Positions 1 through 64,000 of a stretch of 64,000 nucleotides of DNA are shown piece after piece. Numbering within the stretch: the first letter of the stretch is position 1; the number at the start of each line of letters is the position of its first letter. The notes under the pieces are model-generated. The model was not told the origin of the DNA, did no database searches, and worked only from the letters and a program-made list of their open reading frames with translations. The position numbers were made by a program, and so were the translations under genes. Location: NCBI GenBank assembly GCA_944324115.1, contig CALUVB010000016.1, positions 1 through 64,000 of the forward strand, read 5' to 3'. This stretch comes from an uncultured Elusimicrobiales bacterium (GTDB taxonomy: Bacteria; Elusimicrobiota; Elusimicrobia; Elusimicrobiales; Elusimicrobiaceae).

Positions 1-47
1 ACCAGGCTACGCAATTCTATCTTAAAAATAAAACTGTAGGAGGTTTT

Positions 48-605
48 ATGAATAAGAAGGGTTTTACCCTGGTTGAATTGCTGGTAGTCGTATTGATTAT
101 CGGCATTTTGGCCGCTATGGCCTTGCCAGCTTACTTTAAGTCGGTAGAACGCGCCCGCATGGCGGAAGCGGATACCTTGTTGGGCAGCATTTCTCAAGCT
201 CAACAAAGACGCTGGATGAAAAATGGCAAATATGCCCTTATGTACAGCGGCTTAGACGTATCTCCCACCTCCGTGGCCACCAACGTGTTCTGCACGAAGG
301 GAGGCACCACGGCCGGCGAGCAAGGTGCTGACGTATGCACTAGCAATGGCTTTGCCATCATCTTAGATGATACTGGCACTGACTTGAACAATTCTGAGGT
401 AACAGCTGAACGCGTAGGCAACAATCAGTATACCTACTCCTTGAGTCGCTACTATCAGAGCAACTTGGTTACCTGCACGCCGGGTACTTCTACGGAAGAC
501 GCCGCCATCTGCGCCGAATACTGCGGGCTGGACTCCACAACGGGAGCCTGCTGCAGTGATGGTTCTACCGGTGAATGTGATGCGCCGACCAATACCGCTC
601 CTTAA
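48..605 (+). CDS. Type IV pilin-like protein
   Basis: A 185-residue type IV pilin or pseudopilin. It has a very short leader (MNKKG), the class III cleavage motif G/FTLVE with the +5 Glu, and one hydrophobic helix at about residues 6-30. Prepilin peptidase would cleave after the Gly and methylate the Phe, and the helix would pack in the fibre core. The C-terminal third is Cys-rich (CGLD, GACC, GEC), suggesting disulfides. A strong AGGAGG (38-43) lies 4 nt before the ATG. This is the only plus-strand pilin here, and it lacks the poly-T/palindrome promoter of the others, so it may be a constitutive subunit (inference). Subunit rank, major or minor, cannot be told. Confidence 0.9.
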   Translation: MNKKGFTLVELLVVVLIIGILAAMALPAYFKSVERARMAEADTLLGSISQAQQRRWMKNGKYALMYSGLDVSPTSVATNVFCTKGGTTAGEQGADVCTSNGFAIILDDTGTDLNNSEVTAERVGNNQYTYSLSRYYQSNLVTCTPGTSTEDAAICAEYCGLDSTTGACCSDGSTGECDAPTNTAP

Positions 606-633
606 TAGGGCTTAATTGGATTAACACGATTAC

Positions 634-662
634 AAACCCGCCGTTTTACGGCGGGTTTTTTA
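634..662 (+). terminator. Rho-independent terminator of the first pilin
   Basis: A perfect 7-bp GC stem (CCCGCCG/CGGCGGG, 637-643 with 649-655) with loop TTTTA is followed by a run of seven T. It ends the pilin transcript about 30 nt after its stop. Confidence 0.9.
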
Positions 663-735
663 TCATTTATAGCCATTGCTATTTTTTCCGACAACTGCTA
701 CTATATAGCCTAAGATATCCGCTTGGTACGGGTGC

Positions 736-1323
736 ATGCAAATGATGAAAGAAAAACAAAATTGTACCACTTCTCCCCATTCCGTTTCTGCCTCCACATT
801 CCAAACGCAGACGCTTTCTGCAACCGCCGCGCCCGCTCATTATCATACAGCCGTCTTTGCCGGAGGCTGCTTTTGGGGAGTAGAATATCTTCTGGGGAAA
901 GTACCTGGCGTAATTAATATACAAAGCGGATATACAGGCGGCCATTTGTCCAGTCCGACTTATGAACAAGTTTGCTCAGGACAAACCGGCCATTACGAGG
1001 CCGTGCGTATTCTGTTTGACCCCGGGAAAACCAATTATGAGACATTGGCCAAAATCTTTTTTGAAATACATGACCCCACCCAACCCGACGGACAAGGCCC
1101 GGATATCGGGAGTCAATACCGCTCCGCCATATTCTATGCCGACCAAAACCAAAAGCACACGGCCGAGAAATTGCTGGAAATCTTGCGAAGCAAAGGTTAT
1201 CAACCCGTAACGCGGCTGTTTCCTTTAGACACTTTTTGGCCGGCGGAAAATTATCATCAACAATATTATATTCGCAAAGGCACCCAGCCCTATTGCCACC
1301 GAAGAGTAAAACGCTTTGACTAA
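736..1323 (+). CDS. msrA: Peptide methionine sulfoxide reductase MsrA
   Basis: MsrA reduces the S-epimer of methionine sulfoxide in proteins using a catalytic Cys, with thioredoxin as usual recycling partner. The signature FAGGCFWGVE is present with catalytic Cys45, followed by the family motifs SGYTGG, GHYEAV, DPTQPDGQGPDIGSQYRS and AENYHQQY. A Cys near the C-terminus (PYCHRR) could be the resolving Cys. Residues 1-36 precede the conserved core and are Ser/Thr/Ala-rich, so the true start among ATG codons 736, 742 and 745 is unclear and no good Shine-Dalgarno decides it. No MsrB partner is adjacent. The gene is monocistronic. Confidence 0.95.
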   Translation: MQMMKEKQNCTTSPHSVSASTFQTQTLSATAAPAHYHTAVFAGGCFWGVEYLLGKVPGVINIQSGYTGGHLSSPTYEQVCSGQTGHYEAVRILFDPGKTNYETLAKIFFEIHDPTQPDGQGPDIGSQYRSAIFYADQNQKHTAEKLLEILRSKGYQPVTRLFPLDTFWPAENYHQQYYIRKGTQPYCHRRVKRFD

Positions 1324-1470
1324 GAGAACACAATTTGGCTGGCCCGCTTCCACAGGCAGGGTTACGGCAAGAAAGGACTTTTCTTAGGAACACCCCGCAC
1401 GTTAATTGAAGCATTAAGGGAGAGAACTTCCCAAGCATAGTCCCTGTTGATAGAAAAAGGCATTTACAAA

Positions 1471-1499
1471 AAAATCCCCGGGGTTAATCCGGGGATTTG
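1471..1499 (-). terminator. Terminator of the tRNA-Lys/tRNA-Glu transcript
   Basis: Stem ATCCCCGG/CCGGGGAT (1474-1481 with 1489-1496). The bases on its left read as a T-run on the minus strand, so it terminates the minus-strand tRNA transcript about 40 nt after tRNA-Glu. Confidence 0.8.
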
Positions 1500-1538
1500 T
1501 AAATTTATTGCAGCTTTTACAACACTGCCTTTTGAAAA

Positions 1539-1613
1539 TGGCGCCCTCTAGGAGAATCGAACTCCTCTTTTCGGATTGAAAATCCGACGTCCTAACCGAT
1601 AGACGAAGAGGGC
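1539..1613 (-). tRNA. tRNA-Glu (anticodon TTC)
   Basis: The reverse complement folds as a 75-nt cloverleaf. The acceptor stem is GCCCTCT/AGAGGGC, the anticodon stem TCGGA/TCCGA encloses loop TTTTCAA with anticodon TTC, and the T arm contains GTTCGATTC. The CCA tail is encoded (TGG at 1539-1541). It lies 7 nt downstream of tRNA-Lys and is co-transcribed with it. Confidence 0.96.
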
Positions 1614-1620
1614 TAAAAAG

Positions 1621-1692
1621 TGCGCCCGGTGAGACTTGAACTCACGGCCCCCCGCTTAAAAGGCGGATGCTCTACCACTGAGCTACGAGCGC
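1621..1692 (-). tRNA. tRNA-Lys (anticodon TTT)
   Basis: A 72-nt cloverleaf on the reverse complement. Acceptor stem GCGCTCG/CGGGCGC, D stem GCTC/GAGC, anticodon stem TCCGC/GCGGG around loop CTTTTAA (anticodon TTT), T arm GTGAG/CTCAC with loop TTCAAGT. No CCA is encoded after the discriminator A, unlike the adjacent tRNA-Glu, so this transcript needs CCA added after processing. Confidence 0.95.
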
Positions 1693-1749
1693 TAAAAACG
1701 GTCAAGGAACTACGAGGGTCTGTGGGCTACTCAAACCCTCAACATAGAT

Positions 1750-1778
1750 ATTATACTAAAATTTTATCCGCAAGAAAA
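1750..1778 (-). promoter_or_regulatory. Probable promoter of the tRNA operon; rest of 1693-2076 empty
   Basis: On the minus strand a perfect TATAAT (1755 down to 1750) lies about 58 nt upstream of tRNA-Lys, with a T-rich -35-like stretch (TTTCTT) 16 nt further up. The remainder of the 384-nt gap between tRNA-Lys and the next gene is AT-rich. I see no coding signal in it apart from the -10 box of the gene at 2077. Confidence 0.5.
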
Positions 1779-2061
1779 GTTTTTCTTTCTTCTTTTGGAA
1801 TCTCTATATTTATTATAGCAAATTTTCTTTTTTTCCACATCGTTTATCCCACACCGCCAAGCCCTCTTGCCGCTGCCGGCCCGTTCTTCTGCCGCTTATT
1901 CATACCCCGCCGGCATCTATCCCGTGCAACATATTGTTCACAACCTCACAAAATCTGCCTTTCAAATGCATCTGTCCAAAGCTTTCTTATCAAAAAGCTC
2001 CGTTTATCCGTTTCCCGGCAGACAGTGATTGCGGACAAACTGCTTCTTTTATAAAAGATTT

Positions 2062-2070
2062 TGATAGAAT
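2062..2070 (+). promoter_or_regulatory. Extended -10 box, leaderless start
   Basis: TGA followed by TAGAAT (2065-2070) forms an extended -10 box that ends exactly 6 nt before the ATG at 2077. There is no Shine-Dalgarno. Transcription would start at or next to the A of the ATG, giving a leaderless mRNA (inference from spacing). Confidence 0.5.
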
Positions 2071-2076
2071 ATTTAT

Positions 2077-2634
2077 ATGCGCTATATCTTATATATTTTT
2101 ACTTTGGGGCTTGTTTTTACTGCCGGCATGCTGGTGGGTAATTTTTATATTCCCGCACAGAATACCAGCCAAGCGGTAGCCGTTTCCGTGCCGGACATAG
2201 ACCATATCAACCCCGCTATAGATCAATCTACTGAACAGCAGGCCCGCCGCAATATCGCCGTGCTGACCCAAGCATTAAGTTCCTGCCCTGTAGTGGTGGA
2301 AGCGGAGCGGGATCGTTTATTTAAAGAAATTGCATTATTTTTAGCGTTGCAGGATTTTAAATTAAAAAAAGCGATTTATGAAGCAGAAATAGCTAAAAAT
2401 TCCGCCACGGGGCGCCCTACGGCCCAGTTTTCCGAAGCGGCGGCCCAATACAGCACAGCTAAGACATACGCCGAAAATTTGGCAGACGAATTTTTCCCCC
2501 CGGTTATTGCTTCCCCCACCCAGGCTTCCACAGACGCCGCAGTCGGTATAAATCCCGCCCTGCCGGAGGACTCGCTGGCGCAAACAACTGCTGTGCCCAG
2601 CGCCACGGTGGCTCAACCAACCGCTTCAAAATAA
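2077..2634 (+). CDS. Hypothetical membrane-anchored protein
   Basis: A 185-residue protein I do not recognise. Residues 3-24 form one hydrophobic helix, probably an uncleaved signal anchor with the body outside the inner membrane. Residues 50-135 look mainly helical and charged (for example ERDRLFKEIALFLALQDFKLKKAIYEAE split across two helices), and the tail is a Pro/Ala/Thr-rich, low-complexity linker. Two Cys-poor halves and no catalytic motif are visible. It is transcribed alone from a probable leaderless promoter and is convergent with the sugar nucleotidyltransferase gene that ends at 2677. Confidence 0.75.
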   Translation: MRYILYIFTLGLVFTAGMLVGNFYIPAQNTSQAVAVSVPDIDHINPAIDQSTEQQARRNIAVLTQALSSCPVVVEAERDRLFKEIALFLALQDFKLKKAIYEAEIAKNSATGRPTAQFSEAAAQYSTAKTYAENLADEFFPPVIASPTQASTDAAVGINPALPEDSLAQTTAVPSATVAQPTASK

Positions 2635-2676
2635 TAACAATCCCGCTGTCTGTTGCTTGAGCGGATAGTATTTTGG

Positions 2677-3609
2677 TTAAAGGGAATATTTATCTAAGAT
2701 AAGATGACTGGCTGTTTTTCCTTCTAGATGTGTTTCTCTGGAAACAATGGCATCTTCTAAGCGGCAGTTTTTAAGTACCGCCCCCTCAGATACAGACACA
2801 TAAGGGCCCAACACGCAGTTTTCCACCACGGCGCTTTCATCTATATAACAGGGGGCCGAAATCTGATTATTCGCGCGGAATTTCTCCGGAACATGAGCAT
2901 GACGTCGCAGCAAAATTTGATTTGTCTGCAACATGATTTCCACCGTACCGCAATCAAACCAATCATTCATTTTAACCGGTACAATAGAAGTCCCTCTCTG
3001 CAAAAGACAGGACAGTGCATCTGTAAGCTGTATTTCATTTTTTACTGTTTTTCCTGAAGCAATCACTTCCTCTAAGCAGGAAAACAACTGGCTGCATTCC
3101 AAAAAAGAATAAGCTCCTATTAAAGCCAAATTACTTTTGGGCTGGGCGGGTTTCTCCTCAAAACCAACAATTTCAGTCCCTTTCAGTTCCACCACTCCAA
3201 ACCGGCGCGGATCTGCCACGGTTTTTACTCCCACCGCGTTCTTTTCGCCTTTAACAAGAGGAAGCAAATCTCCGTCAATAATTGTATCGCCCAAGATAAT
3301 AAAACACGGCCCCGTTACAACAGGTTTGGCCATATAGACCGCATGGCCTAGACCTTTGGGTTCTTTTTGTTCCACAAATACGGTTTCTAGATGAGGATAA
3401 TGGGAACGCACATACGCTATTAGGACTTCCTTCTGATATCCCACGACAAAAACTACCCTGCGTATGCCGCATTGTTCCACTTGACGCAAAATATGCGAAA
3501 TAATAGGCTGCCCTGCCACGTCAAGCATCGTCTTGGGACAATGCTGCGTGAAAGGCAGCAAACGCACTCCTTTGCCCGCTACGGGAATAATAGCCGTATA
3601 CTTATTCAT
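2677..3609 (-). CDS. Sugar-phosphate nucleotidyltransferase (GalU/RmlA-like)
   Basis: A 310-residue enzyme expected to join a sugar 1-phosphate to an NTP, releasing pyrophosphate and an NDP-sugar. The N-terminal half has the GT-A nucleotidyltransferase fold: nucleotide loop PVAGKGVRLLPFTQHCPKTML near residues 9-29 (G-x-G-x-R-x-P and PK), the GDTI metal-binding Asp near 108, and VGFEEKPAQPKS with the EKP motif. The C-terminal 70 residues (ENCVLGPYVSVSEGA, LKNCRLEDAIVS) form a short left-handed beta-helix of hexapeptides. It is more like glucose-1-phosphate uridylyl- or thymidylyltransferases than acetyltransferase-fused GlmU. Substrate cannot be assigned. It follows malQ by 111 nt, and that gap contains its own TATAAT (3665 down to 3660). 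Confidence 0.88.
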   Translation of the reverse strand: MNKYTAIIPVAGKGVRLLPFTQHCPKTMLDVAGQPIISHILRQVEQCGIRRVVFVVGYQKEVLIAYVRSHYPHLETVFVEQKEPKGLGHAVYMAKPVVTGPCFIILGDTIIDGDLLPLVKGEKNAVGVKTVADPRRFGVVELKGTEIVGFEEKPAQPKSNLALIGAYSFLECSQLFSCLEEVIASGKTVKNEIQLTDALSCLLQRGTSIVPVKMNDWFDCGTVEIMLQTNQILLRRHAHVPEKFRANNQISAPCYIDESAVVENCVLGPYVSVSEGAVLKNCRLEDAIVSRETHLEGKTASHLILDKYSL

Positions 3610-3720
3610 ACCTTCCGCAATGAAGAGGGCAGAGAAGAAGCTTCCGCCTCTCTTTTTGTATTATATTCGCCCAAGGCGTATCCTTGAAAACAAGATTAAC
3701 CGCAGGCGCTCGACAGATAT

Positions 3721-5301
3721 TTATTTTTTGGCGCGTTCCGTTTCCGCCAACAAGGATTTATAGCTTTCCAGTTGTTCTTTATACACAGACGCCGCTTCCT
3801 GAGGCGTGTATTCGCTGCGGTAGGTCCAATTTTCATCAGACACCGTACCCGGAACATTCACTCGGTCCAAAGTGCCGATAATATCCTGCCAAGAGAACAT
3901 GGTTAATGCTGAGCCGGAAGTCAACACCCGGCGCAAAATAGCGCGCTGGGTCTGCAAATTAAACGGCACATTCCCATCTGTTTTCTGGGCGGAAATCATC
4001 TCCCAAATATTCGCTCTCTCCTGCTGGGGCATAGTTTCCCACCAGCCGCGTACTGTTTCCGTATCATGCGTGGAGGTGGTACACAAAGACACCGGCGGGA
4101 AATTGCGCGGTTCGCGGTAATAACCATTATCTTCCCGTTCCCAGCGAAGCACCTTATAACCAGGGATTTTCATTTCTACCAGCATACGCCTCACAAACGT
4201 CGGGATAACGCCTAAGTCTTCCCCTACCGGCATAGAACCGTGAGCACTGTCCAGCACCATGCTCAAAAATCCGTAGCCGCGGTCAATTTGTTCTTGTTCC
4301 ACCAAGATATCAAATCCGCCTTGATTATCACCGGATTTAAAAATATATGTGCGGAAAAATCCAACCAAATGATCCAGCCGGAACACATCATATAGTTCCA
4401 CGGCCCGTTTAATTTTCCGCCGCCATAAACCAAAATTATCAGCCTGTATGTGTTTCCAATCATAAGCAGGCAGCCCCCAGCACTGGCCGTCTTTAGAGAA
4501 CTGGTCCGGCGGCGCACCCACGGAACATTCCAGACGGAAGTTTTCCCTCTCACTCCACACTTCCGCGCTGTCTAAGTTGGTGCCGAAAGGGATATCCCCA
4601 AACAAATGGACCCCCGCCGCCTGAGCCTGCACTTTAGCTGCGCGCAGCTGCAGGTCCGCCTGCCATTGCACATAAGAGAAAAAATCTACATATTCGCGGT
4701 ATTGTGCTTCAAAACTATCCACCGCTTCTTTCTGAAATAAAGCCAGCTCCTGAGGCCATTGGGTCCAAGTTTGCCAGCGGTAAAACTCTTTGAGTGCCCG
4801 AAAAATACTATAAGGGCGCAGCCACTCTTTTTTAGCCGCGCGGTAGGCATCAAAAGCTTGGGCGGTGGGCGTATTTTGGCTCATTTCGTTTTCTAAAAAA
4901 AACTGGTAGGCCTGCCAAAGCACTTTCATTTTGGCTTGTTTGACCGCATTAAACGGTGCTTTGCGGCTTAAACGCCAAGCCGTGATATCTCCCTGCAAAT
5001 TCTGTATTTCTTCACATGCACGGGCGGAAAGAGGCACTTCCCGCACGGCATTTACGTCAATATACACTGGGTCTATGGCAAAAGCACTCAGCGCAGAGTA
5101 CGGACATGTTTGCCCGGGGGCTGTCTCCTGTAAAGGCAATATCTGCACGACAGACGCCCCCAATCCACCCAAAAAATGGACCCACTGGTTCAAGGAAGAA
5201 AAATCCCCCACGCCCCAGTCGTCTTCTGTTTTCATAGCCGCCAACGGCATCAGAATACCGTTTGTGCGGGCGGCTAAAAGTTCCTCATGTACACTGGCCA
5301 T
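3721..5301 (-). CDS. malQ: 4-alpha-glucanotransferase (amylomaltase)
   Basis: MalQ (GH77) transfers alpha-1,4-glucan segments between malto-oligosaccharides and works in cytosolic glycogen or maltodextrin turnover. Family landmarks are GILMPLAAMKTEDDWGVGDF at the N-terminus, PYSALSAFAIDPVYID, FGDIPFGTNLDSAEVW, the nucleophile region VFRLDHLVGFFRTY, the acid/base region PVGEDLGVIPTFVRRML and the late THDTETVRGWW. I chose the ATG at 5301 (526 residues): the longer reading starts with TTG at 5325 and overlaps ridA. The gene lies 10 nt downstream of ridA and is co-transcribed with it. Confidence 0.96.
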   Translation of the reverse strand: MASVHEELLAARTNGILMPLAAMKTEDDWGVGDFSSLNQWVHFLGGLGASVVQILPLQETAPGQTCPYSALSAFAIDPVYIDVNAVREVPLSARACEEIQNLQGDITAWRLSRKAPFNAVKQAKMKVLWQAYQFFLENEMSQNTPTAQAFDAYRAAKKEWLRPYSIFRALKEFYRWQTWTQWPQELALFQKEAVDSFEAQYREYVDFFSYVQWQADLQLRAAKVQAQAAGVHLFGDIPFGTNLDSAEVWSERENFRLECSVGAPPDQFSKDGQCWGLPAYDWKHIQADNFGLWRRKIKRAVELYDVFRLDHLVGFFRTYIFKSGDNQGGFDILVEQEQIDRGYGFLSMVLDSAHGSMPVGEDLGVIPTFVRRMLVEMKIPGYKVLRWEREDNGYYREPRNFPPVSLCTTSTHDTETVRGWWETMPQQERANIWEMISAQKTDGNVPFNLQTQRAILRRVLTSGSALTMFSWQDIIGTLDRVNVPGTVSDENWTYRSEYTPQEAASVYKEQLESYKSLLAETERAKK

Positions 5302-5311
5302 ATAGTATCCA

Positions 5312-5689
5312 TTACTTGCGCACAATGGCTTCTATCTCAATAGAACTCCCCTTGGGAAGAGCCGCCACTTGCACCGTAGTGCGGGCAGGTGGATTTTCTT
5401 TAAAAAAGGTGGCATATACTTCGTTCATCTCGGCAAAAGCAGTCAAATCCGTCATATAGACGGTAGTTTTAACTACATGCTTTAATTGGGCACCGGCAGC
5501 TTTAAGCACGTTTTCCAAATTTTTCAGCACCAGCTCTGTTTGACCTTTCACATCTCCGCCGAAAATTTCCCCCGTTACCGGATCTACGGGCAATACGCCA
5601 GAGGTAAAAATGAAGCCTCCTTCTTCCACTGCTTGGGAATATGGCCCAATGGCTTTGGGAGCTTGTGGAGAATTGATAATTTTTTTCAT
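5312..5689 (-). CDS. ridA: RidA family 2-iminobutanoate/2-iminopropanoate deaminase
   Basis: A 125-residue RidA (YjgF/YER057c/UK114) protein. These cytosolic trimers hydrolyse reactive enamine/imine intermediates made by PLP enzymes such as threonine dehydratase. Diagnostic segments are APKAIGPYSQAV near the N-terminus, GEIFGGDVKGQTELVLKNL, and PPARTTVQVAALPKGSSIEIEA, whose Arg binds the substrate carboxylate. Length is typical. It is first in an operon with malQ. A purine-rich site (AAGAGAGG) lies before the ATG, and a TATAGT lies further up near 5742. Confidence 0.96.
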   Translation of the reverse strand: MKKIINSPQAPKAIGPYSQAVEEGGFIFTSGVLPVDPVTGEIFGGDVKGQTELVLKNLENVLKAAGAQLKHVVKTTVYMTDLTAFAEMNEVYATFFKENPPARTTVQVAALPKGSSIEIEAIVRK

Positions 5690-5761
5690 AAAAAGCCTCT
5701 CTTGTTCATCATGATAAAAACCCTTGTACTATATGGTATAAAACCCCGTTTGCCGTGTCAA

Positions 5762-5794
5762 ACAAAAACCCTGCGCAATAAAAATTGCGCAGGG
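5762..5794 (-). terminator. Terminator of the rpsF-ssb-rpsR-rplI operon
   Basis: An 11-bp perfect stem (CCCTGCGCAAT/ATTGCGCAGGG, 5769-5779 with 5784-5794) is followed on the minus strand by TTTTTG, about 95 nt after the rplI stop. Confidence 0.92.
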
Positions 5795-5888
5795 CGGAAA
5801 GTGAACTGCTCATCAGAGAACCTACTAGGTCCCGGTTGGGCGGTTATACCGCGGCAACCTTTCTTCTGCACGGCTTAAACCGGCAGAC

Positions 5889-6401
5889 TTATTTTCCTTC
5901 AGTGGCAGCTTCAGCTTTGGTTTCGGCTTTGGCGTTGGGAATGGTAGGCTCCACTTCAGTCAAAGCCTCAATTTTCACTTTAATTTTGGCCGTGACAGTG
6001 GGTTTTAAATAAATGCCCACTTCGGTTTCACCCAAAGCTTTCACCGGCATATTCAGTTCAATATTGTCTTTGGTAATTTTGTGGCCCAAAGCAGTCAAAG
6101 CTTTAAAAATATCCGCTTTATTGACGGAACCGAAAACTACGCCGTCACTGTTAACGGTTTTGGTAAACGGAAGCACCACCCCTTCCAGCTTTTCAGCGAT
6201 GGCGCGGGCTTCTTTCAATTCGGCTTCAATTTTTTTGGCACGGCGTTCAGCGCCCAGCTGCCAATTTTTTACGGCACCCGGAGTGGCTACTTCAGCCAAG
6301 TTCTGCGGCACCAAAAAGTTTCTGGCGTAGCCGTTTTTCACTTCCACGATATCGCCGGCCATACCCAAATTCTTTACGTTTTCTCTTAAAATAACTTTCA
6401 T
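5889..6401 (-). CDS. rplI: 50S ribosomal protein bL9
   Basis: bL9 binds 23S rRNA near the L1 stalk and its elongated helix helps keep reading frame. The N-terminal domain is canonical (MKVILRENVKNLGMAGDIVE, VKNGYARNFLVPQNLA), followed by the long connecting helix (about residues 45-75) and the C-terminal domain (FGSVNKADIFKAL). The protein is 170 residues, about 20 longer than E. coli L9, because of an Ala/Glu/Lys-rich tail (KAETKAEAATEGK). It is last in the rpsF-ssb-rpsR-rplI operon. Confidence 0.98.
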   Translation of the reverse strand: MKVILRENVKNLGMAGDIVEVKNGYARNFLVPQNLAEVATPGAVKNWQLGAERRAKKIEAELKEARAIAEKLEGVVLPFTKTVNSDGVVFGSVNKADIFKALTALGHKITKDNIELNMPVKALGETEVGIYLKPTVTAKIKVKIEALTEVEPTIPNAKAETKAEAATEGK

Positions 6402-6421
6402 CTCAAATTCTCCCTAAACAC

Positions 6422-6742
6422 TTATTTCTTCGGCAGCGAATACGGCAAAATAGCCAAATTGCGGTCGCGTTTAATCGCTTTGGTAATCTGGCGCTGGTGT
6501 TTGGCGCAGGTGCCGGTAATGCGGCGGGAGAGAATTTTCCCGCTTTCCATCGTGAAAGATTTAACGAATTGGAAATTTTTATAATCTACGTTGTCAATTT
6601 TTTCAGCGCAGACTTTGCACACCTTGCGGCGGCTTTCAAAGCGCTTTTTGGCAAACGGTCTGGCCGGTCTTTCCGGTCTGGCGGCCGCAGTGGCAGCGGC
6701 GGCGGGAACTTCATTGGTTTTAATTTCTTCGGACATTTTCAC
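6422..6742 (-). CDS. rpsR: 30S ribosomal protein bS18
   Basis: bS18 pairs with bS6 on the platform of the small subunit. The core is clear: KVCKVCAEKIDNVDYKN, SGKILSRRITGTCAKHQRQ and ITKAIKRDRNLAILPY. The CxxC plus downstream C and H suggest the zinc-binding (C+) form. An extra N-terminal segment of about 30 residues is Ala/Pro/Arg-rich and not part of the usual fold. The gene sits between ssb and rplI, the standard bacterial order. Confidence 0.97.
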   Translation of the reverse strand: MKMSEEIKTNEVPAAAATAAARPERPARPFAKKRFESRRKVCKVCAEKIDNVDYKNFQFVKSFTMESGKILSRRITGTCAKHQRQITKAIKRDRNLAILPYSLPKK

Positions 6743-6762
6743 TTCCCTCTTAATTTGAAAAT

Positions 6763-7218
6763 TTAAAATGGCACATCATCTTCCATGACGGGCTGATCCA
6801 CATCTACAGAAGGCACATCATCTTTGGCGGCGGCTTGGCCGGCATAATCGGCTCCACCCGGGAAATTGCTTTCCAAAATTTGCAGGCGGCGGCAGGTAAT
6901 CTGAAGCGATTTGCGGGTCTGGCCCGTGTTTTTGTCTGTATATTCGCTGGTGGTCAAGCGGCCTTCCACATAAACAGGTGTGCCTTTTTTAAGGCGGTCT
7001 TTGGCCCGTTCCGCAGCGTTGCCCCACACGACGACAGGCACGAATACGGTATCATCTTTCCATTCATTGCTCGTTTGGTCCATATAGCGGCGGTTGACAG
7101 CCACGTCAAAGCGGCATACGGCTTGCCCCTTTTGGGTAAAGGCCACATTGGCGTCTCTGGTTAAACGGCCTGCGATAAGAACTTGATTCTGTTCCGGAAG
7201 TCTGATTTGGCCTGCCAT
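6763..7218 (-). CDS. ssb: Single-stranded DNA-binding protein
   Basis: A 151-residue SSB that coats ssDNA as a tetramer in replication, repair and recombination. The OB fold covers about residues 8-115 (NQVLIAGRLTRDANVAFT, VCRFDVAVNRRY, DTVFVPVVVWGNAAE, VYVEGRLTTSEY). A short linker leads to the acidic tip DDVPF, the docking site for partner proteins. It lies between rpsF and rpsR, 9 nt after rpsF. Confidence 0.97.
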   Translation of the reverse strand: MAGQIRLPEQNQVLIAGRLTRDANVAFTQKGQAVCRFDVAVNRRYMDQTSNEWKDDTVFVPVVVWGNAAERAKDRLKKGTPVYVEGRLTTSEYTDKNTGQTRKSLQITCRRLQILESNFPGGADYAGQAAAKDDVPSVDVDQPVMEDDVPF

Positions 7219-7227
7219 AAACGCCTC

Positions 7228-7545
7228 TTATTTAGCCACCGGAGCCGGCTTGGCTTTGATTTCGCTGGACAACATGACCATAGAGCGCAACACTTTTTCG
7301 TTGAGCTTCATCGCTTCTTCCCATACTTTAATGAAAGAAGGCTGGGCTTTAAATTTCAAATACAGATAAAAGCCATCGCGAACATGGTTAATGTCATGGG
7401 TGAATTTCCGTCTGCCCAGCTTTTCTTCACTGGTGACTTCGCCACCGTTCTTAGCGACCAATTCTTTTGCTTTGGTCACAAAATCCGCCACTTCCGAATC
7501 GGACAGCTGCGGTTTAACAATCGTTACAGTTTCGTAGGTTCTCAT
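7228..7545 (-). CDS. rpsF: 30S ribosomal protein bS6
   Basis: bS6 (105 residues) binds bS18 and central-domain 16S rRNA. Recognisable segments are MRTYETVTIVKPQLSDSEV at the start and GRRKFTHDINHVRDGFYLYL in the middle, with the ferredoxin-like alpha/beta length typical of the family. It leads the rpsF-ssb-rpsR-rplI operon. A perfect TATAAT ends 6 nt before its ATG with no Shine-Dalgarno between, so the operon is probably transcribed as a leaderless mRNA. Confidence 0.97.
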   Translation of the reverse strand: MRTYETVTIVKPQLSDSEVADFVTKAKELVAKNGGEVTSEEKLGRRKFTHDINHVRDGFYLYLKFKAQPSFIKVWEEAMKLNEKVLRSMVMLSSEIKAKPAPVAK

Positions 7546-7551
7546 AAGTTT

Positions 7552-7557
7552 ATTATA
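7552..7557 (-). promoter_or_regulatory. -10 box of rpsF operon, leaderless start
   Basis: On the minus strand a consensus TATAAT is followed by AAACTT and then the rpsF ATG. The 6-nt gap leaves no room for a ribosome-binding site if transcription starts at the usual distance from the -10. Confidence 0.6.
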
Positions 7558-7714
7558 CTATTTTATTTCTCTTATTTTCCAGACAAAAAACCTTACAAGG
7601 CGTATCCTACCGCCTCGCATAGGCTTATTGAATCTCTTTTGGGCACTGACTCACCTGCGGCCCGGGCGATTCTTTCCTTGAATTTATTATAACAATTTCC
7701 GAAAGACAAGGCAA

Positions 7715-8245
7715 CTACAATTGATATAGTTTTACCATGCCTCCAACATCAGAAGAAATATCACTCACATATTTTCCGCCCAAGCTTTGACAAACGCCTT
7801 GGGCCGCTTCGTCAGATTGCGCAGCCATACAATAGAGCTCCGGATAAAATACATAAAAATAAAATCCGCTTTTGTTCTTCATATACACCGTAAACGATTT
7901 TCCTCTATGCTGAATGGAATAACCAGCCGTTTTAAATTGTTCCATTCCGTCTGAAGATGTAGAGAAATCTGACATTTCATAATCCCAGCCCATATCCTTC
8001 AGACTTTCGCAGTTTCCGCCGGCCATCAAATCCAAGGCGCACAAATCTTTAAAATGTTTGGCAAACGCATAAAGCTGAACGGCGCGGGATTTTAATACCG
8101 CTTTCTCATATTTAGGCAAAGCAATAGCGGCTAAAATGCCGATAATCAGCACCACCACCAGAAGTTCTATAAGGGTAAAACCACCCAATCTGCCTTTGGC
8201 GCGGGAGTTAAGAAGGAAAGTCTTTTTTTGATAAATTTTTCTCAT
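7715..8245 (-). CDS. Type IV pilin-like protein (tandem copy 1)
   Basis: A 176-residue pilin-like protein starting MRKIYQKKTF. The basic leader of about 22 residues ends RLGG, then comes FTLIELLVVVLIIG with the +5 Glu and one N-terminal helix. The body carries paired Cys (LCALD, GGNCESL, ELYCMA) and the C-terminal signature CQSLGG shared with several other pilins here. I chose the ATG at 8245; a TTG two codons earlier is less likely. Its leader and helix are nearly identical to the neighbour at 8306-8854 while the C-terminal half diverges, so the two are tandem duplicates. A7 follows the leader codons for Tyr-Gln. Confidence 0.92.
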   Translation of the reverse strand: MRKIYQKKTFLLNSRAKGRLGGFTLIELLVVVLIIGILAAIALPKYEKAVLKSRAVQLYAFAKHFKDLCALDLMAGGNCESLKDMGWDYEMSDFSTSSDGMEQFKTAGYSIQHRGKSFTVYMKNKSGFYFYVFYPELYCMAAQSDEAAQGVCQSLGGKYVSDISSDVGGMVKLYQL

Positions 8246-8279
8246 AAGCAAAATTTATCAAAAAAAAAAAACAATGCAA
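8230..8279 (-). promoter_or_regulatory. Pilin promoter with T12 spacer and 30-bp palindrome
   Basis: Gene strand: -35 TTGCAT (8279-8274), spacer TG-T12-GA (16 nt), -10 TAAATT (8257-8252), then 6 nt and the ATG at 8245. The 30-bp palindrome 8230-8259 has 10-bp perfect arms (GATAAATTTT/AAAATTTATC). Its loop contains the start codon. Confidence 0.7.
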
Positions 8280-8305
8280 GGCTTTTGCGAGACGACACAA
8301 CTTAT

Positions 8306-8854
8306 TTAATTTAATTTATACCTTCCAATTGTGCCGCTGAATGACCCATTGGCTCCGCTACTCGTGCTAGAAAGGGTGCCGCCTAAACTTTTACATACAG
8401 CAACGGCATTAGCAGAACTTTGAAAAGCTGAGCAATAGATATTGGGATACTTTACATGGAAATAAATATCGTCATGTTTTTTTGTATAAACAGAAAAAGT
8501 ATCCTCTTTGTGCTGTATTTTAAAATCATTTGACTCAAAAGTTTCCATATTCTCATTTTCATAATCATTCTGATAATTATCCATAGGATAATCCCAACCC
8601 ATGTCTTTCAGCTTTGTGCAGTTTCCGCCAGCCATTAAATCCACGGCGCATAAGTCCTTAAAATGCTTAGCAAAAGCATAGAGTTGGACCGTGCGGGATT
8701 TCATTACCGAACGCGTATATTGCGGTAAAGCAATAGCGGCTAAAATACCGATAATCAGTACCACCACCAGAAGTTCTATAAGCGTAAAACCACCCAATCT
8801 GCCTTTAGCGCGGGAATTAAGAAGGAAAGTCTTTTTTTGATAAATTTTTCTCAT
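8306..8854 (-). CDS. Type IV pilin-like protein (tandem copy 2)
   Basis: A 182-residue paralogue of the gene just downstream, with the same leader MRKIYQKKTFLLNSR, the same cleavage region RLGG/FTLIE and an almost identical first 70 residues (KHFKDLCAVDLMAGGNC). The surface-exposed C-terminal half differs and ends in CKSLGG plus a Ser/Gly-rich tail. Conserved core with a diverged exposed region is what duplication followed by diversification would leave. It has its own promoter, a copy of the one at 8230-8279, and a 54-nt gap to the next pilin. Confidence 0.92.
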   Translation of the reverse strand: MRKIYQKKTFLLNSRAKGRLGGFTLIELLVVVLIIGILAAIALPQYTRSVMKSRTVQLYAFAKHFKDLCAVDLMAGGNCTKLKDMGWDYPMDNYQNDYENENMETFESNDFKIQHKEDTFSVYTKKHDDIYFHVKYPNIYCSAFQSSANAVAVCKSLGGTLSSTSSGANGSFSGTIGRYKLN

Positions 8855-8888
8855 AAGCAAAATTTATCAAAAAAAAAAAACAATGCAA
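8839..8888 (-). promoter_or_regulatory. Pilin promoter with T12 spacer and 30-bp palindrome
   Basis: Same layout as at 8230-8279: TTGCAT (8888-8883), 16-nt spacer containing T12, TAAATT, 6 nt, ATG at 8854. The palindrome 8839-8868 is identical to that of the tandem neighbour. Confidence 0.7.
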
Positions 8889-8929
8889 GGCCTTAGAAAC
8901 TGCAGTTAAAAGAAAATAAAAGGAATATC

Positions 8930-9157
8930 CTATTCTCTCAGCAGGAAAATTTTAGCCGGCGAAGTGGCTCCTTTGATAAGTGAGAGTTTGTTTTCCGCCA
9001 CGCCCAGATGTGCGCAAAGTGCTGCACGTACAGCGGCGTTGGCCTGTCCTCGCTCAGCGGGTGCTTTAACCCAAATTTCAAAACTGTCCGGCGTTTTTTG
9101 CAGGAGTTTTTCTTTTTTCTCCCCGGCATGCACTTTTACTTTTAGATAGTTTTCCAT
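8930..9157 (-). CDS. DUF167 (YggU-like) family protein
   Basis: A 75-residue protein matching the small DUF167/YggU family (cytosolic, function not established). The pattern is LKVKVHAGEKKEKL, FEIWVKAPAERGQANAAV and KLSLIKGATSPAKIFLL, which contains the family's conserved PAxxGxAN and G-x-x-S-x-x-K segments. Length is typical. TAAAAT ends 6 nt before the ATG with no Shine-Dalgarno, another probable leaderless start. The gene is isolated between a pilin and gpmI. Confidence 0.9.
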   Translation of the reverse strand: MENYLKVKVHAGEKKEKLLQKTPDSFEIWVKAPAERGQANAAVRAALCAHLGVAENKLSLIKGATSPAKIFLLRE

Positions 9158-9163
9158 AGGCTT

Positions 9164-9169
9164 ATTTTA
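9164..9169 (-). promoter_or_regulatory. -10 box of DUF167 gene, leaderless start
   Basis: Minus strand TAAAAT, then AAGCCT, then ATG: again a 6-nt gap and no Shine-Dalgarno. No TG extension is present. Confidence 0.4.
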
Positions 9170-9228
9170 CTTTTTCCCGGCTTTATACACTACCTGCCCC
9201 TTTTGCAAGGTGCAGATTTTCCAGATAT

Positions 9229-9261
9229 AAAAAGCGGGGACAAACTTTTGTTTGCCCCCGC
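9229..9261 (-). terminator. Terminator of gpmI
   Basis: A 12-bp stem with one mismatch (GCGGGGACAAAC with GTTTGCCCCCGC, 9234-9245 and 9250-9261) is followed on the minus strand by TTTTTAT. It begins 16 nt after the gpmI stop. Confidence 0.9.
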
Positions 9262-9277
9262 CTCCTACATACCAGAA

Positions 9278-10825
9278 CTATTTTTCAATCAAGCTCTTGG
9301 CGGTCATATCGGCCGGTTTTTGAATCCCCATCACCTGCAAGACTGTCACGGCTATATCGCCCAGGTTGCCCGTAGCGGCCATCTTAACTTTGGCGTCATC
9401 GGGATTTACATAAACGAAATCCACCAAGTTGGTAGTATGCGCCGTTTTAGGCATATTGATTTTTTCGTCCCACATTTCTTCCGCATTGCCATGGTCTGCC
9501 GTAATCATGACGGCATAGCCTTTAGCTAGGGCGGCTTCTGTCACTTTACCCACACATTCGTCTACCACTTCAATCGCTTTTACTACGGAATTGAAGTTGC
9601 CGGTGTGGCCCACCATATCGCCGTTGGCAAAGTTGATGACAATAAAGTCATACTTGCCGCCTTCCACTTGTTTAACGGCCTCATCAGCTACGCGGTAGGC
9701 TTCCATTTCCGGGTGTTCGGCAAAAGTGGCCGGGTCAAAGCGGCCCTTAATTTCAATGCGGTCTTCTCCTTCATACGGCTGGATTTGTTTGCCGTTAAAG
9801 AAAGATGTTACATGTTTAAACTTTTGCGTTTCCGCCAAGCGCAGCTGCTTAAGCCCCGCCGCAGAAATGACCTGCCCCAGCAAATTATTCATACCGCCGC
9901 CATCAGTCATAGAGGGCAAGGCATTGTACGGGAAAGAATCATAATATTTCGTCAACCCGCAGTATACACAGGGCACACGGGTAATTTTGCCCGGGTAGGC
10001 AGGGTCAATAAAAGCTTTAGTCAACTGAATGGCTCTGTCTTGGCGGAAGTTAAAGAAAATTACGCTATCCCCTTCCGCCATGCCTTTATAATCCCCCAAC
10101 ACGGTAGGCGGAATATATTCGTCTACCATCGGGCCGCCGTCGGGCGTTTTTAAGGTATCATAATCGGTTTGTACGGCCTCTTCTGCCGTTTTGGCATGGG
10201 CGCCCTGGGCGTGCACAATGAGGTTATAGGCTTTGTCGGTTAAATCCCAGTCTTCGCTGCGGTCCATGGCATAGTAGCGGCCTTGAATGGTGGCAATTTG
10301 TCCTACGCCGCATTGCTTTATAACATCTTCCAATTGGCGGATAAAGCCGATGGAAGATTTCGGCGGCGTATCACGCCCGTCAGAAAAGAAATGAATGTAC
10401 ACTTGTTTAATCCCTTTTTCGGCGGCGTATTTTAAAATAGCAAACAGATGATCTTGGTGGGCGTGCACGCCTTCATCTTGCACCAGCCCCATAACATGCA
10501 AGGCTTTCTTGTTATTCAGACAATTATCAATAGCGGCAGAAAACGCGGCCGATTTAAACAAAGATCCGTCTTCTATCGTATCTTTCAAACGTTTCAATTC
10601 TTGCACCACAATGCGGCCCGCCCCCATATTCAAGTGCCCCACTTCAGAAGACCCCATATATCCCGCCGGCAGCCCCACCTGTTCACCAGAAGCTTCAATC
10701 TGGGTATGCGGCCACTGAGAGAGATATTTGTCCATATTGGGTGTTTTGGCATTAGTAACGGCATTATATTTGCCAGGCTTGGCATCACCCCAGCCGTCAC
10801 GTATAATCAAAACTACTTTTTTCAT
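9278..10825 (-). CDS. gpmI: 2,3-bisphosphoglycerate-independent phosphoglycerate mutase
   Basis: iPGM interconverts 3- and 2-phosphoglycerate in glycolysis through a Mn-dependent phosphoserine. The 515-residue protein has IIRDGWG (metal Asp), the nucleophile region GYMGSSEVGHLNMGAGRIV, FFSDGRDTPP, the phosphate-binding FNFRQDRAIQLTKAF, and the alkaline-phosphatase-superfamily metal sites NFANGDMVGHTG and MITADHGNAEEM. The start at 10825 follows a good AAGGAG; the longer reading to 10855 has no such site. It has its own promoter-like TATAAT near 10875 and a terminator. Confidence 0.97.
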   Translation of the reverse strand: MKKVVLIIRDGWGDAKPGKYNAVTNAKTPNMDKYLSQWPHTQIEASGEQVGLPAGYMGSSEVGHLNMGAGRIVVQELKRLKDTIEDGSLFKSAAFSAAIDNCLNNKKALHVMGLVQDEGVHAHQDHLFAILKYAAEKGIKQVYIHFFSDGRDTPPKSSIGFIRQLEDVIKQCGVGQIATIQGRYYAMDRSEDWDLTDKAYNLIVHAQGAHAKTAEEAVQTDYDTLKTPDGGPMVDEYIPPTVLGDYKGMAEGDSVIFFNFRQDRAIQLTKAFIDPAYPGKITRVPCVYCGLTKYYDSFPYNALPSMTDGGGMNNLLGQVISAAGLKQLRLAETQKFKHVTSFFNGKQIQPYEGEDRIEIKGRFDPATFAEHPEMEAYRVADEAVKQVEGGKYDFIVINFANGDMVGHTGNFNSVVKAIEVVDECVGKVTEAALAKGYAVMITADHGNAEEMWDEKINMPKTAHTTNLVDFVYVNPDDAKVKMAATGNLGDIAVTVLQVMGIQKPADMTAKSLIEK

Positions 10826-10901
10826 AAATTTTCTCCTTACCTTTTGGCCGCGCAAACGCGGCGCTTATCTCTTATATTATATGAAAGTATGCACCCGGCA
10901 G

Positions 10902-11510
10902 TCACGGCAGCGGGGTAAGCCCCAACACTACGGATTCATGCCGTTTTTGTTGATACTTCTGCAATTCTTCCAGTGTATTGACGCCGCCACGGACAAAGTC
11001 GTGCAAAAAGTTATACAATACTTTTTCCGTCATGCGGACATCGGCCATAGCCCGGTGGGCGCCGGCGCTGTTAATACCCAATGCCGCAGCAATAACGCCC
11101 AAATTATTACGCGGGAAACAGCCGTTTTTACGGGCCAGTTTCAGCGTATCCAGCACGGGATAAGCCGGCAAACGCAAACCGCAAGCGTGCACCTCCGAAC
11201 GCAAGAAAGAAAGATCAAACTTGGCATTATGCATTACCAACACGCAGCCGTCTAATAAACTCAGCAATTGCGGCAAAACCGCTGCAAAATCCGGCGCATT
11301 TTTTACCATCTCATTGGTAATCCCATGGATAGCTATTACATCGGGGTGTATAGCAATACCCGGATTTAACAGAGTGGAAAATTCTTCCAATTTGTATCCG
11401 TTGCGGCTGACGGAAACGGCTATCTCACAGATTTTGCCCCCTTGCTTGGGGCTCAATCCTGTCGTCTCTGTATCTAAACAAGCAAATTTAACTTCTGTAA
11501 GCGGGGTCAT
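10902..11510 (-). CDS. DnaQ-like 3'-5' exonuclease
   Basis: A 202-residue DEDDh exonuclease of the DNA polymerase III epsilon type, which removes nucleotides from 3' ends for proofreading or repair. Exo I is FACLDTETTGLSP, Exo II MHNAKFDLSFLRSEV, and Exo III HRAMADVRMTEKVLYNFL with the His. No C-terminal polymerase-binding or GIY-YIG domain follows, so it could be the replicative epsilon subunit or a stand-alone repair enzyme. The start at 11510 overlaps the stop of the upstream gene as ATGA, implying translational coupling. It ends the three-gene operon that begins with a sensor kinase. Confidence 0.9.
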   Translation of the reverse strand: MTPLTEVKFACLDTETTGLSPKQGGKICEIAVSVSRNGYKLEEFSTLLNPGIAIHPDVIAIHGITNEMVKNAPDFAAVLPQLLSLLDGCVLVMHNAKFDLSFLRSEVHACGLRLPAYPVLDTLKLARKNGCFPRNNLGVIAAALGINSAGAHRAMADVRMTEKVLYNFLHDFVRGGVNTLEELQKYQQKRHESVVLGLTPLP

Positions 11511-12220
11511 GGTTGTAAATAAAAGCTCCATTTGGTCAAAAATCCGACTGCCGTCGCCCCAAAAGCGCTAAAATACAAGGCAAAACGGGAAAAATCCATC
11601 AACCGGTTGCGTCTGGCCATACGGCACGCCCACAGCCAAGCCACAAACCAGATCACCCATCTCCACCCGGGCAGCAGCACTATCAAATAAAAAATCAAGC
11701 GCATCAACATAGTCACAAAACTTTCATCAATCGTAGGATAATCCCGCCCATACATATCTTGTTCTACCATATAGATAAAGACATTAAACATTTTCGTCAC
11801 GATTAAGACCCCTACAAAAAAGATAACCCACGGGTCCGCCACCAAATTGCCCGTCTCATAAAGCACCCGAGTAGGAGCACACAGAAAAATAAACAATAAA
11901 GCCAGCGTATCATGTGCAACAAACGTCAAAGCGTGATAATGTTGCTGTCCTTTGCGATAAACCAGTATTTTATTATTTAACGCTTCAAACACAGCAAACG
12001 CCGCCAAGCACGCAATAGACGGCACCTTCCATATTCCCAATAAAGGCCACGGCAAATGCAGATATGCCCAAGTCAACCCAGTCCCCAATATAAAATAAAC
12101 AGACACTTGCACCAATGCCGCCAGTGCGGGTTTGCGGTCGCGCCATGCAAAAAAAGTACGGTTATAGAAAAAAACGGCTCCTATATAATAGGCCAATACT
12201 AAACGCCAGAAAACACTCAT
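11507..12220 (-). CDS. Hypothetical polytopic membrane protein
   Basis: A 237-residue integral membrane protein with about six or seven hydrophobic segments (near residues 5-20, 35-55, 65-80, 100-118, 132-150, 170-190 and 210-230). A conserved-looking polar stretch YHALTFVAHD lies inside it. I do not recognise the family. It overlaps the sensor kinase upstream and the exonuclease downstream by 4 nt each (ATGA), so all three are tightly coupled. The context suggests either a membrane partner of the kinase or a chance operon. Confidence 0.8.
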   Translation of the reverse strand: MSVFWRLVLAYYIGAVFFYNRTFFAWRDRKPALAALVQVSVYFILGTGLTWAYLHLPWPLLGIWKVPSIACLAAFAVFEALNNKILVYRKGQQHYHALTFVAHDTLALLFIFLCAPTRVLYETGNLVADPWVIFFVGVLIVTKMFNVFIYMVEQDMYGRDYPTIDESFVTMLMRLIFYLIVLLPGWRWVIWFVAWLWACRMARRNRLMDFSRFALYFSAFGATAVGFLTKWSFYLQP

Positions 12221-13929
12221 CTTTCCTCCTTAGGCAAACACAGTGCAAAAGTACTGCCTTGCCCGGGTGCGGATTGTACTGTCAAATCTCCGCCGTGTGC
12301 GCGGGCCAGCTGCCGGCTGATAAACAATCCCAGCCCATATCCTTCCGCGCCGTCATCTACTTGGCGGTATTTTTCAAAAATCTCTCCGCATTGTTTCTCT
12401 GTCAGCCCTACCCCGCTGTCATGCACTTCCACCCGGGTATGCTGCGGGGTATCCTCTACCCGAATAGCCACAAATCCTTCCCGCGTAAATTTAATCGCAT
12501 TAGAAACCAAATTGGTGACAATCCGGCGCAATAACTTCACATCGGCCCAAGCGGCCGCCTGCGGAGGTACTTCCAATTCCAGGCGCAGCCCTTTTTCTTT
12601 TGCCACCGGTTCAGCGGTCTGCAAAATACCTCGCAGCAAAGGCTCCAGCTCCACTTGCTGGCGCTGAGGAAGGCTCATACCGGCTTCTATGCGTGACACG
12701 GATAACACATCTTCCAGCAAAGAAGATAAATTCTGCGTAGCTTCAGTCATGCGGCGCAAATATTCCTGCTGTTGCTGCTCTGTAATTTTACCGCTGGACA
12801 GAATATAAATATATCCCTGCAAGCCTAAAAGCGGAGCCCGCAAATCATGCGCCACGGAGCGGAAAATCTGCTCTTTCATTTCACTGATTTGTGTTTTGAG
12901 CTGCAAAGCCTGGTAATCTTTCAAATCGGCTGTCATTTTATTGAAAGCAACTATCAGCTGACGCAACTCCCCCCAAGCTACATCTTCACTGATGCGGTGG
13001 TCAAAATTTCCTCGGCTTACTTCTTCGGCCCCTTTCGCCAGCGCAGCAATAGGTTCTCCCAAACTGCGCGAAAACGTAAGCGCCCCGAAATAGGCCAAAG
13101 TGGCAATAGCCAACAGAAACAGAAAAATCACTATATTTGAAAAATATAAACTTCGGAATGCTTCTTCCTGCGGCTGAAGCACAGCCACATACACATTCCA
13201 CGAAGGCGCGGAAGCGAATGCGCCGGCATAAGTTTCCGTATCACTCTGCAAGTTTTTAATAAAACGGCTCTGGGAGTTAAAAACCGCCTGCAAACGCTCC
13301 GCAGACAAATCCGGTTTCCATTGATAGGGCAAAGTAATCATTTCTCCCTGCGGATTAACCAAAAAGACCTGCCCCGTACGCCCGATGCGCATCTGCTGCA
13401 GCCGCTCCAGCCAATCATACATACCCCACACGCCATAAAGGAACGTGCCGTCTTGCAAAGGATAAAGAAATTCAGCGGTAGGCCAGCCGTCTGTCATTTC
13501 CAAACCGGTCAGATAAATGCGCGGATCCTGCGCCATATGGGCCAAGTTGTCGTCACCCGACAAATCAATTGGTTCCCCCTGTTCACTCTGTGGGTTTTGC
13601 GCGGCCCGGAAACGCTCCTTCCCGTCAGACCCCAATACCGCCAAAAAAGCCAAATCAGGATTAGATTGCAGCGCTTCGCGCAATACAGTCATCGGCTCTG
13701 CATGTTGTTGCGGGCTTGCCTCCAAGCGTCGGGCAAAAGACAACCGCCACCCCAAATCTTCCGTAAAGTGTTTAATATTATAAGAAATAATCTCCGCCAA
13801 ATTGTAATGAGTTTCCAGGATATTGTCTTTTTGCCTGTTCTGATAATAGACAAGCAGCAGCGCCATGGGTATGAGCGGCATAAGCACCACGGTAATGAAT
13901 AACTTGAAAAGTTTTGAAAATATAGACAT
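12217..13929 (-). CDS. Sensor histidine kinase (HAMP, HisKA, HATPase)
   Basis: A 570-residue membrane sensor kinase. TM1 is at about 8-28, then an extracytoplasmic sensor of roughly 225 residues (Cache-like by pattern), TM2 at about 260-282 and HAMP at 285-340. The H box SVAHDLRAPL has phospho-acceptor His361. The ATPase has the N box NLVSNAIKF, G1 DSGVGL and G2 YGLGLFISRQLA. No response regulator is adjacent, so it is an orphan kinase, and its signal is unknown. The extended -10 TGC-TATAAT (13948-13940) ends 10 nt before the ATG with AAGGA inside that gap. It leads the operon with the membrane protein and exonuclease. Confidence 0.93.
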   Translation of the reverse strand: MSIFSKLFKLFITVVLMPLIPMALLLVYYQNRQKDNILETHYNLAEIISYNIKHFTEDLGWRLSFARRLEASPQQHAEPMTVLREALQSNPDLAFLAVLGSDGKERFRAAQNPQSEQGEPIDLSGDDNLAHMAQDPRIYLTGLEMTDGWPTAEFLYPLQDGTFLYGVWGMYDWLERLQQMRIGRTGQVFLVNPQGEMITLPYQWKPDLSAERLQAVFNSQSRFIKNLQSDTETYAGAFASAPSWNVYVAVLQPQEEAFRSLYFSNIVIFLFLLAIATLAYFGALTFSRSLGEPIAALAKGAEEVSRGNFDHRISEDVAWGELRQLIVAFNKMTADLKDYQALQLKTQISEMKEQIFRSVAHDLRAPLLGLQGYIYILSSGKITEQQQQEYLRRMTEATQNLSSLLEDVLSVSRIEAGMSLPQRQQVELEPLLRGILQTAEPVAKEKGLRLELEVPPQAAAWADVKLLRRIVTNLVSNAIKFTREGFVAIRVEDTPQHTRVEVHDSGVGLTEKQCGEIFEKYRQVDDGAEGYGLGLFISRQLARAHGGDLTVQSAPGQGSTFALCLPKEER

Positions 13930-13971
13930 ATCCTTATTTATTATAGCAATTACAGCCCGCGCAAAGCCCTC

Positions 13972-14033
13972 TTGACTTAGAGCAAACTCCAGACTTTATA
14001 ATAATTTATATCACGCCACTTACAAAAGGAGAT
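13972..14033 (+). promoter_or_regulatory. Promoter and ribosome-binding site of the CMD-like gene
   Basis: TTGACT (13972-13977) and TATAAT (13997-14002) are 19 nt apart, a classical layout. AAAAGGAGAT (14024-14033) is a strong Shine-Dalgarno 4 nt before the ATG at 14038. This gene contrasts with the leaderless genes in the window. Confidence 0.65.
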
Positions 14034-14037
14034 ATTT

Positions 14038-14889
14038 ATGCAAAAAACAATGCAATTGCTGTTGCCATTCTGCCTGCTGGCATTACAAACCTTGCCGGCT
14101 TGGGCGCAGGAGCCCCATCAAACCCGCGCCCAAAAAGCTGACGAAACATTTAAGCGCCTCTTTGCCGCCGACAGACAGCCAGACCCCACAGACCCAGAAC
14201 TGATGCAAATTTTGCAAGAATTTATCTTTGGAGAAGTGTTCTCTATTGGCGATTTAGATGATAAAACCCGCGAACTGATTACCGTCGTTTCACTCTCCAG
14301 CATACAAACCCTGCCCCAGTTAAAAGCCCATATAAATGCGGCCTTACACGTCGGCAATGAACCGCTGGCAGTGCGGGAAGCCATTTATTTATGCGCCCCG
14401 TTTATCGGGTTTCCCCGCACCTTGAACGCTATTGCCGTATTTAATGAAGTAGCCAAAGAAAGAGGCATTGCATTGCCTTTGCCACCCCAAGGCACTGTAT
14501 CGGACAAAACCCGCTACGAAAAAGGATTGGAAATACAGACCTCTTTATACGGAGATGAAGTAAAAACCGCCATGAGCAGCCTGCCCGCCCCCTATGCACA
14601 AAAAATACCTTATATATTGACTTCTTTTGCCTTTGGAGATTTTTATTCCCGCCAAGGGTTAAGCGAAAAACAAAAAGAATTGCTGGTGCTGGTCATTTTG
14701 GCCGCCAGTCGGGCCGACAAGCAATTAAGTGCCCACATCATAGGCAATTTCAAAGCAGGCAACAGCAAAGAAACACTTTTGGCGGCTATGGTGCAAGCTA
14801 TGCCTTATATCGGTATGCCGGATACATTAACAGCTATTAATCTAATTAAAAATACAGACGAAAGCACATATAAACCTATTTACGAATAA
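14038..14889 (+). CDS. Exported carboxymuconolactone decarboxylase-like protein
   Basis: A 283-residue protein with a clear Sec signal peptide (residues 1-23, ending LPAWA) and two tandem CMD/AhpD-type helical units. Unit 1 holds DDKTRELITVVSLSSIQ and APFIGFPRTLNAI; unit 2 holds SEKQKELLVLVILAASRAD and MPYIGMPDTLTAI. AhpD-type disulfide reductases have a CxxC at the position occupied here by uncharged residues, so thiol redox chemistry is unlikely. Export to the periplasm is unusual for the family. It has its own promoter and terminator. The substrate is unknown. Confidence 0.88.
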   Translation: MQKTMQLLLPFCLLALQTLPAWAQEPHQTRAQKADETFKRLFAADRQPDPTDPELMQILQEFIFGEVFSIGDLDDKTRELITVVSLSSIQTLPQLKAHINAALHVGNEPLAVREAIYLCAPFIGFPRTLNAIAVFNEVAKERGIALPLPPQGTVSDKTRYEKGLEIQTSLYGDEVKTAMSSLPAPYAQKIPYILTSFAFGDFYSRQGLSEKQKELLVLVILAASRADKQLSAHIIGNFKAGNSKETLLAAMVQAMPYIGMPDTLTAINLIKNTDESTYKPIYE

Positions 14890-14907
14890 GAAAGCCTTAT
14901 TTCCTTA

Positions 14908-14931
14908 CACCCGCTCAACGGCGGGTTTTTG
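14908..14931 (+). terminator. Terminator of the CMD-like gene
   Basis: Short stem CCCGC/GCGGG (14910-14914 with 14921-14925) followed by TTTTTG, 20 nt after the stop. Confidence 0.75.
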
Positions 14932-15042
14932 TGTGGGGCCAAAGGGCCCAAAATTCATGTACCCTAACAAGTTCCTGGCCCCAGGTCCAAAAAACCACAT
15001 CAGCTAGGTCTAAGGTCTCTGGCGCAAAAAAACACCAAAACA

Positions 15043-15048
15043 TATACT
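15043..15048 (+). promoter_or_regulatory. -10 box of small basic gene, leaderless start
   Basis: TATACT is followed by AAAAAT and the ATG at 15055, a 6-nt gap with no Shine-Dalgarno. Confidence 0.45.
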
Positions 15049-15054
15049 AAAAAT

Positions 15055-15321
15055 ATGAGGGAAACGTGGAAAGAATTAAAAAGGAATTTCTTAGTCTATA
15101 CCTACCGCCGCCGCATGCAGGTGGTGCATTCTTACCTTGCTAAAGCCGCTGTGGTGGACTTAAATAGAGAAGAACAAGATTTTGTAGATTTTCAAACAAG
15201 CCGTATGTTAAAACGCAAGACCAAAAGACAACAGCGTAAAAATCCGGCTCAAGACTGGACTGCCTCTCTGCCGGCCATGCCTCGACGCGGCAGCGCTTAC
15301 GCGGTTTATACGGCGCGCTAA
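15055..15321 (+). CDS. Hypothetical small basic protein
   Basis: An 88-residue, strongly basic protein with no recognised domain. Two Arg/Lys clusters (YTYRRRMQ, MLKRKTKRQQRKN) suggest nucleic-acid or membrane-surface contact, but that is only composition. There is no signal peptide or membrane helix. Support for it being real is a -10 box 6 nt before the ATG and a terminator 30 nt after the stop, which makes a compact transcription unit. Confidence 0.55.
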   Translation: MRETWKELKRNFLVYTYRRRMQVVHSYLAKAAVVDLNREEQDFVDFQTSRMLKRKTKRQQRKNPAQDWTASLPAMPRRGSAYAVYTAR

Positions 15322-15352
15322 AACCAATTACCAATTGTTATTCATCAACTCC

Positions 15353-15387
15353 TCCCCCCCGCACCTTACGGCGCGGGGTCCTTTTTT
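15353..15387 (+). terminator. Terminator of the small basic gene
   Basis: A GC-rich hairpin (CCCCGC paired with GCGGGG, extended by CC/GG past one mismatch) is followed by TCCTTTTTT. Confidence 0.7.
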
Positions 15388-15448
15388 AAGATATGTAATA
15401 TAACCCGTCACAGGCAAGGCATACCTTCCTTTACATATGGCTGACATA

Positions 15449-15492
15449 AAAAAAGAAAGAAACCCCGTTTTGATAAGCGGGGTTTCTTTCTT
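15449..15492 (-). terminator. Terminator of the frameshifted pilin
   Basis: A long stem (AAGAAAGAAACCCCG with CGGGGTTTCTTTCTT) overlaps the pilin stop codon. On the minus strand it runs into a T-rich stretch. Confidence 0.8.
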
Positions 15493-16026
15493 ATGGCAAC
15501 GTATAATAAGTAATTGCTCCACCAGAAACTGTATAACCATCAGCTCCGCCCAAACTTTTACATACCCTATGTCCCATCTCATTTCTGGCGCCGCAAAGTC
15601 TTTTGCTTGTACCATACACTGGATAATATGTAGCAAAACTCATACTACAATACAGTGTAGGCAGGTTTCCGTTGCCGGAGCCATCTTGTAATGTGCAATA
15701 TGCGCCGTCAGCAGTCTGAATAGAACGACCATTATTTTTTAATTCCCAGCCGGCCGGAGGCATTATATCCAAATTAGAAAAATCAAATGAATATTCTCCG
15801 TTTTCCATCACATAACGTTCAAGCGATTTTTTATAAGATTCCGCTAAGCTCATCACCTGCACATATCGGCTGCGCATGACGGCGGTCTGATATTGGGGCA
15901 AAGCTACCGCCGCCAAAATGCCAATTATCAGCACTACCACCAATAGTTCAATGAGCGTAAAACCGCCTATTTCCCACGCTAATGAATTTTTTTTGTAAAG
16001 AAGGCTTTCTGATAAATTTTGCTCAT
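15491..16026 (-). CDS. Type IV pilin-like gene, start out of frame (possible phase-OFF)
   Basis: The body is an intact pilin: GGFTLIELLVVVLIIG, YQTAVMRSRYVQ, CKSLGG and the C-terminal YYTLP also seen in paralogues. The expected start at 16026 (MSKIYQKAFF, equivalent to MRKIYQKKTF in other copies) is out of frame. After an A8 tract (15994-15987 region) that frame reads KKIH and stops at TAG. One extra A (A9) or two fewer would join the leader to the pilin as MSKIYQKAFFTKKNSLAWEIGG. The only in-frame start codon is a TTG at 16042, which lies upstream of the -10 box and so outside the predicted mRNA. Either a slipped-strand OFF state, decay, or a homopolymer sequencing error. Confidence 0.8.
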
Positions 16027-16061
16027 ATGCAAAATTTATCAAAAAAAAAAAAACGAGTCAA
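16011..16061 (-). promoter_or_regulatory. Pilin promoter with T13 spacer and 30-bp palindrome
   Basis: TTGACT (16061-16056), spacer CG-T13-GA (17 nt), TAAATT (16038-16033), 6 nt, ATG at 16026. The palindrome 16011-16040 has perfect 12-bp arms. Of the set, this one has the best -35 and the optimal 17-nt spacing. Confidence 0.72.
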
Positions 16062-16156
16062 GGCTTTTAAAATCTGCTTGGCAAAACGCTCTATAAGATG
16101 AAAATTTCTATCAATTTCCCACTAAAAATAAATACTCAACTCCTATTTGGCTTTCA

Positions 16157-16187
16157 TAAAAACCCCGCTCTTGCAAGCGGGGTTTTG
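16157..16187 (-). terminator. Terminator of acd-etfB-etfA
   Basis: Stem CCCCGCT/AGCGGGG (16163-16169 with 16176-16182), extended by AA/TT and flanked by A5 on the left, so T-rich on the minus strand after etfA. Confidence 0.85.
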
Positions 16188-16211
16188 CTAAAGTTTCGCT
16201 AAAGTAAAGAT

Positions 16212-17414
16212 TTATTTACCTTTGGCTTTCTTTACAGCGTCTACCACTTTGGGCAAGAGCTGGCGCGCATCACCCACAAAACCGTATTTGCATACGTTAA
16301 AGATTGGCGCGTTGGCGTCTTTGTTCACAGCGATAATAACATCGCTGTGCTCCATGCCCACAATATGCTGTACCGCACCGGAAATACCACATGCCACATA
16401 TAGCTTGGCCGCTACGGTAACCCCAGACTGGCCGACCTGTTTTTCTTTGGGTTTGAGCCCCAGATCAATAGCCGCACGGGAAGCACCCACGGCACCGCCC
16501 AGTTCGGCAGCCAATTGGTCCAGCACGGCAAACCCGGCGGCGTCTTTCATACCGCGGCCACCGGCTATGACCACTTCGGCCTCATCTAATTTATCCTGGG
16601 CAGAAGTTTCGTCAAAATGTTTGCTGATAATGCGCACCTTGCCGGCGGAGGCGGGAACGGCAATCATTTCGCTGACGATTTGAGCCATGCTCCCCGGGCG
16701 GGTGACTACTTTTTTAAACACATTCGGACGTACGGTGGACATTTGGGGCCGGTAATCCGGGCATTTAATGTCCGCCATAATATTTCCGCCGAAAGCGGGG
16801 CGGGTTTGAATAAGCAGCCCATCAGCAATAGACAAGTCCGTGCAGTCCGCCGTCAACCCTACAAATAACTCGGAAGAAATGCGCGGGGATAAATCGCGCC
16901 CGATATATGTAGAAGGAAACAACACGACGCTGGGGCTGTACTTCTTAATCAGCGTAACCATCGCGTTGGCATATGCAAGCGTGTTATAGTCATGATAAGC
17001 CGGGCTGTTTACGGCATAGATTTTATCTGCCCCGTAAGAAGACAGCTCCGCAAAATATTTATCCACGCCGTCGCCAATGACCACCGCGCAAAGTTCTTCG
17101 CCCAACTGGTCCGCCAATTCGCGGCCTTTGGACAAAAGTTCAAAGCCCACCGGGCGCACTTTTTGGGTTTTCCCGTCATCGGAAATTTCAATAAAAGCCC
17201 ACACGCCTTTGTAGGCGGATAAGTCTTTTTTGACGTTTGCCGCCCCAGTGGCTGGCAACGACAACGCCTTAACCGGGCAGACGCTCACGCACGCGCCGCA
17301 CATTGTGCAGCTGTTATTAGGTACCGCTTTGCGGTTGACCAAGGAGAGCGCCCCAAACGGACACGCGGCCACACATTTGCCGCAACCGACACAATTAGAA
17401 GCTACTTGAATCAT
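16212..17414 (-). CDS. etfA: EtfA with N-terminal 2x[4Fe-4S] ferredoxin domain
   Basis: The alpha subunit of an electron-transfer flavoprotein, 400 residues. Residues 1-55 form a ferredoxin domain with two C-x2-C-x2-C-x3-C clusters (Cys 8/11/14/18 and 36/39/42/46). The usual ETF alpha domains follow, with the C-terminal FAD-binding region (VVIAGGRGMKDAAGF, VGQSGVTVAAKLYVACGISGAVQH). This extra ferredoxin domain is known from bifurcating systems such as CarE of Acetobacterium woodii caffeyl-CoA reductase. It overlaps etfB by 4 nt. I infer that it serves the acyl-CoA dehydrogenase two genes upstream, possibly bifurcating electrons between the CoA substrate and ferredoxin. Confidence 0.95.
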   Translation of the reverse strand: MIQVASNCVGCGKCVAACPFGALSLVNRKAVPNNSCTMCGACVSVCPVKALSLPATGAANVKKDLSAYKGVWAFIEISDDGKTQKVRPVGFELLSKGRELADQLGEELCAVVIGDGVDKYFAELSSYGADKIYAVNSPAYHDYNTLAYANAMVTLIKKYSPSVVLFPSTYIGRDLSPRISSELFVGLTADCTDLSIADGLLIQTRPAFGGNIMADIKCPDYRPQMSTVRPNVFKKVVTRPGSMAQIVSEMIAVPASAGKVRIISKHFDETSAQDKLDEAEVVIAGGRGMKDAAGFAVLDQLAAELGGAVGASRAAIDLGLKPKEKQVGQSGVTVAAKLYVACGISGAVQHIVGMEHSDVIIAVNKDANAPIFNVCKYGFVGDARQLLPKVVDAVKKAKGK

Positions 17415-18199
17415 TTGACAAAACTCTCCTTTTTCAAAATTTCCACAAATTTAGCCGCCATTTCTTCGGCGGAACCGGAAATCATTTCCCCTTTGGCTCT
17501 GGCTGGCGGCGGGAAAATGCGCGATACGCGCGTAGGGGAGCCTTCCAGCCCCACCTTATGCGTATCTGCGCCCACCTGGGCAGCAGTCCAAATAGAAATC
17601 TGTTTGTCCTGCGCTCTATGTGCCGCCAGGAAAGACGGGTATTTGGCCACATAATCCACCGGCATGGTCATGGTAATAAGCACAGGCAGCTCGGCCTGCA
17701 TAATCTGATGTCCGCCTTCAATAAGCTTCTTGACTACGGCGTGCTGGCCGTCGCTGTCTACACTGTCGCAGAACGTAATCTGCGGGATACCCAAGTGATA
17801 AGCAATACCCGGCCCGGTTTGGGCGGTATCCCCGTCAATAGCCATCTGTCCGCAGAGGATTAAATCATACTGGCCGATTTTTTTAATAGCCGTAGCCAGC
17901 GCATAAGAGGTGGCCCAGGTGTCAGAGCCGGCAAAAGCGCGGTCCGCCAACAGCACCCCCTCGTCAGCGCCCAAAGCCAACGCCAAGCGCAGCACGGCTA
18001 CTGCCTGGTTGGGGCCCATGGACAGTACGGTCACTTTGGCGCCCGTTTTGGCTTTAATAGCCAAGGCTTTTTCCAGCGCGTAATGGTCGTAAGGATTTAA
18101 AATGCTGGGCACACCGGCACGGATTAGGGTGCCGGTCTTCGGGTCCACCTTGACTTGGGTGGAATCGGGTACTTGTTTAATACATACGATAATATTCAT
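17411..18199 (-). CDS. etfB: Electron transfer flavoprotein, beta subunit
   Basis: A 262-residue EtfB that binds nucleotide and, with EtfA, carries electrons to or from acyl-CoA dehydrogenases. The start MNIIVCIKQVPDSTQVKVD, the segment ILNPYDHYALEKAL and LILCGQMAIDGDTAQTGPGIA (split around the DGDTAQ loop) are typical. In bifurcating ETFs this subunit holds the bifurcating FAD and the NADH site; the DGDT[AG]Q loop is compatible but not proof. The gene lies 10 nt after acd and overlaps etfA. Confidence 0.96.
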   Translation of the reverse strand: MNIIVCIKQVPDSTQVKVDPKTGTLIRAGVPSILNPYDHYALEKALAIKAKTGAKVTVLSMGPNQAVAVLRLALALGADEGVLLADRAFAGSDTWATSYALATAIKKIGQYDLILCGQMAIDGDTAQTGPGIAYHLGIPQITFCDSVDSDGQHAVVKKLIEGGHQIMQAELPVLITMTMPVDYVAKYPSFLAAHRAQDKQISIWTAAQVGADTHKVGLEGSPTRVSRIFPPPARAKGEMISGSAEEMAAKFVEILKKESFVK

Positions 18200-18208
18200 A
18201 GTATGTCC

Positions 18209-19849
18209 TTATGCTTTAAAAATTTCTCTGAGTTTGGCAGACACCAAGTCTTCGTCTTCAATTAAGCCGGTCATCTTTTCTTCAATACCGACCAAATTGA
18301 CTCCGGCGGACAAGTCCTGCGCAGAAGCCGCACCTACACCCAAGATAAGTTTCATACCTTCGGTGGCAATCTTAAACGCGCTCAAGCGCGCATTAACGCG
18401 TGACATAATTTTAAGCGTGTTCAAGTCAAAACGGCTGCCTTCGGTCACGCGGCCTTCGGCACATTCACGCGCAAAGACGGCGGCCACTTCAGCTTCGCTG
18501 ATTAAATCCCCCAACATAAAGGTAATATATTGGTGACGGGTCAGTTTCTGCGCGCGGCAGTCTTCCAACACGCGGGCCAAGGCGCGGAAACCCAAGGCCA
18601 CGCTGTCAGCCCCCACGTCGGGGTGCTGGGCGTGAATGGCTTCAAATTCTTCCGCTTGTTTAATGTAATACTGGCCGCGGGTCTTGAGGTGTTCCTGCCA
18701 GCGCCCGCGGAAGATGGTCATCTCCAATACTTCGCTGGTGCCTTCATAAATGCAGGTAATTTTGACGTCGCGTTTAATTTTTTCCACCGCAAATTCTTTT
18801 GTATACCCAAAACCGCCCATGGCCTGAATAGCGTCTTCGGCGGCTTTGTTGCCCGATTCGGTGGCGTAAAGTTTGGCGATAGCGCCTTCCGTGGCTAAGC
18901 CGTGGTTATTGACTTCCAGCTGTTTGGCGGTCCAGTCAATATAGGCGCGGGCCGCTTCAAAGCGCACATAGTGCGGGGTAATCAGCTTAAGCATAAACCC
19001 CTGCTTCTGTGCCAGCGGGCCGCCGGCCTGTATACGCTGCTGGGCATAGATTAAAGCGGTTTCTACTGCTTCTTCGCCGCCGCCCAAGCCAAAGGCCGCC
19101 ACCATTAAGCGCGTATAGCCAAATACGGCCTGCGCCTGCAGGAAGCCTTTGCCTTCTTCCAAACCAATTAAATTTTCTGCCGGCACATACACTTCATCAA
19201 AGGCCAAACCGGCAGTATTGGACAAGCGTATGCCATGTTTGTCTTCGTGTGCATCTTGCGTAAAGCCGGGGGTGCCTTTTTCTACGATAAACCAGCTCGG
19301 GCCGCCCGGAGCCAGCGCCAGCACGGTGTAAATATCGGCTACGCCGCCGTTGGAAATCCACATTTTGCTGCCGGTAATTTTATAACCAACAATCTTTCCA
19401 TCTTTCTCTACGCGGTCAGCGCGGGTGCGTAAAGACACCAAGTCAGATCCGGCATCTGCTTCCGTAGCGCCATAAGCGACCAGCTTGTTCTCGTGCGCAA
19501 TTTTCTGGAACCATTTGGCTTTTTGCTCCGGGGTGCCGCCTACGTTAATGGGGTCGCTGCCCAAGAAGGTGGCAAATACGCCGGTGGCAATACCTAAATC
19601 AATGCGGGCCAACTGTTCGCACACGCGGTAAATTTCCGTAGTTTGACCGCCGAGGCCGCCATACTCTTCCGGAATAAGCAAAAGATGCACGCCCAGCACG
19701 TCATGGTCGTACATCTCTTTTAAAATGTCTAGGGGAATTTCGTTCTTCGCGTCATGTTCGCGAATGAACTCATGGGAAATCCTGTTCTTGGCATACTGCT
19801 TCAAACTGTCCAACATCAGGTTCCTGGTAGTCAGGTCATTTTTTGCCAT
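18209..19849 (-). CDS. Acyl-CoA dehydrogenase
   Basis: A 546-residue FAD enzyme that would oxidise acyl-CoA or, with bifurcating ETF, reduce enoyl-CoA. The core spans about residues 1-390: PEEYGGLGGQTTEIY, GATEADAGSDLVSLRTRA, GSKMWISNGGVADIYTV, the helical C-terminal domain IQAMGGFGYTKEFAVEK and IYEGTSEVLEM. It exceeds a butyryl-CoA dehydrogenase (about 380) by some 150 residues, forming an extra helical C-terminal domain as in longer ACADs. The order acd-etfB-etfA parallels the carCDE cluster. A GGAG site precedes the ATG. The chain-length or enoate substrate is not determined. Confidence 0.94.
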   Translation of the reverse strand: MAKNDLTTRNLMLDSLKQYAKNRISHEFIREHDAKNEIPLDILKEMYDHDVLGVHLLLIPEEYGGLGGQTTEIYRVCEQLARIDLGIATGVFATFLGSDPINVGGTPEQKAKWFQKIAHENKLVAYGATEADAGSDLVSLRTRADRVEKDGKIVGYKITGSKMWISNGGVADIYTVLALAPGGPSWFIVEKGTPGFTQDAHEDKHGIRLSNTAGLAFDEVYVPAENLIGLEEGKGFLQAQAVFGYTRLMVAAFGLGGGEEAVETALIYAQQRIQAGGPLAQKQGFMLKLITPHYVRFEAARAYIDWTAKQLEVNNHGLATEGAIAKLYATESGNKAAEDAIQAMGGFGYTKEFAVEKIKRDVKITCIYEGTSEVLEMTIFRGRWQEHLKTRGQYYIKQAEEFEAIHAQHPDVGADSVALGFRALARVLEDCRAQKLTRHQYITFMLGDLISEAEVAAVFARECAEGRVTEGSRFDLNTLKIMSRVNARLSAFKIATEGMKLILGVGAASAQDLSAGVNLVGIEEKMTGLIEDEDLVSAKLREIFKA

Positions 19850-20202
19850 GGGGTAATATCTCCATTACAATATATATATGTAAATGATACCAATTTTTGA
19901 GCCCCCGCGCATACACACGGGGGCTCTTGGCACTAAGGATATCCCTCTTTTTGTAAAGCTAAAAACTAAATTTGTTAATTGAGTTTATAATAATTATTAC
20001 TGCCATTATTATGATGTATAACGGGAGAGCCGAAAGATTCACAAAGATTATTTCATCTGCTTGAGGTGCCACACAGCACTGTGCCCCTCCCCAAGCAATA
20101 GACTGCTGGCAAAACTCAAAGGCCAAATTCTTTTGAGGATGAGAGGCAATAAGGCCGCAGCCCTCCTTTTGCACAACGCCGCCAAATACGGCTGATATTT
20201 GC
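19850..20202. other. Divergent intergenic region between acd and cdsA
   Basis: Holds the acd ribosome site (19851-19862) and AT-rich promoter sequence. An 8-bp GC hairpin AGCCCCCG/CGGGGGCT (19900-19925) has no T-run on either strand, so I do not call it a terminator. A 71-codon minus-strand reading (20174-19959, GTG start, no Shine-Dalgarno) has a hydrophobic Ile-rich end but no other support. Confidence 0.4.
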
Positions 20203-20208
20203 TAAAAT
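20200..20208 (+). promoter_or_regulatory. Extended -10 box of cdsA operon, leaderless start
   Basis: TGC-TAAAAT (TAAAAT 20203-20208) ends 6 nt before the cdsA ATG. No Shine-Dalgarno is present. Confidence 0.5.
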
Positions 20209-20214
20209 GAATGT

Positions 20215-21033
20215 ATGCTACTTCCCCGTATTTTGACCGCCATTATCGGCGTACCTGTTATTTTAGCCGCCATTCACTTCGGCGGCGTGGTTTACATGGC
20301 CTTTACGGCCTGTGTCATCTTGCTGTGTCTATATGAATACGGCTTGGTGCTGACCGCCGGCAAAAAGCCGATACATATGCTTTCGCTTATGCTCTTCGGG
20401 CTGCTGATGGCACTAGTGGCTATTTTAGGCAGAGTCCAGCTGCCTTCTGTAGAACTGCCCGATAATTTATATCCCTTTGCTATCAGCGTGGTCATTTTTG
20501 GCGTACTTTTTGTAGAAGTATTGACGCCGCACCGCAGTTGGGAGCGCGTGGCAAATACTTTTACCGGCATTTTTTTAATTCCCTGGTCCTTGGCACACCT
20601 TATTAATATACGCGATATAGCCCAATACGGCGAATACTTGACGCTGTTCATGATTATTACCGTATGGATATGCGACACGGGGGCTTATTTCACGGGGCGT
20701 TTGCTAGGCAAACACAAGCTCAACCAAGAAGTCAGCCCTAAAAAAACATGGGAAGGAGCTATCGGCGGCACGCTGCTGGCAATAGGCGGAGCACTGCTCA
20801 TGAGACATCTGTTTTTGCCCACGTATTTGACGGTTATGCAAGCCGTTTGGCTGGGATTATTGGTAGCCGTAGTGGGACAAGTATCCGATTTGGCCGAATC
20901 GGTCATCAAACGCAGCACGGGAGTGAAAGATTCCTCTCATCTGTTGCCGGGACACGGCGGTTTTTTGGACCGGTTTGATTCTTACTTATTGCTGGCCCCC
21001 ATTTTCTATTACGTGGTCTTGTACACCTTATGA
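20215..21033 (+). CDS. cdsA: Phosphatidate cytidylyltransferase
   Basis: CdsA makes CDP-diacylglycerol from phosphatidate and CTP in the inner membrane, the branch point for bacterial phospholipids. The 272-residue protein has about eight membrane segments and the C-terminal signature VKDSSHLLPGHGGFLDRFD, with KKTWEGAIGG earlier in the sequence. It is first in cdsA-dxr-rseP-ispG-proS, a common bacterial arrangement of lipid and isoprenoid genes. The start is fixed by a -10 box 6 nt upstream rather than a ribosome-binding site. Confidence 0.97.
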   Translation: MLLPRILTAIIGVPVILAAIHFGGVVYMAFTACVILLCLYEYGLVLTAGKKPIHMLSLMLFGLLMALVAILGRVQLPSVELPDNLYPFAISVVIFGVLFVEVLTPHRSWERVANTFTGIFLIPWSLAHLINIRDIAQYGEYLTLFMIITVWICDTGAYFTGRLLGKHKLNQEVSPKKTWEGAIGGTLLAIGGALLMRHLFLPTYLTVMQAVWLGLLVAVVGQVSDLAESVIKRSTGVKDSSHLLPGHGGFLDRFDSYLLLAPIFYYVVLYTL

Positions 21034-22226
21034 AAAATATCATCATTCTAGGTTCTACCGGCTCTATAGGCACTTCCGCTCTAGATGTCATTGGAAGGCT
21101 GGGGCCCCAGTACCGCGTATTGGCGATGAGCGCCAACAAAAATACTGAACTTTTCATTAAACAAGTACATACGTTCAAGCCGCGTTTTGCCGCCGTATTA
21201 GACGCAGCCAGCTATGAAATTTTAAAAAGTCAAATGCCCAAGGGCACCCAGCTCTTGCCGCCGGATATGGACAGCCTGGTTTTCCTGGCTTCTTTGCCTT
21301 CGGCGCACTTGGTCATCAACGGCTTGGTGGGCGCCGCAGGCTTTCAGCCGCTGGTGGCAGCCATAAAGGCGGGAAAAACTATTGCCTTGGCCAACAAAGA
21401 GCCCATGGTTATGGCGGGCAAGACTATTATGCAGGAGTGCCGCCGTTGGAAAGCCACCATTATCCCAGTGGACAGCGAGCCTTCCGCCATTTTTCAATGT
21501 ATGGAAGAAACCGACGCCACCAATTATGACCGCGCCAACGAATCCATCTCCCGCGTCTTTTTAACCGCTTCCGGCGGACCGTTTGCCCAACGTAAAAAAT
21601 CCCTTTCTACCGTTACCCCGGCCGAAGCACTTAACCACCCGCGCTGGAAAATGGGCAAAAAAATTACCATAGATTCCGCCACACTGATGAACAAAGGCTT
21701 TGAAGCCATTGAAATCATGAATTTGTTTTCACTGCCGCAGGAAAAAGTGCAGATAGTAATTCACCCGCAGTCTTTCATTCACTCCGCCGTAGAATATATA
21801 GATGGCGCCATTTTGGCGGAAATGAGCGAACCGGACATGCGTATTCCCATTCAGTATGCCATTACTTATCCCAAGCGCATGCCCAGCCCGGTAAAACCGC
21901 TTAATTTATTCCAAGCGCAAAAGCTGGAGTTTTTTGAGCCGGACTTTGGCCGCTTCCCCTGTTTAGAGTTGGCTTTGGCGGCACAAGCCAAAGGCAGCAT
22001 TTTCCCGGCCGTATTAAGCGCAGCAGACGAAGTGGCGGTAGATGCCTTCTTGAAAGAACGCATTAAATTTACCGATATTCCCAAATTAATTTACAGCGTA
22101 CTTAAAGAAACGTATGGCCGCGTCGGCCATGTAACGCTTAATCAAGCCCTGGAAGCAGATGCTTGGGCCCATGAAAAAGCATTGGCCAATTTGGCAGAAA
22201 AAAAATATAAAAAAGTTATCTTATAA
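21030..22226 (+). CDS. dxr: 1-deoxy-D-xylulose 5-phosphate reductoisomerase
   Basis: DXR (IspC) converts DXP to MEP with NADPH, the first committed step of the MEP isoprenoid pathway. The 398-residue protein shows the NADPH-binding start IIILGSTGSIGTSALDVI, ALANKEPMVMAG, PVDSEPSAIFQ, LTASGGPF, the substrate region HPRWKMGKKITIDSATLMNKG, and FIHSAVEYIDGA. It overlaps cdsA by 4 nt (ATGA). With ispG three genes on, it shows that isoprenoids come from the MEP pathway. Confidence 0.98.
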   Translation: MKNIIILGSTGSIGTSALDVIGRLGPQYRVLAMSANKNTELFIKQVHTFKPRFAAVLDAASYEILKSQMPKGTQLLPPDMDSLVFLASLPSAHLVINGLVGAAGFQPLVAAIKAGKTIALANKEPMVMAGKTIMQECRRWKATIIPVDSEPSAIFQCMEETDATNYDRANESISRVFLTASGGPFAQRKKSLSTVTPAEALNHPRWKMGKKITIDSATLMNKGFEAIEIMNLFSLPQEKVQIVIHPQSFIHSAVEYIDGAILAEMSEPDMRIPIQYAITYPKRMPSPVKPLNLFQAQKLEFFEPDFGRFPCLELALAAQAKGSIFPAVLSAADEVAVDAFLKERIKFTDIPKLIYSVLKETYGRVGHVTLNQALEADAWAHEKALANLAEKKYKKVIL

Positions 22227-22235
22227 GGGGTATAT

Positions 22236-23375
22236 ATGTTGCTTTCCGTTATTTCCGTTATTGTCGTACTTAGCCCGATTGTGATTATTCACGAATTTGG
22301 ACATTTTATCGCCTGCCGTTTGACTGGGATTGGAGTAAAAGAATTTTCGTTCGGTTTCGGTAAAATCCTATGGCACAAAAAGTCTTCTAAAGGGACTGAC
22401 TTTCAAATCCGCGCCATTCCGTTCGGCGGGTTTGTAGAACCGGAAGGGCAAATGTTTCAAGACGACAACGCCAAAGAAGCCCCCAAACCCAGTGAATTTG
22501 CCGCTAAAAAATGGTATGCCAAGTTTTTTATGGTGGTAAACGGAGCATTGTTCAATTATGTTTTGGCGGCGGTCATCTTTACAGGACTTATCTATATCAA
22601 AGGTATGCCGGAAACAGACCCCACCCTGTTGCCTGCGCAAATTGGCGCCGTGGTAGAAGGATATCCGGCGGAAAAAGCAGATTTACAAGAACGGGATTTG
22701 ATTTCCGCCGTGAACGGACAAGCCGTTGCCAACTGGCTGGAACTGACACAAGCCATACAGAACCGAAAAGGAGATCTCACGCTGGAAGTCAAACGCGGAG
22801 AAAAAGCTTTTTCTTTATTCATTCCGGAGACGGACTTTTTGGCCGATAAACCTACCGTGTTAGGCATTGCCGCCCCTGTACAAATGAAACGCGTGGGCTG
22901 GTGGTCTTCGGTCGGGTTGGGTTTGTACCAGTGCTGGTATTGGACCAAATTCTCTTTAGTATCTATTTGGCAAAGCATTTCCCATAAAAAAGCGCCGGAA
23001 GTGGCCGGACCAATAGGAATCGTCAATATTATCCACCAATCCGTACATCGCGGGTGGCTGGACTTTATTTTCTTAATTGGCATGCTCTCTTTGGCGGTGG
23101 GCATGTTCAATCTCTTTCCTATCCCCATATTAGATGGAGGATATGCTTTGGTCTATTTATGGGAAGGACTGACGGGGAAACTCCCCTCCACCAAAGCCAT
23201 CATGCGTGCAGCCAATGTGGGATTTTACTTGTTAATGCTGCTGGTGGTGTACGCCTCTTACGCAGATATTAAGCGGATTTTCTTTAAACCCAAACCTGCC
23301 GCCGTGGCTACACAAACCGCCGCAGAGACAGAACAAGCACAGACAGAAAAACCTGCTGTGCAGGAAGGCAACTAA
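22236..23375 (+). CDS. rseP: RseP-like site-2 membrane metalloprotease
   Basis: An intramembrane zinc protease that in E. coli cleaves RseA to release sigma-E. The 379-residue protein has the metal motif HEFGH (His19) in TM1, one PDZ domain (about residues 125-210; AVVEGYPAEKADLQERDLI), and the second active-site motif NLFPIPILDGG with the Asp ligand. The C-terminal 40 residues are Ala/Glu/Thr-rich. No anti-sigma factor is visible here, so the substrate is unknown. It is translated in the cdsA-proS operon. Confidence 0.95.
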   Translation: MLLSVISVIVVLSPIVIIHEFGHFIACRLTGIGVKEFSFGFGKILWHKKSSKGTDFQIRAIPFGGFVEPEGQMFQDDNAKEAPKPSEFAAKKWYAKFFMVVNGALFNYVLAAVIFTGLIYIKGMPETDPTLLPAQIGAVVEGYPAEKADLQERDLISAVNGQAVANWLELTQAIQNRKGDLTLEVKRGEKAFSLFIPETDFLADKPTVLGIAAPVQMKRVGWWSSVGLGLYQCWYWTKFSLVSIWQSISHKKAPEVAGPIGIVNIIHQSVHRGWLDFIFLIGMLSLAVGMFNLFPIPILDGGYALVYLWEGLTGKLPSTKAIMRAANVGFYLLMLLVVYASYADIKRIFFKPKPAAVATQTAAETEQAQTEKPAVQEGN

Positions 23376-24460
23376 TGTACAAAACCAGACAAGTTAAAGT
23401 AGGCCCCTATATTTTGGGAACCGGCAATCCGGTACGCGTGCAAAGCATGTGCAATACCGACACCCGCGACGCCGCCGCCACCGCCGCACAAATAAACGCA
23501 CTGGAAAACGCCGGCTGCGAAATTAACCGCGTAGCCGTACCGGATATGCAGGCTGCGCTGGCGTTGGGCGAGATTAAAAAACGCATTCACAGCCCGCTGG
23601 TGGCAGACATTCATTTTGATTACAAATTGGCTTTGGAAGCCGTCAAACAGGGCGTGGACAAAGTGCGCATTAACCCCGGCAATATAGGTGCGATAGAAAA
23701 TACCAAAGAAGTGGTCAAAGCTTGCGCTGACAAAGGCGTAGCCATACGCATTGGGGTCAATGCCGGCTCGGTCAAGTATTTAAAAAGCGTAGCCGGGCAG
23801 GTGGATTTATCTGATGAAAAATGGGCGCAAGTCATGGTGCAGGAAGCCTTGGAGCAAGCCAACATTTTAGAACAGCTGAATTTTAAAAATGTTGTCGTAT
23901 CTCTAAAATCAGACGATTTCGCCCGCACCTTGAAAGCCAACGAACTTTTTGCCTCCCAAAGTGATATCCCGCTGCATATCGGCCTAACTGAAGCGGGCAG
24001 CTTTCTAAGCGGCACGGTCAAAAGCGCCATCGCGCTGGGTACGCTTTTGCAAAAAGGCATTGGGGCCACCATACGCGTTTCTCTGACTGAAGATCCTGCC
24101 CTGCAAGTGCGCGCGGCGTATGAGATTTTGAAAGCCCTGCATTTGCGCGAGTACGGGCCCAACTTAATTTCCTGCCCCACCTGCGGGCGCACCCAAGTAG
24201 ATGTGGCAGGTACGGTGCGCACATTGGAAAAACGGATTTACTCAGACAAAGAGCTCTTGCGCAAAGCCACTGGGCTGAAAATAGCCGTTATGGGCTGCAT
24301 TGTCAACGGCCCCGGCGAAGCGCGCGACGCCGACTTTGGCATAGCCGGCGGCAAAGGCGAAGGCCTGTATTTTGAAAAGGGCCAAACGATGTTTAAACTG
24401 CCCCAAGAAAAATGGGTAGATTTTTTAATTGAAAAAATAAACGAGTTCGGCCGCAAATAG
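23375..24460 (+). CDS. ispG: 4-hydroxy-3-methylbut-2-en-1-yl diphosphate synthase
   Basis: IspG (GcpE) uses a [4Fe-4S] cluster to turn MEcPP into HMBPP, the penultimate MEP-pathway step. The protein is 361 residues: a TIM-barrel start (VKVGPYILGTGNPVRVQSMC, VADIHFDYKLA, VRINPGNIG) and cluster-binding Cys in SCPTCGRTQVD and AVMGCIVNGPGEA. The ATG overlaps the rseP stop. It is the short bacterial form without the inserted A* domain. Confidence 0.98.
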   Translation: MYKTRQVKVGPYILGTGNPVRVQSMCNTDTRDAAATAAQINALENAGCEINRVAVPDMQAALALGEIKKRIHSPLVADIHFDYKLALEAVKQGVDKVRINPGNIGAIENTKEVVKACADKGVAIRIGVNAGSVKYLKSVAGQVDLSDEKWAQVMVQEALEQANILEQLNFKNVVVSLKSDDFARTLKANELFASQSDIPLHIGLTEAGSFLSGTVKSAIALGTLLQKGIGATIRVSLTEDPALQVRAAYEILKALHLREYGPNLISCPTCGRTQVDVAGTVRTLEKRIYSDKELLRKATGLKIAVMGCIVNGPGEARDADFGIAGGKGEGLYFEKGQTMFKLPQEKWVDFLIEKINEFGRK

Positions 24461-24514
24461 CCCTTCTCTCGGCTCTATATTAGCCGCAGAGCAAGCGCCG
24501 CGCCGCTCAAAGGA

Positions 24515-26245
24515 ATGAAAATGAAATTATCCAACTATTATGTACCCACATTAAAAGAAGCGCCCAAAGACGCCGATAATTTATCCGCCAAATTGATGAT
24601 TCGCGCCGGACTAATCCGCAAGCTGGGCAGCGGACTGTATGAATGGCTGCCGCTGGGCTTAAAAGTGCTTAAAAAGGTGGAAAACATTGTGCGCGAAGAA
24701 ATGGACCGCGCCGGTGCATGCGAAGTATGGCTGCCGGTGGTGCAGCCTAAAGAGCTGTGGCAGGAAACGGGCCGTTGGGAACACTTTGGAGACCAGCTGC
24801 TTAAAATAGAGGACCGAAAAAAAGCCGAATTTTGCGTTTCCCCCACCGCCGAAGAAGTCATCACCGACCTGGCCCGCAAAGATATTTCTTCTTATAAACA
24901 GTTGCCGGTATGCCTCTATCAGTTCGGCACCAAATTCCGCGATGAAATCCGCCCGCGCTTTGGCGTGATGCGCGCGCGCGAATTTTACATGAAAGACGCC
25001 TATTCTTTCTGCGCTACAGACGAACAAGCCACCGACTGGTACCAGCGCATGTATGACGCTTATACCCGCGTGTTTACGCGCTGCGGATTTAAATTTAAAG
25101 CCGTGGAAGCAGACACCGGCGCCATAGGCGGCAACTTCTCGCATGAATTTATGGTATTGGCAGACAATGGCGAAGACGCTATTGCCGACTGTCCTGCCTG
25201 CGGCTACGCCGCTAATACGGAAAAAGCCGCCATCAAAGCGCCAGAATTTACCATCAATGAAGCGGATTTTAAACCAATGGAAAAACGCCCCACCCCCAAA
25301 GCCTACACTGTAGAAGACGTAGCCAACATGTTGAACGTCGGTACGGACAAGCTGATTAAACTTTTGGTGTTTACCGCCGACGGAGAGCCCGTAGTGGCTT
25401 TGGTACGCGGCGACCATGAACTCAACGAACCCAAACTGCGCGCACTGCTTAAATGCACCGAGCTGGAAAAAGCCAGTGAAGAAGTGTACACGCAGGTGAC
25501 AGGCTCCCCGGTGGGCTTTGCGGGGCCACAGGGCTTGAAAGCCAGAAACCCCAAAATCAAAATTTTGGCAGACAATTACGTCAAAGGCGTAGTCAACGGC
25601 GTAGCCGGAGGCAATGAAACTGACGTGCACGTCATTAACGTCAATCCGTCGCGCGATATAGAAGTGGATTCTTACTGCGATTTAAAAATCGCTTCTGAAG
25701 GCGATTGCTGCGCCAAATGCGGTGCCCAGTTTCACTTTACCCGCGGGATAGAAGTGGGACACATTTTTAAACTGGGTACTAAATATTCCGCAGCAATGAA
25801 AGCTGAATTTTTAGATGAGAAACAAAAGGCCAACCCGTTTATCATGGGCTGCTACGGCATCGGAATCAGCCGCGTAGTGGCGGCCGCCATAGAGCAAAGC
25901 CATGACGATAACGGCATTATCTGGCCCGAGCCGATTGCCCCCTTTGACATCTCATTGGTCGCTATTGACTACGACACTAACCTTGACGTCAAAAAAGCCA
26001 CTGACGATATGAACTCCCGGCTGGAGGCGGCTGGCCTTACCGTACTGCTTGACGACCGAGACGAACGCCCGGGCGTCAAGTTTAAAGACGCCGATTTAAT
26101 GGGTCTGCCGCACCGAGTGGTCATCAGCAGCCGTACGGTAAAAGACGGGCAGTTTGAATATAAACGCCGCGCAGACAAAGAGGCCGTACGCAAGGACCTC
26201 ACGCAAGTGGATTCTTTTATAAAAACATTACAAAACAAACACTAA
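24515..26245 (+). CDS. proS: Prolyl-tRNA synthetase
   Basis: A class II aminoacyl-tRNA synthetase that charges tRNA-Pro. The 576-residue protein is the bacterial type with the editing (INS) domain inserted between motifs 2 and 3. Motif 1 is near GAGACEVWLPV-like VREEMDRAGACEVWLP, motif 2 is FRDEIRPRFGVMRAREFYMKD (split around RPRFG), the INS domain is about residues 230-390, and motif 3 is GCYGIGISRVVAAAIEQ. The anticodon domain ends the protein. It is the last gene of the cdsA operon, 54 nt after ispG. Confidence 0.97.
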   Translation: MKMKLSNYYVPTLKEAPKDADNLSAKLMIRAGLIRKLGSGLYEWLPLGLKVLKKVENIVREEMDRAGACEVWLPVVQPKELWQETGRWEHFGDQLLKIEDRKKAEFCVSPTAEEVITDLARKDISSYKQLPVCLYQFGTKFRDEIRPRFGVMRAREFYMKDAYSFCATDEQATDWYQRMYDAYTRVFTRCGFKFKAVEADTGAIGGNFSHEFMVLADNGEDAIADCPACGYAANTEKAAIKAPEFTINEADFKPMEKRPTPKAYTVEDVANMLNVGTDKLIKLLVFTADGEPVVALVRGDHELNEPKLRALLKCTELEKASEEVYTQVTGSPVGFAGPQGLKARNPKIKILADNYVKGVVNGVAGGNETDVHVINVNPSRDIEVDSYCDLKIASEGDCCAKCGAQFHFTRGIEVGHIFKLGTKYSAAMKAEFLDEKQKANPFIMGCYGIGISRVVAAAIEQSHDDNGIIWPEPIAPFDISLVAIDYDTNLDVKKATDDMNSRLEAAGLTVLLDDRDERPGVKFKDADLMGLPHRVVISSRTVKDGQFEYKRRADKEAVRKDLTQVDSFIKTLQNKH

Positions 26246-26281
26246 ATAAAAGAAGCCTTTTGACAGAAGTTTACCTGTCTC

Positions 26282-26308
26282 AAAAACCCCGGCTTGACCG
26301 GGGTTTTA
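26282..26308. terminator. Bidirectional terminator, proS and pilin
   Basis: Stem CCCCGG/CCGGGG (26287-26292 with 26298-26303) flanked by A5 on the left and T4 on the right. It can stop proS on the plus strand and the converging pilin on the minus strand. Confidence 0.85.
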
Positions 26309-26354
26309 TATATAAAAATCCTCTCTACTCGCAGACATAAGGATAGGGAACAAG

Positions 26355-26858
26355 CTATAATTCACACTGTCCCTGCCCGCACAACCTCTTACAAGTAGCG
26401 TCTCCGTCATCGTCTGCACAATGAAAAACTAAATTATCATCTCCCCAAGAAGGGCCAAATATATAATAAGGCCAACTTTCACTCAAACGAACTGCCCACG
26501 CATTTTCCCCATCTGTATTATACTCCCAATCCTTCGTACGAAACGCCGGGAAAGAGCTGGAGCTCTCAGCCCCCGAAGTAAGCGCTTTTCCACCTGTATC
26601 CAAATAATTTTCCAATAACCATTCCGAACACACCGTTCCTCCTGCTTCTACAGAAGAGTCCCCCGTCTCCATCACACATAGGCGGTGTAAATCATAAATA
26701 TGACGCAACATGATTTTAGCTTCAGCCGTTCGGGATTTCTCTACCGCTTTCTCATAGCGAGGCAATGCCACCGCCGCCAATATGCCGATTATCAGCACCA
26801 CTACCAATAGTTCAATAAGTGTAAAACCGCCTATTTTGCCCGTAGAATGATTTGCCAT
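26355..26858 (-). CDS. Type IV pilin-like protein (second tandem pair, copy 1)
   Basis: A 167-residue pilin with a short leader MANHSTGKIGG and then FTLIELLVVVLIIG. Cys residues occur at LCVMETG, TVCSEW, FHCADD and the end CKRLCGQGQCEL, a variant of the CKSLGG signature. The ATG follows an AGAGG site, so this copy is translated with a leader RNA, unlike the MRKIYQK-type pilins. The leader, helix and promoter are almost identical to the neighbour at 26994-27488, while the C-terminal regions differ strongly. Confidence 0.92.
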   Translation of the reverse strand: MANHSTGKIGGFTLIELLVVVLIIGILAAVALPRYEKAVEKSRTAEAKIMLRHIYDLHRLCVMETGDSSVEAGGTVCSEWLLENYLDTGGKALTSGAESSSSFPAFRTKDWEYNTDGENAWAVRLSESWPYYIFGPSWGDDNLVFHCADDDGDATCKRLCGQGQCEL

Positions 26859-26874
26859 ATCCAGACCTCTTTTT

Positions 26875-26924
26875 GATACATTTTATCTTCTGATAAAATG
26901 TATCAAAAAAAAAAAACAATGCAA
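26875..26924 (-). promoter_or_regulatory. Pilin promoter with T12 spacer and 30-bp palindrome
   Basis: TTGCAT (26924-26919), spacer TG-T12-GA (16 nt), TACATT (26902-26897). The palindrome 26875-26904 has perfect 13-bp arms (GATACATTTTATC and its complement) with a 4-nt loop. The ATG lies 38 nt downstream of the -10 behind an AGAGG site, so here the palindrome is not constrained by coding. Confidence 0.72.
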
Positions 26925-26943
26925 GGCTTCTTAAACAACAGAG

Positions 26944-26978
26944 AAAACCCCCGCTCACAAAGCGGGGGTTTCTTTTTT
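26944..26978. terminator. Terminator between tandem pilins
   Basis: A 10-bp stem AACCCCCGCT/AGCGGGGGTT (26946-26955 with 26961-26970), T-rich on both outward sides. It separates the two pilin units. Confidence 0.85.
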
Positions 26979-26993
26979 ACCAAACTAAAAATA

Positions 26994-27488
26994 TCACTCA
27001 AAACCCATACTTTCACAAAGCCCTTCTATCTGACTGGAACAAGCCGTTTTGCCGGGTGAGTCGGAATGGTCTAACCAAATTTTGTAAGTTGTTTGAGATG
27101 ATAATTCGGCACTATCTAAGCCTCTGCCATTATTTTCTAAACCATGGGTATCATAAAACAACAGATTTTTCGTACTACCTGCAAATATATCTACCGCAAA
27201 ATTATCACACCACAACATATAATAACTAATGGAGGACTGATCACAGCCCGGATATTCTATATCCAGCTCATTCCAGAATTTAGGATATGTTCCGTTTGCC
27301 ATATAGTAAACCTCCATAGCGTCTTTTAAAGATTTCCCCGCCATGATAAGATTTAGATAACGGGACTTTGCCACCGCTTTTTCATACTGAGGTAATGCCA
27401 CCGCCGCCAATATGCCGATTATCAGCACCACTACCAATAGTTCAATAAGTGTAAAACCGCCTATTTTGCCCGTAGGACGATTTGCCAT
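26994..27488 (-). CDS. Type IV pilin-like protein (second tandem pair, copy 2)
   Basis: A 164-residue pilin whose leader (MANRPTGKIGG) and helix match the preceding copy. The helix is followed by YEKAVAKSRYLNLIMAGKSL and a body with three Cys pairs, ending CESMGFE, a short form of the shared C-terminal signature. An AGAGG Shine-Dalgarno precedes the ATG. Its promoter differs from the tandem copy only in tract length (T13 rather than T12) near the boxes. Confidence 0.92.
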   Translation of the reverse strand: MANRPTGKIGGFTLIELLVVVLIIGILAAVALPQYEKAVAKSRYLNLIMAGKSLKDAMEVYYMANGTYPKFWNELDIEYPGCDQSSISYYMLWCDNFAVDIFAGSTKNLLFYDTHGLENNGRGLDSAELSSQTTYKIWLDHSDSPGKTACSSQIEGLCESMGFE

Positions 27489-27504
27489 ATCCAGACCTCT
27501 TTTT

Positions 27505-27555
27505 GATACATTTTATCTTCTGATAAAATGTATCAAAAAAAAAAAAACAATGCAA
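27505..27555 (-). promoter_or_regulatory. Pilin promoter with T13 spacer and 30-bp palindrome
   Basis: TTGCAT (27555-27550), spacer TG-T13-GA (17 nt), TACATT; the palindrome 27505-27534 is identical to that at 26875-26904. The one-base difference in the T tract between two otherwise matching copies is direct evidence that the tract changes length. Confidence 0.74.
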
Positions 27556-27648
27556 GGCTTTCTTGCTTCTGACGGCCCGCAAACCCCTCCTGCTGTCTTT
27601 CTTTGCGCAAGCCCTGCAAAACAGTATCACAAAAAGCGGAAAGTTTTA

Positions 27649-27654
27649 TATAAT
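27649..27654 (+). promoter_or_regulatory. -10 box of rpsU-dnaG-rpoD
   Basis: A consensus TATAAT 47 nt before the rpsU ATG, followed by an AT-rich leader and a normal ribosome site (AGAAGGTGG, 27681-27689). Confidence 0.5.
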
Positions 27655-27700
27655 ATATGTACTGATTTTTTGCTGGTAACAGAAGGTGGTGAAAAAGTTA

Positions 27701-27895
27701 ATGGTTTTTGTGAAAGTCAGAGACGCTGAACACCTGGAAGAAGCTCTCAAACGCTTCAAACGCGAATGTGAAAAAAATGGCATTCTCAAGGAAATTAAAC
27801 GCCGCGAGACCTACATGCCGCCCAGCGTGAAGCGCAAAATCAAATCGCAGGAAGCGCAAAGACGCGCCCGCCGCACCAAACGCCGGCGCTATTAA
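27701..27895 (+). CDS. rpsU: 30S ribosomal protein bS21
   Basis: A 64-residue, very basic bS21 that helps mRNA base-pair with the 16S 3' end. MVFVKVRDAEHLEEALKRFK aligns with the E. coli start (VIKVRE, ALRRFKR), followed by CEKNGILKEIKRRE and an Arg-rich tail. I chose the ATG at 27701 by that alignment and by AGAAGGTGG upstream; a GTG at 27686 would add five residues. First gene of rpsU-dnaG-rpoD, the classical macromolecular synthesis operon. Retention of bS21 agrees with SD-dependent genes coexisting with leaderless ones. Confidence 0.95.
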   Translation: MVFVKVRDAEHLEEALKRFKRECEKNGILKEIKRRETYMPPSVKRKIKSQEAQRRARRTKRRRY

Positions 27896-28011
27896 TACAA
27901 GCAGTTTTTGAGGCAATAGTCCAAGGGGAACCGAGGGCTATTGCCTTCTTTGCCCTGTGCGCGCGGGCGCATACGCGCGTACGACACATTGACGGAGAAA
28001 TGGGATAAACT

Positions 28012-29769
28012 ATGCAGGAAAATCTGGCTGAAAAAATTAAGCAGCGCATAGACATTGTAGAGTTTGTACGCCAGTATGTACCGCATTTAAAAAAAGCCGG
28101 GAAAACATGGAAATCCTGCTGTCCGTTTCATAAAGAAAAAACTCCCTCTTTTACCGTAGATGGAGAGAAGGGCCTGTATTATTGTTTTGGCTGTCAGGAA
28201 GGGGGTGATGTTTTTGACTTCCTGATGAAAATTGAAAATTTATCTTTTAATGAAGCCGTGCGAAAATTAGCGGAAATGACTGGGGTGGAATATAAACCGC
28301 GCGGCGGTTTTTCTGCGGCGGAACAACAGCGCATCACTGCCCGGAAAACCCTGGATTTCGCCAAAATGTTTTATCATAAAAATCTAATGGGAGCTGGCGG
28401 GGAATCCGTACGCGGCTATATCAAAAGCCGCGGCTTAACCAAAGAGACTGTACAAAAATTTGAGTTGGGCTTTGCAAAAAATGAGCCTACCTCCTTGTGC
28501 AAAGAAGCGCAAGCCTCCCATTTTTCTGCCCAACAGCTTAAAGAAGCCGGTTTATGCGTACAAACAGCTTATGGAGCGCGGGATTATTTCCGCGGCCGGC
28601 TGATGTTCCCCATTATTAACCAACGCGGGGAAACTATTGGTTTTGGCGGACGTATTTTGGAAGAAGGGGAGCCGAAATATTTAAATTCTCCTGAAACGTC
28701 AGTCTTTAGCAAAAGCCAAGTGCTCTACGGGCTGAATTTTGCCGGGCCGGCTATCCGCAAAGCGGGGCGCAGCATACTTTTGGAAGGGTACATGGACGTG
28801 ATTGCCTGTCACCAGGCGGGCTTTGAAAACGCAGTTGCGCCGCTGGGCACCAGTTTGACGCCCGAACACGGAAAACTGTTAAAACGCTACAGTGATAATG
28901 TAGTGGTACTCTTTGACCCTGACGCAGCCGGAATCAAAGCCGCTTTACGGGGGGCTTTGATACTTATTGAGCAAGGATTGTTTGTCAAAGTGGCGTCTTT
29001 GTCAGAAGGGCTGGATCCAGACGAATATATTGCCCAATATGGAAAAGAAAAATTCGAAGCGGTATTGGACCATGCCCAGGATCTAATTGCGTTTCATACG
29101 CGGCTGCAAATGGATTTATATCCTCAGCCATTACAGCCGCAGGCTAAAACCGCCATTATTAATGAGCTGACGGAAACCTTACTCAAACAGCCGGATCCCA
29201 TTGTTCGCCGGGAATGGGTAAAATATGTGGCGGAACAAACCGGCGTTGATGAGATACTTGTTTTGGAGCGGGTGCGTGAAAGGGAAAAAGCCGCCAGCCG
29301 CTTCCAGCAGCGTTTCCAAACGTTAAAAACAGCCTCTCAGCCTCATAAAACGGAAGAAGCGTTTCATGCGGCGGAGGAAAATTTAGTAGCTTGGCTGCTG
29401 CGTTTTCCAATGTATGCGCAACAGGGGCAGCCAGTAGCCGCCCAGTTTGACAGCCGTGCGTTGGCTCAATTGCTGCAAGCAGTGTGCCAAGCCGCAGCCG
29501 AAAATCCGGCCCCGGAAGGTTTTGTGGACCGGGTATGTGCATTGGCTCCCCAGCATGCTAAACTGGCCATACGGCTGTATATGAGCGAACTGCCTAAAGA
29601 TTTTCAGGCGCAGCGGGATATCGCTTCCTGCTACAAAGCAGTGGAAAAGGAAGCTCTCCAGCGCCAACTGGCCGCCATACGCCAGCAAATTAAGACCGCC
29701 GGGACAGGAAATGTACCGGCCCAATTACTGCAACAAATGCTTCAATTGCAAAACAAATTAAAAAATTAG
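28012..29769 (+). CDS. dnaG: DNA primase
   Basis: DnaG makes RNA primers at the replication fork. The 585-residue protein starts with a CHC2 zinc finger (Cys37, His40, Cys58, Cys61), then the RNA polymerase domain with Toprim motifs EGYMDVIA and FDPDAAG (about residues 255-310), and a helical C-terminal region expected to bind DnaB helicase. A GGAG-containing site lies before the ATG. It is the middle gene of the rpsU-dnaG-rpoD operon, 116 nt after rpsU. Confidence 0.97.
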
Positions 29770-29789
29770 CGGAAAAGAGGTACAACCAA

Positions 29790-31505
29790 ATGGCAAATCC
29801 GGGAAATAAAGCTTTGAAAGAATTGGTGGAAGCGGGGAAAGAAAGCGGCATGCTGTCGCTGGAAGAAATTAACCGTTCTTTAACTTCCAATTCCATGAGT
29901 GCCGAAGATATTGACGGCTTGATGGGCACATTGGAAGACATGGGAATCCAAGTAGTAGATGACAAAAAAATAAAAGCCGCCTCTCTGGCGGACAAAGAAG
30001 TATATACTGATGAATGGGCCTCCGCCAATCCGGACATCTCCAACTCCATACGCATGTACCTCTCGGAAATGGGCAAAGTGCCCCTGCTTACCAGAGACGA
30101 AGAGATCACGCTGGCCCGTAATATCCGCGAACGGGAAAAAGAGCTTCGCAAATTGGTATTGGAATCCCCCATTACCATGCGTGAAATTTGCAATTGGGAA
30201 GAACTGGTGGACCAAGAAGAAATGACCACCAAAGAGCTCATGCCCCGCGGCAAACGCACAACACGCGAACTGAACAATATGCGCAAAAAGCTTAAAGAGG
30301 CGGCGCAGTTTATCGGCAAACGTGAACAGGAAATTACCAAACTAATGAAAGAGCTGCGCGAAGGAAATTTATCCGACAAAAAACGCAATCACCATATTGA
30401 GCTGTTGGAAGAAAAACAGAAAGAAGTGGTAGCGCGCATTATTAAGCTTAATTTGAACCAAAACAAAATCAAACGTTTGACCAACAAAATCAAAAACCTT
30501 GCCGACCGCTTAAACGAAACCCGCAGCGACATAGAACGTTTTGACTCGTATTTTGGCCCGTATGCCGACGTAAAGAAACTGGTTAATGCGTTCAAAAACA
30601 AAAAAATAACCGAAAAGGAATTTAAAAAGAAAACCAAATTTACCTTAGAGGAACTGGAACGGGCATTGGCTAACATTGAATCGGTGCGGGCACGTCATGA
30701 GCGTATGGTGGAATCGCTGCCGATGACAGAAAAAGAGTTTCTCTCTTTTAATGACCGCATCGTCTTCTTTGAGGATATGATTTTGCAGGATAAATTAAAA
30801 CTCATCAAGGCCAACCTGCGCTTGGTGGTGTCCATCGCTAAGAAACATGTCAATTCCAATTTAGAGCTTTCCGACTTGATTCAAGAAGGCGGCTTGGGAT
30901 TGATGAAAGCCGTGGAAAAATTTGAGTATAAGCGCGGCTTTAAATTCTCCACCTATGCTACCTGGTGGATACGCCAAAGCATCAACCGCGCCATTGCCGA
31001 CCAGGCCAATACCATTCGTATCCCTGTGCACATGAAAGAGTTGGTATCCAAGCTGACAAAAGTAACCAACAAATTCCGTCAAGAACATGGCCGGGAGCCG
31101 ACGCTGGAAGATTATTCCAAAACGCTGCGCCTGTCTATGGAAAAAGTCAAAAGTGTACTAAAAATCATGCAGGATCCGATTTCCCTCTCTACTCCTATCG
31201 GTGAAGACGAGGATTCTAACCTGGAAGATTTTATAGAAGATAAGAATGGACCAAATCCCACCACTTCGGCCGTAGATTTCCTGAGAAAACAAGAAGTGGC
31301 TGACGTTTTGGCCACCTTATCAGAACGGGAGGCCAAAATTATCAGTTTGCGTTTTGGTATAGATTCCGGCTACCCGCGCACTTTGGAAGAAGTAGGCAAA
31401 ATGTTTAACGTCACTCGGGAACGCGTGCGCCAGATTGAAGCCAAAGCTATCCGCAAATTACGCCACCCGACCCGCACCAAAATGTTGAAAGATTATCAAG
31501 AATAG
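29790..31505 (+). CDS. rpoD: RNA polymerase primary sigma factor
   Basis: The housekeeping sigma-70 factor, 571 residues. Region 1.1-like N-terminus (1-75), region 1.2 ([18 protein letters not shown]), a non-conserved charged insert (about 150-310), region 2 ([31 protein letters not shown]), region 3 and region 4 ([19 protein letters not shown]). Intact 2.4, 3.0 and 4.2 fit the TATAAT, TGn-extended -10 and TTGACA-like boxes noted across the window. It lies 20 nt after dnaG. Confidence 0.97.
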
Positions 31506-31534
31506 TTTTCAGCCTTTGGAAACCCTTCTTTAAA

Positions 31535-31569
31535 TGACAGAGCCCCAGCGTTTGCCTGGGGCTCTGTCA
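31535..31569. terminator. Strong hairpin downstream of rpoD
   Basis: A perfect 14-bp inverted repeat TGACAGAGCCCCAG with a 7-nt loop. No long T-run follows on either strand (ATTTAG and ATTTAAAG), so it may terminate weakly or act as an mRNA end-protecting structure. Confidence 0.65.
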
Positions 31570-31640
31570 TTTAGGAGCAATAAATCAAGAGTCTTTCAAT
31601 AGACCGCAGCACGGGACAACGCGGTCCGGACAACTCTTTC

Positions 31641-33152
31641 CTACGGCATGGATAAATACCAGTTTTTTAATCGTTCTTCTTTTCTCCGATTCGTTTGCTG
31701 CAGCGCCTGCCAAGCTATCTCATCAGCCACAGAAGCTGCAAGTTCTTCGTTGCCGCCGTGGATACACAAAGAAACATGTTCCTTCAAATAACCTACCGTG
31801 CTGGAATTTTGCTTCTTTTGGACACTTGGGGGCAGGGCGGCTGTTTTTTCGCCTCCTTTCCGTTTTATTACCCGTCCCTGCTCATCAAATTCCATGTGTA
31901 GATTAAATGTCGGATTTGACAAATTCCAACCGGATATATAGTGAGCGATTCCCTTTTGACTTCCGTTTTTTACTGACCGGTATCTTTCAAACAAAGAAAC
32001 ATTGCCGTCTTCTCCCACAAACTGCAGCAAAATTTGTCTCTGGCCCTTTTGTTTCGGTTCCAAGTCACGCAATTCCGCCAGCAACACCTCATTATCTTTG
32101 GTTACTAAACGTATTCTTCTGTCATAAACATAAGAATAATAGACCAATTCTCCCCCCTTCCCCTGGCTTAATACCGGCCGGCCGGCTCCGTCTCGCTGCA
32201 ATACCGTTTCCTGCAACGGAGCAGCCAGCAGCGCAGCAGAGTCTTGTTTCATAGGAAATAGCTGGGTATTTACCCGGAGTCCGTTCTGATAGGTTAACAG
32301 ATGCCATAATTCAGACGAATCTGTGGAGAAAATAAAATAAGGGCCCTTCGTGTTGGGCTGACCATAGGAGTAAAATGTCTCTCTGTCAGCGCAAAGGCTG
32401 CGCCAGCCGGTTTCTCCGCCGCGGCTCATGCCGCGGGTCCAATCTATCAGATTAATTAAGCCGTCGGCATCATCACAGCTGATCTCGTGGCCCATATTCA
32501 TCACGCTGCGCTCCGCTGTCTCGGAACTAAATACAGGATGGGAAGCTAGGGCGCGGACCAGAGGATACTGGTCACTCAATCCCAGGGAGTGTCCTATCTC
32601 GTGAAGCCCCACACCTTTTATATTCACTTTTTTGTCTTGAAATAATCGCGTCCAAAAACTGGTCTGCGGCAGAAATATACGAGGAACTCTTTCTTTTCTA
32701 TACATTTGAGACATATAACAGCCAGCACTCCCTCCGCAGAGCTTTTCTATTTCTTTCAACGGAAGAATAAAAAACATAATATCCGCTTCTTCTTTACTGA
32801 CAAACTGTATATCTATTCCCCGCTCCAACAGCGGCAATATATCCTCAAACTCTTTTTCCCGCTTAGCATGCCGGATAAATTGGGCGGTGTCGGAAAACCA
32901 GCGATTATAACTTTGGAAAATCAAGCGCTGATAATCTTTCTGCTGATTTTCCATTTCGTTGCCGTAAATATAAACGCGCACCGGCTCTCCGGCCAGAATT
33001 TGCGCCAGCAAATAATTCTCTCCTACGCCTTCGTCAGTTTGTTGCTCAGAACCCAAAAACCCCTGGTCGTAATCGCTCATAGCACCCCAAGGATCGGCAT
33101 AAAGAAAAACAGACCAACAGCTCATAAATAAAAAAACGATTAGCTTTTTCAT
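31641..33152 (-). CDS. Secreted metzincin-like zinc protease
   Basis: A 503-residue protein with signal peptide (residues 1-19, ending FLYA). The zinc motif HEIGHSLGLSDQY (184-196) followed about 25 residues later by SVMNMG, a metzincin Met-turn, marks a metzincin-type endopeptidase. The third ligand would be Asp, as in snapalysin (M7) where the motif is HExxHxxGxxD. The C-terminal 260 residues are beta-rich by pattern and resemble no domain I know, perhaps substrate binding. The ATG at 33152 follows AAGGA; an upstream GTG at 33173 is less likely. It stands alone. Target and whether it is released are unknown. Confidence 0.85.
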   Translation of the reverse strand: MKKLIVFLFMSCWSVFLYADPWGAMSDYDQGFLGSEQQTDEGVGENYLLAQILAGEPVRVYIYGNEMENQQKDYQRLIFQSYNRWFSDTAQFIRHAKREKEFEDILPLLERGIDIQFVSKEEADIMFFILPLKEIEKLCGGSAGCYMSQMYRKERVPRIFLPQTSFWTRLFQDKKVNIKGVGLHEIGHSLGLSDQYPLVRALASHPVFSSETAERSVMNMGHEISCDDADGLINLIDWTRGMSRGGETGWRSLCADRETFYSYGQPNTKGPYFIFSTDSSELWHLLTYQNGLRVNTQLFPMKQDSAALLAAPLQETVLQRDGAGRPVLSQGKGGELVYYSYVYDRRIRLVTKDNEVLLAELRDLEPKQKGQRQILLQFVGEDGNVSLFERYRSVKNGSQKGIAHYISGWNLSNPTFNLHMEFDEQGRVIKRKGGEKTAALPPSVQKKQNSSTVGYLKEHVSLCIHGGNEELAASVADEIAWQALQQTNRRKEERLKNWYLSMP

Positions 33153-33256
33153 ATTTAATATCCTTAATTTCACCTAACAGTCTATATCTTTAAGTATACC
33201 ACGAAAACGAGAACTCTAAAAGGATAACCTCTTTTAGCCGGAGAATTTGTATATAT

Positions 33257-33286
33257 AAAAAGGGCGCTTTTTCTTCCAAAGCGCCC
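33257..33286 (-). terminator. Terminator of the MscS-like gene
   Basis: A 9-bp stem GGGCGCTTT/AAAGCGCCC (33262-33270 with 33278-33286) flanked by A5 on the left, giving TTTTT on the minus strand after the stop at 33302. Confidence 0.9.
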
Positions 33287-33301
33287 CGAGTAACCTAAAG
33301 T

Positions 33302-33994
33302 TTATTTGTCTTTATGAGTAAGCTCTTGTTCAAATATACCGCGTAGAAATTCCTCCGCCAAGGGTTTGGCTCCCAGCCCCACCGCTATTGCAAACGCCAA
33401 TCCTAACGAGGCCAAAATGACTACCGCCACATTATTGACCAATTGGCTGGCAAAACCCAAATTTTCCACTGCAATCAACGCACAGAAAAATACGACAAAC
33501 ACATAGACCGCGCGGGAAATAAGCACCCCGCCGCGCAAGCCATTGGCTTTGGCAGAGTTTTCAATAATATTCCCCAGCAGTTTACCCAGTAACAATCCCG
33601 CAAACAAAATCAACACCGACACAAATAACGTGGGGATAAACTCCAAAAAGCGGGTAAACAGATCCCGTATAATGGCTAAATGCAATACATCTGCCGCCAA
33701 CACCACGGCATAAAAGATAACAGCCCAAGCCAAGACAAAAGAAATAATATAGGTAGGAGATTTTCCCAAGCCGAAACGCACGCACAATTCATTAATTCCC
33801 AGCTTAGAGGTTTTGTCATCAAAAGATATTTTCCCCAAAAACTTTTTTACATAAGACCCTACAAAACGGGATAAATATAACCCAATCACCAAAATCAAGA
33901 TAGCAATCAGCAAGGCCCCCAATACCCGGCCCGTCTGTTCTGCCAAAGTCAAAAAATGTTCGCTTATGCGCGATGAGATGAGTTCTAGATTCAT
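33302..33994 (-). CDS. Mechanosensitive channel-like membrane protein (TM region only)
   Basis: A 230-residue protein with four to five hydrophobic helices (near residues 22-46, 78-102, 112-145, 158-180 and 185-208). It resembles the conserved TM-helix repeat proteins related to small-conductance mechanosensitive channels; VILASLGLAFAIAVGLGAKPLAEEFLRGI is pore-helix-like (Gly/Ala-rich followed by the K/E-rich bend). The cytosolic beta domain of MscS is absent, and the protein stops 20 residues after the pore-like helix. AGGAGG precedes the ATG. It is divergent from recG, with the two -10 boxes 16 nt apart. Confidence 0.8.
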   Translation of the reverse strand: MNLELISSRISEHFLTLAEQTGRVLGALLIAILILVIGLYLSRFVGSYVKKFLGKISFDDKTSKLGINELCVRFGLGKSPTYIISFVLAWAVIFYAVVLAADVLHLAIIRDLFTRFLEFIPTLFVSVLILFAGLLLGKLLGNIIENSAKANGLRGGVLISRAVYVFVVFFCALIAVENLGFASQLVNNVAVVILASLGLAFAIAVGLGAKPLAEEFLRGIFEQELTHKDK

Positions 33995-34011
33995 AGCGCC
34001 TCCTTTTTTTC

Positions 34012-34039
34012 ATTGTAGCAAAATTTAAATTGCTAAAAT
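34012..34039. promoter_or_regulatory. Back-to-back extended -10 promoters, MscS-like gene and recG
   Basis: Minus strand: TGC-TACAAT (34020-34012), 17 nt before its ATG with an AGGAGG between. Plus strand: TGC-TAAAAT (34031-34039), 6 nt before the recG ATG with no ribosome site. The pair shows leadered and leaderless starts side by side. Confidence 0.55.
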
Positions 34040-34045
34040 AGACAT

Positions 34046-36133
34046 ATGAGCTCTATTCAGTACCTCAAAGGGATTGGTCCCGCACGCGCCAAAGCCTTGC
34101 AGCGGCTGGAAATTTTTTCAGTAGCGGACTTGTTGCATTATTATCCGCGCGCTTATCAAGACCGCCGCGAAAATCCGCCAAACAGCGGCCTAAATCCCCC
34201 CTCCTTGGTTATATTTAAAGGGCATGTTTTGCGCACCCAAACGATACCGGCCCGCTCGGTACTGATTTTTAAAGCTTTTTTGGCAGACGGGAAAAACAAT
34301 CAGTTTGAATGCACCTGGTTTAAAAAACGTTCATTCCGTAATTTCCGCTTTGATCCATTTGCCCAATTGAAAAAAGACTTCAAGACAAATGCAGAAATAT
34401 GGGTCATCGGCCGTAAGGAAAACCGCCAGCAATTTTTTGAACACAAAATCACGGTGGAAGAATATTACCCCGTTTCCGCCCCCGAGACGTTTTTGCACGC
34501 CGGTCGTATTACTCCCATTTACGGGCTGACTGAAGGCATCACCCATAAACAAATGCGCCAGTATATTCATCAAGCATTGAAAAGCGCAGAGCAGTCCCAA
34601 CAGCCCGACATACTGCCTCCCGTTTTAGCAGAAAAACGCCGTTTCTTAAACAGCAGCCAGGCTTTGCAGGCGGTGCATTTCCCCGCCAGTCTGGCCGAAC
34701 TGGAAAATGCCCGTTCCCGGCTGGCTTATGAAGAATTTTTACTGTTGGCTACCGCTTGGGGAATAAAACGCACCCAAACAAAAACCATTTCAAAAGATTA
34801 CAGTTATCAAATTAAAAAAAATCTGCTCTCCCCTTTTCGGCAAGGGTTGGGATTTGAATTTACGAACAGCCAAAAAAAAGTTATTAATGAAATTTTTGCA
34901 GATCTGCAAAGTAATTTACCCATGAACCGTCTCCTGCAAGGAGATGTAGGGTCCGGCAAAACGCTGGTGGCCTTGTCTGCTATGTTGCTGGCGGCAGAAA
35001 ACGGCTATCAAAGCGCTCTCATGGCTCCTACTGAAATTTTGGCGGAACAGCATTATTCAACATTTCAGAAAACACTCAAAAAACTCCATGTATCCGTGGG
35101 GATACTTACTTCCAGCACCAAAACAGCGGAACGGAAAAAGATACTGGCGGCTTTGGCAGACGGCTCTTTATCGGTCATCGTAGGCACTCATGCCTTGATA
35201 CAAGATGACGTACAATTCCACAATCTGAAACTGGCAGTGATTGACGAACAGCACCGCTTTGGCGTACGCCAGCGCGGCAAACTGAAAGAAAAAACCGCCC
35301 ATGTGGATTTGCTTACCATGACAGCCACCCCTATTCCGCGCACGCTGGCCCTTGCACTGTATGGGGATTTGGCCGTTTCTACACTTACCGAGCTTCCCCC
35401 CGGGCGCCAGCCTATAGCCACCCAAATGGCCAGCGACGCTCAGGCCCGCCATATTGTAGAGGAAGAAGTGCAAAAAGGGCGGCAGGCGTATATTGTCTAC
35501 CCGCTGATTGAAGAAAGTGAAAATATTTCCGCCAAAGCAGTCAGTGAAGAATTTGAAAAACTAAAAACCATTTTCCCACAATATCGCCTGGCCATGTTGC
35601 ACGGACAGATGAGCCGTGCGGAAAAAGAAAGCGTCATGAAAGATTTTGCCGCACACAAAAGCGATATTTTGGTAGCCACCCCAGTCATAGAGGTGGGCAT
35701 TGATGTGCCCAATGCTACCGTCATGGTAATACAAAACGCCGAACGGTTTGGCTTAGCCAGCCTGCACCAGCTGCGCGGCCGCGTAGGCCGAGGCCGACAC
35801 GAAAGCCGTTGTATTCTGGTGGCCGAACATGAAGGCTCCGTCTCACGCCAGCGGCTGCGTATTATCTGCGACACTTGCGACGGATTTAAAATAGGAGAGA
35901 AAGATATGCAGCTGCGCGGCCCGGGTGAAATCTTGGGCACACGCCAAAGCGGCGAGTTAGATTTCAAAGCAGCAGACCTCTTTAAAGATCGGAATATTTT
36001 ACAATGGGCCATAGAAGACCGAGACGAATTGCTTCAAGCGGATCCTCTTTTGCAGAAACCCGAACATGCTGCTTTTAAAAAACGCCTGTTGGAGCTTTAT
36101 CAGCAGAATTGGCATCTGATTGATTTGAATTAA
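34046..36133 (+). CDS. recG: ATP-dependent DNA helicase RecG
   Basis: RecG remodels stalled forks and branched recombination intermediates. The 695-residue protein has the N-terminal wedge/OB domain (about 1-230), then Walker A LLQGDVGSGKT, the DEQH box (VIDEQHRFGVRQR), TMTATPIPRTLAL, and the C-terminal helicase lobe with LVATPVIEVGIDVPNATVMV, HQLRGRVGRG and the RecG end QLRGPGEILGTRQSG. Length is normal. The leaderless start uses the ATG 6 nt after a -10 box. Confidence 0.97.
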   Translation: MSSIQYLKGIGPARAKALQRLEIFSVADLLHYYPRAYQDRRENPPNSGLNPPSLVIFKGHVLRTQTIPARSVLIFKAFLADGKNNQFECTWFKKRSFRNFRFDPFAQLKKDFKTNAEIWVIGRKENRQQFFEHKITVEEYYPVSAPETFLHAGRITPIYGLTEGITHKQMRQYIHQALKSAEQSQQPDILPPVLAEKRRFLNSSQALQAVHFPASLAELENARSRLAYEEFLLLATAWGIKRTQTKTISKDYSYQIKKNLLSPFRQGLGFEFTNSQKKVINEIFADLQSNLPMNRLLQGDVGSGKTLVALSAMLLAAENGYQSALMAPTEILAEQHYSTFQKTLKKLHVSVGILTSSTKTAERKKILAALADGSLSVIVGTHALIQDDVQFHNLKLAVIDEQHRFGVRQRGKLKEKTAHVDLLTMTATPIPRTLALALYGDLAVSTLTELPPGRQPIATQMASDAQARHIVEEEVQKGRQAYIVYPLIEESENISAKAVSEEFEKLKTIFPQYRLAMLHGQMSRAEKESVMKDFAAHKSDILVATPVIEVGIDVPNATVMVIQNAERFGLASLHQLRGRVGRGRHESRCILVAEHEGSVSRQRLRIICDTCDGFKIGEKDMQLRGPGEILGTRQSGELDFKAADLFKDRNILQWAIEDRDELLQADPLLQKPEHAAFKKRLLELYQQNWHLIDLN

Positions 36134-36442
36134 TCTTCAACGCCCTTTTCACTTTCCTGCATTAAAAATTTTCAAATTCGGCCGTTTTTACAATTCCAAA
36201 CGGCCAGAATTATATACTCCACCAGATATCCCGCCATACCAAGAGGCGTCTGTTGCTTCTGCAGTTGAAACACAAGCCTAGGCCGTACAGAAAAGTGTTC
36301 TTCATTCGGCTTTCAGATTTTCCCGATTGCCGACAAACACGTCACAACAAAGCGCAAATACATACTCCAAAGGCAGAAACGATGGAAACCGCCTCCGGCT
36401 ATGACAAAACCCAGCGGAACTCTTGCTTTCAAAGAAAGAGGA

Positions 36443-36532
36443 GCTGTTGGCTGTTGGCTGTTGGCTGTTGGCTGTTGGCTGTTGGCTGTTGGCTGTTGGC
36501 TGTTGGCTGTTGGCTGTTGGCTGTTGGCTGTT
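36443..36532. repeat. Heptanucleotide tandem repeat (GCTGTTG)n, about 12.9 copies
   Basis: Twelve exact copies of GCTGTTG (36443-36526) plus six bases of a thirteenth. All copies are identical, which points to recent slippage expansion. Being 7 bp, it would shift reading frame with each unit gained or lost if it were coding. Confidence 0.97.
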
Positions 36533-36560
36533 AAGCTATTATGCGGGAGTCCTTTTATAA

Positions 36561-36590
36561 TCAAACCCCGGTTTATGAGCTAGGGTTTGA
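36561..36590 (-). terminator. Weak hairpin downstream of metG
   Basis: TCAAACCC and GGGTTTGA arms (36561-36568 with 36583-36590), followed on the minus strand by TTATAAAA rather than a T-run. A poor terminator at best. Confidence 0.4.
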
Positions 36591-36605
36591 TTCCTATAAG
36601 TTAAG

Positions 36606-38114
36606 CTATTTGGATTCTTCCAAGCGCGGGAACAAAGGTGGATATTTTTCAATCTTTCCAGGCGCCAGCCGCTTCTGCATTTCCTGTGCGATGCTGGGCA
36701 TGAACGGAGCTATCCAACGCGCAATATAGCGCAAGCCGCATACCAGTTCCAACAGCACGGCACAAGCAGCCTGCTTGTCGGTCTTAGCCAATTCCCAAGG
36801 TTTCCTCTCATCAACCAATTTATTCATTTCCCCAGCAAATCCATAAATACTTTCCAGAACTTTATCAAAAGCCAACTCCTCATAAAAAGCCGCTATGACT
36901 TGCTCCGTTTCCAAAGCGCGCTTCTGGGTGGCGGATCCTTCGGCAGCCGTCTCTGGCAAATCCCCTATATTTTTAGCCGCCATATTCAATGTGCGGGAAA
37001 GCAAATTGCCGATATTATTGGCCAAATCGGAATTGTAACGATTCTTAAAACTGGTCATAGAGAAATCGCCGTCTTGGCCAAAGGGTACTTCTCGGAACAA
37101 GAAGGCCCGCACAGGATCCGTACCATATGTATGCGCCAATTCTACGGGATTGACCACATTCCCCAACGATTTAGACATTTTTTCCCCTTCCACAGTCCAC
37201 CAGCCGTGCGCAAATACCTTCTGAGGCAGAGGCAATCCCAACGCCATCAACATCGCCGGCCAAATGACGGTATGGAAACGGAAAATTTCTTTGCCCACCA
37301 TATGCAAATCTGCCGGCCAAAAATCTTCAAATTTTTCCGCGCCGATTTTATGCAAATGCGCTTCATGTTCCGTTTTATCTTCGCATAAAATCGTACCCGC
37401 TCCAGTGGCGGAAATATAGTTAATCAACGCATCAAACCACACATATACCGTATGGGCCGGGTCAGACACCACCGGTACACCCCATTTTACTTTGGTACGC
37501 GTCACCGACAAGTCCCTTAACCCGCCTTTTACAAAATTGATAATTTCGGTGGCGCGGTATTTAGGACTCAAAAATCCGGGGTGCTGTTCATAAAATTTCA
37601 GCAAAGCATCTTGGTATTTGGAAAGCTTGAAGAAATACGTTTCTTCGTTCACCTGCGTCAGCGGGCGTTTATGCACAGGGCAGAGGCCGCCTTCCAACAT
37701 TTCGCTTTCGTCATAATACTGCTCACAGGAAAGACAATATTTACCCGAATAAGACCCTTTGTAAATATCCCCCTGTTTGAGTAATTTTTCAAAAACAGCC
37801 TGCACCACATGCTCATGTTTGGAGTCCGTAGTGCGGATAAAATCATCATAAGAAATATTTAATTCTTTCCACATCTGTCGGTATTGAGCCGACACATTGT
37901 CTGTCCACTCTTTAGGGCTGACCCCTTGTGCGGCGGCAGATTTTTCTATATTGGCGCCATGCTCATCTGTACCCGTAAGGAAATGAACATCTATTCCCTG
38001 CTGGCGTTTATAACGCGCCAATATATCCAGCGCAATGGTCGTATAAGCATGGCCGATATGCGGTACGGAATTTACATAATAAATAGGGGTGGTAATAAAA
38101 TATTTCTTGCTCAT
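36606..38114 (-). CDS. metG: Methionyl-tRNA synthetase
   Basis: A class I synthetase for tRNA-Met and initiator tRNA. The 502-residue protein has PHIGHAYTT (HIGH), a zinc knuckle CLSCEQYYDESEM with CPVHKRP (CxxC plus CxxH), GTDEHG, and KMSKSLGN (KMSKS). The anticodon domain ends the protein; the C-terminal dimerisation/tRNA-binding extension of E. coli MetG is missing, as in many bacteria. It is the last gene of kdsC-tmk-holB-metG, 10 nt after holB. Confidence 0.97.
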   Translation of the reverse strand: MSKKYFITTPIYYVNSVPHIGHAYTTIALDILARYKRQQGIDVHFLTGTDEHGANIEKSAAAQGVSPKEWTDNVSAQYRQMWKELNISYDDFIRTTDSKHEHVVQAVFEKLLKQGDIYKGSYSGKYCLSCEQYYDESEMLEGGLCPVHKRPLTQVNEETYFFKLSKYQDALLKFYEQHPGFLSPKYRATEIINFVKGGLRDLSVTRTKVKWGVPVVSDPAHTVYVWFDALINYISATGAGTILCEDKTEHEAHLHKIGAEKFEDFWPADLHMVGKEIFRFHTVIWPAMLMALGLPLPQKVFAHGWWTVEGEKMSKSLGNVVNPVELAHTYGTDPVRAFLFREVPFGQDGDFSMTSFKNRYNSDLANNIGNLLSRTLNMAAKNIGDLPETAAEGSATQKRALETEQVIAAFYEELAFDKVLESIYGFAGEMNKLVDERKPWELAKTDKQAACAVLLELVCGLRYIARWIAPFMPSIAQEMQKRLAPGKIEKYPPLFPRLEESK

Positions 38115-38124
38115 AATTTCTCCA

Positions 38125-39120
38125 TTAAATTCGAATATGCAATTTATCCAGCCCCATTAGGGCCGTTTCCACCGTCAGCGCAGGGGATACGTTGCGCAGA
38201 ACGGCTATTTTATAATTTTCCATTTTTTTCAATGCCTGCTGGTATGCCAGCCGGGTTTTTTCATCAACCGCTTGGGTCCATGCGTCATGCAGGGCCAACA
38301 TCACTACATCTAACACGGCTTGGGCGCTTTGTCGGGCAGCCACCATACCGCGCGGCAAGGCCGCCGCTGCGGCTGCAGGCCACGCCGGCCCCGGCTCAGC
38401 CGCGTGCAAAATATCCAACGCCTCCGCCGCGCGGACAGCGCGCGCCAGAGAACCTTGTGAATAGCGGGCCGCCAATGCAGGGTCCGTGATTTCCGGATTT
38501 GCTTGCCGCAGCAGCCGTTCCACCGTTTCTTCCGGCAAAGGAGCAAACTGCAGCGGCTGGCAGCGCGATAAAATGGTTTTCAGCATCGCCGCTTTTTTAT
38601 CCGTCAACAAAACCCAAACCGTTTTTTGCGGCGGTTCCTCAATAAATTTAAGCAACGCATTCGCCGCTTCCGCCTGCATGCTTTGCGCCTCGTCTATAAT
38701 AAATACTTTCCACCCGTTCACGGCGCTTTTTTGCTGGCTTTTTGCTGTAATATCGCGGATTGTATCTACTTTAATACGCTGTTGCTTGGCTAATTCTTTT
38801 TCCAATTCTTCTTCATAGCCTTTGTCGCCCGGGTCTTTTTTCACTTCCAAACGGGCTTGGTACAGAAAATCCGCCACCACTACATCTGGATATATGCCGC
38901 CGTCTATCGCTTTGCAATGGGCACACACGCCGCAGCAGTCTCCCGTTTGGCGGCAACGGGGATCAAGGCAATTAAGAGCCTTGGCAAAAGCCAAAGCGGC
39001 TTTCTTTTTGCCTACGCCGCACGGGCCGCAGAACAACAGCGCCTGCGGCACGCGGCCCAGAACGCTTTTCTGCAAATACGCCGTAGCGGCAGTTTGATTT
39101 AAGACTTCAGCAAAGGACAT
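38125..39120 (-). CDS. holB: DNA polymerase III delta' subunit
   Basis: A clamp-loader AAA+ subunit, 331 residues. It shows a P-loop-like GPCGVGKKKAALAFAKALNC, a four-Cys zinc motif (CLDPRCRQTGDCCGVCAHC, about residues 50-68), VFIIDEAQSMQAEAANALLKFIEEPP, and LSRCQPLQF as the SRC motif with the arginine finger. It overlaps tmk by 22 nt. The zinc motif spacing separates it from the closely related gamma/tau protein, and there is no long C-terminal extension. Confidence 0.93.
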   Translation of the reverse strand: MSFAEVLNQTAATAYLQKSVLGRVPQALLFCGPCGVGKKKAALAFAKALNCLDPRCRQTGDCCGVCAHCKAIDGGIYPDVVVADFLYQARLEVKKDPGDKGYEEELEKELAKQQRIKVDTIRDITAKSQQKSAVNGWKVFIIDEAQSMQAEAANALLKFIEEPPQKTVWVLLTDKKAAMLKTILSRCQPLQFAPLPEETVERLLRQANPEITDPALAARYSQGSLARAVRAAEALDILHAAEPGPAWPAAAAAALPRGMVAARQSAQAVLDVVMLALHDAWTQAVDEKTRLAYQQALKKMENYKIAVLRNVSPALTVETALMGLDKLHIRI

Positions 39121-39737
39121 AAATCTGTAATATGATGTTCTTTGAGCAATTCCACCACCCGGGCGCGAATAGCATCTACATCAGCATCAGCATCTATCAA
39201 ATAGGCATTCGGAGTACGTTCCACCAGGTTTTTATACCCTTGACGCATATTCTGTCTAAATTCACGGTCTTCCCGCTCCAACCGGTCCGAAAACAAATAT
39301 TCCCCGCGGGAAGAAAAATATTTATCCGACATTAAGAATACCAACGTCAAATCCGGCTTGAGTCCGGTAGTGGCAATTTGGTTTACCGTCTCTATCATTT
39401 TCAAATCCAACCCGCGCGCATACCCTTGATAAGCGCAAGTAGACATAGTATAACGCTCACAAATCACCACTTTTCCTTCTTGTAAGGCTGGGATAATTTT
39501 TTCTTGGGTATGTTGGGCGCGGCTGGCTTCATACAAAAGCAATTCCGCCACAGGGCGCACATCTAACCCCGGCTCCAACACAATTTGGCGTATTTTCTCG
39601 GCTGTAGGTGTACCGCCCGGTTCCCGCGTAAGCACGGCATCGCAGCCATGTTCCAGCAAATAATTATAAAGCAGTTTGGCTTGGGTGGACTTGCCGCAGC
39701 GGTCCGGCCCTTCCAAAACGATAAATTTTCCTTTCAT
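39099..39737 (-). CDS. tmk: Thymidylate kinase
   Basis: Tmk phosphorylates dTMP to dTDP. The 212-residue protein has P-loop EGPDRCGKSTQAKLL (about residues 9-23), TREPGGTPTAEKIR, the DRY-like CERYTMSTCAYQGYARGLD, and a lid region FSDRLEREDREFRQN. Length and motifs are standard. It is encoded 1 nt after kdsC and overlaps holB. The tmk-holB pairing is common in bacteria. Confidence 0.96.
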   Translation of the reverse strand: MKGKFIVLEGPDRCGKSTQAKLLYNYLLEHGCDAVLTREPGGTPTAEKIRQIVLEPGLDVRPVAELLLYEASRAQHTQEKIIPALQEGKVVICERYTMSTCAYQGYARGLDLKMIETVNQIATTGLKPDLTLVFLMSDKYFSSRGEYLFSDRLEREDREFRQNMRQGYKNLVERTPNAYLIDADADVDAIRARVVELLKEHHITDLCPLLKS

Positions 39738-39738
39738 A

Positions 39739-40341
39739 TCACGAGATTCCTTCTTGAGAAGTTACAATGCGCATTTGAGCAGCTTGAGGCCGTTTCCACC
39801 GGCTGGCCCGGATATCGGCCAAAATAGCGGGCATTTTGCCTTGCGCCGTAACAATAAGATCGGCCAGCTCGCGGTATGCGCCCGCGCCGCCGGCCCTTTG
39901 GGTAATATAGTGGGCTGACTTTTTTACTTCTTCTACGGCATTGGGCACCGTTACCCCCAAACCAACCTGCTCCAACAACGGAATATCCGTTAAATCATCA
40001 CCAATATAGGCCACTTCTTCCGCGCGGACATTCTCCCTTTTCATAATATCCTGCAAAGGCCCCAATTTGGTTAAAAAACCTTGGTAAAAATAATCCATGC
40101 CCAAGTTGCGCGCGCGAGTAAGGGTGGTATCATGGCGGCGGCCTGTAATCACTCCGCTTTTGACGCCGACAGTACGCAGCAACATCACCGCTATGCCATC
40201 TAAAGCGTTAAACGTTTTCATTTCTTCCACCCGGCCATCAGCCGTCAGAAAAAAGCTCAGCTTGCCGTCAGTCCAAATACCATCAACATCATTCAAAACG
40301 ATTTTAATCTTGCGTGCACGCGCCAACAATTCTTCGTTCAT
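39739..40341 (-). CDS. kdsC: 3-deoxy-D-manno-octulosonate 8-phosphate phosphatase
   Basis: KdsC removes phosphate from KDO-8-P on the way to lipopolysaccharide inner core. It is a 200-residue C0-type HAD phosphatase with no cap: LNDVDGIWTDG with the two catalytic Asp, the Thr/Ser motif GVITGRR, and YIGDDLTDIPLLE. The GVTVPNAVEEVK and AGGAGAYREL segments are typical of KdsC. I chose the ATG at 40341; a GTG at 40347 would add MY. AGGTG and a perfect TGC-TATAAT lie just upstream. First gene of the operon leading to metG, and it supports an LPS-bearing outer membrane. Confidence 0.93.
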   Translation of the reverse strand: MNEELLARARKIKIVLNDVDGIWTDGKLSFFLTADGRVEEMKTFNALDGIAVMLLRTVGVKSGVITGRRHDTTLTRARNLGMDYFYQGFLTKLGPLQDIMKRENVRAEEVAYIGDDLTDIPLLEQVGLGVTVPNAVEEVKKSAHYITQRAGGAGAYRELADLIVTAQGKMPAILADIRASRWKRPQAAQMRIVTSQEGIS

Positions 40342-40349
40342 ATACACCT

Positions 40350-40358
40350 ATTATAGCA
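40350..40358 (-). promoter_or_regulatory. Extended -10 box of kdsC operon
   Basis: Minus strand TGC-TATAAT, ending 8 nt before the kdsC ATG. It abuts the T-run of the upstream pilin terminator, so terminator and promoter are nearly fused. Confidence 0.55.
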
Positions 40359-40384
40359 AAAAGCCCCGCCAGCAGGCGGGGCTT
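40356..40384 (-). terminator. Terminator of pilin at 40397
   Basis: A perfect 10-bp stem AAGCCCCGCC/GGCGGGGCTT (40361-40370 with 40375-40384), followed on the minus strand by TTTTTGC. Confidence 0.92.
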
Positions 40385-40396
40385 AGAAAGAGAGAT

Positions 40397-40939
40397 TTAT
40401 GGAAGCAAATAAATATCGCAGCCGGAACAAGAACCATGATTGGAGCTACCAAACTTTTGCCCGCCTAACCCCTTACATACGGCCTGGCCGTCTCTGTTGT
40501 CCGGCATGGTCCAGCATTCCCTGTGGTTTTCCCCCGGCCGGAACCATTGGGCATAAGCCACTACTTGAGGAGTGCCGATTTTAAGAAAGCAAACAATATT
40601 CTCATCTTCTCCCCCATACAAGTCACAAGACACTTTTGAACAATGCATATAACCGCGTTCTTCACTGTCGCTGGCCGCGCAGCCCGGCACATCTACCCGC
40701 AGGCCGGCCCAATAATTGGGCCCGGAACCATGCCGGATATAATATTGAGAGGCCGCTTTTGCATAATTTCCTGCCAGAATTTGCAGCTGTACAAAACGGG
40801 ATTTAAGTACCGCCCGGTTGTAGATAGGCAACGCAATAGAAGCCAAAACGCCAATAATCAGCACCACCACCAGCAGTTCCCCCAGTGTAAAGCCGCCTTT
40901 ATAAGAAGTGAAATGTTTTTTTATAAGAGAAGATATCAT
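40397..40939 (-). CDS. Type IV pilin-like protein
   Basis: A 180-residue pilin with leader MISSLIKKHFTSYKGG and then FTLGELLVVVLIIG; Gly replaces the usual Ile before the +5 Glu. The body is Cys-rich (VPGCAAS, HCSKVSCD, ECWTMP, CKGLGG) and ends CSGCDIYLLP. It is a paralogue of the pilin at 41491-42030 (shared RECWxxxDNxDxxxxCKxLGG and YLLP). An AAGGG site precedes the ATG. Its promoter keeps the TTGCAA and TACATT boxes but has no homopolymer, so it may be a non-switching member of the set. Confidence 0.92.
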   Translation of the reverse strand: MISSLIKKHFTSYKGGFTLGELLVVVLIIGVLASIALPIYNRAVLKSRFVQLQILAGNYAKAASQYYIRHGSGPNYWAGLRVDVPGCAASDSEERGYMHCSKVSCDLYGGEDENIVCFLKIGTPQVVAYAQWFRPGENHRECWTMPDNRDGQAVCKGLGGQKFGSSNHGSCSGCDIYLLP

Positions 40940-40961
40940 AAACCCTTTTACCTATAGGCAA

Positions 40962-40991
40962 AATGTACCATAAACAAAGCCTCTATTGCAA
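40962..40991 (-). promoter_or_regulatory. Pilin promoter lacking the homopolymer
   Basis: TTGCAA (40991-40986), an 18-nt mixed-sequence spacer, TACATT (40967-40962). Only a degraded inverted repeat (TTTTACC-TATA-GGCAAAA) remains where other copies have the 30-bp palindrome. Confidence 0.5.
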
Positions 40992-41143
40992 GGATTTCCA
41001 CACAACAAAGCCTATTTCAAAACGTTTCACAAAGAAAGCAGCCTTTGTCATATGATTTTTATAAGACTTTTGACAAGACAAACTTTTGCCTTTGCCACCC
41101 GCTATAATAGAAACGTATTTTATACAAATGGATATATTCCATA

Positions 41144-41301
41144 TATGAGATTTTTAAATAACACACAATTTACCAAGAATACGCAGAAACTTATTGCCAT
41201 CGCACAAGGACTAGCCCAGCGGCCATATCGACGCAGAACGCCCGCTGCCGGCTTTATGCGTCTTACTCTGTTCTGCTGCCGACAAACTCTTTAATATAAG
41301 T
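41144..41301 (+). pseudogene. Possible frameshifted Clp_N domain relic
   Basis: The reading from 41144 gives QFTKNTQKLIAIAQGLAQ, close to the ClpC start RFTENAQKIILIAQEEAK encoded 1.7 kb away. After that, a shift to another frame gives GHIDAERPLPALCVLL, resembling the next Clp_N helix (xxExLLxALL). No intact frame or AAA+ domain follows. A TATAAT lies near 41101. Low confidence: the match is short and by eye. The rest of 40992-41450 shows nothing else I can name. Confidence 0.35.
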
Positions 41302-41446
41302 GCATTTTGGGCCTACCTCCGCAACATTAGCATACCGCCGGCGGGATTTACGTTACAAACGAAAAGGAAGCGATACAATCATCTCCGGCAGAAACCATTT
41401 TATTAGGGCGCAGGCCCCTTGTCCCTCAACACATATGGCCTATAAT

Positions 41447-41470
41447 AAAAAGCCCCGCCAGAAGCGGGGC
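41447..41470 (-). terminator. Terminator of pilin at 41491
   Basis: Stem GCCCCGC/GCGGGGC (41452-41458 with 41464-41470), followed on the minus strand by TTTTTATT. Confidence 0.9.
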
Positions 41471-41490
41471 AAAAATATCAACCAAATCCT

Positions 41491-42030
41491 CTAGGGCAAT
41501 AGATAGCGGGCACAACCCCCATATGATTCGCAAGAATAACTTACCGGACTTCCCGCTTCTATTCCGCCCAAGCTTTTACACAAGCTTAGTGCGTCTTTAT
41601 TATCATTCCTGGCCCAACATTCACGCGTATTATTATTAGGCCCAAAAAACTGCACATAAGCCGCAATATAAGGCACACCCCTCAGATGAATAAAACAGAC
41701 GATATTTTCATCTCCATTATTCATTAAATCACATTCCACATCTCTACCGTACGCCCACCCCCTATAAGCACTACTGACAGTCCACCCCGTAGGCAAGGCC
41801 ACATCCATATCAGTCCAATAACCCGGCGCTTCTCCATTTGCCCAATAATACCGGGCGGCGGCATCGGCAAAACTTTTTGCAATGGTTTGCGCTTGCACAA
41901 AACGTGAACGCAATACCGCCCGGTTATACTGCGGCAAAGCAATAGCCGCCAAAATACCAATTATCAGCACCACCACCAACAGCTCTATCAGCGTAAAACC
42001 ACTGAATAACCCCTTATAACGATTTTTCAT
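41491..42030 (-). CDS. Type IV pilin-like protein
   Basis: A 179-residue pilin with leader MKNRYKGLFSG and then FTLIELLVVVLIIG. Body features include YWANGEAPGYWTDMDV, ECWARNDNKD, CKSLGG and the end CARYLLP, matching the paralogue at 40397-40939. A longer upstream reading runs back through the promoter and is not credible; the ATG at 42030 follows AGAGG. It is the copy with the shortest promoter tract (T11). Confidence 0.92.
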   Translation of the reverse strand: MKNRYKGLFSGFTLIELLVVVLIIGILAAIALPQYNRAVLRSRFVQAQTIAKSFADAAARYYWANGEAPGYWTDMDVALPTGWTVSSAYRGWAYGRDVECDLMNNGDENIVCFIHLRGVPYIAAYVQFFGPNNNTRECWARNDNKDALSLCKSLGGIEAGSPVSYSCESYGGCARYLLP

Positions 42031-42045
42031 CGGAGGCCTCTTTTT

Positions 42046-42094
42046 GATAAATTTTATTTCCCGATAAAATTTATCAAAAAAAAAAAACAATGCA
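42046..42094 (-). promoter_or_regulatory. Pilin promoter with T11 spacer and 30-bp palindrome
   Basis: TTGCAT (42094-42089), spacer TG-T11-GA (15 nt), TAAATT. The palindrome 42046-42075 has perfect 12-bp arms (GATAAATTTTAT). A 15-nt spacer is short for sigma-70, so this copy may be weakly transcribed as printed. Confidence 0.72.
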
Positions 42095-42246
42095 AGCCCT
42101 TTTATAACAACCCGTACAAAGGTGACGAGATTGCCACCCCTCACGGCAGACGCAGCTCACGCATGTTTTTTTGGCAGCAGGACAGACGGAGTCCGCACGG
42201 CGGGCACGGAGCGGCCCGCCCATGCAAGCAGACAAATCGCATCAGA

Positions 42247-42275
42247 AAAAAGGACCCTTTTATAAGAGTCCTTTT
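42247..42275 (-). terminator. Terminator of the ankyrin gene
   Basis: AAAAGGAC/GTCCTTTT arms (42247-42254 with 42268-42275), T-rich on the minus strand after the stop. Confidence 0.8.
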
Positions 42276-42303
42276 CTTGTTACATATGCGGAAAAATTTT
42301 CCA

Positions 42304-42678
42304 TTATTTGTCTTTGAACAGACGGATAAGTTCTATATCACCTTTTGCTTTCGCCAAATCCAAAGCAGTTTCACCATTCTTATTTGCAATAGAGGTATCG
42401 GCTCCCCGCTCCAACAAAAGGGCAACGATTTCTTTTTCCTTACGGTTCACAGCCTCCATCAGCGGCGTATAACCAGAAGAGCTGACCTTATTAATATCGG
42501 CATGGTGTTCCAACAAAAGCAATACCATTTCTTTTTTATTCTCATTGGGAGAACAAATAGCCGCCTTCAGACCAACACTCTCGTCATTCGCGTCAGCGCC
42601 GACCTCTAGCAACTCTTTGGCCTCTTGTATTTTCCCGCCATTAACTGCTATATACAACTGATGTTCTAACTGTCCCAT
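42304..42678 (-). CDS. Small ankyrin-repeat protein
   Basis: A 124-residue cytosolic protein built of about three and a half ankyrin repeats: IQEAKELLEVGADAND, KKEMVLLLLEHHADIN, GYTPLMEAVNRKEKEIVALLLERGADTS and NGETALDLAKAKGDIELI. Such repeats mediate protein binding; no enzymatic part is present and no signal peptide is seen, so secretion is not indicated. GGAGAGG precedes the ATG. It is monocistronic and divergent from clpC. Partner unknown. Confidence 0.88.
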   Translation of the reverse strand: MGQLEHQLYIAVNGGKIQEAKELLEVGADANDESVGLKAAICSPNENKKEMVLLLLEHHADINKVSSSGYTPLMEAVNRKEKEIVALLLERGADTSIANKNGETALDLAKAKGDIELIRLFKDK

Positions 42679-42877
42679 ACTTTTCCTCTCCTATCCATTG
42701 TTTCTGTATAGTTTTCCTATATATTGCATTTGCTGTTCCAACAGCTCCCAATCTCTTTCACAAAAAATGACAAGCACATTATACTAAAAATGATACTTTA
42801 TATAGCCTAGGCAATCGGCATACCAGCCCACTGTAGTTTTTATATAATATAGATACATTTCATTGAGGGGTTTTAAG

Positions 42878-45415
42878 ATGGCCAAACGATTTACCGAAAA
42901 CGCGCAAAAAATTATTCTTATTGCGCAGGAAGAAGCCAAACGTTTAAATCACGACTACGTCGGCACGGAACATATTTTACTGGGACTGAGCGCCTTAGAC
43001 GGCACTGTCTCCAACAAAATTTTAGCCTCTTTGGGCATTACTTTTCGCAAGGTGCGCTTAGAAATTGAAAAAATGGTAGGAGTGGGAGACGCCATTATGC
43101 TGGTAGGAGAAATCCCCTTCACGCCGCGGGCCAAAAAAGTGTTGGAGTATGCGGTGGAAGAATCCCAATCCTTAGGCATGGACCATATCGGCACGGAACA
43201 TATTTTGTTGGGATTGGTGCGCGAAGAAGAAGGCATGGCCAGTACTATTTTGCAAAATTTGGGGGCAGCTTTAAATACCGTGCGGGAAAGCACGCTCTCC
43301 TTTTTAGAAGGGGCCCAGCCCGGAGATTTAACCGAAACCTTTACCGCCTCCCAGTTGGACCCGGAAACAGAGGAAGAAGAATCCCCCCAGCCGGCGCCCC
43401 GCCTAAGTCACCCGGCTAAAAACAAAAAAAGCAAAACCCCAACCTTAGATGAATATACGCGGGATTTGACCGCCTTGGCCGCTCAAAATACATTAGACCC
43501 TGTTATCGGCCGTGATGAAGAAATTGAACGTCTGGTGCAAATATTAGCCCGGCGCACTAAAAATAATCCTGTACTGATTGGGGAGCCCGGCGTCGGCAAA
43601 ACCGCCATCGTGGAAGGCTTAGCGCAAAAAATGGCCAAAGATGACATTTCCGACGTGTTGGCCGAAAAAAGACTGCTGGCTTTGGATTTGGCTTCCGTAG
43701 TGGCAGGCACCAAATACCGCGGGGAATTTGAACAACGCCTAAAAAACATTATTGATGAAGCCGCCGCGGATAAAAACAGCATTATCTTTATTGATGAGTT
43801 GCACACGCTTATCGGCGCCGGAGCGGCGGAAGGGTCTATAGACGCGTCTAACATGCTCAAACCGGCCTTAGCGCGCGGAGAGATACAGTGCATCGGCGCA
43901 ACAACCTTTGACGAATACCGCAGATATATAGAAGAAGACACGGCTTTTGAACGCCGCTTCCAGCCGGTTACGGTGGAACCCCCCGATGTAGAGCAAACCT
44001 TTACCATTTTGCAAGGCATCGCCCCGAAATATGAAGAACACCACCATGTACATTATACGCCGGGGGCCCTGCGTGCCGCGGCCACGATTTCAGACCGCTA
44101 TATTACGGACCGGGCTTTGCCGGATAAGGCCATAGACCTTTTTGACGAAGCAGGCGCACGGGCACGACTGAAAAACGCCGCCATTCCGCCGCAAATCCGT
44201 GAACAACAACAAAAATATCAAGCCGCCGTGGCTGAAAAAGAAGCCGCCATACATAATAAAGAATTTGAAAAAGCGGCCCAAATTAAAACCAACGAAGACC
44301 AGCTGAAAAAACAACTGGATAAGCTGAAAGAAAAATGGCACGCCCAACGCCAAGCCAATACAGTAGAAGTGACGGAAGAAGATATTGCATTGGTAGCTTC
44401 TAAATGGACCGGCATTCCGGTAACTCGTCTAACGCAAAGCGAAACGGATAAAATCCTGCATATGGAAGAACATCTGCACGAGCGTATTATCGGACAGGAA
44501 GAAGCGGTGCGGGTAGTATCTCAGTCTATACGCCGCAACCGAACAGGCCTGGGTAATCCGCATCGGCCGATAGGCGGCTTTTTGTTTTTAGGCCCTACCG
44601 GGGTAGGAAAAACGGAATTGGCAAAAAGCCTGGCCATGTTCCTATTCGGAGATGAAGAAGCCATGGTGCGTATTGATATGTCCGAATATATGGAAAAGTT
44701 CGCCGTTTCGCGCTTAATCGGAGCGCCGCCGGGCTATGTGGGCTATGAAGAAGGCGGCCAATTGACCGAAGCTGTACGCCGGCGGCCCTACAGCGTCGTG
44801 GTATTAGACGAGCTGGAAAAAGCCCACCCTGATATCTATAATATTCTGCTGCAAGTATTAGATGAGGGAGCCCTGTCGGATAATTTGGGGCACAAAGTCA
44901 GCTTCAAAAATTGCGTCATCATCATGACTTCCAACGTAGGCGCGCGGGAAATCACCAACAAAGGCTCCGGCCTGGGCTTTACCGCTTCCGCCACCGAAGA
45001 ACAACAATATGACGAAATGCGCAAATCCGTGATGGAAGAAGTAAAAAAGACATTTAATCCGGAGTTTATCAACCGTATTGACGAGATTGTGGTATTCCAT
45101 TCTTTGAATAAGGAAAATATCGGCGCCATCTTAGATTTGCAGCTTAAAAAAGTAGCTGCCAAATTGCAAGACCGCCAGCTGACCTTGGAGCTGACGGCGC
45201 AGGCACGGCAATTTTTAATTGACCGCGGCTTTGACGAAAAATACGGAGCCCGCCCGCTGCTGCGCACTTTACAGCGGCTGTTGGAAGACCCGTTGGCGGA
45301 AAACATTTTAGTAAACCGCTATGCTGCCGGCACTAAAATTATTGTAAACTTGAATGAAGAAACCCAAAAACTTAGTTTTTCAAATGCCGCCGCTTCACAG
45401 CCGGTGGCCGTTTAG
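42878..45415 (+). CDS. clpC: ATP-dependent Clp protease ATPase subunit ClpC
   Basis: An 845-residue class I Clp/Hsp100 unfoldase that feeds substrates to ClpP. Two Clp_N repeats (about 1-145; RFTENAQKIILIAQEEAK, then ARKVLEYAVEESQSLGMDHIGTEH split around EHILLGL), AAA-1 with GEPGVGKTAIVEGLAQ, a UVR-containing middle domain (NKEFEKAAQIKTNEDQL), AAA-2 with GPTGVGKTELAKSLA and a C-terminal D2-small domain. The UVR middle domain marks ClpC rather than ClpA or ClpB. The ATG at 42878 follows GAGGGG; a TTG at 42863 is less likely. TATAAT at 42843-42848. recA follows by 18 nt. Confidence 0.96.
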   Translation: MAKRFTENAQKIILIAQEEAKRLNHDYVGTEHILLGLSALDGTVSNKILASLGITFRKVRLEIEKMVGVGDAIMLVGEIPFTPRAKKVLEYAVEESQSLGMDHIGTEHILLGLVREEEGMASTILQNLGAALNTVRESTLSFLEGAQPGDLTETFTASQLDPETEEEESPQPAPRLSHPAKNKKSKTPTLDEYTRDLTALAAQNTLDPVIGRDEEIERLVQILARRTKNNPVLIGEPGVGKTAIVEGLAQKMAKDDISDVLAEKRLLALDLASVVAGTKYRGEFEQRLKNIIDEAAADKNSIIFIDELHTLIGAGAAEGSIDASNMLKPALARGEIQCIGATTFDEYRRYIEEDTAFERRFQPVTVEPPDVEQTFTILQGIAPKYEEHHHVHYTPGALRAAATISDRYITDRALPDKAIDLFDEAGARARLKNAAIPPQIREQQQKYQAAVAEKEAAIHNKEFEKAAQIKTNEDQLKKQLDKLKEKWHAQRQANTVEVTEEDIALVASKWTGIPVTRLTQSETDKILHMEEHLHERIIGQEEAVRVVSQSIRRNRTGLGNPHRPIGGFLFLGPTGVGKTELAKSLAMFLFGDEEAMVRIDMSEYMEKFAVSRLIGAPPGYVGYEEGGQLTEAVRRRPYSVVVLDELEKAHPDIYNILLQVLDEGALSDNLGHKVSFKNCVIIMTSNVGAREITNKGSGLGFTASATEEQQYDEMRKSVMEEVKKTFNPEFINRIDEIVVFHSLNKENIGAILDLQLKKVAAKLQDRQLTLELTAQARQFLIDRGFDEKYGARPLLRTLQRLLEDPLAENILVNRYAAGTKIIVNLNEETQKLSFSNAAASQPVAV

Positions 45416-45433
45416 ATTTTACATGGAGGAAAC

Positions 45434-46489
45434 ATGGATTCAAACAAACAAAAAGCATTGGATTTGGCCTTAGGACAAATTGAAAAAGCTTTTGGCAAAG
45501 AAGCCATCACCACACTTGGCAGTGCCAATGTAAAAAAAGTAGATGCTATTCCCACAGGGGCGCTGTCTTTGGATTTGGCGCTGGGAGTGGGCGGCATTCC
45601 CCGTGGACGCGTGATTGAAATTTACGGACCGGAAGCCGGCGGAAAAACGACTCTTTCGCTGCATGTGGCCGCACAAGCACAAAAAAACGGCGGCGTGGTG
45701 GCGTTTATTGATGCCGAACACGCATTGGACCCAGTCTATGCTTCCTCTATTGGGGTAAATGTAGATGAGTTGCTTATTTCCCAGCCGGACTCCGGTGAAC
45801 AAGCCTTAGAAATTGCTGAAAAACTGGTGCGCTCCGGCGCGATAGACCTAATTATTATAGACTCTGTAGCCGCCCTGGTGCCCAAAGCGGAAATTGAAGG
45901 CGAAATGGGCGATGCGCACGTTGGATTGCAAGCCCGGCTGATGAGCCAGGCTCTGCGCAAGCTGACCAGCATTCTGAATAAAACGAAAACAAGTATTATC
46001 TTTATCAACCAGTTACGCCAAAAAATCGGCGTTATGTTTGGCAATCCGGAAACGACACCGGGCGGGCTGGCCTTAAAATTTTACTCGTCTGTGCGTATTG
46101 ACGTACGGCGCATTGAAAACCTCAAAAAAGGCGATGAAATTATCGGCACCCGTGTACGCGCTAAAGTAACCAAAAACAAAGTAGCGCCCCCGTACCGCCA
46201 GGCGGAATTTACGATGCTGCACGGGGAAGGCATTTCCCGCGAGGCGTGCCTGCTGGACAAAGGGGTAGAATCCGGCATTTTGGAAAAAAGCGGAAGCTGG
46301 TTCCTCTATGGTGATGAAAAACTGGGCCAAGGCGCGGAAAACGCCCGCCAGTATCTAAAGGATAATCCGCAATTGGCGGCTGAAATAGAAGATAAACTGT
46401 ATGTCAAATATTTAGGCCACCATTACAACGGCGGCAAAGCCGAAGCCGATGAAAAACCGGCCGAAGCCAAAACAAAAGCTAAAAAATAA
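45434..46489 (+). CDS. recA: Recombinase A
   Basis: RecA forms filaments on ssDNA, drives strand exchange and stimulates LexA-type autocleavage. The 351-residue protein has [19 protein letters not shown] (Walker A), [46 protein letters not shown], the L1/L2 DNA loops ([40 protein letters not shown]) and a Lys/Glu/Ala-rich tail. GGAGG precedes the ATG. Co-transcribed with clpC. It would be needed for any homologous recombination between the pilin copies. Confidence 0.98.
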
Positions 46490-46504
46490 GGTTCTTATAC
46501 AGAC

Positions 46505-46538
46505 ACAAAAATACCCCGCTCAAGGCGGGGTATTTTTC
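46505..46538. terminator. Bidirectional terminator, recA and pilin
   Basis: Stem ATACCCCGC/GCGGGGTAT (46511-46519 with 46525-46533), A-run on the left and TTTTT on the right, so it serves recA and the converging pilin. Confidence 0.92.
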
Positions 46539-46558
46539 TGTTCATCGCTTTGGAAAGA

Positions 46559-47179
46559 TTATTTGCAACAACAGCCGTCATATCCCACATCGGGCAGATT
46601 AAGCAGTTTAGCATAATCAAAACTCGGCGTATCTCCATTACCCACATCTTGAGCCAAGACCAATTCCCCATTTTCTCCGTAACAAATACACACGTCTTCT
46701 TTTTGATATTGCACACGGGCCAAATTTTTGTTGCCGTTGCAATCTTCGCCAAGTCCTATTATATAGATAAAATTATTCTGAGTCCGCGTCATCGTTTCCC
46801 AGCCCACCAATCCTGATGATTTGTCATCTGGGAAAGTAATACTCATATCTTCAAAAGAACACCAATCCCCTTTTTCCAGATGACAGACTTGAGCAGCTTG
46901 GGCCACAGCGCGCAAATTAAGCAACGCTTCCGCAAAGCGGCTCTTAGCCACCGCTTTCTGATATTGAGGCAAGGCCATTGCCGCCAAAATACCAAGGATC
47001 AGCACCACGACCAGCAGCTCTATCAGCGTAAAACCGCAGCGCATTGCGGCGGAAGGGGCGGTTTGAAAGAAGAAAGCTTTTGCATTTATGGCACAAGCCC
47101 GAACCCCGCCAATAAAGCCGTCAAACACGCGTTTTGCGGGATTTTTTTGAACAGACATATTCTTTGGTACTTTTTGCAT
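46559..47179 (-). CDS. Type IV pilin-like protein with long leader
   Basis: A 206-residue pilin from the ATG at 47179. The leader would be about 50 residues, much longer than in the other copies, ending AAMRCG before FTLIELLVVVLILG; an internal ATG just before RCGF would give a 4-residue leader but lacks a ribosome site. The mature part matches the pilin at 55278-55817 (AKSRFAEALLNL, EDVCICY, SFDYAKLLNLPD) and ends in a Cys cluster GCCCK. The promoter has a mixed T9G9 spacer, unlike all other copies. Confidence 0.88.
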   Translation of the reverse strand: MQKVPKNMSVQKNPAKRVFDGFIGGVRACAINAKAFFFQTAPSAAMRCGFTLIELLVVVLILGILAAMALPQYQKAVAKSRFAEALLNLRAVAQAAQVCHLEKGDWCSFEDMSITFPDDKSSGLVGWETMTRTQNNFIYIIGLGEDCNGNKNLARVQYQKEDVCICYGENGELVLAQDVGNGDTPSFDYAKLLNLPDVGYDGCCCK

Positions 47180-47217
47180 ACAAGCAAAATGTACCCCCCC
47201 CCAAAAAAAAAATGCAA
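47167..47217 (-). promoter_or_regulatory. Pilin promoter with T9G9 spacer and palindrome
   Basis: TTGCAT (47217-47212), an 18-nt spacer made only of T9 then G9, TACATT (47193-47188), 8 nt, ATG at 47179. The 28-bp palindrome 47167-47194 (GTAC arms) has one mismatch and its loop overlaps the start codon region. Poly-G is among the most slippage-prone tracts known. Confidence 0.72.
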
Positions 47218-47457
47218 GCCTCCGCTGCCGGCGCCACTGCCGCCATCTCTGCCGGAGCTTAAACATGTAAGCGGATAGGGGGCTGCCGGCGCCTTTCTTT
47301 CACCCACTGCTCTCCACCAAACAAAAATTAGTATCTTTTACATAACGCCACATACAGGCGGCCGCTCCAGGAAAACAGCCCCGACCGGTTCTTTTTATTT
47401 TGAAAAATCTATAATGTAATATTATGTAAACTAGCAGACACGGAGCCTTTTTTGTTT

Positions 47458-48351
47458 ATGACGCAGGAAGCCTTATTGCAAGATTTTCAAAGTCATCTGT
47501 CCTTTGAACGCCAACTCAGCGCCAATACGTTGGCGGCGTACGTGGCAGATGTAGCGCACTATTTGGAATATTGCGCCGCTGCAGAAAAAGACCCCTTTTT
47601 AATAGAATCTGCTTTTTTAGACCAATACACCTACCAACTGCGCGTAATAGAGAAGCTATCGGCCGCCAGCGTATTTCGCAAGTTAGAGGCCGTCAAATGT
47701 TTTTATAAATTTCTGCTTTTAGAGGGGCAAATCAAAGAGGACCCCACCCGTTTCCTAAAATCCCCCAAGCTCCCCCAGCGCATGCCGGAGCAACTCTCCC
47801 GCCAGGAAATGGAGCGCTTGCTGTCATACCCAGCAGAAAAATTTGATGAGGTGCGCACCATAACCATCGTGGAATTACTATATGCCGCCGGATTACGCGT
47901 AAGCGAGCTTATCAATCTGCAATTAGAAAATGTAGACGTGAATGAAGGCTGGGTCCTGGCCTTTGGCAAAGGCGGCAAGCAACGTTTTGTTCCGCTGCAC
48001 CCCACTTGTTGCCAGCGGCTGAAATACTATTTATCCGTAAGGGAAGCGCACTTCGCCAGCAAAACCAATGTAGGATCTGAACTGTTTTTAAACCGCGCCG
48101 GCAAAAAAATCAGCCGCCAAAGCGTTTGGAAAGACTTAGCTGCGCTGGGCCGCAAGGCAGGGATTTCCCAACCGTTGCACCCGCATTTGTTCCGTCACAC
48201 CTTTGCCAGCCACCTGCTGCAGGGAGGGGCAGACCTGCGCAGCCTGCAGGAAATGCTGGGCCATGCCAATCTGACCACTACGCAAATTTATACGCACTTA
48301 GATGTAAGCGATTTAAAAGAAAAACATAAAAAATTCCACCCGCGCGGCTAA
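47458..48351 (+). CDS. XerC/XerD-family tyrosine recombinase
   Basis: A 297-residue site-specific recombinase, probably the one that resolves chromosome dimers at dif. The N-terminal SAM-like domain (LSFERQLSANTLAAYVADV) precedes the catalytic domain with GLRVSELINL (Arg), HPHLFRHTFASHLLQGG (H-x-x-R), LGHANLTTTQIYTHLD (His and nucleophile Tyr). Length fits XerC/XerD rather than a phage or integron integrase; which of the two is unclear. The start is either ATG 47458 or TTG 47452, the latter better placed to GGAG at 47442. No att sites or mobile-element genes are adjacent. Confidence 0.92.
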   Translation: MTQEALLQDFQSHLSFERQLSANTLAAYVADVAHYLEYCAAAEKDPFLIESAFLDQYTYQLRVIEKLSAASVFRKLEAVKCFYKFLLLEGQIKEDPTRFLKSPKLPQRMPEQLSRQEMERLLSYPAEKFDEVRTITIVELLYAAGLRVSELINLQLENVDVNEGWVLAFGKGGKQRFVPLHPTCCQRLKYYLSVREAHFASKTNVGSELFLNRAGKKISRQSVWKDLAALGRKAGISQPLHPHLFRHTFASHLLQGGADLRSLQEMLGHANLTTTQIYTHLDVSDLKEKHKKFHPRG

Positions 48352-48401
48352 ATCCACCCCACTCAGCCCAATGCGCCCCTCTGTATTTTCCCATTGAAAA
48401 T

Positions 48402-48410
48402 TGTTAGAAT
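48402..48410 (+). promoter_or_regulatory. Extended -10 box of leuS operon, leaderless start
   Basis: TGT-TAGAAT (TAGAAT 48405-48410), then AGACCT and the leuS ATG: 6-nt gap, no Shine-Dalgarno. Confidence 0.55.
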
Positions 48411-48416
48411 AGACCT

Positions 48417-50930
48417 ATGAGTACCGATAATATCCAAGACATTGATAAAAAACAACAAGCGCGCTGGGAAAAAGAAAACCTCTTTGCCAGCCCCCGCATG
48501 CCCAAAGGCAAAAAATTCTATTGCTTGGACATGTTTCCTTACCCGTCTGGAGCAGGCCTGCATGTAGGCCACCCCGAAGGATACACCGCTTCAGACATAC
48601 TAACGCGCTTTAAACTAATGAATGGATTTGACGTACTCCACCCCATGGGTTGGGACGCTTTTGGTCTGCCGGCAGAAAACTATGCCATCGCCACCGGCAT
48701 TCACCCGGCTATCACCACGCAAAAAAATGTGGACAATTTCCGCCGCCAAATTAAATCCTTAGGTTTGGCTTATGACTGGAACCGGGAAATTAATACGACC
48801 GACCCAGCCTATTACAAATGGACCCAGTGGATCTTTCTGCAGCTTTTCAAAAAGGGGCTGGCTTATGAATCCACCGTACCCATAAATTGGTGTCCTTCCT
48901 GCAAAACCGGTCTTGCTAACGAAGAAGTATTCAACGGCAAATGCGAACGCTGCGGCCACCCCATTGAACGCAAGAAACTGCGCCAATGGATTTTAAAAAT
49001 CACCGCTTATGCAGAGCGCCTGCTGGAAGACTTAGACGGGCTGGATTGGCCTGAAAGCACCCTGTTGATGCAGAAAAATTGGATTGGCAAGAGCAAAGGG
49101 GCGGAAGTGATTTTCCAGGTAGACGGCACTAAAGACAAATTGACCGTATTTACCACTCGGCCGGATACGCTTTTCGGGGCGACGTATATGGTTGTCTCCC
49201 CCGAACACCCGATTTTGCAGCGCATTGTAACCCAAGAGCAAAAAGAAGCGGTGGCCGCTTACCAACAACAGGCCGCCTCTAAGAGTGATTTGGAACGTGC
49301 CGACCTCAACAAAGACAAAACCGGCGTATTTACCGGCGCCTATGCCATTAACCCGGTCAACGGCAAAAAAATCCCCATTTGGACCTCAGACTATGTATTG
49401 ATGGGGTACGGAACGGGTGCTATTATGGCCGTACCTGCCCATGACGAGCGCGACTATGCCTTCGCCAAGAAATTCGGACTGGATATTATAGAAGTTATCA
49501 AGTCCGAACAGGGCGTCAAAGAGGCCGCTTTTACCGGAGACGGAGAGCTGATAAATTCCGGCTTTTTAGATGGTCTGCGCGTGCGTGAATCTAAAGCTAA
49601 AATGATTGAGTGGCTGAAAGAAAAAGGGGTTGGCCAAGGCAAAACCACCTATAAACTGCGCGACTGGGTATTTGCACGCCAGCGCTACTGGGGAGAACCC
49701 ATTCCGCTGGTGCATTGTGAAAAATGCGGCGTGGTACCTTTGCCGGAGGACCAACTTCCGCTGAAATTACCCGATATGCAGAATTTTGAACCTTCCGGCA
49801 CTGGAGAGTCCCCGCTGGCCAATGCCACCGAATGGCTTAATACCACCTGCCCAAAATGCGGCGGACCGGCTAAACGGGAAACGAACACCATGCCCCAATG
49901 GGCTGGCTCCTGCTGGTATTACCTGCGCTATATGGACCCGCACAACGACCAAGCGTTGGTGGACCCGGAAATTGAAAAAGCTTACGGCCCGGTGGACTGT
50001 TATATCGGCGGAGCCGAACACGCCGTATTGCACTTGCTGTATGCGCGCTTTTGGCACAAGGTGCTTTACGACTTGGGCGTAGTACATACCAAAGAGCCCT
50101 TTCAGAAACTGCGCCACCAAGGCATGATTTTGGCCTTCTCGTACCGAGACAAAATGGGCGCTTATCACGGGTACGAAGATATAGATTTCAAAGATGGCAA
50201 AGCCTTCTTAAAAACCACCGGGGAGGAGCTTTCCCCCATGGTGGAAAAAATGTCTAAATCCAAGAAAAACGTAATCAACCCTGATGATATCCTTTCCCAG
50301 TACGGGGCCGACGCATTCCGTATGTATGAAATGTTTATGGGTCCCTTTGAAGCCAGCAAACCCTGGGACATGAAAGGCATTGAAGGCATTGCCCGTTTTC
50401 TGCGGCGCATTATGGCATGGAATGAAACGGTCAAGCTGACCACCGCCAGCAACCCTAAGGAAATTGAAATTTTAAAGAACAAAACCGTAGCCAAAGTAAC
50501 GGAAGATATTGAAACATTCCATTTCAATACGGCCATATCGGCCCTTATGGTGTTGTTCAATGAAATCAGCAAACTGGAAACTATAAGCCAAGACACCTTT
50601 GACACATTCCTCAAGTTGCTTCACCCGTTTGCACCACATATTACCGAAGAAATTTGGCAGACCAGCGGACACAGCGGTTTTCTGGTACAGCAGCCGTGGC
50701 CTAAAGCCGATGAAGGCCTGATTTCCCAGGAAACCGTAGAAGTGGCGGTGCAGGTCAACGGCAAAGTGCGTGACCGTATCAAAATATCCGCCAGCGCATC
50801 TAAAGAAGAAATGGAAAAAGCGGCCCTGGCCTCGGAAAAAATACAACGCAATTTGCAAGGTATGGAAATTAAGAAAATTATCGTCGTGCCGGCACGCATT
50901 ATCAGCCTGATCGCCGCGCCGAAAAAGTAA
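48417..50930 (+). CDS. leuS: Leucyl-tRNA synthetase
   Basis: A class I synthetase for tRNA-Leu, 837 residues. [22 protein letters not shown] holds the HIGH motif (HVGH), a zinc-type knuckle [13 protein letters not shown] with CERCGHP follows, the CP1 editing domain spans about 225-420 ([26 protein letters not shown]), then [15 protein letters not shown] (KMSKS) and the anticodon domain. First in leuS-lptE-holA, the same order as in E. coli. Its ATG is set by a leaderless-type promoter. Confidence 0.97.
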
Positions 50931-50939
50931 GGAGACGCT

Positions 50940-51521
50940 ATGAAAAAACTACTTCTGCCCGCTTTCTGCGCGCTGCTGACGCTGGCCTGCGGCACGGAAG
51001 GGGCTTATTATAAACCCCAAGCCCAAATCATGCCCCAACATATCAAAAAAATTGCGGTGCGGCCTATATTAAATAAAACCGAAATTTTTGCCATGGAAGA
51101 CAAATTGTACTTAACTTTATATGACGAATTTTTGAAAAATGGAAGTTATCAAATCGTCAGTGAGGACAATGGGGCAGAAGGGGTTATCGTCACCACCATC
51201 ACCCGCTATTTAAACGTACCTGTACAATATGACAGCCAGCTTATCCCTACCGTATACAAAATGGACGTATGGTTAGATGTCGTATTGATGGATAAATCCA
51301 CCAATACCCCTGTTTGGCGCGAGCCGGCTTTTCTGGGTACGCAGACTTATTCCGCATCTACACTGCCCGGCGGGTTAACCGAACAACAAGCCCGTGAGCG
51401 CGTATGGCAAAAACTCTCCAAAGACATTGTAAAACGTACAGTAGATGGATTCGGCTCCGTCATGAGTGAAAATAAAAAGAAAGTGATGCAGAACCCCGAA
51501 TACACCACTATTACCCAATAA
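50940..51521 (+). CDS. lptE: LptE-like LPS-assembly lipoprotein
   Basis: A 193-residue lipoprotein with signal peptide and lipobox LTLAC (Cys17), so anchored by lipid, probably in the outer membrane. LptE plugs the LptD barrel that inserts lipopolysaccharide. The body shows the LptE/DUF4136-like pattern IKKIAVRPILNKTE, LYDEFLKNGSYQIV and GVIVTTITRYLNVPV. Sequence similarity in LptE is low, so the call leans on synteny between leuS and holA, which is the E. coli order. GGAG precedes the ATG. It supports an LPS-bearing diderm cell. Confidence 0.85.
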   Translation: MKKLLLPAFCALLTLACGTEGAYYKPQAQIMPQHIKKIAVRPILNKTEIFAMEDKLYLTLYDEFLKNGSYQIVSEDNGAEGVIVTTITRYLNVPVQYDSQLIPTVYKMDVWLDVVLMDKSTNTPVWREPAFLGTQTYSASTLPGGLTEQQARERVWQKLSKDIVKRTVDGFGSVMSENKKKVMQNPEYTTITQ

Positions 51522-52537
51522 TGCCCAAAACTACTGCCGCCAAATTGGAACAAGCTCTTGCGAAACATACCATTTCCCCCGTCTATTTGCTGACGGGGGA
51601 AGATGTGTTCCGCAAACAAGAACTTATCAAAAAAATTATTCATGCCGTACAACCAGACGATTTTAATATTTATTCTTCCGCAGCAGATAAAGCGGATTTG
51701 GGAGAGGCCTTAGCACTGGCAAATACGGCCCCGGTATTTTCGGAGCGCCGCTTAATTATATTAACCGGCATAGACAAATTACGCAAGGACCCCAAAGAAG
51801 CGCTTATACAATACTTAGAGAATCCGCTAGACACTACCGTACTCGTTTTAACACACGATGATAATAAAAAATTAAAAACGGAAAAAGCCCTCGCAGCCGC
51901 CGCAGCCGAACACGGACAAAGCGCTAATTTTGACGAACTGAAACACGATGAATTATCCCTTTGGGTCACAAATCGCCTCAAAGAACAAGGCTTAAACGGC
52001 ACTTTTGAAGCGATAGAAACCCTCTGTGAAGCCGTGGGAGGAGACTTAAATGCCCTATCCCAAGAGATAGAAAAATTGGCACTTTATACAGCAGACCGGG
52101 AAGACAAGACCATTTCCAAAGAAGACATCTTGGCCGGCATTGGTTTTTCAAAAGAAGAAAACCCGTTCGCTCTTTCTAATGCCGTACAGTATTTAAACAA
52201 AAACAAAGCCCTTATTTTGACAGACAAATTGCTCGACAGCGGAGAAGACCCCGTGGGCGTGCTGGGCAAAATATCCTATCCGATATTGAAAATGGCCCGT
52301 ATTAAGCGCATGGTCAACGCGGGTATGGCTCCGGCAGAAATTACACGCGCGGCGGGGCTGATGTTTTGGGAAAGCAATCTAGTCAACAATGCCCGCAATT
52401 TTCCTTCGGAAGAAACATTCCTCAAAACGTTGGACCGTATTATAGAAACGGATAAAGCTTTTAAAACTTCATCTTCTTCAGACCCCAAAACAGCCATTAA
52501 AGGGATTCTGCTTACTTTATTTGCGGGAAAAAATTAA
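51521..52537 (+). CDS. holA: DNA polymerase III delta subunit
   Basis: The clamp-opening subunit of the clamp loader, 338 residues. The start has TISPVYLLTGEDVFRKQELI, then NTAPVFSERRLIILTGIDKL and a C-terminal collar domain (GEDPVGVLGKISYPILKMARIK split across two helices). Weakly conserved as a family, but length, motif order and position after lptE fit. It shares the last base of the lptE stop with its ATG, and ends overlapping a convergent pilin by 4 nt. Confidence 0.93.
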   Translation: MPKTTAAKLEQALAKHTISPVYLLTGEDVFRKQELIKKIIHAVQPDDFNIYSSAADKADLGEALALANTAPVFSERRLIILTGIDKLRKDPKEALIQYLENPLDTTVLVLTHDDNKKLKTEKALAAAAAEHGQSANFDELKHDELSLWVTNRLKEQGLNGTFEAIETLCEAVGGDLNALSQEIEKLALYTADREDKTISKEDILAGIGFSKEENPFALSNAVQYLNKNKALILTDKLLDSGEDPVGVLGKISYPILKMARIKRMVNAGMAPAEITRAAGLMFWESNLVNNARNFPSEETFLKTLDRIIETDKAFKTSSSSDPKTAIKGILLTLFAGKN

Positions 52538-53094
52538 TTAAAAAGCGTTCTAAAAGAACGGCACCAATTTTGCCCGGCAGCCGTACGCCCAATGCATGAC
52601 TTTTGTCCTCCTTGGCTTTCATGGTGGGCATAGTATAAATCTAAAACGACATCTGCCGCCTGGGTACAGCCATTGCTGCCTAATTCATTTTGTCCAGGGC
52701 AATAAGCTACTCTCAAATGCCCAGTAGCAAGAACATTTCCGCTTACATTATCTAATAGCCAGTCCGTACCACAAAGAATTTCATTAGGAGCCCACCCCAC
52801 CGCCCTCGGTCGACAATCAGCAGGAATTTGTATATCCAAATTTGCCATATCAAACGCATATTCTCCATTGCTCATATAATATCTTTCCTGTGCATCCATT
52901 AGCGAACGCACCAAAGGCATAAAACTCATCAAACGCGCCCTCAACACCGCAGCCTCATATTTAGGAAAGGCAATGGCTGCCAAGATGCCGATAATCAACA
53001 CCACCACCAAAAGCTCAATCAGCGTAAAACCGCCTAAACGGCGTTTTGCGGATTTGTTAACAACGGAGAAGCTTTTTTGATACATTTTCTTCAT
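52534..53094 (-). CDS. Type IV pilin-like protein
   Basis: A 186-residue pilin starting MKKMYQKSFSVVNK with leader ending RLGG, then FTLIELLVVVLIIG. Its middle (ERYYMSNGEYAFDMANLDIQIPA) strongly resembles the frameshifted pilin at 15491 (ERYVMENGEYSFDFSNLDIMPPA), so those two are paralogues. Several Cys and an end CRSFRTLFN that has lost the Gly-Gly of the C-terminal signature. The ATG lies 6 nt after the -10 box. No terminator is visible before holA, so convergent transcripts overlap. Confidence 0.92.
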   Translation of the reverse strand: MKKMYQKSFSVVNKSAKRRLGGFTLIELLVVVLIIGILAAIAFPKYEAAVLRARLMSFMPLVRSLMDAQERYYMSNGEYAFDMANLDIQIPADCRPRAVGWAPNEILCGTDWLLDNVSGNVLATGHLRVAYCPGQNELGSNGCTQAADVVLDLYYAHHESQGGQKSCIGRTAAGQNWCRSFRTLFN

Positions 53095-53128
53095 ATTCAA
53101 AATGTATCAAAAAAAAAAAACAATGCAA
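53079..53128 (-). promoter_or_regulatory. Pilin promoter with T12 spacer and 30-bp palindrome
   Basis: TTGCAT (53128-53123), spacer TG-T12-GA (16 nt), TACATT (53106-53101), TTGAAT, ATG at 53094. The palindrome 53079-53108 has perfect 10-bp arms (GATACATTTT) with the ATG in its loop. The next 295 nt up to rpsT hold no gene I can see. Confidence 0.72.
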
Positions 53129-53375
53129 GGGAAATCCCCGTTGCCAGCCACCCCAACAGCCCTCTGTGTGCTTTTCCGTCAAGCTGGACCAGGTTCTGAT
53201 TATTCCCGCGCACCCGCTGAAAAAAGAGAAATTCGCCTCAGGAGGTCCCGCCATTTCAAAATGAATTTACCAGAAGAATCGAAAGGACCGCCAGCCGATG
53301 ATTAGGCCCTTCCAACCGTACGCCGGAACGTACCGCAAGAAGCTTCTGTAAATATTTCCCGGCCCCAGTAAATAT

Positions 53376-53402
53376 AAAAACCCGCGCTCTGCAGAACGCG
53401 GG
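53376..53402 (-). terminator. Terminator of rpsT
   Basis: Stem CCCGCG/CGCGGG (53381-53386 with 53397-53402), extended by AAA/TTT and followed on the minus strand by TTTTTATA. Confidence 0.85.
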
Positions 53403-53424
53403 TTTAAATTTAAAACGACTGTTT

Positions 53425-53736
53425 TTATTTGGCTTTAGCGGCGGTTTTTTTGGCCGGAGCTTTTTTGCCTTTGTTTACAGCTTTAGCCAAGCGCGATTTT
53501 TTGCGCGCGGCAGTTTTCCAATGAATGGTTTTCTTCTTGGCAGCCTTATCAATGCTAGCAGCAGCGGCTTTCAAGTCTTCCGCCACGGTGGCGGCTTCAG
53601 CCTTGACGGCGGCGAGCACCTTTTTGGTAGCCGTGCGCACTTTTTTCATCAGGCCTTTGTTCTGGGAAGTTCTCTTCTCAGCTTGTCTTTGCGCTTTTAA
53701 AGCGCCGGTATGTCTTCCGGTTTTCAATTTTGCCAT
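53425..53736 (-). CDS. rpsT: 30S ribosomal protein bS20
   Basis: A 103-residue, Lys/Ala-rich three-helix protein that binds the 5' domain of 16S rRNA. KAQRQAEKRTSQNKGLMKKVRTATKK matches the S20 start (AxxRxRQNxxR..K..xR) and AAKKKTIHWKTAARKKSRLAK the conserved second half. The tail KKAPAKKTAAKAK is longer than in E. coli. It is monocistronic with its own terminator. Confidence 0.93.
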   Translation of the reverse strand: MAKLKTGRHTGALKAQRQAEKRTSQNKGLMKKVRTATKKVLAAVKAEAATVAEDLKAAAASIDKAAKKKTIHWKTAARKKSRLAKAVNKGKKAPAKKTAAKAK

Positions 53737-53885
53737 TGTAGTTTTCCTCGCGAGAAAATCTCTCTTGGTATATATTTTACCCTATTTAGAGGGCGGGGTC
53801 AAATTTTCCCGCCGGGCACCCCGGCTTTCGGCCCTCTTATTTTATAGTAAATCTTTTTTCCGGCTTTTGGTCCAGTAAAATTAAA

Positions 53886-53894
53886 TGTTAGAAT
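53886..53894 (+). promoter_or_regulatory. Extended -10 box of uvrC, leaderless start
   Basis: TGT-TAGAAT (TAGAAT 53889-53894) ends 5 nt before the uvrC ATG. No Shine-Dalgarno. Confidence 0.5.
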
Positions 53895-53899
53895 AAAGC

Positions 53900-55231
53900 A
53901 TGGACCCCAGAATAGAATTGCTGCCCAAAAAGCCCGGCGTATATATCATGCGTTCCCGTGAGGGGGCGGTTATTTACGTCGGGAAAGCGAAAAACCTCTC
54001 CGACCGCGTTAAGCAATATTTTCAAGACAGCAACCTCTATTCGCGCGGCTGGAAACTGCCCAGTCTGCTGCCGCTGATTTGGAAAATAGATTATGTGACC
54101 ACCGCCTCCGAGAGAGACGCCCTAGTGCTGGAAGAAAAACTGATTAAAAAATACCAGCCTTTTTTCAATTCGTTGGGGAAAGATGACAAACGCTATCCTT
54201 TTTTAAAACTCTCCATGTCGGAAGATTTTCCCCGTCTATCCGTCGTACGAAAACGCGCCTCCGGTAAAGATTTATATTTTGGTCCTTATCCCAAATCCAG
54301 CATGGTGCGCAGCTTAATGCGCTTTTTATGGAAAAGCAAATATGCTCCGCTGCGTCCGTGCAAATGGGCCTTTTCCCGTCAGAAGCCATTGGAAGAACGC
54401 AAAATAAACACCTGTTTATATTTTCACACGGGTTTGTGCCCAGCCCCGTGTGCCGGCAAAATATCTTATGAAGACTACCAGAAAATCGCTCAGCGAATGG
54501 CGTTGTTTTTAGAAGGAGATTTCAAGGAAATTTCCCAAAGCCTCACCGCCCATATGAAACAATGCTCCGACGCCATGCAATATGAAAAAGCCGCCGTGTA
54601 CCGCAATTTCTTACACGCCTTAGATCATATGCGGGAGCGGGTGATTGTCAGCCAATACAAAGAAGAGAAAATCACCCATGCCATCGCCAATTCTGACAAG
54701 TTAAAACGCTTGGCGCATCTTGTGGGGCTTTCCCGCCTGCCGGCGCATATAGAAGCATTTGACAATTCCCATCTGTTTGGCAGAGAAGCCGTCGGCTGTA
54801 TGGTATGCTATATTAACGGCGAGAAAAACCATGAACATTACCGCCGTTTTAAAATCAAATCCCCGTTGCCCGCCGCCGGAGGAAGCGACTTCACCATGAT
54901 GCAGGAAAGTGTGTACCGCCGCCTGCGCCAAATCAAACGGGACCCGGCACAAAAACCAGACTTGTTTTTATTAGATGGAGGAAAAGCTCAAATTACAGCT
55001 GCCCTAAACGCTTGTGAAAAAGCGGGATTATATATACCCATGATTTCTTTGGCTGAAACACATGAAGGCATCTATGTGCCCGGAAAAGATAAAAGCATTA
55101 AATTGCCCCTGGGAGATCCTGCCTTAAATTTGCTCATGGAAATCCGTGACGAAGTACACCGCTTTGCAGTCACATATCACCGCAAATTAAGAGACAAAGC
55201 TTCCGTCTCAAATCAAGGGCATCTTTCCTAG
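53900..55231 (+). CDS. uvrC: UvrC-like excinuclease subunit, C-terminally short
   Basis: UvrC makes both incisions in nucleotide excision repair. This 443-residue protein has the GIY-YIG domain (KPGVYIMRSREGAVIYVGKAKNL split around GKAKNL), a four-Cys-like segment CLYFHTGLCPAPCAG, a UVR motif (DAMQYEKAAVYRNFLHAL) and the RNase H-like domain with AFDNSHLFGREAVG and LFLLDGGKAQI. It ends at HRKLRDKASVSNQGHLS. E. coli UvrC is about 610 residues, and its C-terminal (HhH)2 DNA-binding domain is absent here. No matching HhH codons follow the stop, so this looks like true loss rather than one frameshift. Confidence 0.92.
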   Translation: MDPRIELLPKKPGVYIMRSREGAVIYVGKAKNLSDRVKQYFQDSNLYSRGWKLPSLLPLIWKIDYVTTASERDALVLEEKLIKKYQPFFNSLGKDDKRYPFLKLSMSEDFPRLSVVRKRASGKDLYFGPYPKSSMVRSLMRFLWKSKYAPLRPCKWAFSRQKPLEERKINTCLYFHTGLCPAPCAGKISYEDYQKIAQRMALFLEGDFKEISQSLTAHMKQCSDAMQYEKAAVYRNFLHALDHMRERVIVSQYKEEKITHAIANSDKLKRLAHLVGLSRLPAHIEAFDNSHLFGREAVGCMVCYINGEKNHEHYRRFKIKSPLPAAGGSDFTMMQESVYRRLRQIKRDPAQKPDLFLLDGGKAQITAALNACEKAGLYIPMISLAETHEGIYVPGKDKSIKLPLGDPALNLLMEIRDEVHRFAVTYHRKLRDKASVSNQGHLS

Positions 55232-55277
55232 CGGTGGGCTTTTTCCGTCATATTCAACTGCAGCCGCCAAACACACC

Positions 55278-55817
55278 TCAACAACAAGAACAAACACCGG
55301 AATCCTCCGGTATATTCAACAACTTGGCATAGTCAAAAGAGGCTTGCTGTTCCACACAACCGTTAGAAGATACGAAAAAGCCCTCTTGATTTAAACACAG
55401 ACAGACATCTTCCTTTTTATATTGAGCCACTACGGTCCCGTCGCTGGCAACCCCAGAAGCATAATCACTGCCCATATACCAAAAATCTTTTGTCTCCATG
55501 GCGGCGCATTCGTCATTTGCCATAAAATTGCAATCCGCCGGCACACTGCCTACCGATACGTCTAATTCAGAAATATTACAGCTTTCTTTGCCGCTCAAGC
55601 GGCAAATTTGGTCTGCCTGCCACAGAGATTTTAAATTGCTAAAAGCCTCCGCAAAACGCGCTTTTGCTACGGATTTCTGATATTGCGGCAACGCTACCGC
55701 CGCCAAGATGCCTATAATTAAAACCACTACCAATAATTCTATCAACGTAAAACCACCTATAAGGCGTTTTGCGGGGCGCTGTTTAATGGAAATATTTTTC
55801 TGATATATTTTTTTCAT
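55278..55817 (-). CDS. Type IV pilin-like protein with Cys-rich C-terminus
   Basis: A 179-residue pilin starting MKKIYQKNISIKQR, leader ending LIGG, then FTLIELLVVVLIIG and AKARFAEAFSNLKSL. The C-terminus EDVCLCLNQEGF, ASFDYAKLLNIPED, GVCSCC defines a subfamily with the pilin at 46559-47179. The Cys clusters suggest several disulfides or metal binding. The gene lies just downstream of pilT on the same strand, with a terminator and its own promoter between. An A7 tract directly follows the ATG. Confidence 0.92.
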   Translation of the reverse strand: MKKIYQKNISIKQRPAKRLIGGFTLIELLVVVLIIGILAAVALPQYQKSVAKARFAEAFSNLKSLWQADQICRLSGKESCNISELDVSVGSVPADCNFMANDECAAMETKDFWYMGSDYASGVASDGTVVAQYKKEDVCLCLNQEGFFVSSNGCVEQQASFDYAKLLNIPEDSGVCSCC

Positions 55818-55851
55818 AAGCAAAATTTATCAAAAAAAAAAAATGAGTCAA
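55802..55851 (-). promoter_or_regulatory. Pilin promoter with T12 spacer and 30-bp palindrome
   Basis: TTGACT (55851-55846), spacer CA-T12-GA (16 nt), TAAATT (55829-55824), TTGCTT, ATG at 55817. The palindrome 55802-55831 has 10-bp arms with one mismatch and holds the ATG in its loop. Confidence 0.72.
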
Positions 55852-55875
55852 GCCTTTCCACAAGTACGGCTTTAA

Positions 55876-55907
55876 AGCAAAAAGTCCCGCCAAAAAGCGG
55901 GACTTTT
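55876..55907 (-). terminator. Terminator of gltX-gyf-pilT
   Basis: A perfect 11-bp stem AAAAGTCCCGC/GCGGGACTTTT (55880-55890 with 55897-55907), followed on the minus strand by TTTTTGC. Confidence 0.92.
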
Positions 55908-55928
55908 AAACAACCGAAAAACTGCCTG

Positions 55929-57008
55929 TTACTTAAAGTTTGTCTCTCCTGTTTTCTGTTGCAGATATCCTTTTAAACCGGAAGGATCGCTGGAGTGCAT
56001 AATCGCTTCTTGGAAAGTGATTTTCTTTTGAATGTACAAATCACCCAGCGTCTGGTTCATGGTAACCATGCCCAACCCGGCGCTGGTCTGCATCGTGCTC
56101 ATAATTTGTTCCGCTTTTCCGTCGCGGATTAAGTTGCGCACGGCGGAATTGGCAATCAGCACCTCAGCCGCCATCACGCGTTTGCCGTCAACTCCCTGCA
56201 ACAATTGCTGAGAAATAATAGCTTCCAACACGAAAGAAAGCTGCGTGCGCACCTGCGGCTGTTGATTGGCGGGGAACACGTCAATAATACGGTTGATAGA
56301 CTGTATAGCATCGTTTGTGTGCAACGTAGCAAACACCAAGTGCCCGGTTTCCGCCAATGTTAAACACGCCTCAATCGTTTCAATATCGCGCAACTCGCCC
56401 ACCAGAATGATATCTGGGTCTTCGCGCAAGAAATGCTTCAAGGCGGCTTGGAAGGATTTGGTGTCAGAACCTACTTCGCGCTGGTTTACAATACTGCGTT
56501 TATGAGGGTGCACGAACTCTATCGGGTCTTCCACTGTAATGATATGATTGCTTTCGTGCATATTTAAATAGTTAATCATGCTGGCCAAAGAGGTGGATTT
56601 ACCCGAACCGGTAGCCCCTGTTACCAGTACCAAGCCTTTATTCAGCTTCATTAAGTTATACACCACAGCGGGAAGACCCAATTCTTCAAATGTTTTAAAC
56701 TCATTAGGAATAGAACGCAATGCGGCGCCGACACAACCTTTCTGTTTATACACGTTTACACGCAGACGGCCCAAGCTCTTGAGCCCGAACGAAAAGTCCA
56801 GCTCCAAATTTTCTTCAAACTGTTGTTTTTGTTCATCGGTCATGATGGAGTATATCAAAGCTTGAGAAGTTTCCGGCGTCAGTGTTTCAAACTGCGTCGC
56901 ATACAGTTTACCCTGGATACGCAACACGGGGGACACCCCTACCGTCAAATGAATATCCGAAGCATTTTTGGCTTTCATGAGTTTAAACAAATCATCCATG
57001 AGTATCAT
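55929..57008 (-). CDS. pilT: Type IV pilus retraction ATPase PilT
   Basis: PilT powers pilus retraction and twitching and can aid DNA uptake. The 359-residue hexameric ATPase has an N-terminal PAS-like domain, Walker A GATGSGKSTS (about residues 131-140), the Asp box TVEDPIEFVH, Walker B LREDPDIILVGELRD, the His box GHLVFATLHTND and a C-terminal AVRNLIRDGK that corresponds to the AIRNLIRE motif of PilT. It distinguishes this from PilB. GAGGG precedes the ATG. It is last in gltX-gyf-pilT and shows that the pilins belong to a retractable type IV system. Confidence 0.97.
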   Translation of the reverse strand: MILMDDLFKLMKAKNASDIHLTVGVSPVLRIQGKLYATQFETLTPETSQALIYSIMTDEQKQQFEENLELDFSFGLKSLGRLRVNVYKQKGCVGAALRSIPNEFKTFEELGLPAVVYNLMKLNKGLVLVTGATGSGKSTSLASMINYLNMHESNHIITVEDPIEFVHPHKRSIVNQREVGSDTKSFQAALKHFLREDPDIILVGELRDIETIEACLTLAETGHLVFATLHTNDAIQSINRIIDVFPANQQPQVRTQLSFVLEAIISQQLLQGVDGKRVMAAEVLIANSAVRNLIRDGKAEQIMSTMQTSAGLGMVTMNQTLGDLYIQKKITFQEAIMHSSDPSGLKGYLQQKTGETNFK

Positions 57009-57025
57009 AATAAACCCTCACTAAA

Positions 57026-59146
57026 CTATTTTATTTTTCCCACTAAATCCAGTGTAATATTATTTAGAGCGCCGGTCAATTTCTTTTTATTGGTATCCGC
57101 CTGGAAAATATAGACTATGGGCTCTTTTCTCGTTTTAGCCAGACGGTATTTCACCACATAAGAGTTGCGGTGCAGCGGCTCGGCGGACCAGACAGCCGCA
57201 TAGCCTTCCTGCAATTGTTTACTATACAGACGATTCAAATATTCTTGCACTGTGCCGCGGCCTTTATCCAGTGGATAATTTTGCACGATTTCTTTAGCCA
57301 GCTCCAACGGATCTTGCGCCGGCTCGGGCGCAATGGCATGTATGGCCTCCCGTGCGGCCGGCACGGCTATCGCCTCCTCCGCACCAGCAGATGCAGTCTT
57401 TTCTTCCGCAGCTGCCACATCTTCCGCCGCAGCCGTCGGTTTTTCTTTTGTTTCTTGTGTCCAGTTCAGCCAGGCTCCCGCCAACAGAATAACAACCCCC
57501 AGCCCCAAAAACACATATTTTATCCGGCTGATCGGTTTAGATTTAATAATATGAGGTGGTTCTTCCTTCTCGGCAGCCGCCGGCTCTTCCTTTTTTTCTT
57601 TTGCCGGCACTTCTTTAATTGGCTCCGGGATTTCTTGCCGCAAAGTATCCACCTTCAGTTTCCCTTCCAAAATCGTCTTGACTGTTTTATCATTCGGGTC
57701 ATCTTCTTGCAAAGGGACCAACATTTCTTGCACGGCGGGAGGGATTGTATCTTCCTCCATTTCCGTCTCTGTTTTTTCCTCTCCGGCCAACGGCAATGGG
57801 GAGGCTGTTTTTAAATCCGGCAAAGATTGTTTTAAATTTTCCTCTGTCTTTTTATCGGCTTGTTCCATCAAGCTGCCGCTAGGGGCCGTCTCTTGCGGGG
57901 CCATGGCTTTGTCTTGAGGAGTAAATTCGTCAAAAGGGTCCTCTTCCAGCGGCTGAGACAAGCCTGGATCCGTCTTTTCAAACTGATTCTCCAAGGCCCG
58001 CACTAAATTCATATCCGAATTTTCTTTTGGATCGGGAATACCCAAAATATTTCCCAAATCTCCACTTTTAATTGTATTGAAATATTCCTCTATGGGGCTC
58101 ATTTGGGATACAGTACGCGCCTCCACCCGGGTCTGCGAAACGGAAAAAACAGACTGAGGCGCATTTTCCTGCACTTGTTCTGCTGTGGGAGCAGACTCTG
58201 AAGACTGTCGGTCTTGATGCGCACCAGATCGCTCTTCAGAGACGGCAGGAGTGGGGTCTTTAAGCAAAGCACTCTCCACTTGCTCTTTATGAGCCGAAAC
58301 AGCATGGGAATGCGCCGCATGCGCTTGGGCCGATCGTTGTTGTTCTTCTGCCCGGCTGACGGCTTCCCGCCCAACCCGGCGCCGCTTCATTTCCTCAGAG
58401 GCCTGCAAAAGGATAGAAGAAATATTCTGCTCCGGCTTTTTTGTTTCGTTTGCCGGAAAATCCTGTTTAGCTAAAGCGGGCCCCGGAGTTTCTGTGCCGG
58501 TTTCTCCATTCCGGGAAGCCGCATGCTCTGGCGCCATATGAGGTTGGTCTGCTGAATCGGATCCGGAGGCTTTATTCTGAAAAGCTGGCTGTTTATCAAG
58601 CGAAATCCGCCCTTCTGCTTGGGCGGAAAGCTCTTCCCGGGCCGGTTGGGCGGAAACCGCAGCCGCACCCTCAGACGCTGAAATATCTTGGGCAGCAGGC
58701 AAAACGGTCTCTTTGGATTTTCTTTTCAGTTTTGTCTTTTGTCCAGCAGGCTCCGGCGCGTGCGCTTCCCCCGCCGATTCCGCCGGCTTGGAAGATGAAA
58801 CAGCCGAACCGCTTGTTTCTGAAGAAGACGTTGAAGCAGAAACAGGTATGTTTTGGTTTTTTTCTACAACTTGTACAGAGGACAGCTCCGTCATGACGCT
58901 GTCCATTTCCTTCAAAAGCTGCTCTGATGGAGCAGGCGCCGCTGCTTCCGGAGCATTGACGGGAGCGTCTTCCTCCGGTGGAAAGCCGAATTCTTCATAG
59001 AAATGGGCTTCCTTCCAATAGGCTTCTTCATCACTGTACTCTTCCGGGCAGACCAAACTATGCGAGCCAAACCCCGGCCGGAGCAATAATTGCTTCGCCG
59101 TGAAAGGCCCCACCACATCGCCGCCGTCAAAGAGACAGTATTTCAT
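57026..59146 (-). CDS. GYF_2-domain single-pass membrane protein
   Basis: A 706-residue protein of unknown function. Residues 1-50 fit a GYF_2 domain (YCLFDGGDVVGPFTAKQLL, a peptide-binding fold). Residues 60-540 are low-complexity, rich in Glu, Pro, Ser and Ala, and probably disordered. One TM helix lies at about 541-561 (KYVFLGLGVVILLAGAWLN), and the last 85 residues form a small folded domain outside the membrane. With the GYF end in the cytosol next to pilT, it may be an envelope-spanning scaffold for pilus or polarity proteins (inference). It lies 7 nt after gltX and 18 nt before pilT. Confidence 0.85.
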   Translation of the reverse strand: MKYCLFDGGDVVGPFTAKQLLLRPGFGSHSLVCPEEYSDEEAYWKEAHFYEEFGFPPEEDAPVNAPEAAAPAPSEQLLKEMDSVMTELSSVQVVEKNQNIPVSASTSSSETSGSAVSSSKPAESAGEAHAPEPAGQKTKLKRKSKETVLPAAQDISASEGAAAVSAQPAREELSAQAEGRISLDKQPAFQNKASGSDSADQPHMAPEHAASRNGETGTETPGPALAKQDFPANETKKPEQNISSILLQASEEMKRRRVGREAVSRAEEQQRSAQAHAAHSHAVSAHKEQVESALLKDPTPAVSEERSGAHQDRQSSESAPTAEQVQENAPQSVFSVSQTRVEARTVSQMSPIEEYFNTIKSGDLGNILGIPDPKENSDMNLVRALENQFEKTDPGLSQPLEEDPFDEFTPQDKAMAPQETAPSGSLMEQADKKTEENLKQSLPDLKTASPLPLAGEEKTETEMEEDTIPPAVQEMLVPLQEDDPNDKTVKTILEGKLKVDTLRQEIPEPIKEVPAKEKKEEPAAAEKEEPPHIIKSKPISRIKYVFLGLGVVILLAGAWLNWTQETKEKPTAAAEDVAAAEEKTASAGAEEAIAVPAAREAIHAIAPEPAQDPLELAKEIVQNYPLDKGRGTVQEYLNRLYSKQLQEGYAAVWSAEPLHRNSYVVKYRLAKTRKEPIVYIFQADTNKKKLTGALNNITLDLVGKIK

Positions 59147-59152
59147 CTGTTT

Positions 59153-60616
59153 TTATTTACAATACTGCAAGGCGTTTTTTAGCCGTTGCACCACCGTATC
59201 TTTACCCATATACTCCAACATTTTAAAAAGCGTGGGCCCATGCGTACGGCCGGAAACCGCCACGCGGACCGGGTGAAAAACTTGGCCGGCTTTATACCCG
59301 TTTGCTTTGGCAAAACCGCGGGCAGCGCTCTCCAGCGGGCCCTCGGTAAAATCAGCCAGCTCGCTGTAGGTTTGAATCATGCCTTCCAACACGGCTTTCG
59401 CTTCCGGTTTGGCAAAGACTTTATCCAAGGCGTCTTGTTCAAAAACCGGATCTTCAAAGAAAAAGCGGATTAAATCCGGGATTTCCGTTAAAAGCTTATA
59501 TTTTTCCTGTTCCAACCCCACAATGCCTTCCAGCTGGGCGCGGGACACTTTGCTGATGTCTATGCCGGCCTTTTCAATAAAAGGCAAGGCATAATCAGTC
59601 AATTGGGAAATAGGTGTTTGGCGGATATATTCCCCGTTCATCCAATTCAGCTTTTCCGGGTCCATAACAGCCGGGCTGGGCTGGCAGCCGGAAATATCAA
59701 ATTTTTCTTCCAGTTCTCCCGGCGCAAAAATCTGCTGGGAGTCAGAGGTGGCCCACCCCAATAAAGCCAAATAATTTTTCAGTGCTTCGGGCAAATAGCC
59801 CATATTTCTAAACTCTACCACGTTGGTGGCGCCATGACGTTTAGACAATTTCTTCCCGTCAGGGCCGTGAATCATGGACAGATGGGCAAACACCGGCTCT
59901 TTCCAGCCCAGCGCCCGGTAAATCTGTATTTGGGCGGGCGTATTGGAAATATGGTCATCTCCGCGAATAACATGCGTCATGCGCATAAGGTGGTCGTCTA
60001 CCACAACGGCAAAATTATATGTGGGATAACCGCTGGTTTTCTGGATAACCAAGTCATACAAATCTTTGCTGGCAAATTTTACATGGCCGCGGATCATATC
60101 GTTCCACTCCACATCTCCTTCCTGCGGCATGCGGAAACGAATTACATATTTGCGCCCCTGCGCCTCCAGTTCTTGTTGCTGCTGCGGAGTCAAATCACGG
60201 CATTTGCCGCTGTATTTGGGCGGGCGGTGTTCAGCCAAACATTTCTGGCGGTTGGCTTCCAGTTCTTCTTCAGTGCAATAACATTTATAGGCCTTGCCTT
60301 GGGCAATTAACTGGTCAATATATTTTTTGTAGATTCCTTGATCGGCACGTATGGCCTGGTAATAGGGCGCGTCGGGGCCTTTATCGGTGCCGTCTGGCAT
60401 GGGGCCTTCGTCCCAAGTAAGTTTCATCCATTGCATTCCTTCAAAAATAGCGTCAGTGGAAGCTTGGGTGCTGCGTTCTTCATCGGTGTCTTCTATGCGT
60501 AACAGAAAAGTACCTTTGTTTTTCTTGGCAAAAAGATAATTAAAAAGCGCGGTGCGCACGCCTCCAATATGCAAAAATCCCGTAGGAGACGGGGCAAATC
60601 GGACTCTGACTGTCAT
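59153..60616 (-). CDS. gltX: Glutamyl-tRNA synthetase
   Basis: A class I synthetase that charges tRNA-Glu, 487 residues. RFAPSPTGFLHIGGVRTALF contains the HIGH motif, a possible zinc segment CYCTEEELEANRQKC follows, then HLSMIHGPDGKKLSKRHG (KLSKR = KMSKS) and the helical anticodon domain. Whether it also misacylates tRNA-Gln cannot be told, since gatCAB is not in the window. AGAGG precedes the ATG. It leads the operon gltX-gyf-pilT. Confidence 0.97.
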   Translation of the reverse strand: MTVRVRFAPSPTGFLHIGGVRTALFNYLFAKKNKGTFLLRIEDTDEERSTQASTDAIFEGMQWMKLTWDEGPMPDGTDKGPDAPYYQAIRADQGIYKKYIDQLIAQGKAYKCYCTEEELEANRQKCLAEHRPPKYSGKCRDLTPQQQQELEAQGRKYVIRFRMPQEGDVEWNDMIRGHVKFASKDLYDLVIQKTSGYPTYNFAVVVDDHLMRMTHVIRGDDHISNTPAQIQIYRALGWKEPVFAHLSMIHGPDGKKLSKRHGATNVVEFRNMGYLPEALKNYLALLGWATSDSQQIFAPGELEEKFDISGCQPSPAVMDPEKLNWMNGEYIRQTPISQLTDYALPFIEKAGIDISKVSRAQLEGIVGLEQEKYKLLTEIPDLIRFFFEDPVFEQDALDKVFAKPEAKAVLEGMIQTYSELADFTEGPLESAARGFAKANGYKAGQVFHPVRVAVSGRTHGPTLFKMLEYMGKDTVVQRLKNALQYCK

Positions 60617-60660
60617 GATCGGTTTTCCTCTGTAATAATAATATTAATGCGTATAGATAT

Positions 60661-60668
60661 ATTATACT
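60661..60668. promoter_or_regulatory. Overlapping divergent -10 boxes, gltX and phosphoesterase
   Basis: Minus strand TATAAT (60666-60661) for gltX and plus strand TATACT (60663-60668) for the phosphoesterase gene overlap, so the two directions probably compete. Confidence 0.45.
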
Positions 60669-60745
60669 TATTATGCGAAATTTTTTAAAATATGGAGAGA
60701 AGGGTTTTCAGACACCTGGATTTTCAACAGAAGGCGGAAGCAACT

Positions 60746-61828
60746 ATGTTTTTTATTATTGGCAGTTTGATTTTGCTCTGCATGCAGGCTGCAATAGGGT
60801 TGTGGTTTTATTTTTTATTTCCAAATATAGGCTGGAAAGGGCCTGTTTTACTTGCTCCGCTGTTGCTCAGCGTCGCCATGCATGGGATAATGTCTTACAC
60901 CCGCACCCACTATGGCGCCTTGGACCATGTGCTTTATCTAGGCGCATATGGATACGCCGGGTTGGTGTTTTTGTTTTTTTTCATCGTATTAGCCTTTGCC
61001 TTATTGCAGGGACTGGGCGGCATATTTCATCTGCCTGCGAAACCCTTTTTGGGGCCGCTCAGTTTAGGCTGTATGGCTGCAGCGACCCTGCTTTGCTTGC
61101 ACGGAGGGTGTGCCCAGCCTAAAATTAAGCATATAGATATTGTGATTGCCGGAGCGCCGGAAATGACAGCGGCAATCATATCCGACAGTCATTTGGGAAT
61201 GGGGGTCTCTTTAAAACGCTGGCAAAAAGCGTTGCAGCGCATACAAGAGCAAAAACCAGATACTATTTGGGTCCTAGGAGATGTGTTTGAATATGGCGCC
61301 AACAGCGCCGCCTATGCCCAGGCTTTGGCAGAAACGGAAACCAAATACGGCACTTTTGGCGTATTTGGGAACCATGAATATTACACGGGTTATGAAAACT
61401 CTCTGGATTTTTACCGCCAGGCAGGCATATACCCCCTGCAAAATCAAGCGATCACCCTCTCCAACGGCATACAGTTGATTGGGCTTAACGATATACGCAC
61501 CGCCAAGGTATCCTCCCAACAGCTGGATTACCTGCTCAGCCAAACCGACCCCGCACGACCGCGGATACTGCTTAGCCACCAACCGCTTTTGACTTTAACT
61601 GCAGCCCAGCATCATATACCGCTGATGCTAAGCGGACATACGCATAATGGGCAAATCGTTCCCTTTAATTTTTTTGTTAGAATGGTTTATCCCTATGTGT
61701 ATGGATTATATCAAACGGGTCCCCAGTCGCAGCTTTATGTCACTTCCGGTATGTTTTACTGGGGAGTGCCGCTGCGTTTTTTGGCTCCGGCGGAAATTCC
61801 TTTGCTGCATATAAAAGGCCATGCGTAA
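60746..61828 (+). CDS. Membrane-anchored metallophosphoesterase (YkuE-like)
   Basis: A 360-residue protein with four N-terminal membrane helices (about residues 1-115) and a C-terminal calcineurin-like phosphoesterase domain: IISDSHLG (D-x-H), WVLGDVFEYG (GD), VFGNHEYYTG (GNHE), LLSHQPLL and LSGHTHNGQ. YkuE-type enzymes hydrolyse phosphodiesters or UDP-sugar lipids at the membrane; the exact substrate is open. I chose the ATG at 60746 behind GGCGGAAG; a longer reading begins at 60692 without a ribosome site. It overlaps the GH3 gene by 8 nt. Confidence 0.9.
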   Translation: MFFIIGSLILLCMQAAIGLWFYFLFPNIGWKGPVLLAPLLLSVAMHGIMSYTRTHYGALDHVLYLGAYGYAGLVFLFFFIVLAFALLQGLGGIFHLPAKPFLGPLSLGCMAAATLLCLHGGCAQPKIKHIDIVIAGAPEMTAAIISDSHLGMGVSLKRWQKALQRIQEQKPDTIWVLGDVFEYGANSAAYAQALAETETKYGTFGVFGNHEYYTGYENSLDFYRQAGIYPLQNQAITLSNGIQLIGLNDIRTAKVSSQQLDYLLSQTDPARPRILLSHQPLLTLTAAQHHIPLMLSGHTHNGQIVPFNFFVRMVYPYVYGLYQTGPQSQLYVTSGMFYWGVPLRFLAPAEIPLLHIKGHA

Positions 61829-63491
61829 ACACTTACTATTACTCAGCCTGTTGGCTTTCTCCCTTTTGCCAGGGGCGGCCCAAACGCCGCAGCCGCAGCA
61901 GCCGGCTGAGATACAGTTTGAAGATCTTTCCCTAGCCGAAAAGTTGGGGCAGACCCTTGTAGTATTTGCCGATGTAGACAGTGCGGAAATTTTTCGCCCC
62001 CTCATAGAAAGCGGCAAAGTGGGCGGCGTGCTCATTCAATGGGGCAATTATTCTTTGGAACAGACGAAACAACTTATAGACACATTACAAAGCTGGGCCC
62101 AGAAAAGCCCACACCAAGTACCGCTGCTGATTGCCATAGATTATGAAGGCGGCACTGTATATACCCCCATTACGCTAGGGTTTGATTATTTGCCTACCAA
62201 TATGATGTTGGCGGCAGCCGGAGATGAAGACGGCACTGCTTCTATTGCATATTTGGCGGGGTTGGAGTTGCGCCGGGCCGGCATACATATTAATTTTTCT
62301 CCGGTATTAGATGTAAACAGCAATCCGCACAATCCCATCATCGGGGTACGCTCTTTTGGGTCGGACCCGGCCAATGTAACTAAAATGGGTCTCTCCCTAA
62401 TGAACGGCTTTAAAGCAGCCGGCATTATCAGTGTGGTTAAGCATTTTCCCGGACACGGAGACACGGCGGAAGATTCCCACTACCAAGTGCCGGTAGTAAA
62501 AGCTTCGGACAAAGAGTTACGCCAAACGCATATTGCTCCTTTCCAACAGGCCATAGAGAACGGGGTCCGGGGTGTTATGACGGGTCATGTACTCTATCCG
62601 GCATTGGATAACAAAAACATAGCCACTTTTTCCCGCCCCATTTTGCAGGATTTGCTGCGCACGCAATTGGGATTTCAAGGGCTTATTATTACAGACAGTT
62701 TAGACATGAAAGCGGCCACCCGTTTCTGTACGATTGCAGACTGTGCCGTACGGTCGCTGGCGGCGGGAGCGGATTGGGTGCTTTTAGGGCGCTATATCAA
62801 ACCCCAAACTACTTTTAACCGGATTTACAAACAGGTGGAAGGCAGCGCGTCTGGCAGGGCGCGTGTGGAAGAATCCGCGCGAAAAATTTTTAATTTAAAA
62901 AAAGAATTGGGTTTACTCAATGGCCCCCGGCCTGAGCCGGCTCCCATAGATAAAGCATACCGCGCCGAGCTGGAAAAAATCAGCGACCAAGCCGTCACCC
63001 TCGTGCGGGACCGCAAGCAGTTGCTCCCGTTTAACCCGCAAGTGCAGCGCGGGCAAGCCCCTACCGTTTGCGCCGTATTCTTTGCTCCGGCGCGTTTTGC
63101 AGACCAGCTGATGAGTTTTTCCCGCCCTTTTTTAGAAAAAGGCTGGCAAGTGCGCAGCTATAACGCCGCTTTGACGCCGCGGGCCATAGACGCACGCCGC
63201 GCGCAGGAATGTGCCGACGGGGCTGATTTGTTGGTGGTTACCAGTCTCCAATGGGCAGACAAAACCAATATCAATCAGAAAAACACCATTCATTCTCTGT
63301 TCAAACAATACCCACGCAATGTATTCATCTCCACCATGAGCCCTTATGATATTCCCAATTATCCGGAAGCAGACACCGTTTTGGCCACTTATGGACTCAA
63401 TAAATACGTGTTACAGACCGCAGCAAATATCATTTTGGGGAACTTGCAGCCCCAAGGCCAATTGCCAGTAGAGTTGCCGGAAGAAGACTAA
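61821..63491 (+). CDS. Glycoside hydrolase family 3, NagZ-like beta-N-acetylhexosaminidase
   Basis: A 556-residue GH3 enzyme with a signal peptide (1-20, ending PGAAQ). The NagZ signature KHFPGHGDTAEDSH carries the catalytic His-Asp dyad, with IAIDYEGGTV, NFSPVLDVNSN, and LIITDSLDMKAA holding the nucleophile Asp. Residues about 375-556 form the second GH3 domain, absent from E. coli NagZ. Export suggests periplasmic removal of terminal GlcNAc from muropeptides or dietary glycans rather than the usual cytosolic recycling. It overlaps the phosphoesterase gene, so they are co-transcribed. Confidence 0.93.
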   Translation: MRKHLLLLSLLAFSLLPGAAQTPQPQQPAEIQFEDLSLAEKLGQTLVVFADVDSAEIFRPLIESGKVGGVLIQWGNYSLEQTKQLIDTLQSWAQKSPHQVPLLIAIDYEGGTVYTPITLGFDYLPTNMMLAAAGDEDGTASIAYLAGLELRRAGIHINFSPVLDVNSNPHNPIIGVRSFGSDPANVTKMGLSLMNGFKAAGIISVVKHFPGHGDTAEDSHYQVPVVKASDKELRQTHIAPFQQAIENGVRGVMTGHVLYPALDNKNIATFSRPILQDLLRTQLGFQGLIITDSLDMKAATRFCTIADCAVRSLAAGADWVLLGRYIKPQTTFNRIYKQVEGSASGRARVEESARKIFNLKKELGLLNGPRPEPAPIDKAYRAELEKISDQAVTLVRDRKQLLPFNPQVQRGQAPTVCAVFFAPARFADQLMSFSRPFLEKGWQVRSYNAALTPRAIDARRAQECADGADLLVVTSLQWADKTNINQKNTIHSLFKQYPRNVFISTMSPYDIPNYPEADTVLATYGLNKYVLQTAANIILGNLQPQGQLPVELPEED

Positions 63492-63688
63492 CAGCTTCCC
63501 TGCCTCAGCCGCATTTCTGCTTTAGATACCTCGTAGTGCTTTATTGGAAAATACGGAAAGAATTTTCTAACAAAAAAATATTTCTTTCCCTTCCTTGCGC
63601 GGCGGAGTCCGCCCTATCCGACACGCCGGCGGACACGCCGCGGCACCTGTTTGTTGTGAGCCAAGACGCCAAATGGAGCAGAAAAAAC

Positions 63689-63710
63689 AAAACCCCGGCT
63701 GCCCGGGGTT
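63689..63710 (-). terminator. Terminator of the DedA gene
   Basis: Stem AACCCCGG/CCGGGGTT (63691-63698 with 63703-63710), followed on the minus strand by TTGTTTTTTC, just after the DedA stop. The 200 nt between it and the GH3 stop contain nothing else I recognise. Confidence 0.88.
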
Positions 63711-63720
63711 TTGGTGTAAA

Positions 63721-64000
63721 TTAACTCTTGCAACGCTTACGCCGCTCGGACCATACTTCATATACGGCCGGCAGCACAGATATAACAATAATCGCCACAA
63801 TCACATAATGGAAATGATTTTGCACCAGCGGCAAATCCGCAAACCAATAGCCGCCCAGGCAAAAAAGCAGCACCCACACCGCCGCCCCGATAATGTTATA
63901 AGAAATAAAGTGAAAATAAGTCATCTTGCCAATGCCCGCCACAAACGGGGCAAAGGTACGGATAATAGGGATAAAACGGGCCAAGATAATAGTCTTTCCT
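63721..64000 (-). CDS. DedA family membrane protein (C-terminal part, cut by window)
   Basis: Only the C-terminal 92 residues lie in the window; the frame continues past 64000. The segment [21 protein letters not shown] carries the DedA Arg and the R-x-x-P-x-x-R pattern (SNARE-associated/VTT domain), followed by two or three membrane helices and a basic tail KRCKS. DedA proteins are inner-membrane lipid scramblase/transporter candidates needed for envelope integrity and undecaprenyl-phosphate recycling. The specific paralogue cannot be told from this part. Confidence 0.9.

What the first reader, a model, noticed from the sequence alone, without database searches (positions are those of the whole stretch)
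7715..55851. Nine pilin genes with homopolymer-spacer promoters: a candidate phase-variable pilin repertoire
Seen: nine of eleven pilin genes have TTGCAT or TTGACT, then a spacer consisting mostly of one base (T12, T12, T13, T12, T13, T11, T9G9, T12, T12 in window order), then TAAATT or TACATT. Spacer lengths range from 15 to 18 nt. Established: homopolymers between -35 and -10 switch Neisseria porA and opc by slipped-strand mispairing, because sigma-70 is sensitive to spacer length. Inference: each pilin switches independently, so cells differ in pilus composition. The genes sit singly or in pairs among housekeeping operons rather than in one locus. I know of no description of this in this group.
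Basis: partly seen in the sequence, partly recalled or inferred. Interest (0 to 1): 0.93.

Follow-up and report, generated by a model that had tools for sequence, protein, structure and literature searches.

The report
T-run promoters of dispersed pilin genes
In gut bacteria of the Elusimicrobiaceae, dozens of scattered pilus genes per genome share a promoter whose spacer is a run of about twelve Ts that changes length easily, so each pilus gene may be tuned or switched separately; the switching itself has not been seen.

Summary
Nine of eleven pilin genes in the window have TTGCAT/TTGACT, a nearly pure homopolymer, then TAAATT/TACATT. All nine runs of 9 or more T/A in the 64 kb sit there. The pattern is genome-wide: 60 of 92 N_methyl pilin places carry it, 42 with T12 and 43 with a 16-nt spacer. 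It has at least 5 sites in 42 of 66 genomes of the genus and is at background outside the family. For switching: copies with near-identical flanks differ in tract length at least as often as diverged copies (4 of 11 against 108 of 412), and eight promoters have spacers of 10-14 nt, six of them before intact pilins. Against free switching: T12 dominates in most genomes looked at, and broken pilins have lost it (6 of 6) while intact ones keep it (42 of 56). So T12 looks like the working length under stabilising selection, with a slippage-prone minority. Variation within one population could not be tested. Closest known: Mycoplasma vlp, Neisseria porA/fetA, Helicobacter sabA.

The parts
8252..8279 (-). 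promoter TTGCAT-TG-T12-GA-TAAATT, spacer 16; T12 at 8260-8271
8229..8260 (-). 32-bp palindrome over the -10 and codons 1-6 of the pilin
7715..8245 (-). type IV pilin; ATG 6 nt after the -10
   Evidence: N_methyl, TIGR02532
8861..8888 (-). promoter TTGCAT-TG-T12-GA-TAAATT, spacer 16; T12 at 8869-8880
8838..8869 (-). palindrome
8306..8854 (-). type IV pilin, tandem paralogue of the previous one
   Evidence: TIGR02532
16033..16061 (-). promoter TTGACT-CG-T13-GA-TAAATT, spacer 17; T13 at 16041-16053
16010..16041 (-). palindrome
15491..16026 (-). pilin whose ATG frame closes after 15 codons, next to an A8 run in the leader; the pilin motif is in another frame
26897..26924 (-). promoter TTGCAT-TG-T12-GA-TACATT, spacer 16; T12 at 26905-26916
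26874..26905 (-). palindrome, here outside the coding region
26355..26858 (-). type IV pilin; ATG 38 nt after the -10, with GAGG upstream
   Evidence: start read; family
27527..27555 (-). promoter TTGCAT-TG-T13-GA-TACATT, spacer 17; T13 at 27535-27547; 62 flank bases identical to the T12 copy at 26897
27504..27535 (-). palindrome, outside the coding region
26994..27488 (-). type IV pilin; ATG 38 nt after the -10
42045..42076 (-). palindrome, outside the coding region
41491..42030 (-). type IV pilin; ATG 37 nt after the -10 with GAGG upstream
   Evidence: start read; family (scanned from 42066)
47188..47217 (-). promoter TTGCAT-T9G9-TACATT, spacer 18 (T10 47203-47212, G9 47194-47202); the pilin site here has T12 in G016, G008 and G047, T9 in G043, and a pilin without T run in G056
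46559..47179 (-). type IV pilin with a long leader; ATG 8 nt after the -10
53101..53128 (-). promoter TTGCAT-TG-T12-GA-TACATT, spacer 16; T12 at 53109-53120
53078..53109 (-). palindrome
52534..53094 (-). type IV pilin
55824..55851 (-). promoter TTGACT-CA-T12-GA-TAAATT, spacer 16; T12 at 55832-55843
55801..55832 (-). palindrome, with imperfect symmetry
55278..55817 (-). type IV pilin, beside the PilT-like ATPase gene
55929..57008 (-). secretion/retraction ATPase (T2SSE, PF00437); PilT-like is my reading from its size
48..605 (+). pilin without a homopolymer promoter
40397..40939 (-). pilin with a similar -10 but a mixed-sequence spacer (own reading); N_methyl just under the cut-off on the whole protein (21.1 against 21.2)

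Best explanation
A dedicated promoter class drives a large, dispersed repertoire of type IV pilins in this Elusimicrobiaceae genus. Shown by sequence: a TTGNNN box, a nearly pure T run (mode T12) filling a 16-nt spacer, a TANATT box, and in most cases an ATG about 6 nt further on. Also shown: tract length changes much faster than flanking bases, T12/16 nt is strongly favoured, and off-length tracts are found before broken genes and before some intact ones. Inferred: sigma-70 RNA polymerase reads these promoters, T12 is the working (ON) length, and slipped-strand gain or loss of Ts shifts the spacing and weakens or silences single pilins. That would make each promoter a low-frequency transcriptional contingency locus, held near ON by selection. 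The covarying palindrome over the -10 is inferred to be a DNA site, probably an operator, that co-regulates the set in this clade; the mRNAs are inferred to be leaderless.
For: 60 of 92 pilin places have the promoter; T12 in 42 of 60, spacer 16 nt in 43 of 60. Where the run has swallowed flanking bases (C1:116924, C3:95481, C3:119174, C18:109, C18:16712), 3 of 5 still have a 16-nt spacer, the others 17 and 14. 66 of 72 T>=9 tracts in the genome are pilin-linked. Pairs with at most 1 difference in 62 flank bases: 4 of 11 differ in tract (against 5 base differences in those 11 x 62 bases); pairs with 2-9: 29 of 114; with 10-12: 108 of 412. So tract length has no visible memory of relatedness. 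Single examples with identical or near-identical flanks: T12/T13 at 26905/27535, T12/T8 at C23:5207/1098. In G019 all 14 tracts found share one flank and are T11 (6), T12 (7) or T13 (1). A homopolymer of another base enters the run at 47188 (T9G9), where G016, G008, G047 and G043 have T12, T12, T12 and T9. Broken or decayed pilins: 6 of 6 not T12; intact (genes cut by contig ends counted as intact): 42 of 56 T12 (two genes moved by hand). Spacers of 10-14 nt in 8 of 60 promoters: seven stand before open frames of 169-206 aa and the eighth is cut by a contig end; one of the seven lacks an in-frame ATG. ATG 5-7 nt after the -10 in 53 of 57, open into pilin in 50.
Against: No reads, strains or expression data: variation within one population was not seen. 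The dominance of T12 in species after species (G060 25 of 26 listed of 101 sites; 69 of 103 in eight others) fits a fixed promoter element as well as a switch. Which length is ON is unknown: non-pilin TTGACA-TANNNT matches of the group peak at 17 nt (31, against 7 at 16), but the smaller TTGACN-TATANT scan peaks at 16 (10, against 5 at 17). Homopolymer lengths in metagenome assemblies can be wrong. The genome has a mutS, so it is not an obvious mutator. Only 11 pairs support the flank-matched slippage test, paralogues are not independent, and the test of broken genes was made after seeing the data and rests on six genes.
Confidence: 0.6

Rival explanations
1. The T12 run is a fixed structural promoter element (rigid A-tract DNA between -35 and -10) under ordinary purifying selection; slippage is a nuisance cost, not a switch.
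For: T12 and 16 nt strongly favoured across divergent species; spacing often kept when flanks change (3 of 5); T12 lost when the pilin breaks. The tighter twist of poly(dA).poly(dT) (recalled) could make 16 bp with T12 act like 17 bp.
Against: Nearly confined to pilins: 6 of 72 T>=9 tracts are elsewhere and none of the six fits TTG-run-TANATT. T9G9 replaces part of the run in one promoter. Off-length tracts (T6-T11, T14) stand before intact pilins. A pure run is the least stable way to build a spacer.
Confidence: 0.3
2. The palindrome, not the T run, is the control element: a regulator binds it and covers the -10, and the Ts are part of its site or of a recruiting element.
For: 13-bp arms covary at the -10 third base and codon 4 (Watson-Crick 109 of 126 against 67 expected) and at codon 2 (83 against 50.5). 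At the codon-2 pair C.A mismatches (21) exceed T.G (5), which points to DNA rather than RNA; the neighbouring pair (G.A 12, G.T 9) does not decide. Kept where the ATG is outside it (26874, 27504, 42045).
Against: T8-T12 pilin promoters without this palindrome exist in other branches of the genus (G011, G028, G041, G044, G045, G049, G060), so the T run is not explained by it. No regulator was looked for or found.
Confidence: 0.3
3. Recent duplication and homogenisation of one pilin cassette: the tract is conserved by descent and carries no function.
For: Tandem near-identical pairs (8117/8726, 26763/27393, C25 copies); presence/absence of pilins at the same sites in relatives.
Against: The elements around the tract vary while the tract stays pure (TTGCATTG, TTGACTCG, TTGATTTG, TTGACGCG); the palindrome covaries; the tract length is lost in broken copies.
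Confidence: 0.07
4. Assembly artefact: the differences in homopolymer length are consensus errors of metagenome assemblies.
Against: T12 recurs in many separate assemblies; T6, T8, T14 and T17 are large departures; off-lengths follow gene breakage, although poor local assembly could cause both.
Confidence: 0.08

Closest known systems
Mycoplasma hyorhinis vlp lipoprotein family
   Same: Multi-gene surface family; each gene has a homopolymeric A tract in its own promoter and switches ON/OFF by insertions and deletions (PMC10502178, passages; that the tract lies between -35 and -10 is recalled)
   Different: A few clustered genes there (recalled), 60 or more dispersed pilins here; here one tract length dominates and switching is not shown
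Neisseria porA and fetA promoters
   Same: Homopolymer between -10 and -35 changes spacing and transcription (fetA); gonococcal porA is listed with a (T)11C(G)6T tract, like the T9G9 variant here (PMC5320596, passages)
   Different: Single genes; here a whole pilin repertoire shares the design, with a palindrome and predicted leaderless mRNAs
Helicobacter pylori sabA T-tract
   Same: T-tract length tunes a promoter like a rheostat through DNA structure (PMC4081817, abstract and section list)
   Different: By the abstract and section headings the tract is adjacent to the -35 and acts on UP-like contacts; here it is the spacer
Mycoplasma gallisepticum vlhA promoters
   Same: Large surface gene family, each with a repeat-bearing promoter long considered active at one exact length, 12 GAA (PMC6258824, passages)
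   Different: vlhA lengths lie mostly at 6-12 with 8 commonest and 0-3 genes per genome at 12; here 42 of 60 promoters are at the mode
Bifidobacterium breve sortase-pilus G-tract
   Same: Gut commensal pili switched by replication slippage (PMC9187656, passages)
   Different: Tract is intragenic (frame switch), sortase pili, two clusters

Membership tests
Transcriptional SSR contingency locus (phase-variable promoter) | simple repeat placed between -35 and -10 | tested here: met
   60 of 92 pilin places, (boxes predicted from sequence)
Transcriptional SSR contingency locus (phase-variable promoter) | tract mutates by length much faster than the surrounding DNA | tested here: met
   4 of 11 near-identical pairs differ, at least as many as diverged pairs; small numbers
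Transcriptional SSR contingency locus (phase-variable promoter) | length variants coexist in one population | not testable with these tools
   one assembly per species; no reads; two viral-contig scans found no site
Transcriptional SSR contingency locus (phase-variable promoter) | expression changes with tract length, reversibly | not testable with these tools
   no expression data
Transcriptional SSR contingency locus (phase-variable promoter) | broad spread of lengths between copies or orthologues | tested here: inconclusive
   range T6-T17 but 42 of 60 at T12; G019 spread T11-T13, G060 nearly fixed among 26 listed
Type IV pilin | prepilin cleavage/methylation motif GFTLIE with hydrophobic helix | tested here: met
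   TIGR02532 over cut-off in 10 of 10 scanned (the nine tract pilins and 48-605)
Type IV pilin | pilus machinery in the genome | tested here: met
   four T2SSE ATPases; other components not searched
Sigma-70 promoter | TTGACA/TATAAT-like boxes at 17 +/- 1 nt | tested here: met
   51 of 60 at 16-18 nt; boxes imperfect
Leaderless mRNA | transcription starts at the A of the start codon | not testable with these tools
   ATG 5-7 nt after the -10 in 53 of 57 predicts it
Neisseria pilE/pilS gene conversion | silent promoterless cassettes and one expression locus | tested here: not met
   60 of 92 pilins have their own T-run promoter

The most novel reading that the evidence does not exclude
A genome-wide combinatorial pilus switch: 60 to 100 pilin genes per genome, each with its own slippage-set promoter at T12 = ON, leaderless mRNA and a shared operator over the start codon, co-oriented with replication, so that each cell carries a different, drifting mix of pilins in the animal gut.
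Probability: 0.33. Interest if true: 0.88.

Novelty: new variant of a known kind. Interest (0 to 1): 0.7.

Why it matters
If true, one genome holds 60 or more promoter-spacer repeat loci for one gene family (I did not survey how other genomes compare), in a phylum for which my searches turned up no report of it (open-licence papers only). It would be a natural experiment on how spacer length and A-tract structure set promoter strength, with dozens of parallel promoters, many species and broken copies as controls. It also predicts a leaderless pilin regulon whose regulator is still to be found, and a testable source of pilus diversity in gut bacteria.

Tried and rejected
Intrinsic terminator or RNA element: only two tRNAs matched Rfam in the window; the hairpin would be followed by As, not Ts, in the pilin sense. 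RNA hairpin hiding the start codon: the predicted start leaves out the left arm and mismatches at one varying pair do not favour G.U, while another pair is neutral; not excluded. Gene conversion from silent cassettes: 60 of 92 pilins have their own promoter. Phage or mobile origin: no site in viral contigs with two patterns. T run as a general strong promoter of the genome: the six T>=9 tracts away from pilins do not fit TTG-run-TANATT; two of them (C3:111511, C10:84896) do lie before ORFs and were not studied further. First counts of tract lengths in relatives included antisense readings of the palindrome and were replaced after filtering (only T runs with a two-base junction to the -10 and a TTG within 9 nt, 132 promoters). 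The 126 palindrome rows keep a few misaligned or non-palindromic sites. The automatic 'broken' list held C1:83040 and C12:50009, whose ATG lies at the motif itself; I moved both to 'intact', which gives 42 of 56 T12 intact and 0 of 6 T12 broken (chance about 0.0006 by my own hypergeometric sum; the script's test before that gave 0.001). Two T12 promoters whose pilins are cut off by contig ends and are not among the 92 places (C22:104, C25:104) are in neither class. Thirty-two of 92 pilins have no recognised tract promoter; several of these are cut at contig ends, and C1:136501 does have a T12 run with a poor -10. In one search only pilins with GF at the cleavage site were sought, so the AF pilins of G060 were missed there and found.


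Full report
What was checked. The window is part of contig C16 of a 1.53-Mb genome (96% complete, 25 contigs). The etfB-like protein of the window matches gut and rumen records titled Elusimicrobiales, Elusimicrobiaceae or Elusimicrobium (or uncultured bacterium) at 80-97%, with more distant matches below. In 64 kb the nine runs of 9 or more T/A are these nine tracts, and all other T/A runs are 8 or shorter.

It is a genome-wide pattern. The genome has 92 N_methyl places (some are halves or copies of genes at contig ends). I extracted the upstream DNA of all 92. Sixty have TTGNNN, a T run, and a TANATT-like box: T12 in 42, spacer 16 nt in 43, 15-18 nt in 52, 10-14 nt in 8. Of 72 runs of 9 or more T in the genome, 66 lie upstream of a pilin or pilin remnant.

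Distribution. The pattern CTTGNNNNN-T8-N(0-10)-GATA has at least 5 hits in 42 of 66 genomes of the genus and at least one in 50 of 66; the reversed control is 0 in all 66. Of the other 24 genomes of the family, three (one genus) have at least 5 and three have 1 or 2. In a sample of 149 genomes of the phylum, the 105 outside the family have at most one hit each (13 of 105; the reversed control hits 8 of 105). This undercounts the genus: some genomes with zero hits have T10-T12 tracts before pilins in another register, for example G011, G028 and G041. Pilin numbers in the genus run from 22 to at least 105 per genome (capped at 105). A relative, G056, has only 36 pilins and one hit, and lacks a recognised pilin at most of the window's sites, so the set is dispensable.

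Tracts mutate fast. I compared 132 promoters of G000, G008, G016 and G047. Pairs with at most one difference in 62 flank bases differ in tract length in 4 of 11 cases, pairs with 2-9 in 29 of 114, pairs with 10-12 in 108 of 412. So length carries no visible memory of relatedness, as expected of slippage. In G019 all fourteen tracts found have the same flanks and are T11 (6), T12 (7) or T13 (1). At 47188 the run has become T9G9, while the same site has T12 in G016, G008 and G047, T9 in G043, and a pilin without a T run in G056. Interruptions were seen rarely: three among the promoters printed (two in G047, one in G012), one in G045 and one in G016.

But one length is preferred. T12 is 69 of 103 and the 16-nt spacer 70 of 103 in eight other genomes; read by eye, G053 has T12 in 36 of the 44 rows listed; G060 has T12 in 25 of 26 listed. 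In G000, where the run has swallowed its flanking bases, 3 of 5 promoters still have a 16-nt spacer. Broken or decayed pilins (C3:86350 T14, C3:95481 T17, C16:15899 T13, C18:16712 T14, C23:57202 T13, C13:98 T35) have lost T12 in 6 of 6 cases; intact ones keep it in 42 of 56 (with two genes moved by hand as told under 'tried'). This was seen after the fact and rests on six genes, but it says that T12 is kept where the gene works. The group's ordinary spacing is not settled: TTGACA-TANNNT matches peak at 17 nt (31, against 7 at 16), TTGACN-TATANT matches at 16 (10, against 5 at 17). If 17 is usual, the tighter twist of A-tract DNA may make up the difference (inference).

A second, unreported feature. 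After the T run comes TGATANATTTTGN-N6-NCAAAATNTATCA, 13-bp arms around the start codon. In 126 sites the third base of the -10 and its mirror in codon 4 change together (79 A-T, 26 C-G, 4 G-C; 109 Watson-Crick against 67 expected; Fisher 5e-15, relatedness not removed); the C-G form changes Ile to Met in the protein. The pair reaching codon 2 does the same (83 against 50.5). Where the start codon lies downstream with a GAGG site (26858, 27488, 42030) the palindrome is still there. At the codon-2 pair C.A mismatches (21) outnumber T.G (5), which argues for a DNA site rather than an RNA hairpin; the pair next to it (G.A 12, G.T 9) does not decide. Other branches of the genus have the T-run promoter without this palindrome, so the two features are separate.

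Predicted leaderless mRNAs. In 53 of 57 T-run promoters with a TANATT-like box an ATG begins 5-7 nt after the -10, and in 50 the frame runs into the pilin. With a normal start distance the mRNA would begin at the ATG. Not tested.

Orientation. In G000 the T-run pilins of each contig point one way. In the window they are all on the - strand, which has the positive GC skew of a leading strand in 15 of 16 bins. Other contigs agree in sign, although there the skew comes from short stretches around the pilins themselves and is partly circular. In G047 orientation flips between 185 and 265 kb of C1, as at an origin or terminus. It is not absolute: in G045 one tract of C3 runs against the others.

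How it most likely works. Each pilin has its own sigma-70-like promoter with T12 as the working spacer; slippage yields occasional T11, T13 or larger changes that alter or stop transcription, and selection holds most loci at T12. A quarter of intact pilins with the promoter (14 of 56) are off the mode. That is a repertoire of low-frequency contingency loci by design or by side effect; sequence alone cannot tell which. Population reads and reporters would.

Known relatives. The mechanism class is established (M. hyorhinis vlp, Neisseria porA/fetA, H. pylori sabA, M. gallisepticum vlhA, B. breve pili; passages or abstracts as cited under Closest known systems). Searches for Elusimicrob* with pilin, pili, phase variation, prepilin, slipped-strand or homopolymeric-tract terms listed no report of this (listings; subscription papers are not held). 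Two listed papers were opened at passages: PMC8809381 discusses pilins of Endomicrobium in DNA uptake and has no 'promoter' or 'phase var'; PMC6668835 names Elusimicrobia once, for Tad systems. That the cultured Elusimicrobium minutum has many pilin genes is recalled, not seen.

Noticed in passing
window 15987-15994: The pilin at 15491-16026 has an A8 run in its leader and its ATG frame closes after 15 codons; a possible second, translational slippage site or a plain pseudogene.
   Followed up: partly
window 7715-55823 and G047: T-run pilins of a contig point the same way, with the leading strand in the window, although neighbouring housekeeping genes lie on both strands; one exception seen in G045 C3.
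   Followed up: partly
L174, L175, L177, L178 (G041, G060): Other pilins have a 5' leader with a conserved strong hairpin (ACGGCTGTTT...AAACAGCCGT) followed by Ts, like an attenuator; the one folded has z -6.45.
   Followed up: partly
G000:C13:98 and C16:85308-85341: A T35 tract before a decayed pilin and T15/T19 runs near a contig end; several contigs end inside pilin genes.
   Followed up: partly
window 46559-47179 and C18, C22, C4 copies: A subset of pilins has leaders of about 40-75 residues before the cleavage site, longer than in the other pilins here.
   Followed up: no
G061:C48 and C86: Two T tracts contain NN in the assembly near the end of the run, which could reflect length mixtures in the sample.
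   Followed up: no
sites A, C, D, F of the window in G056: Intergenic sites that hold pilins in the window show no recognised pilin in G056, suggesting rapid gain and loss of single pilin genes.
   Followed up: partly
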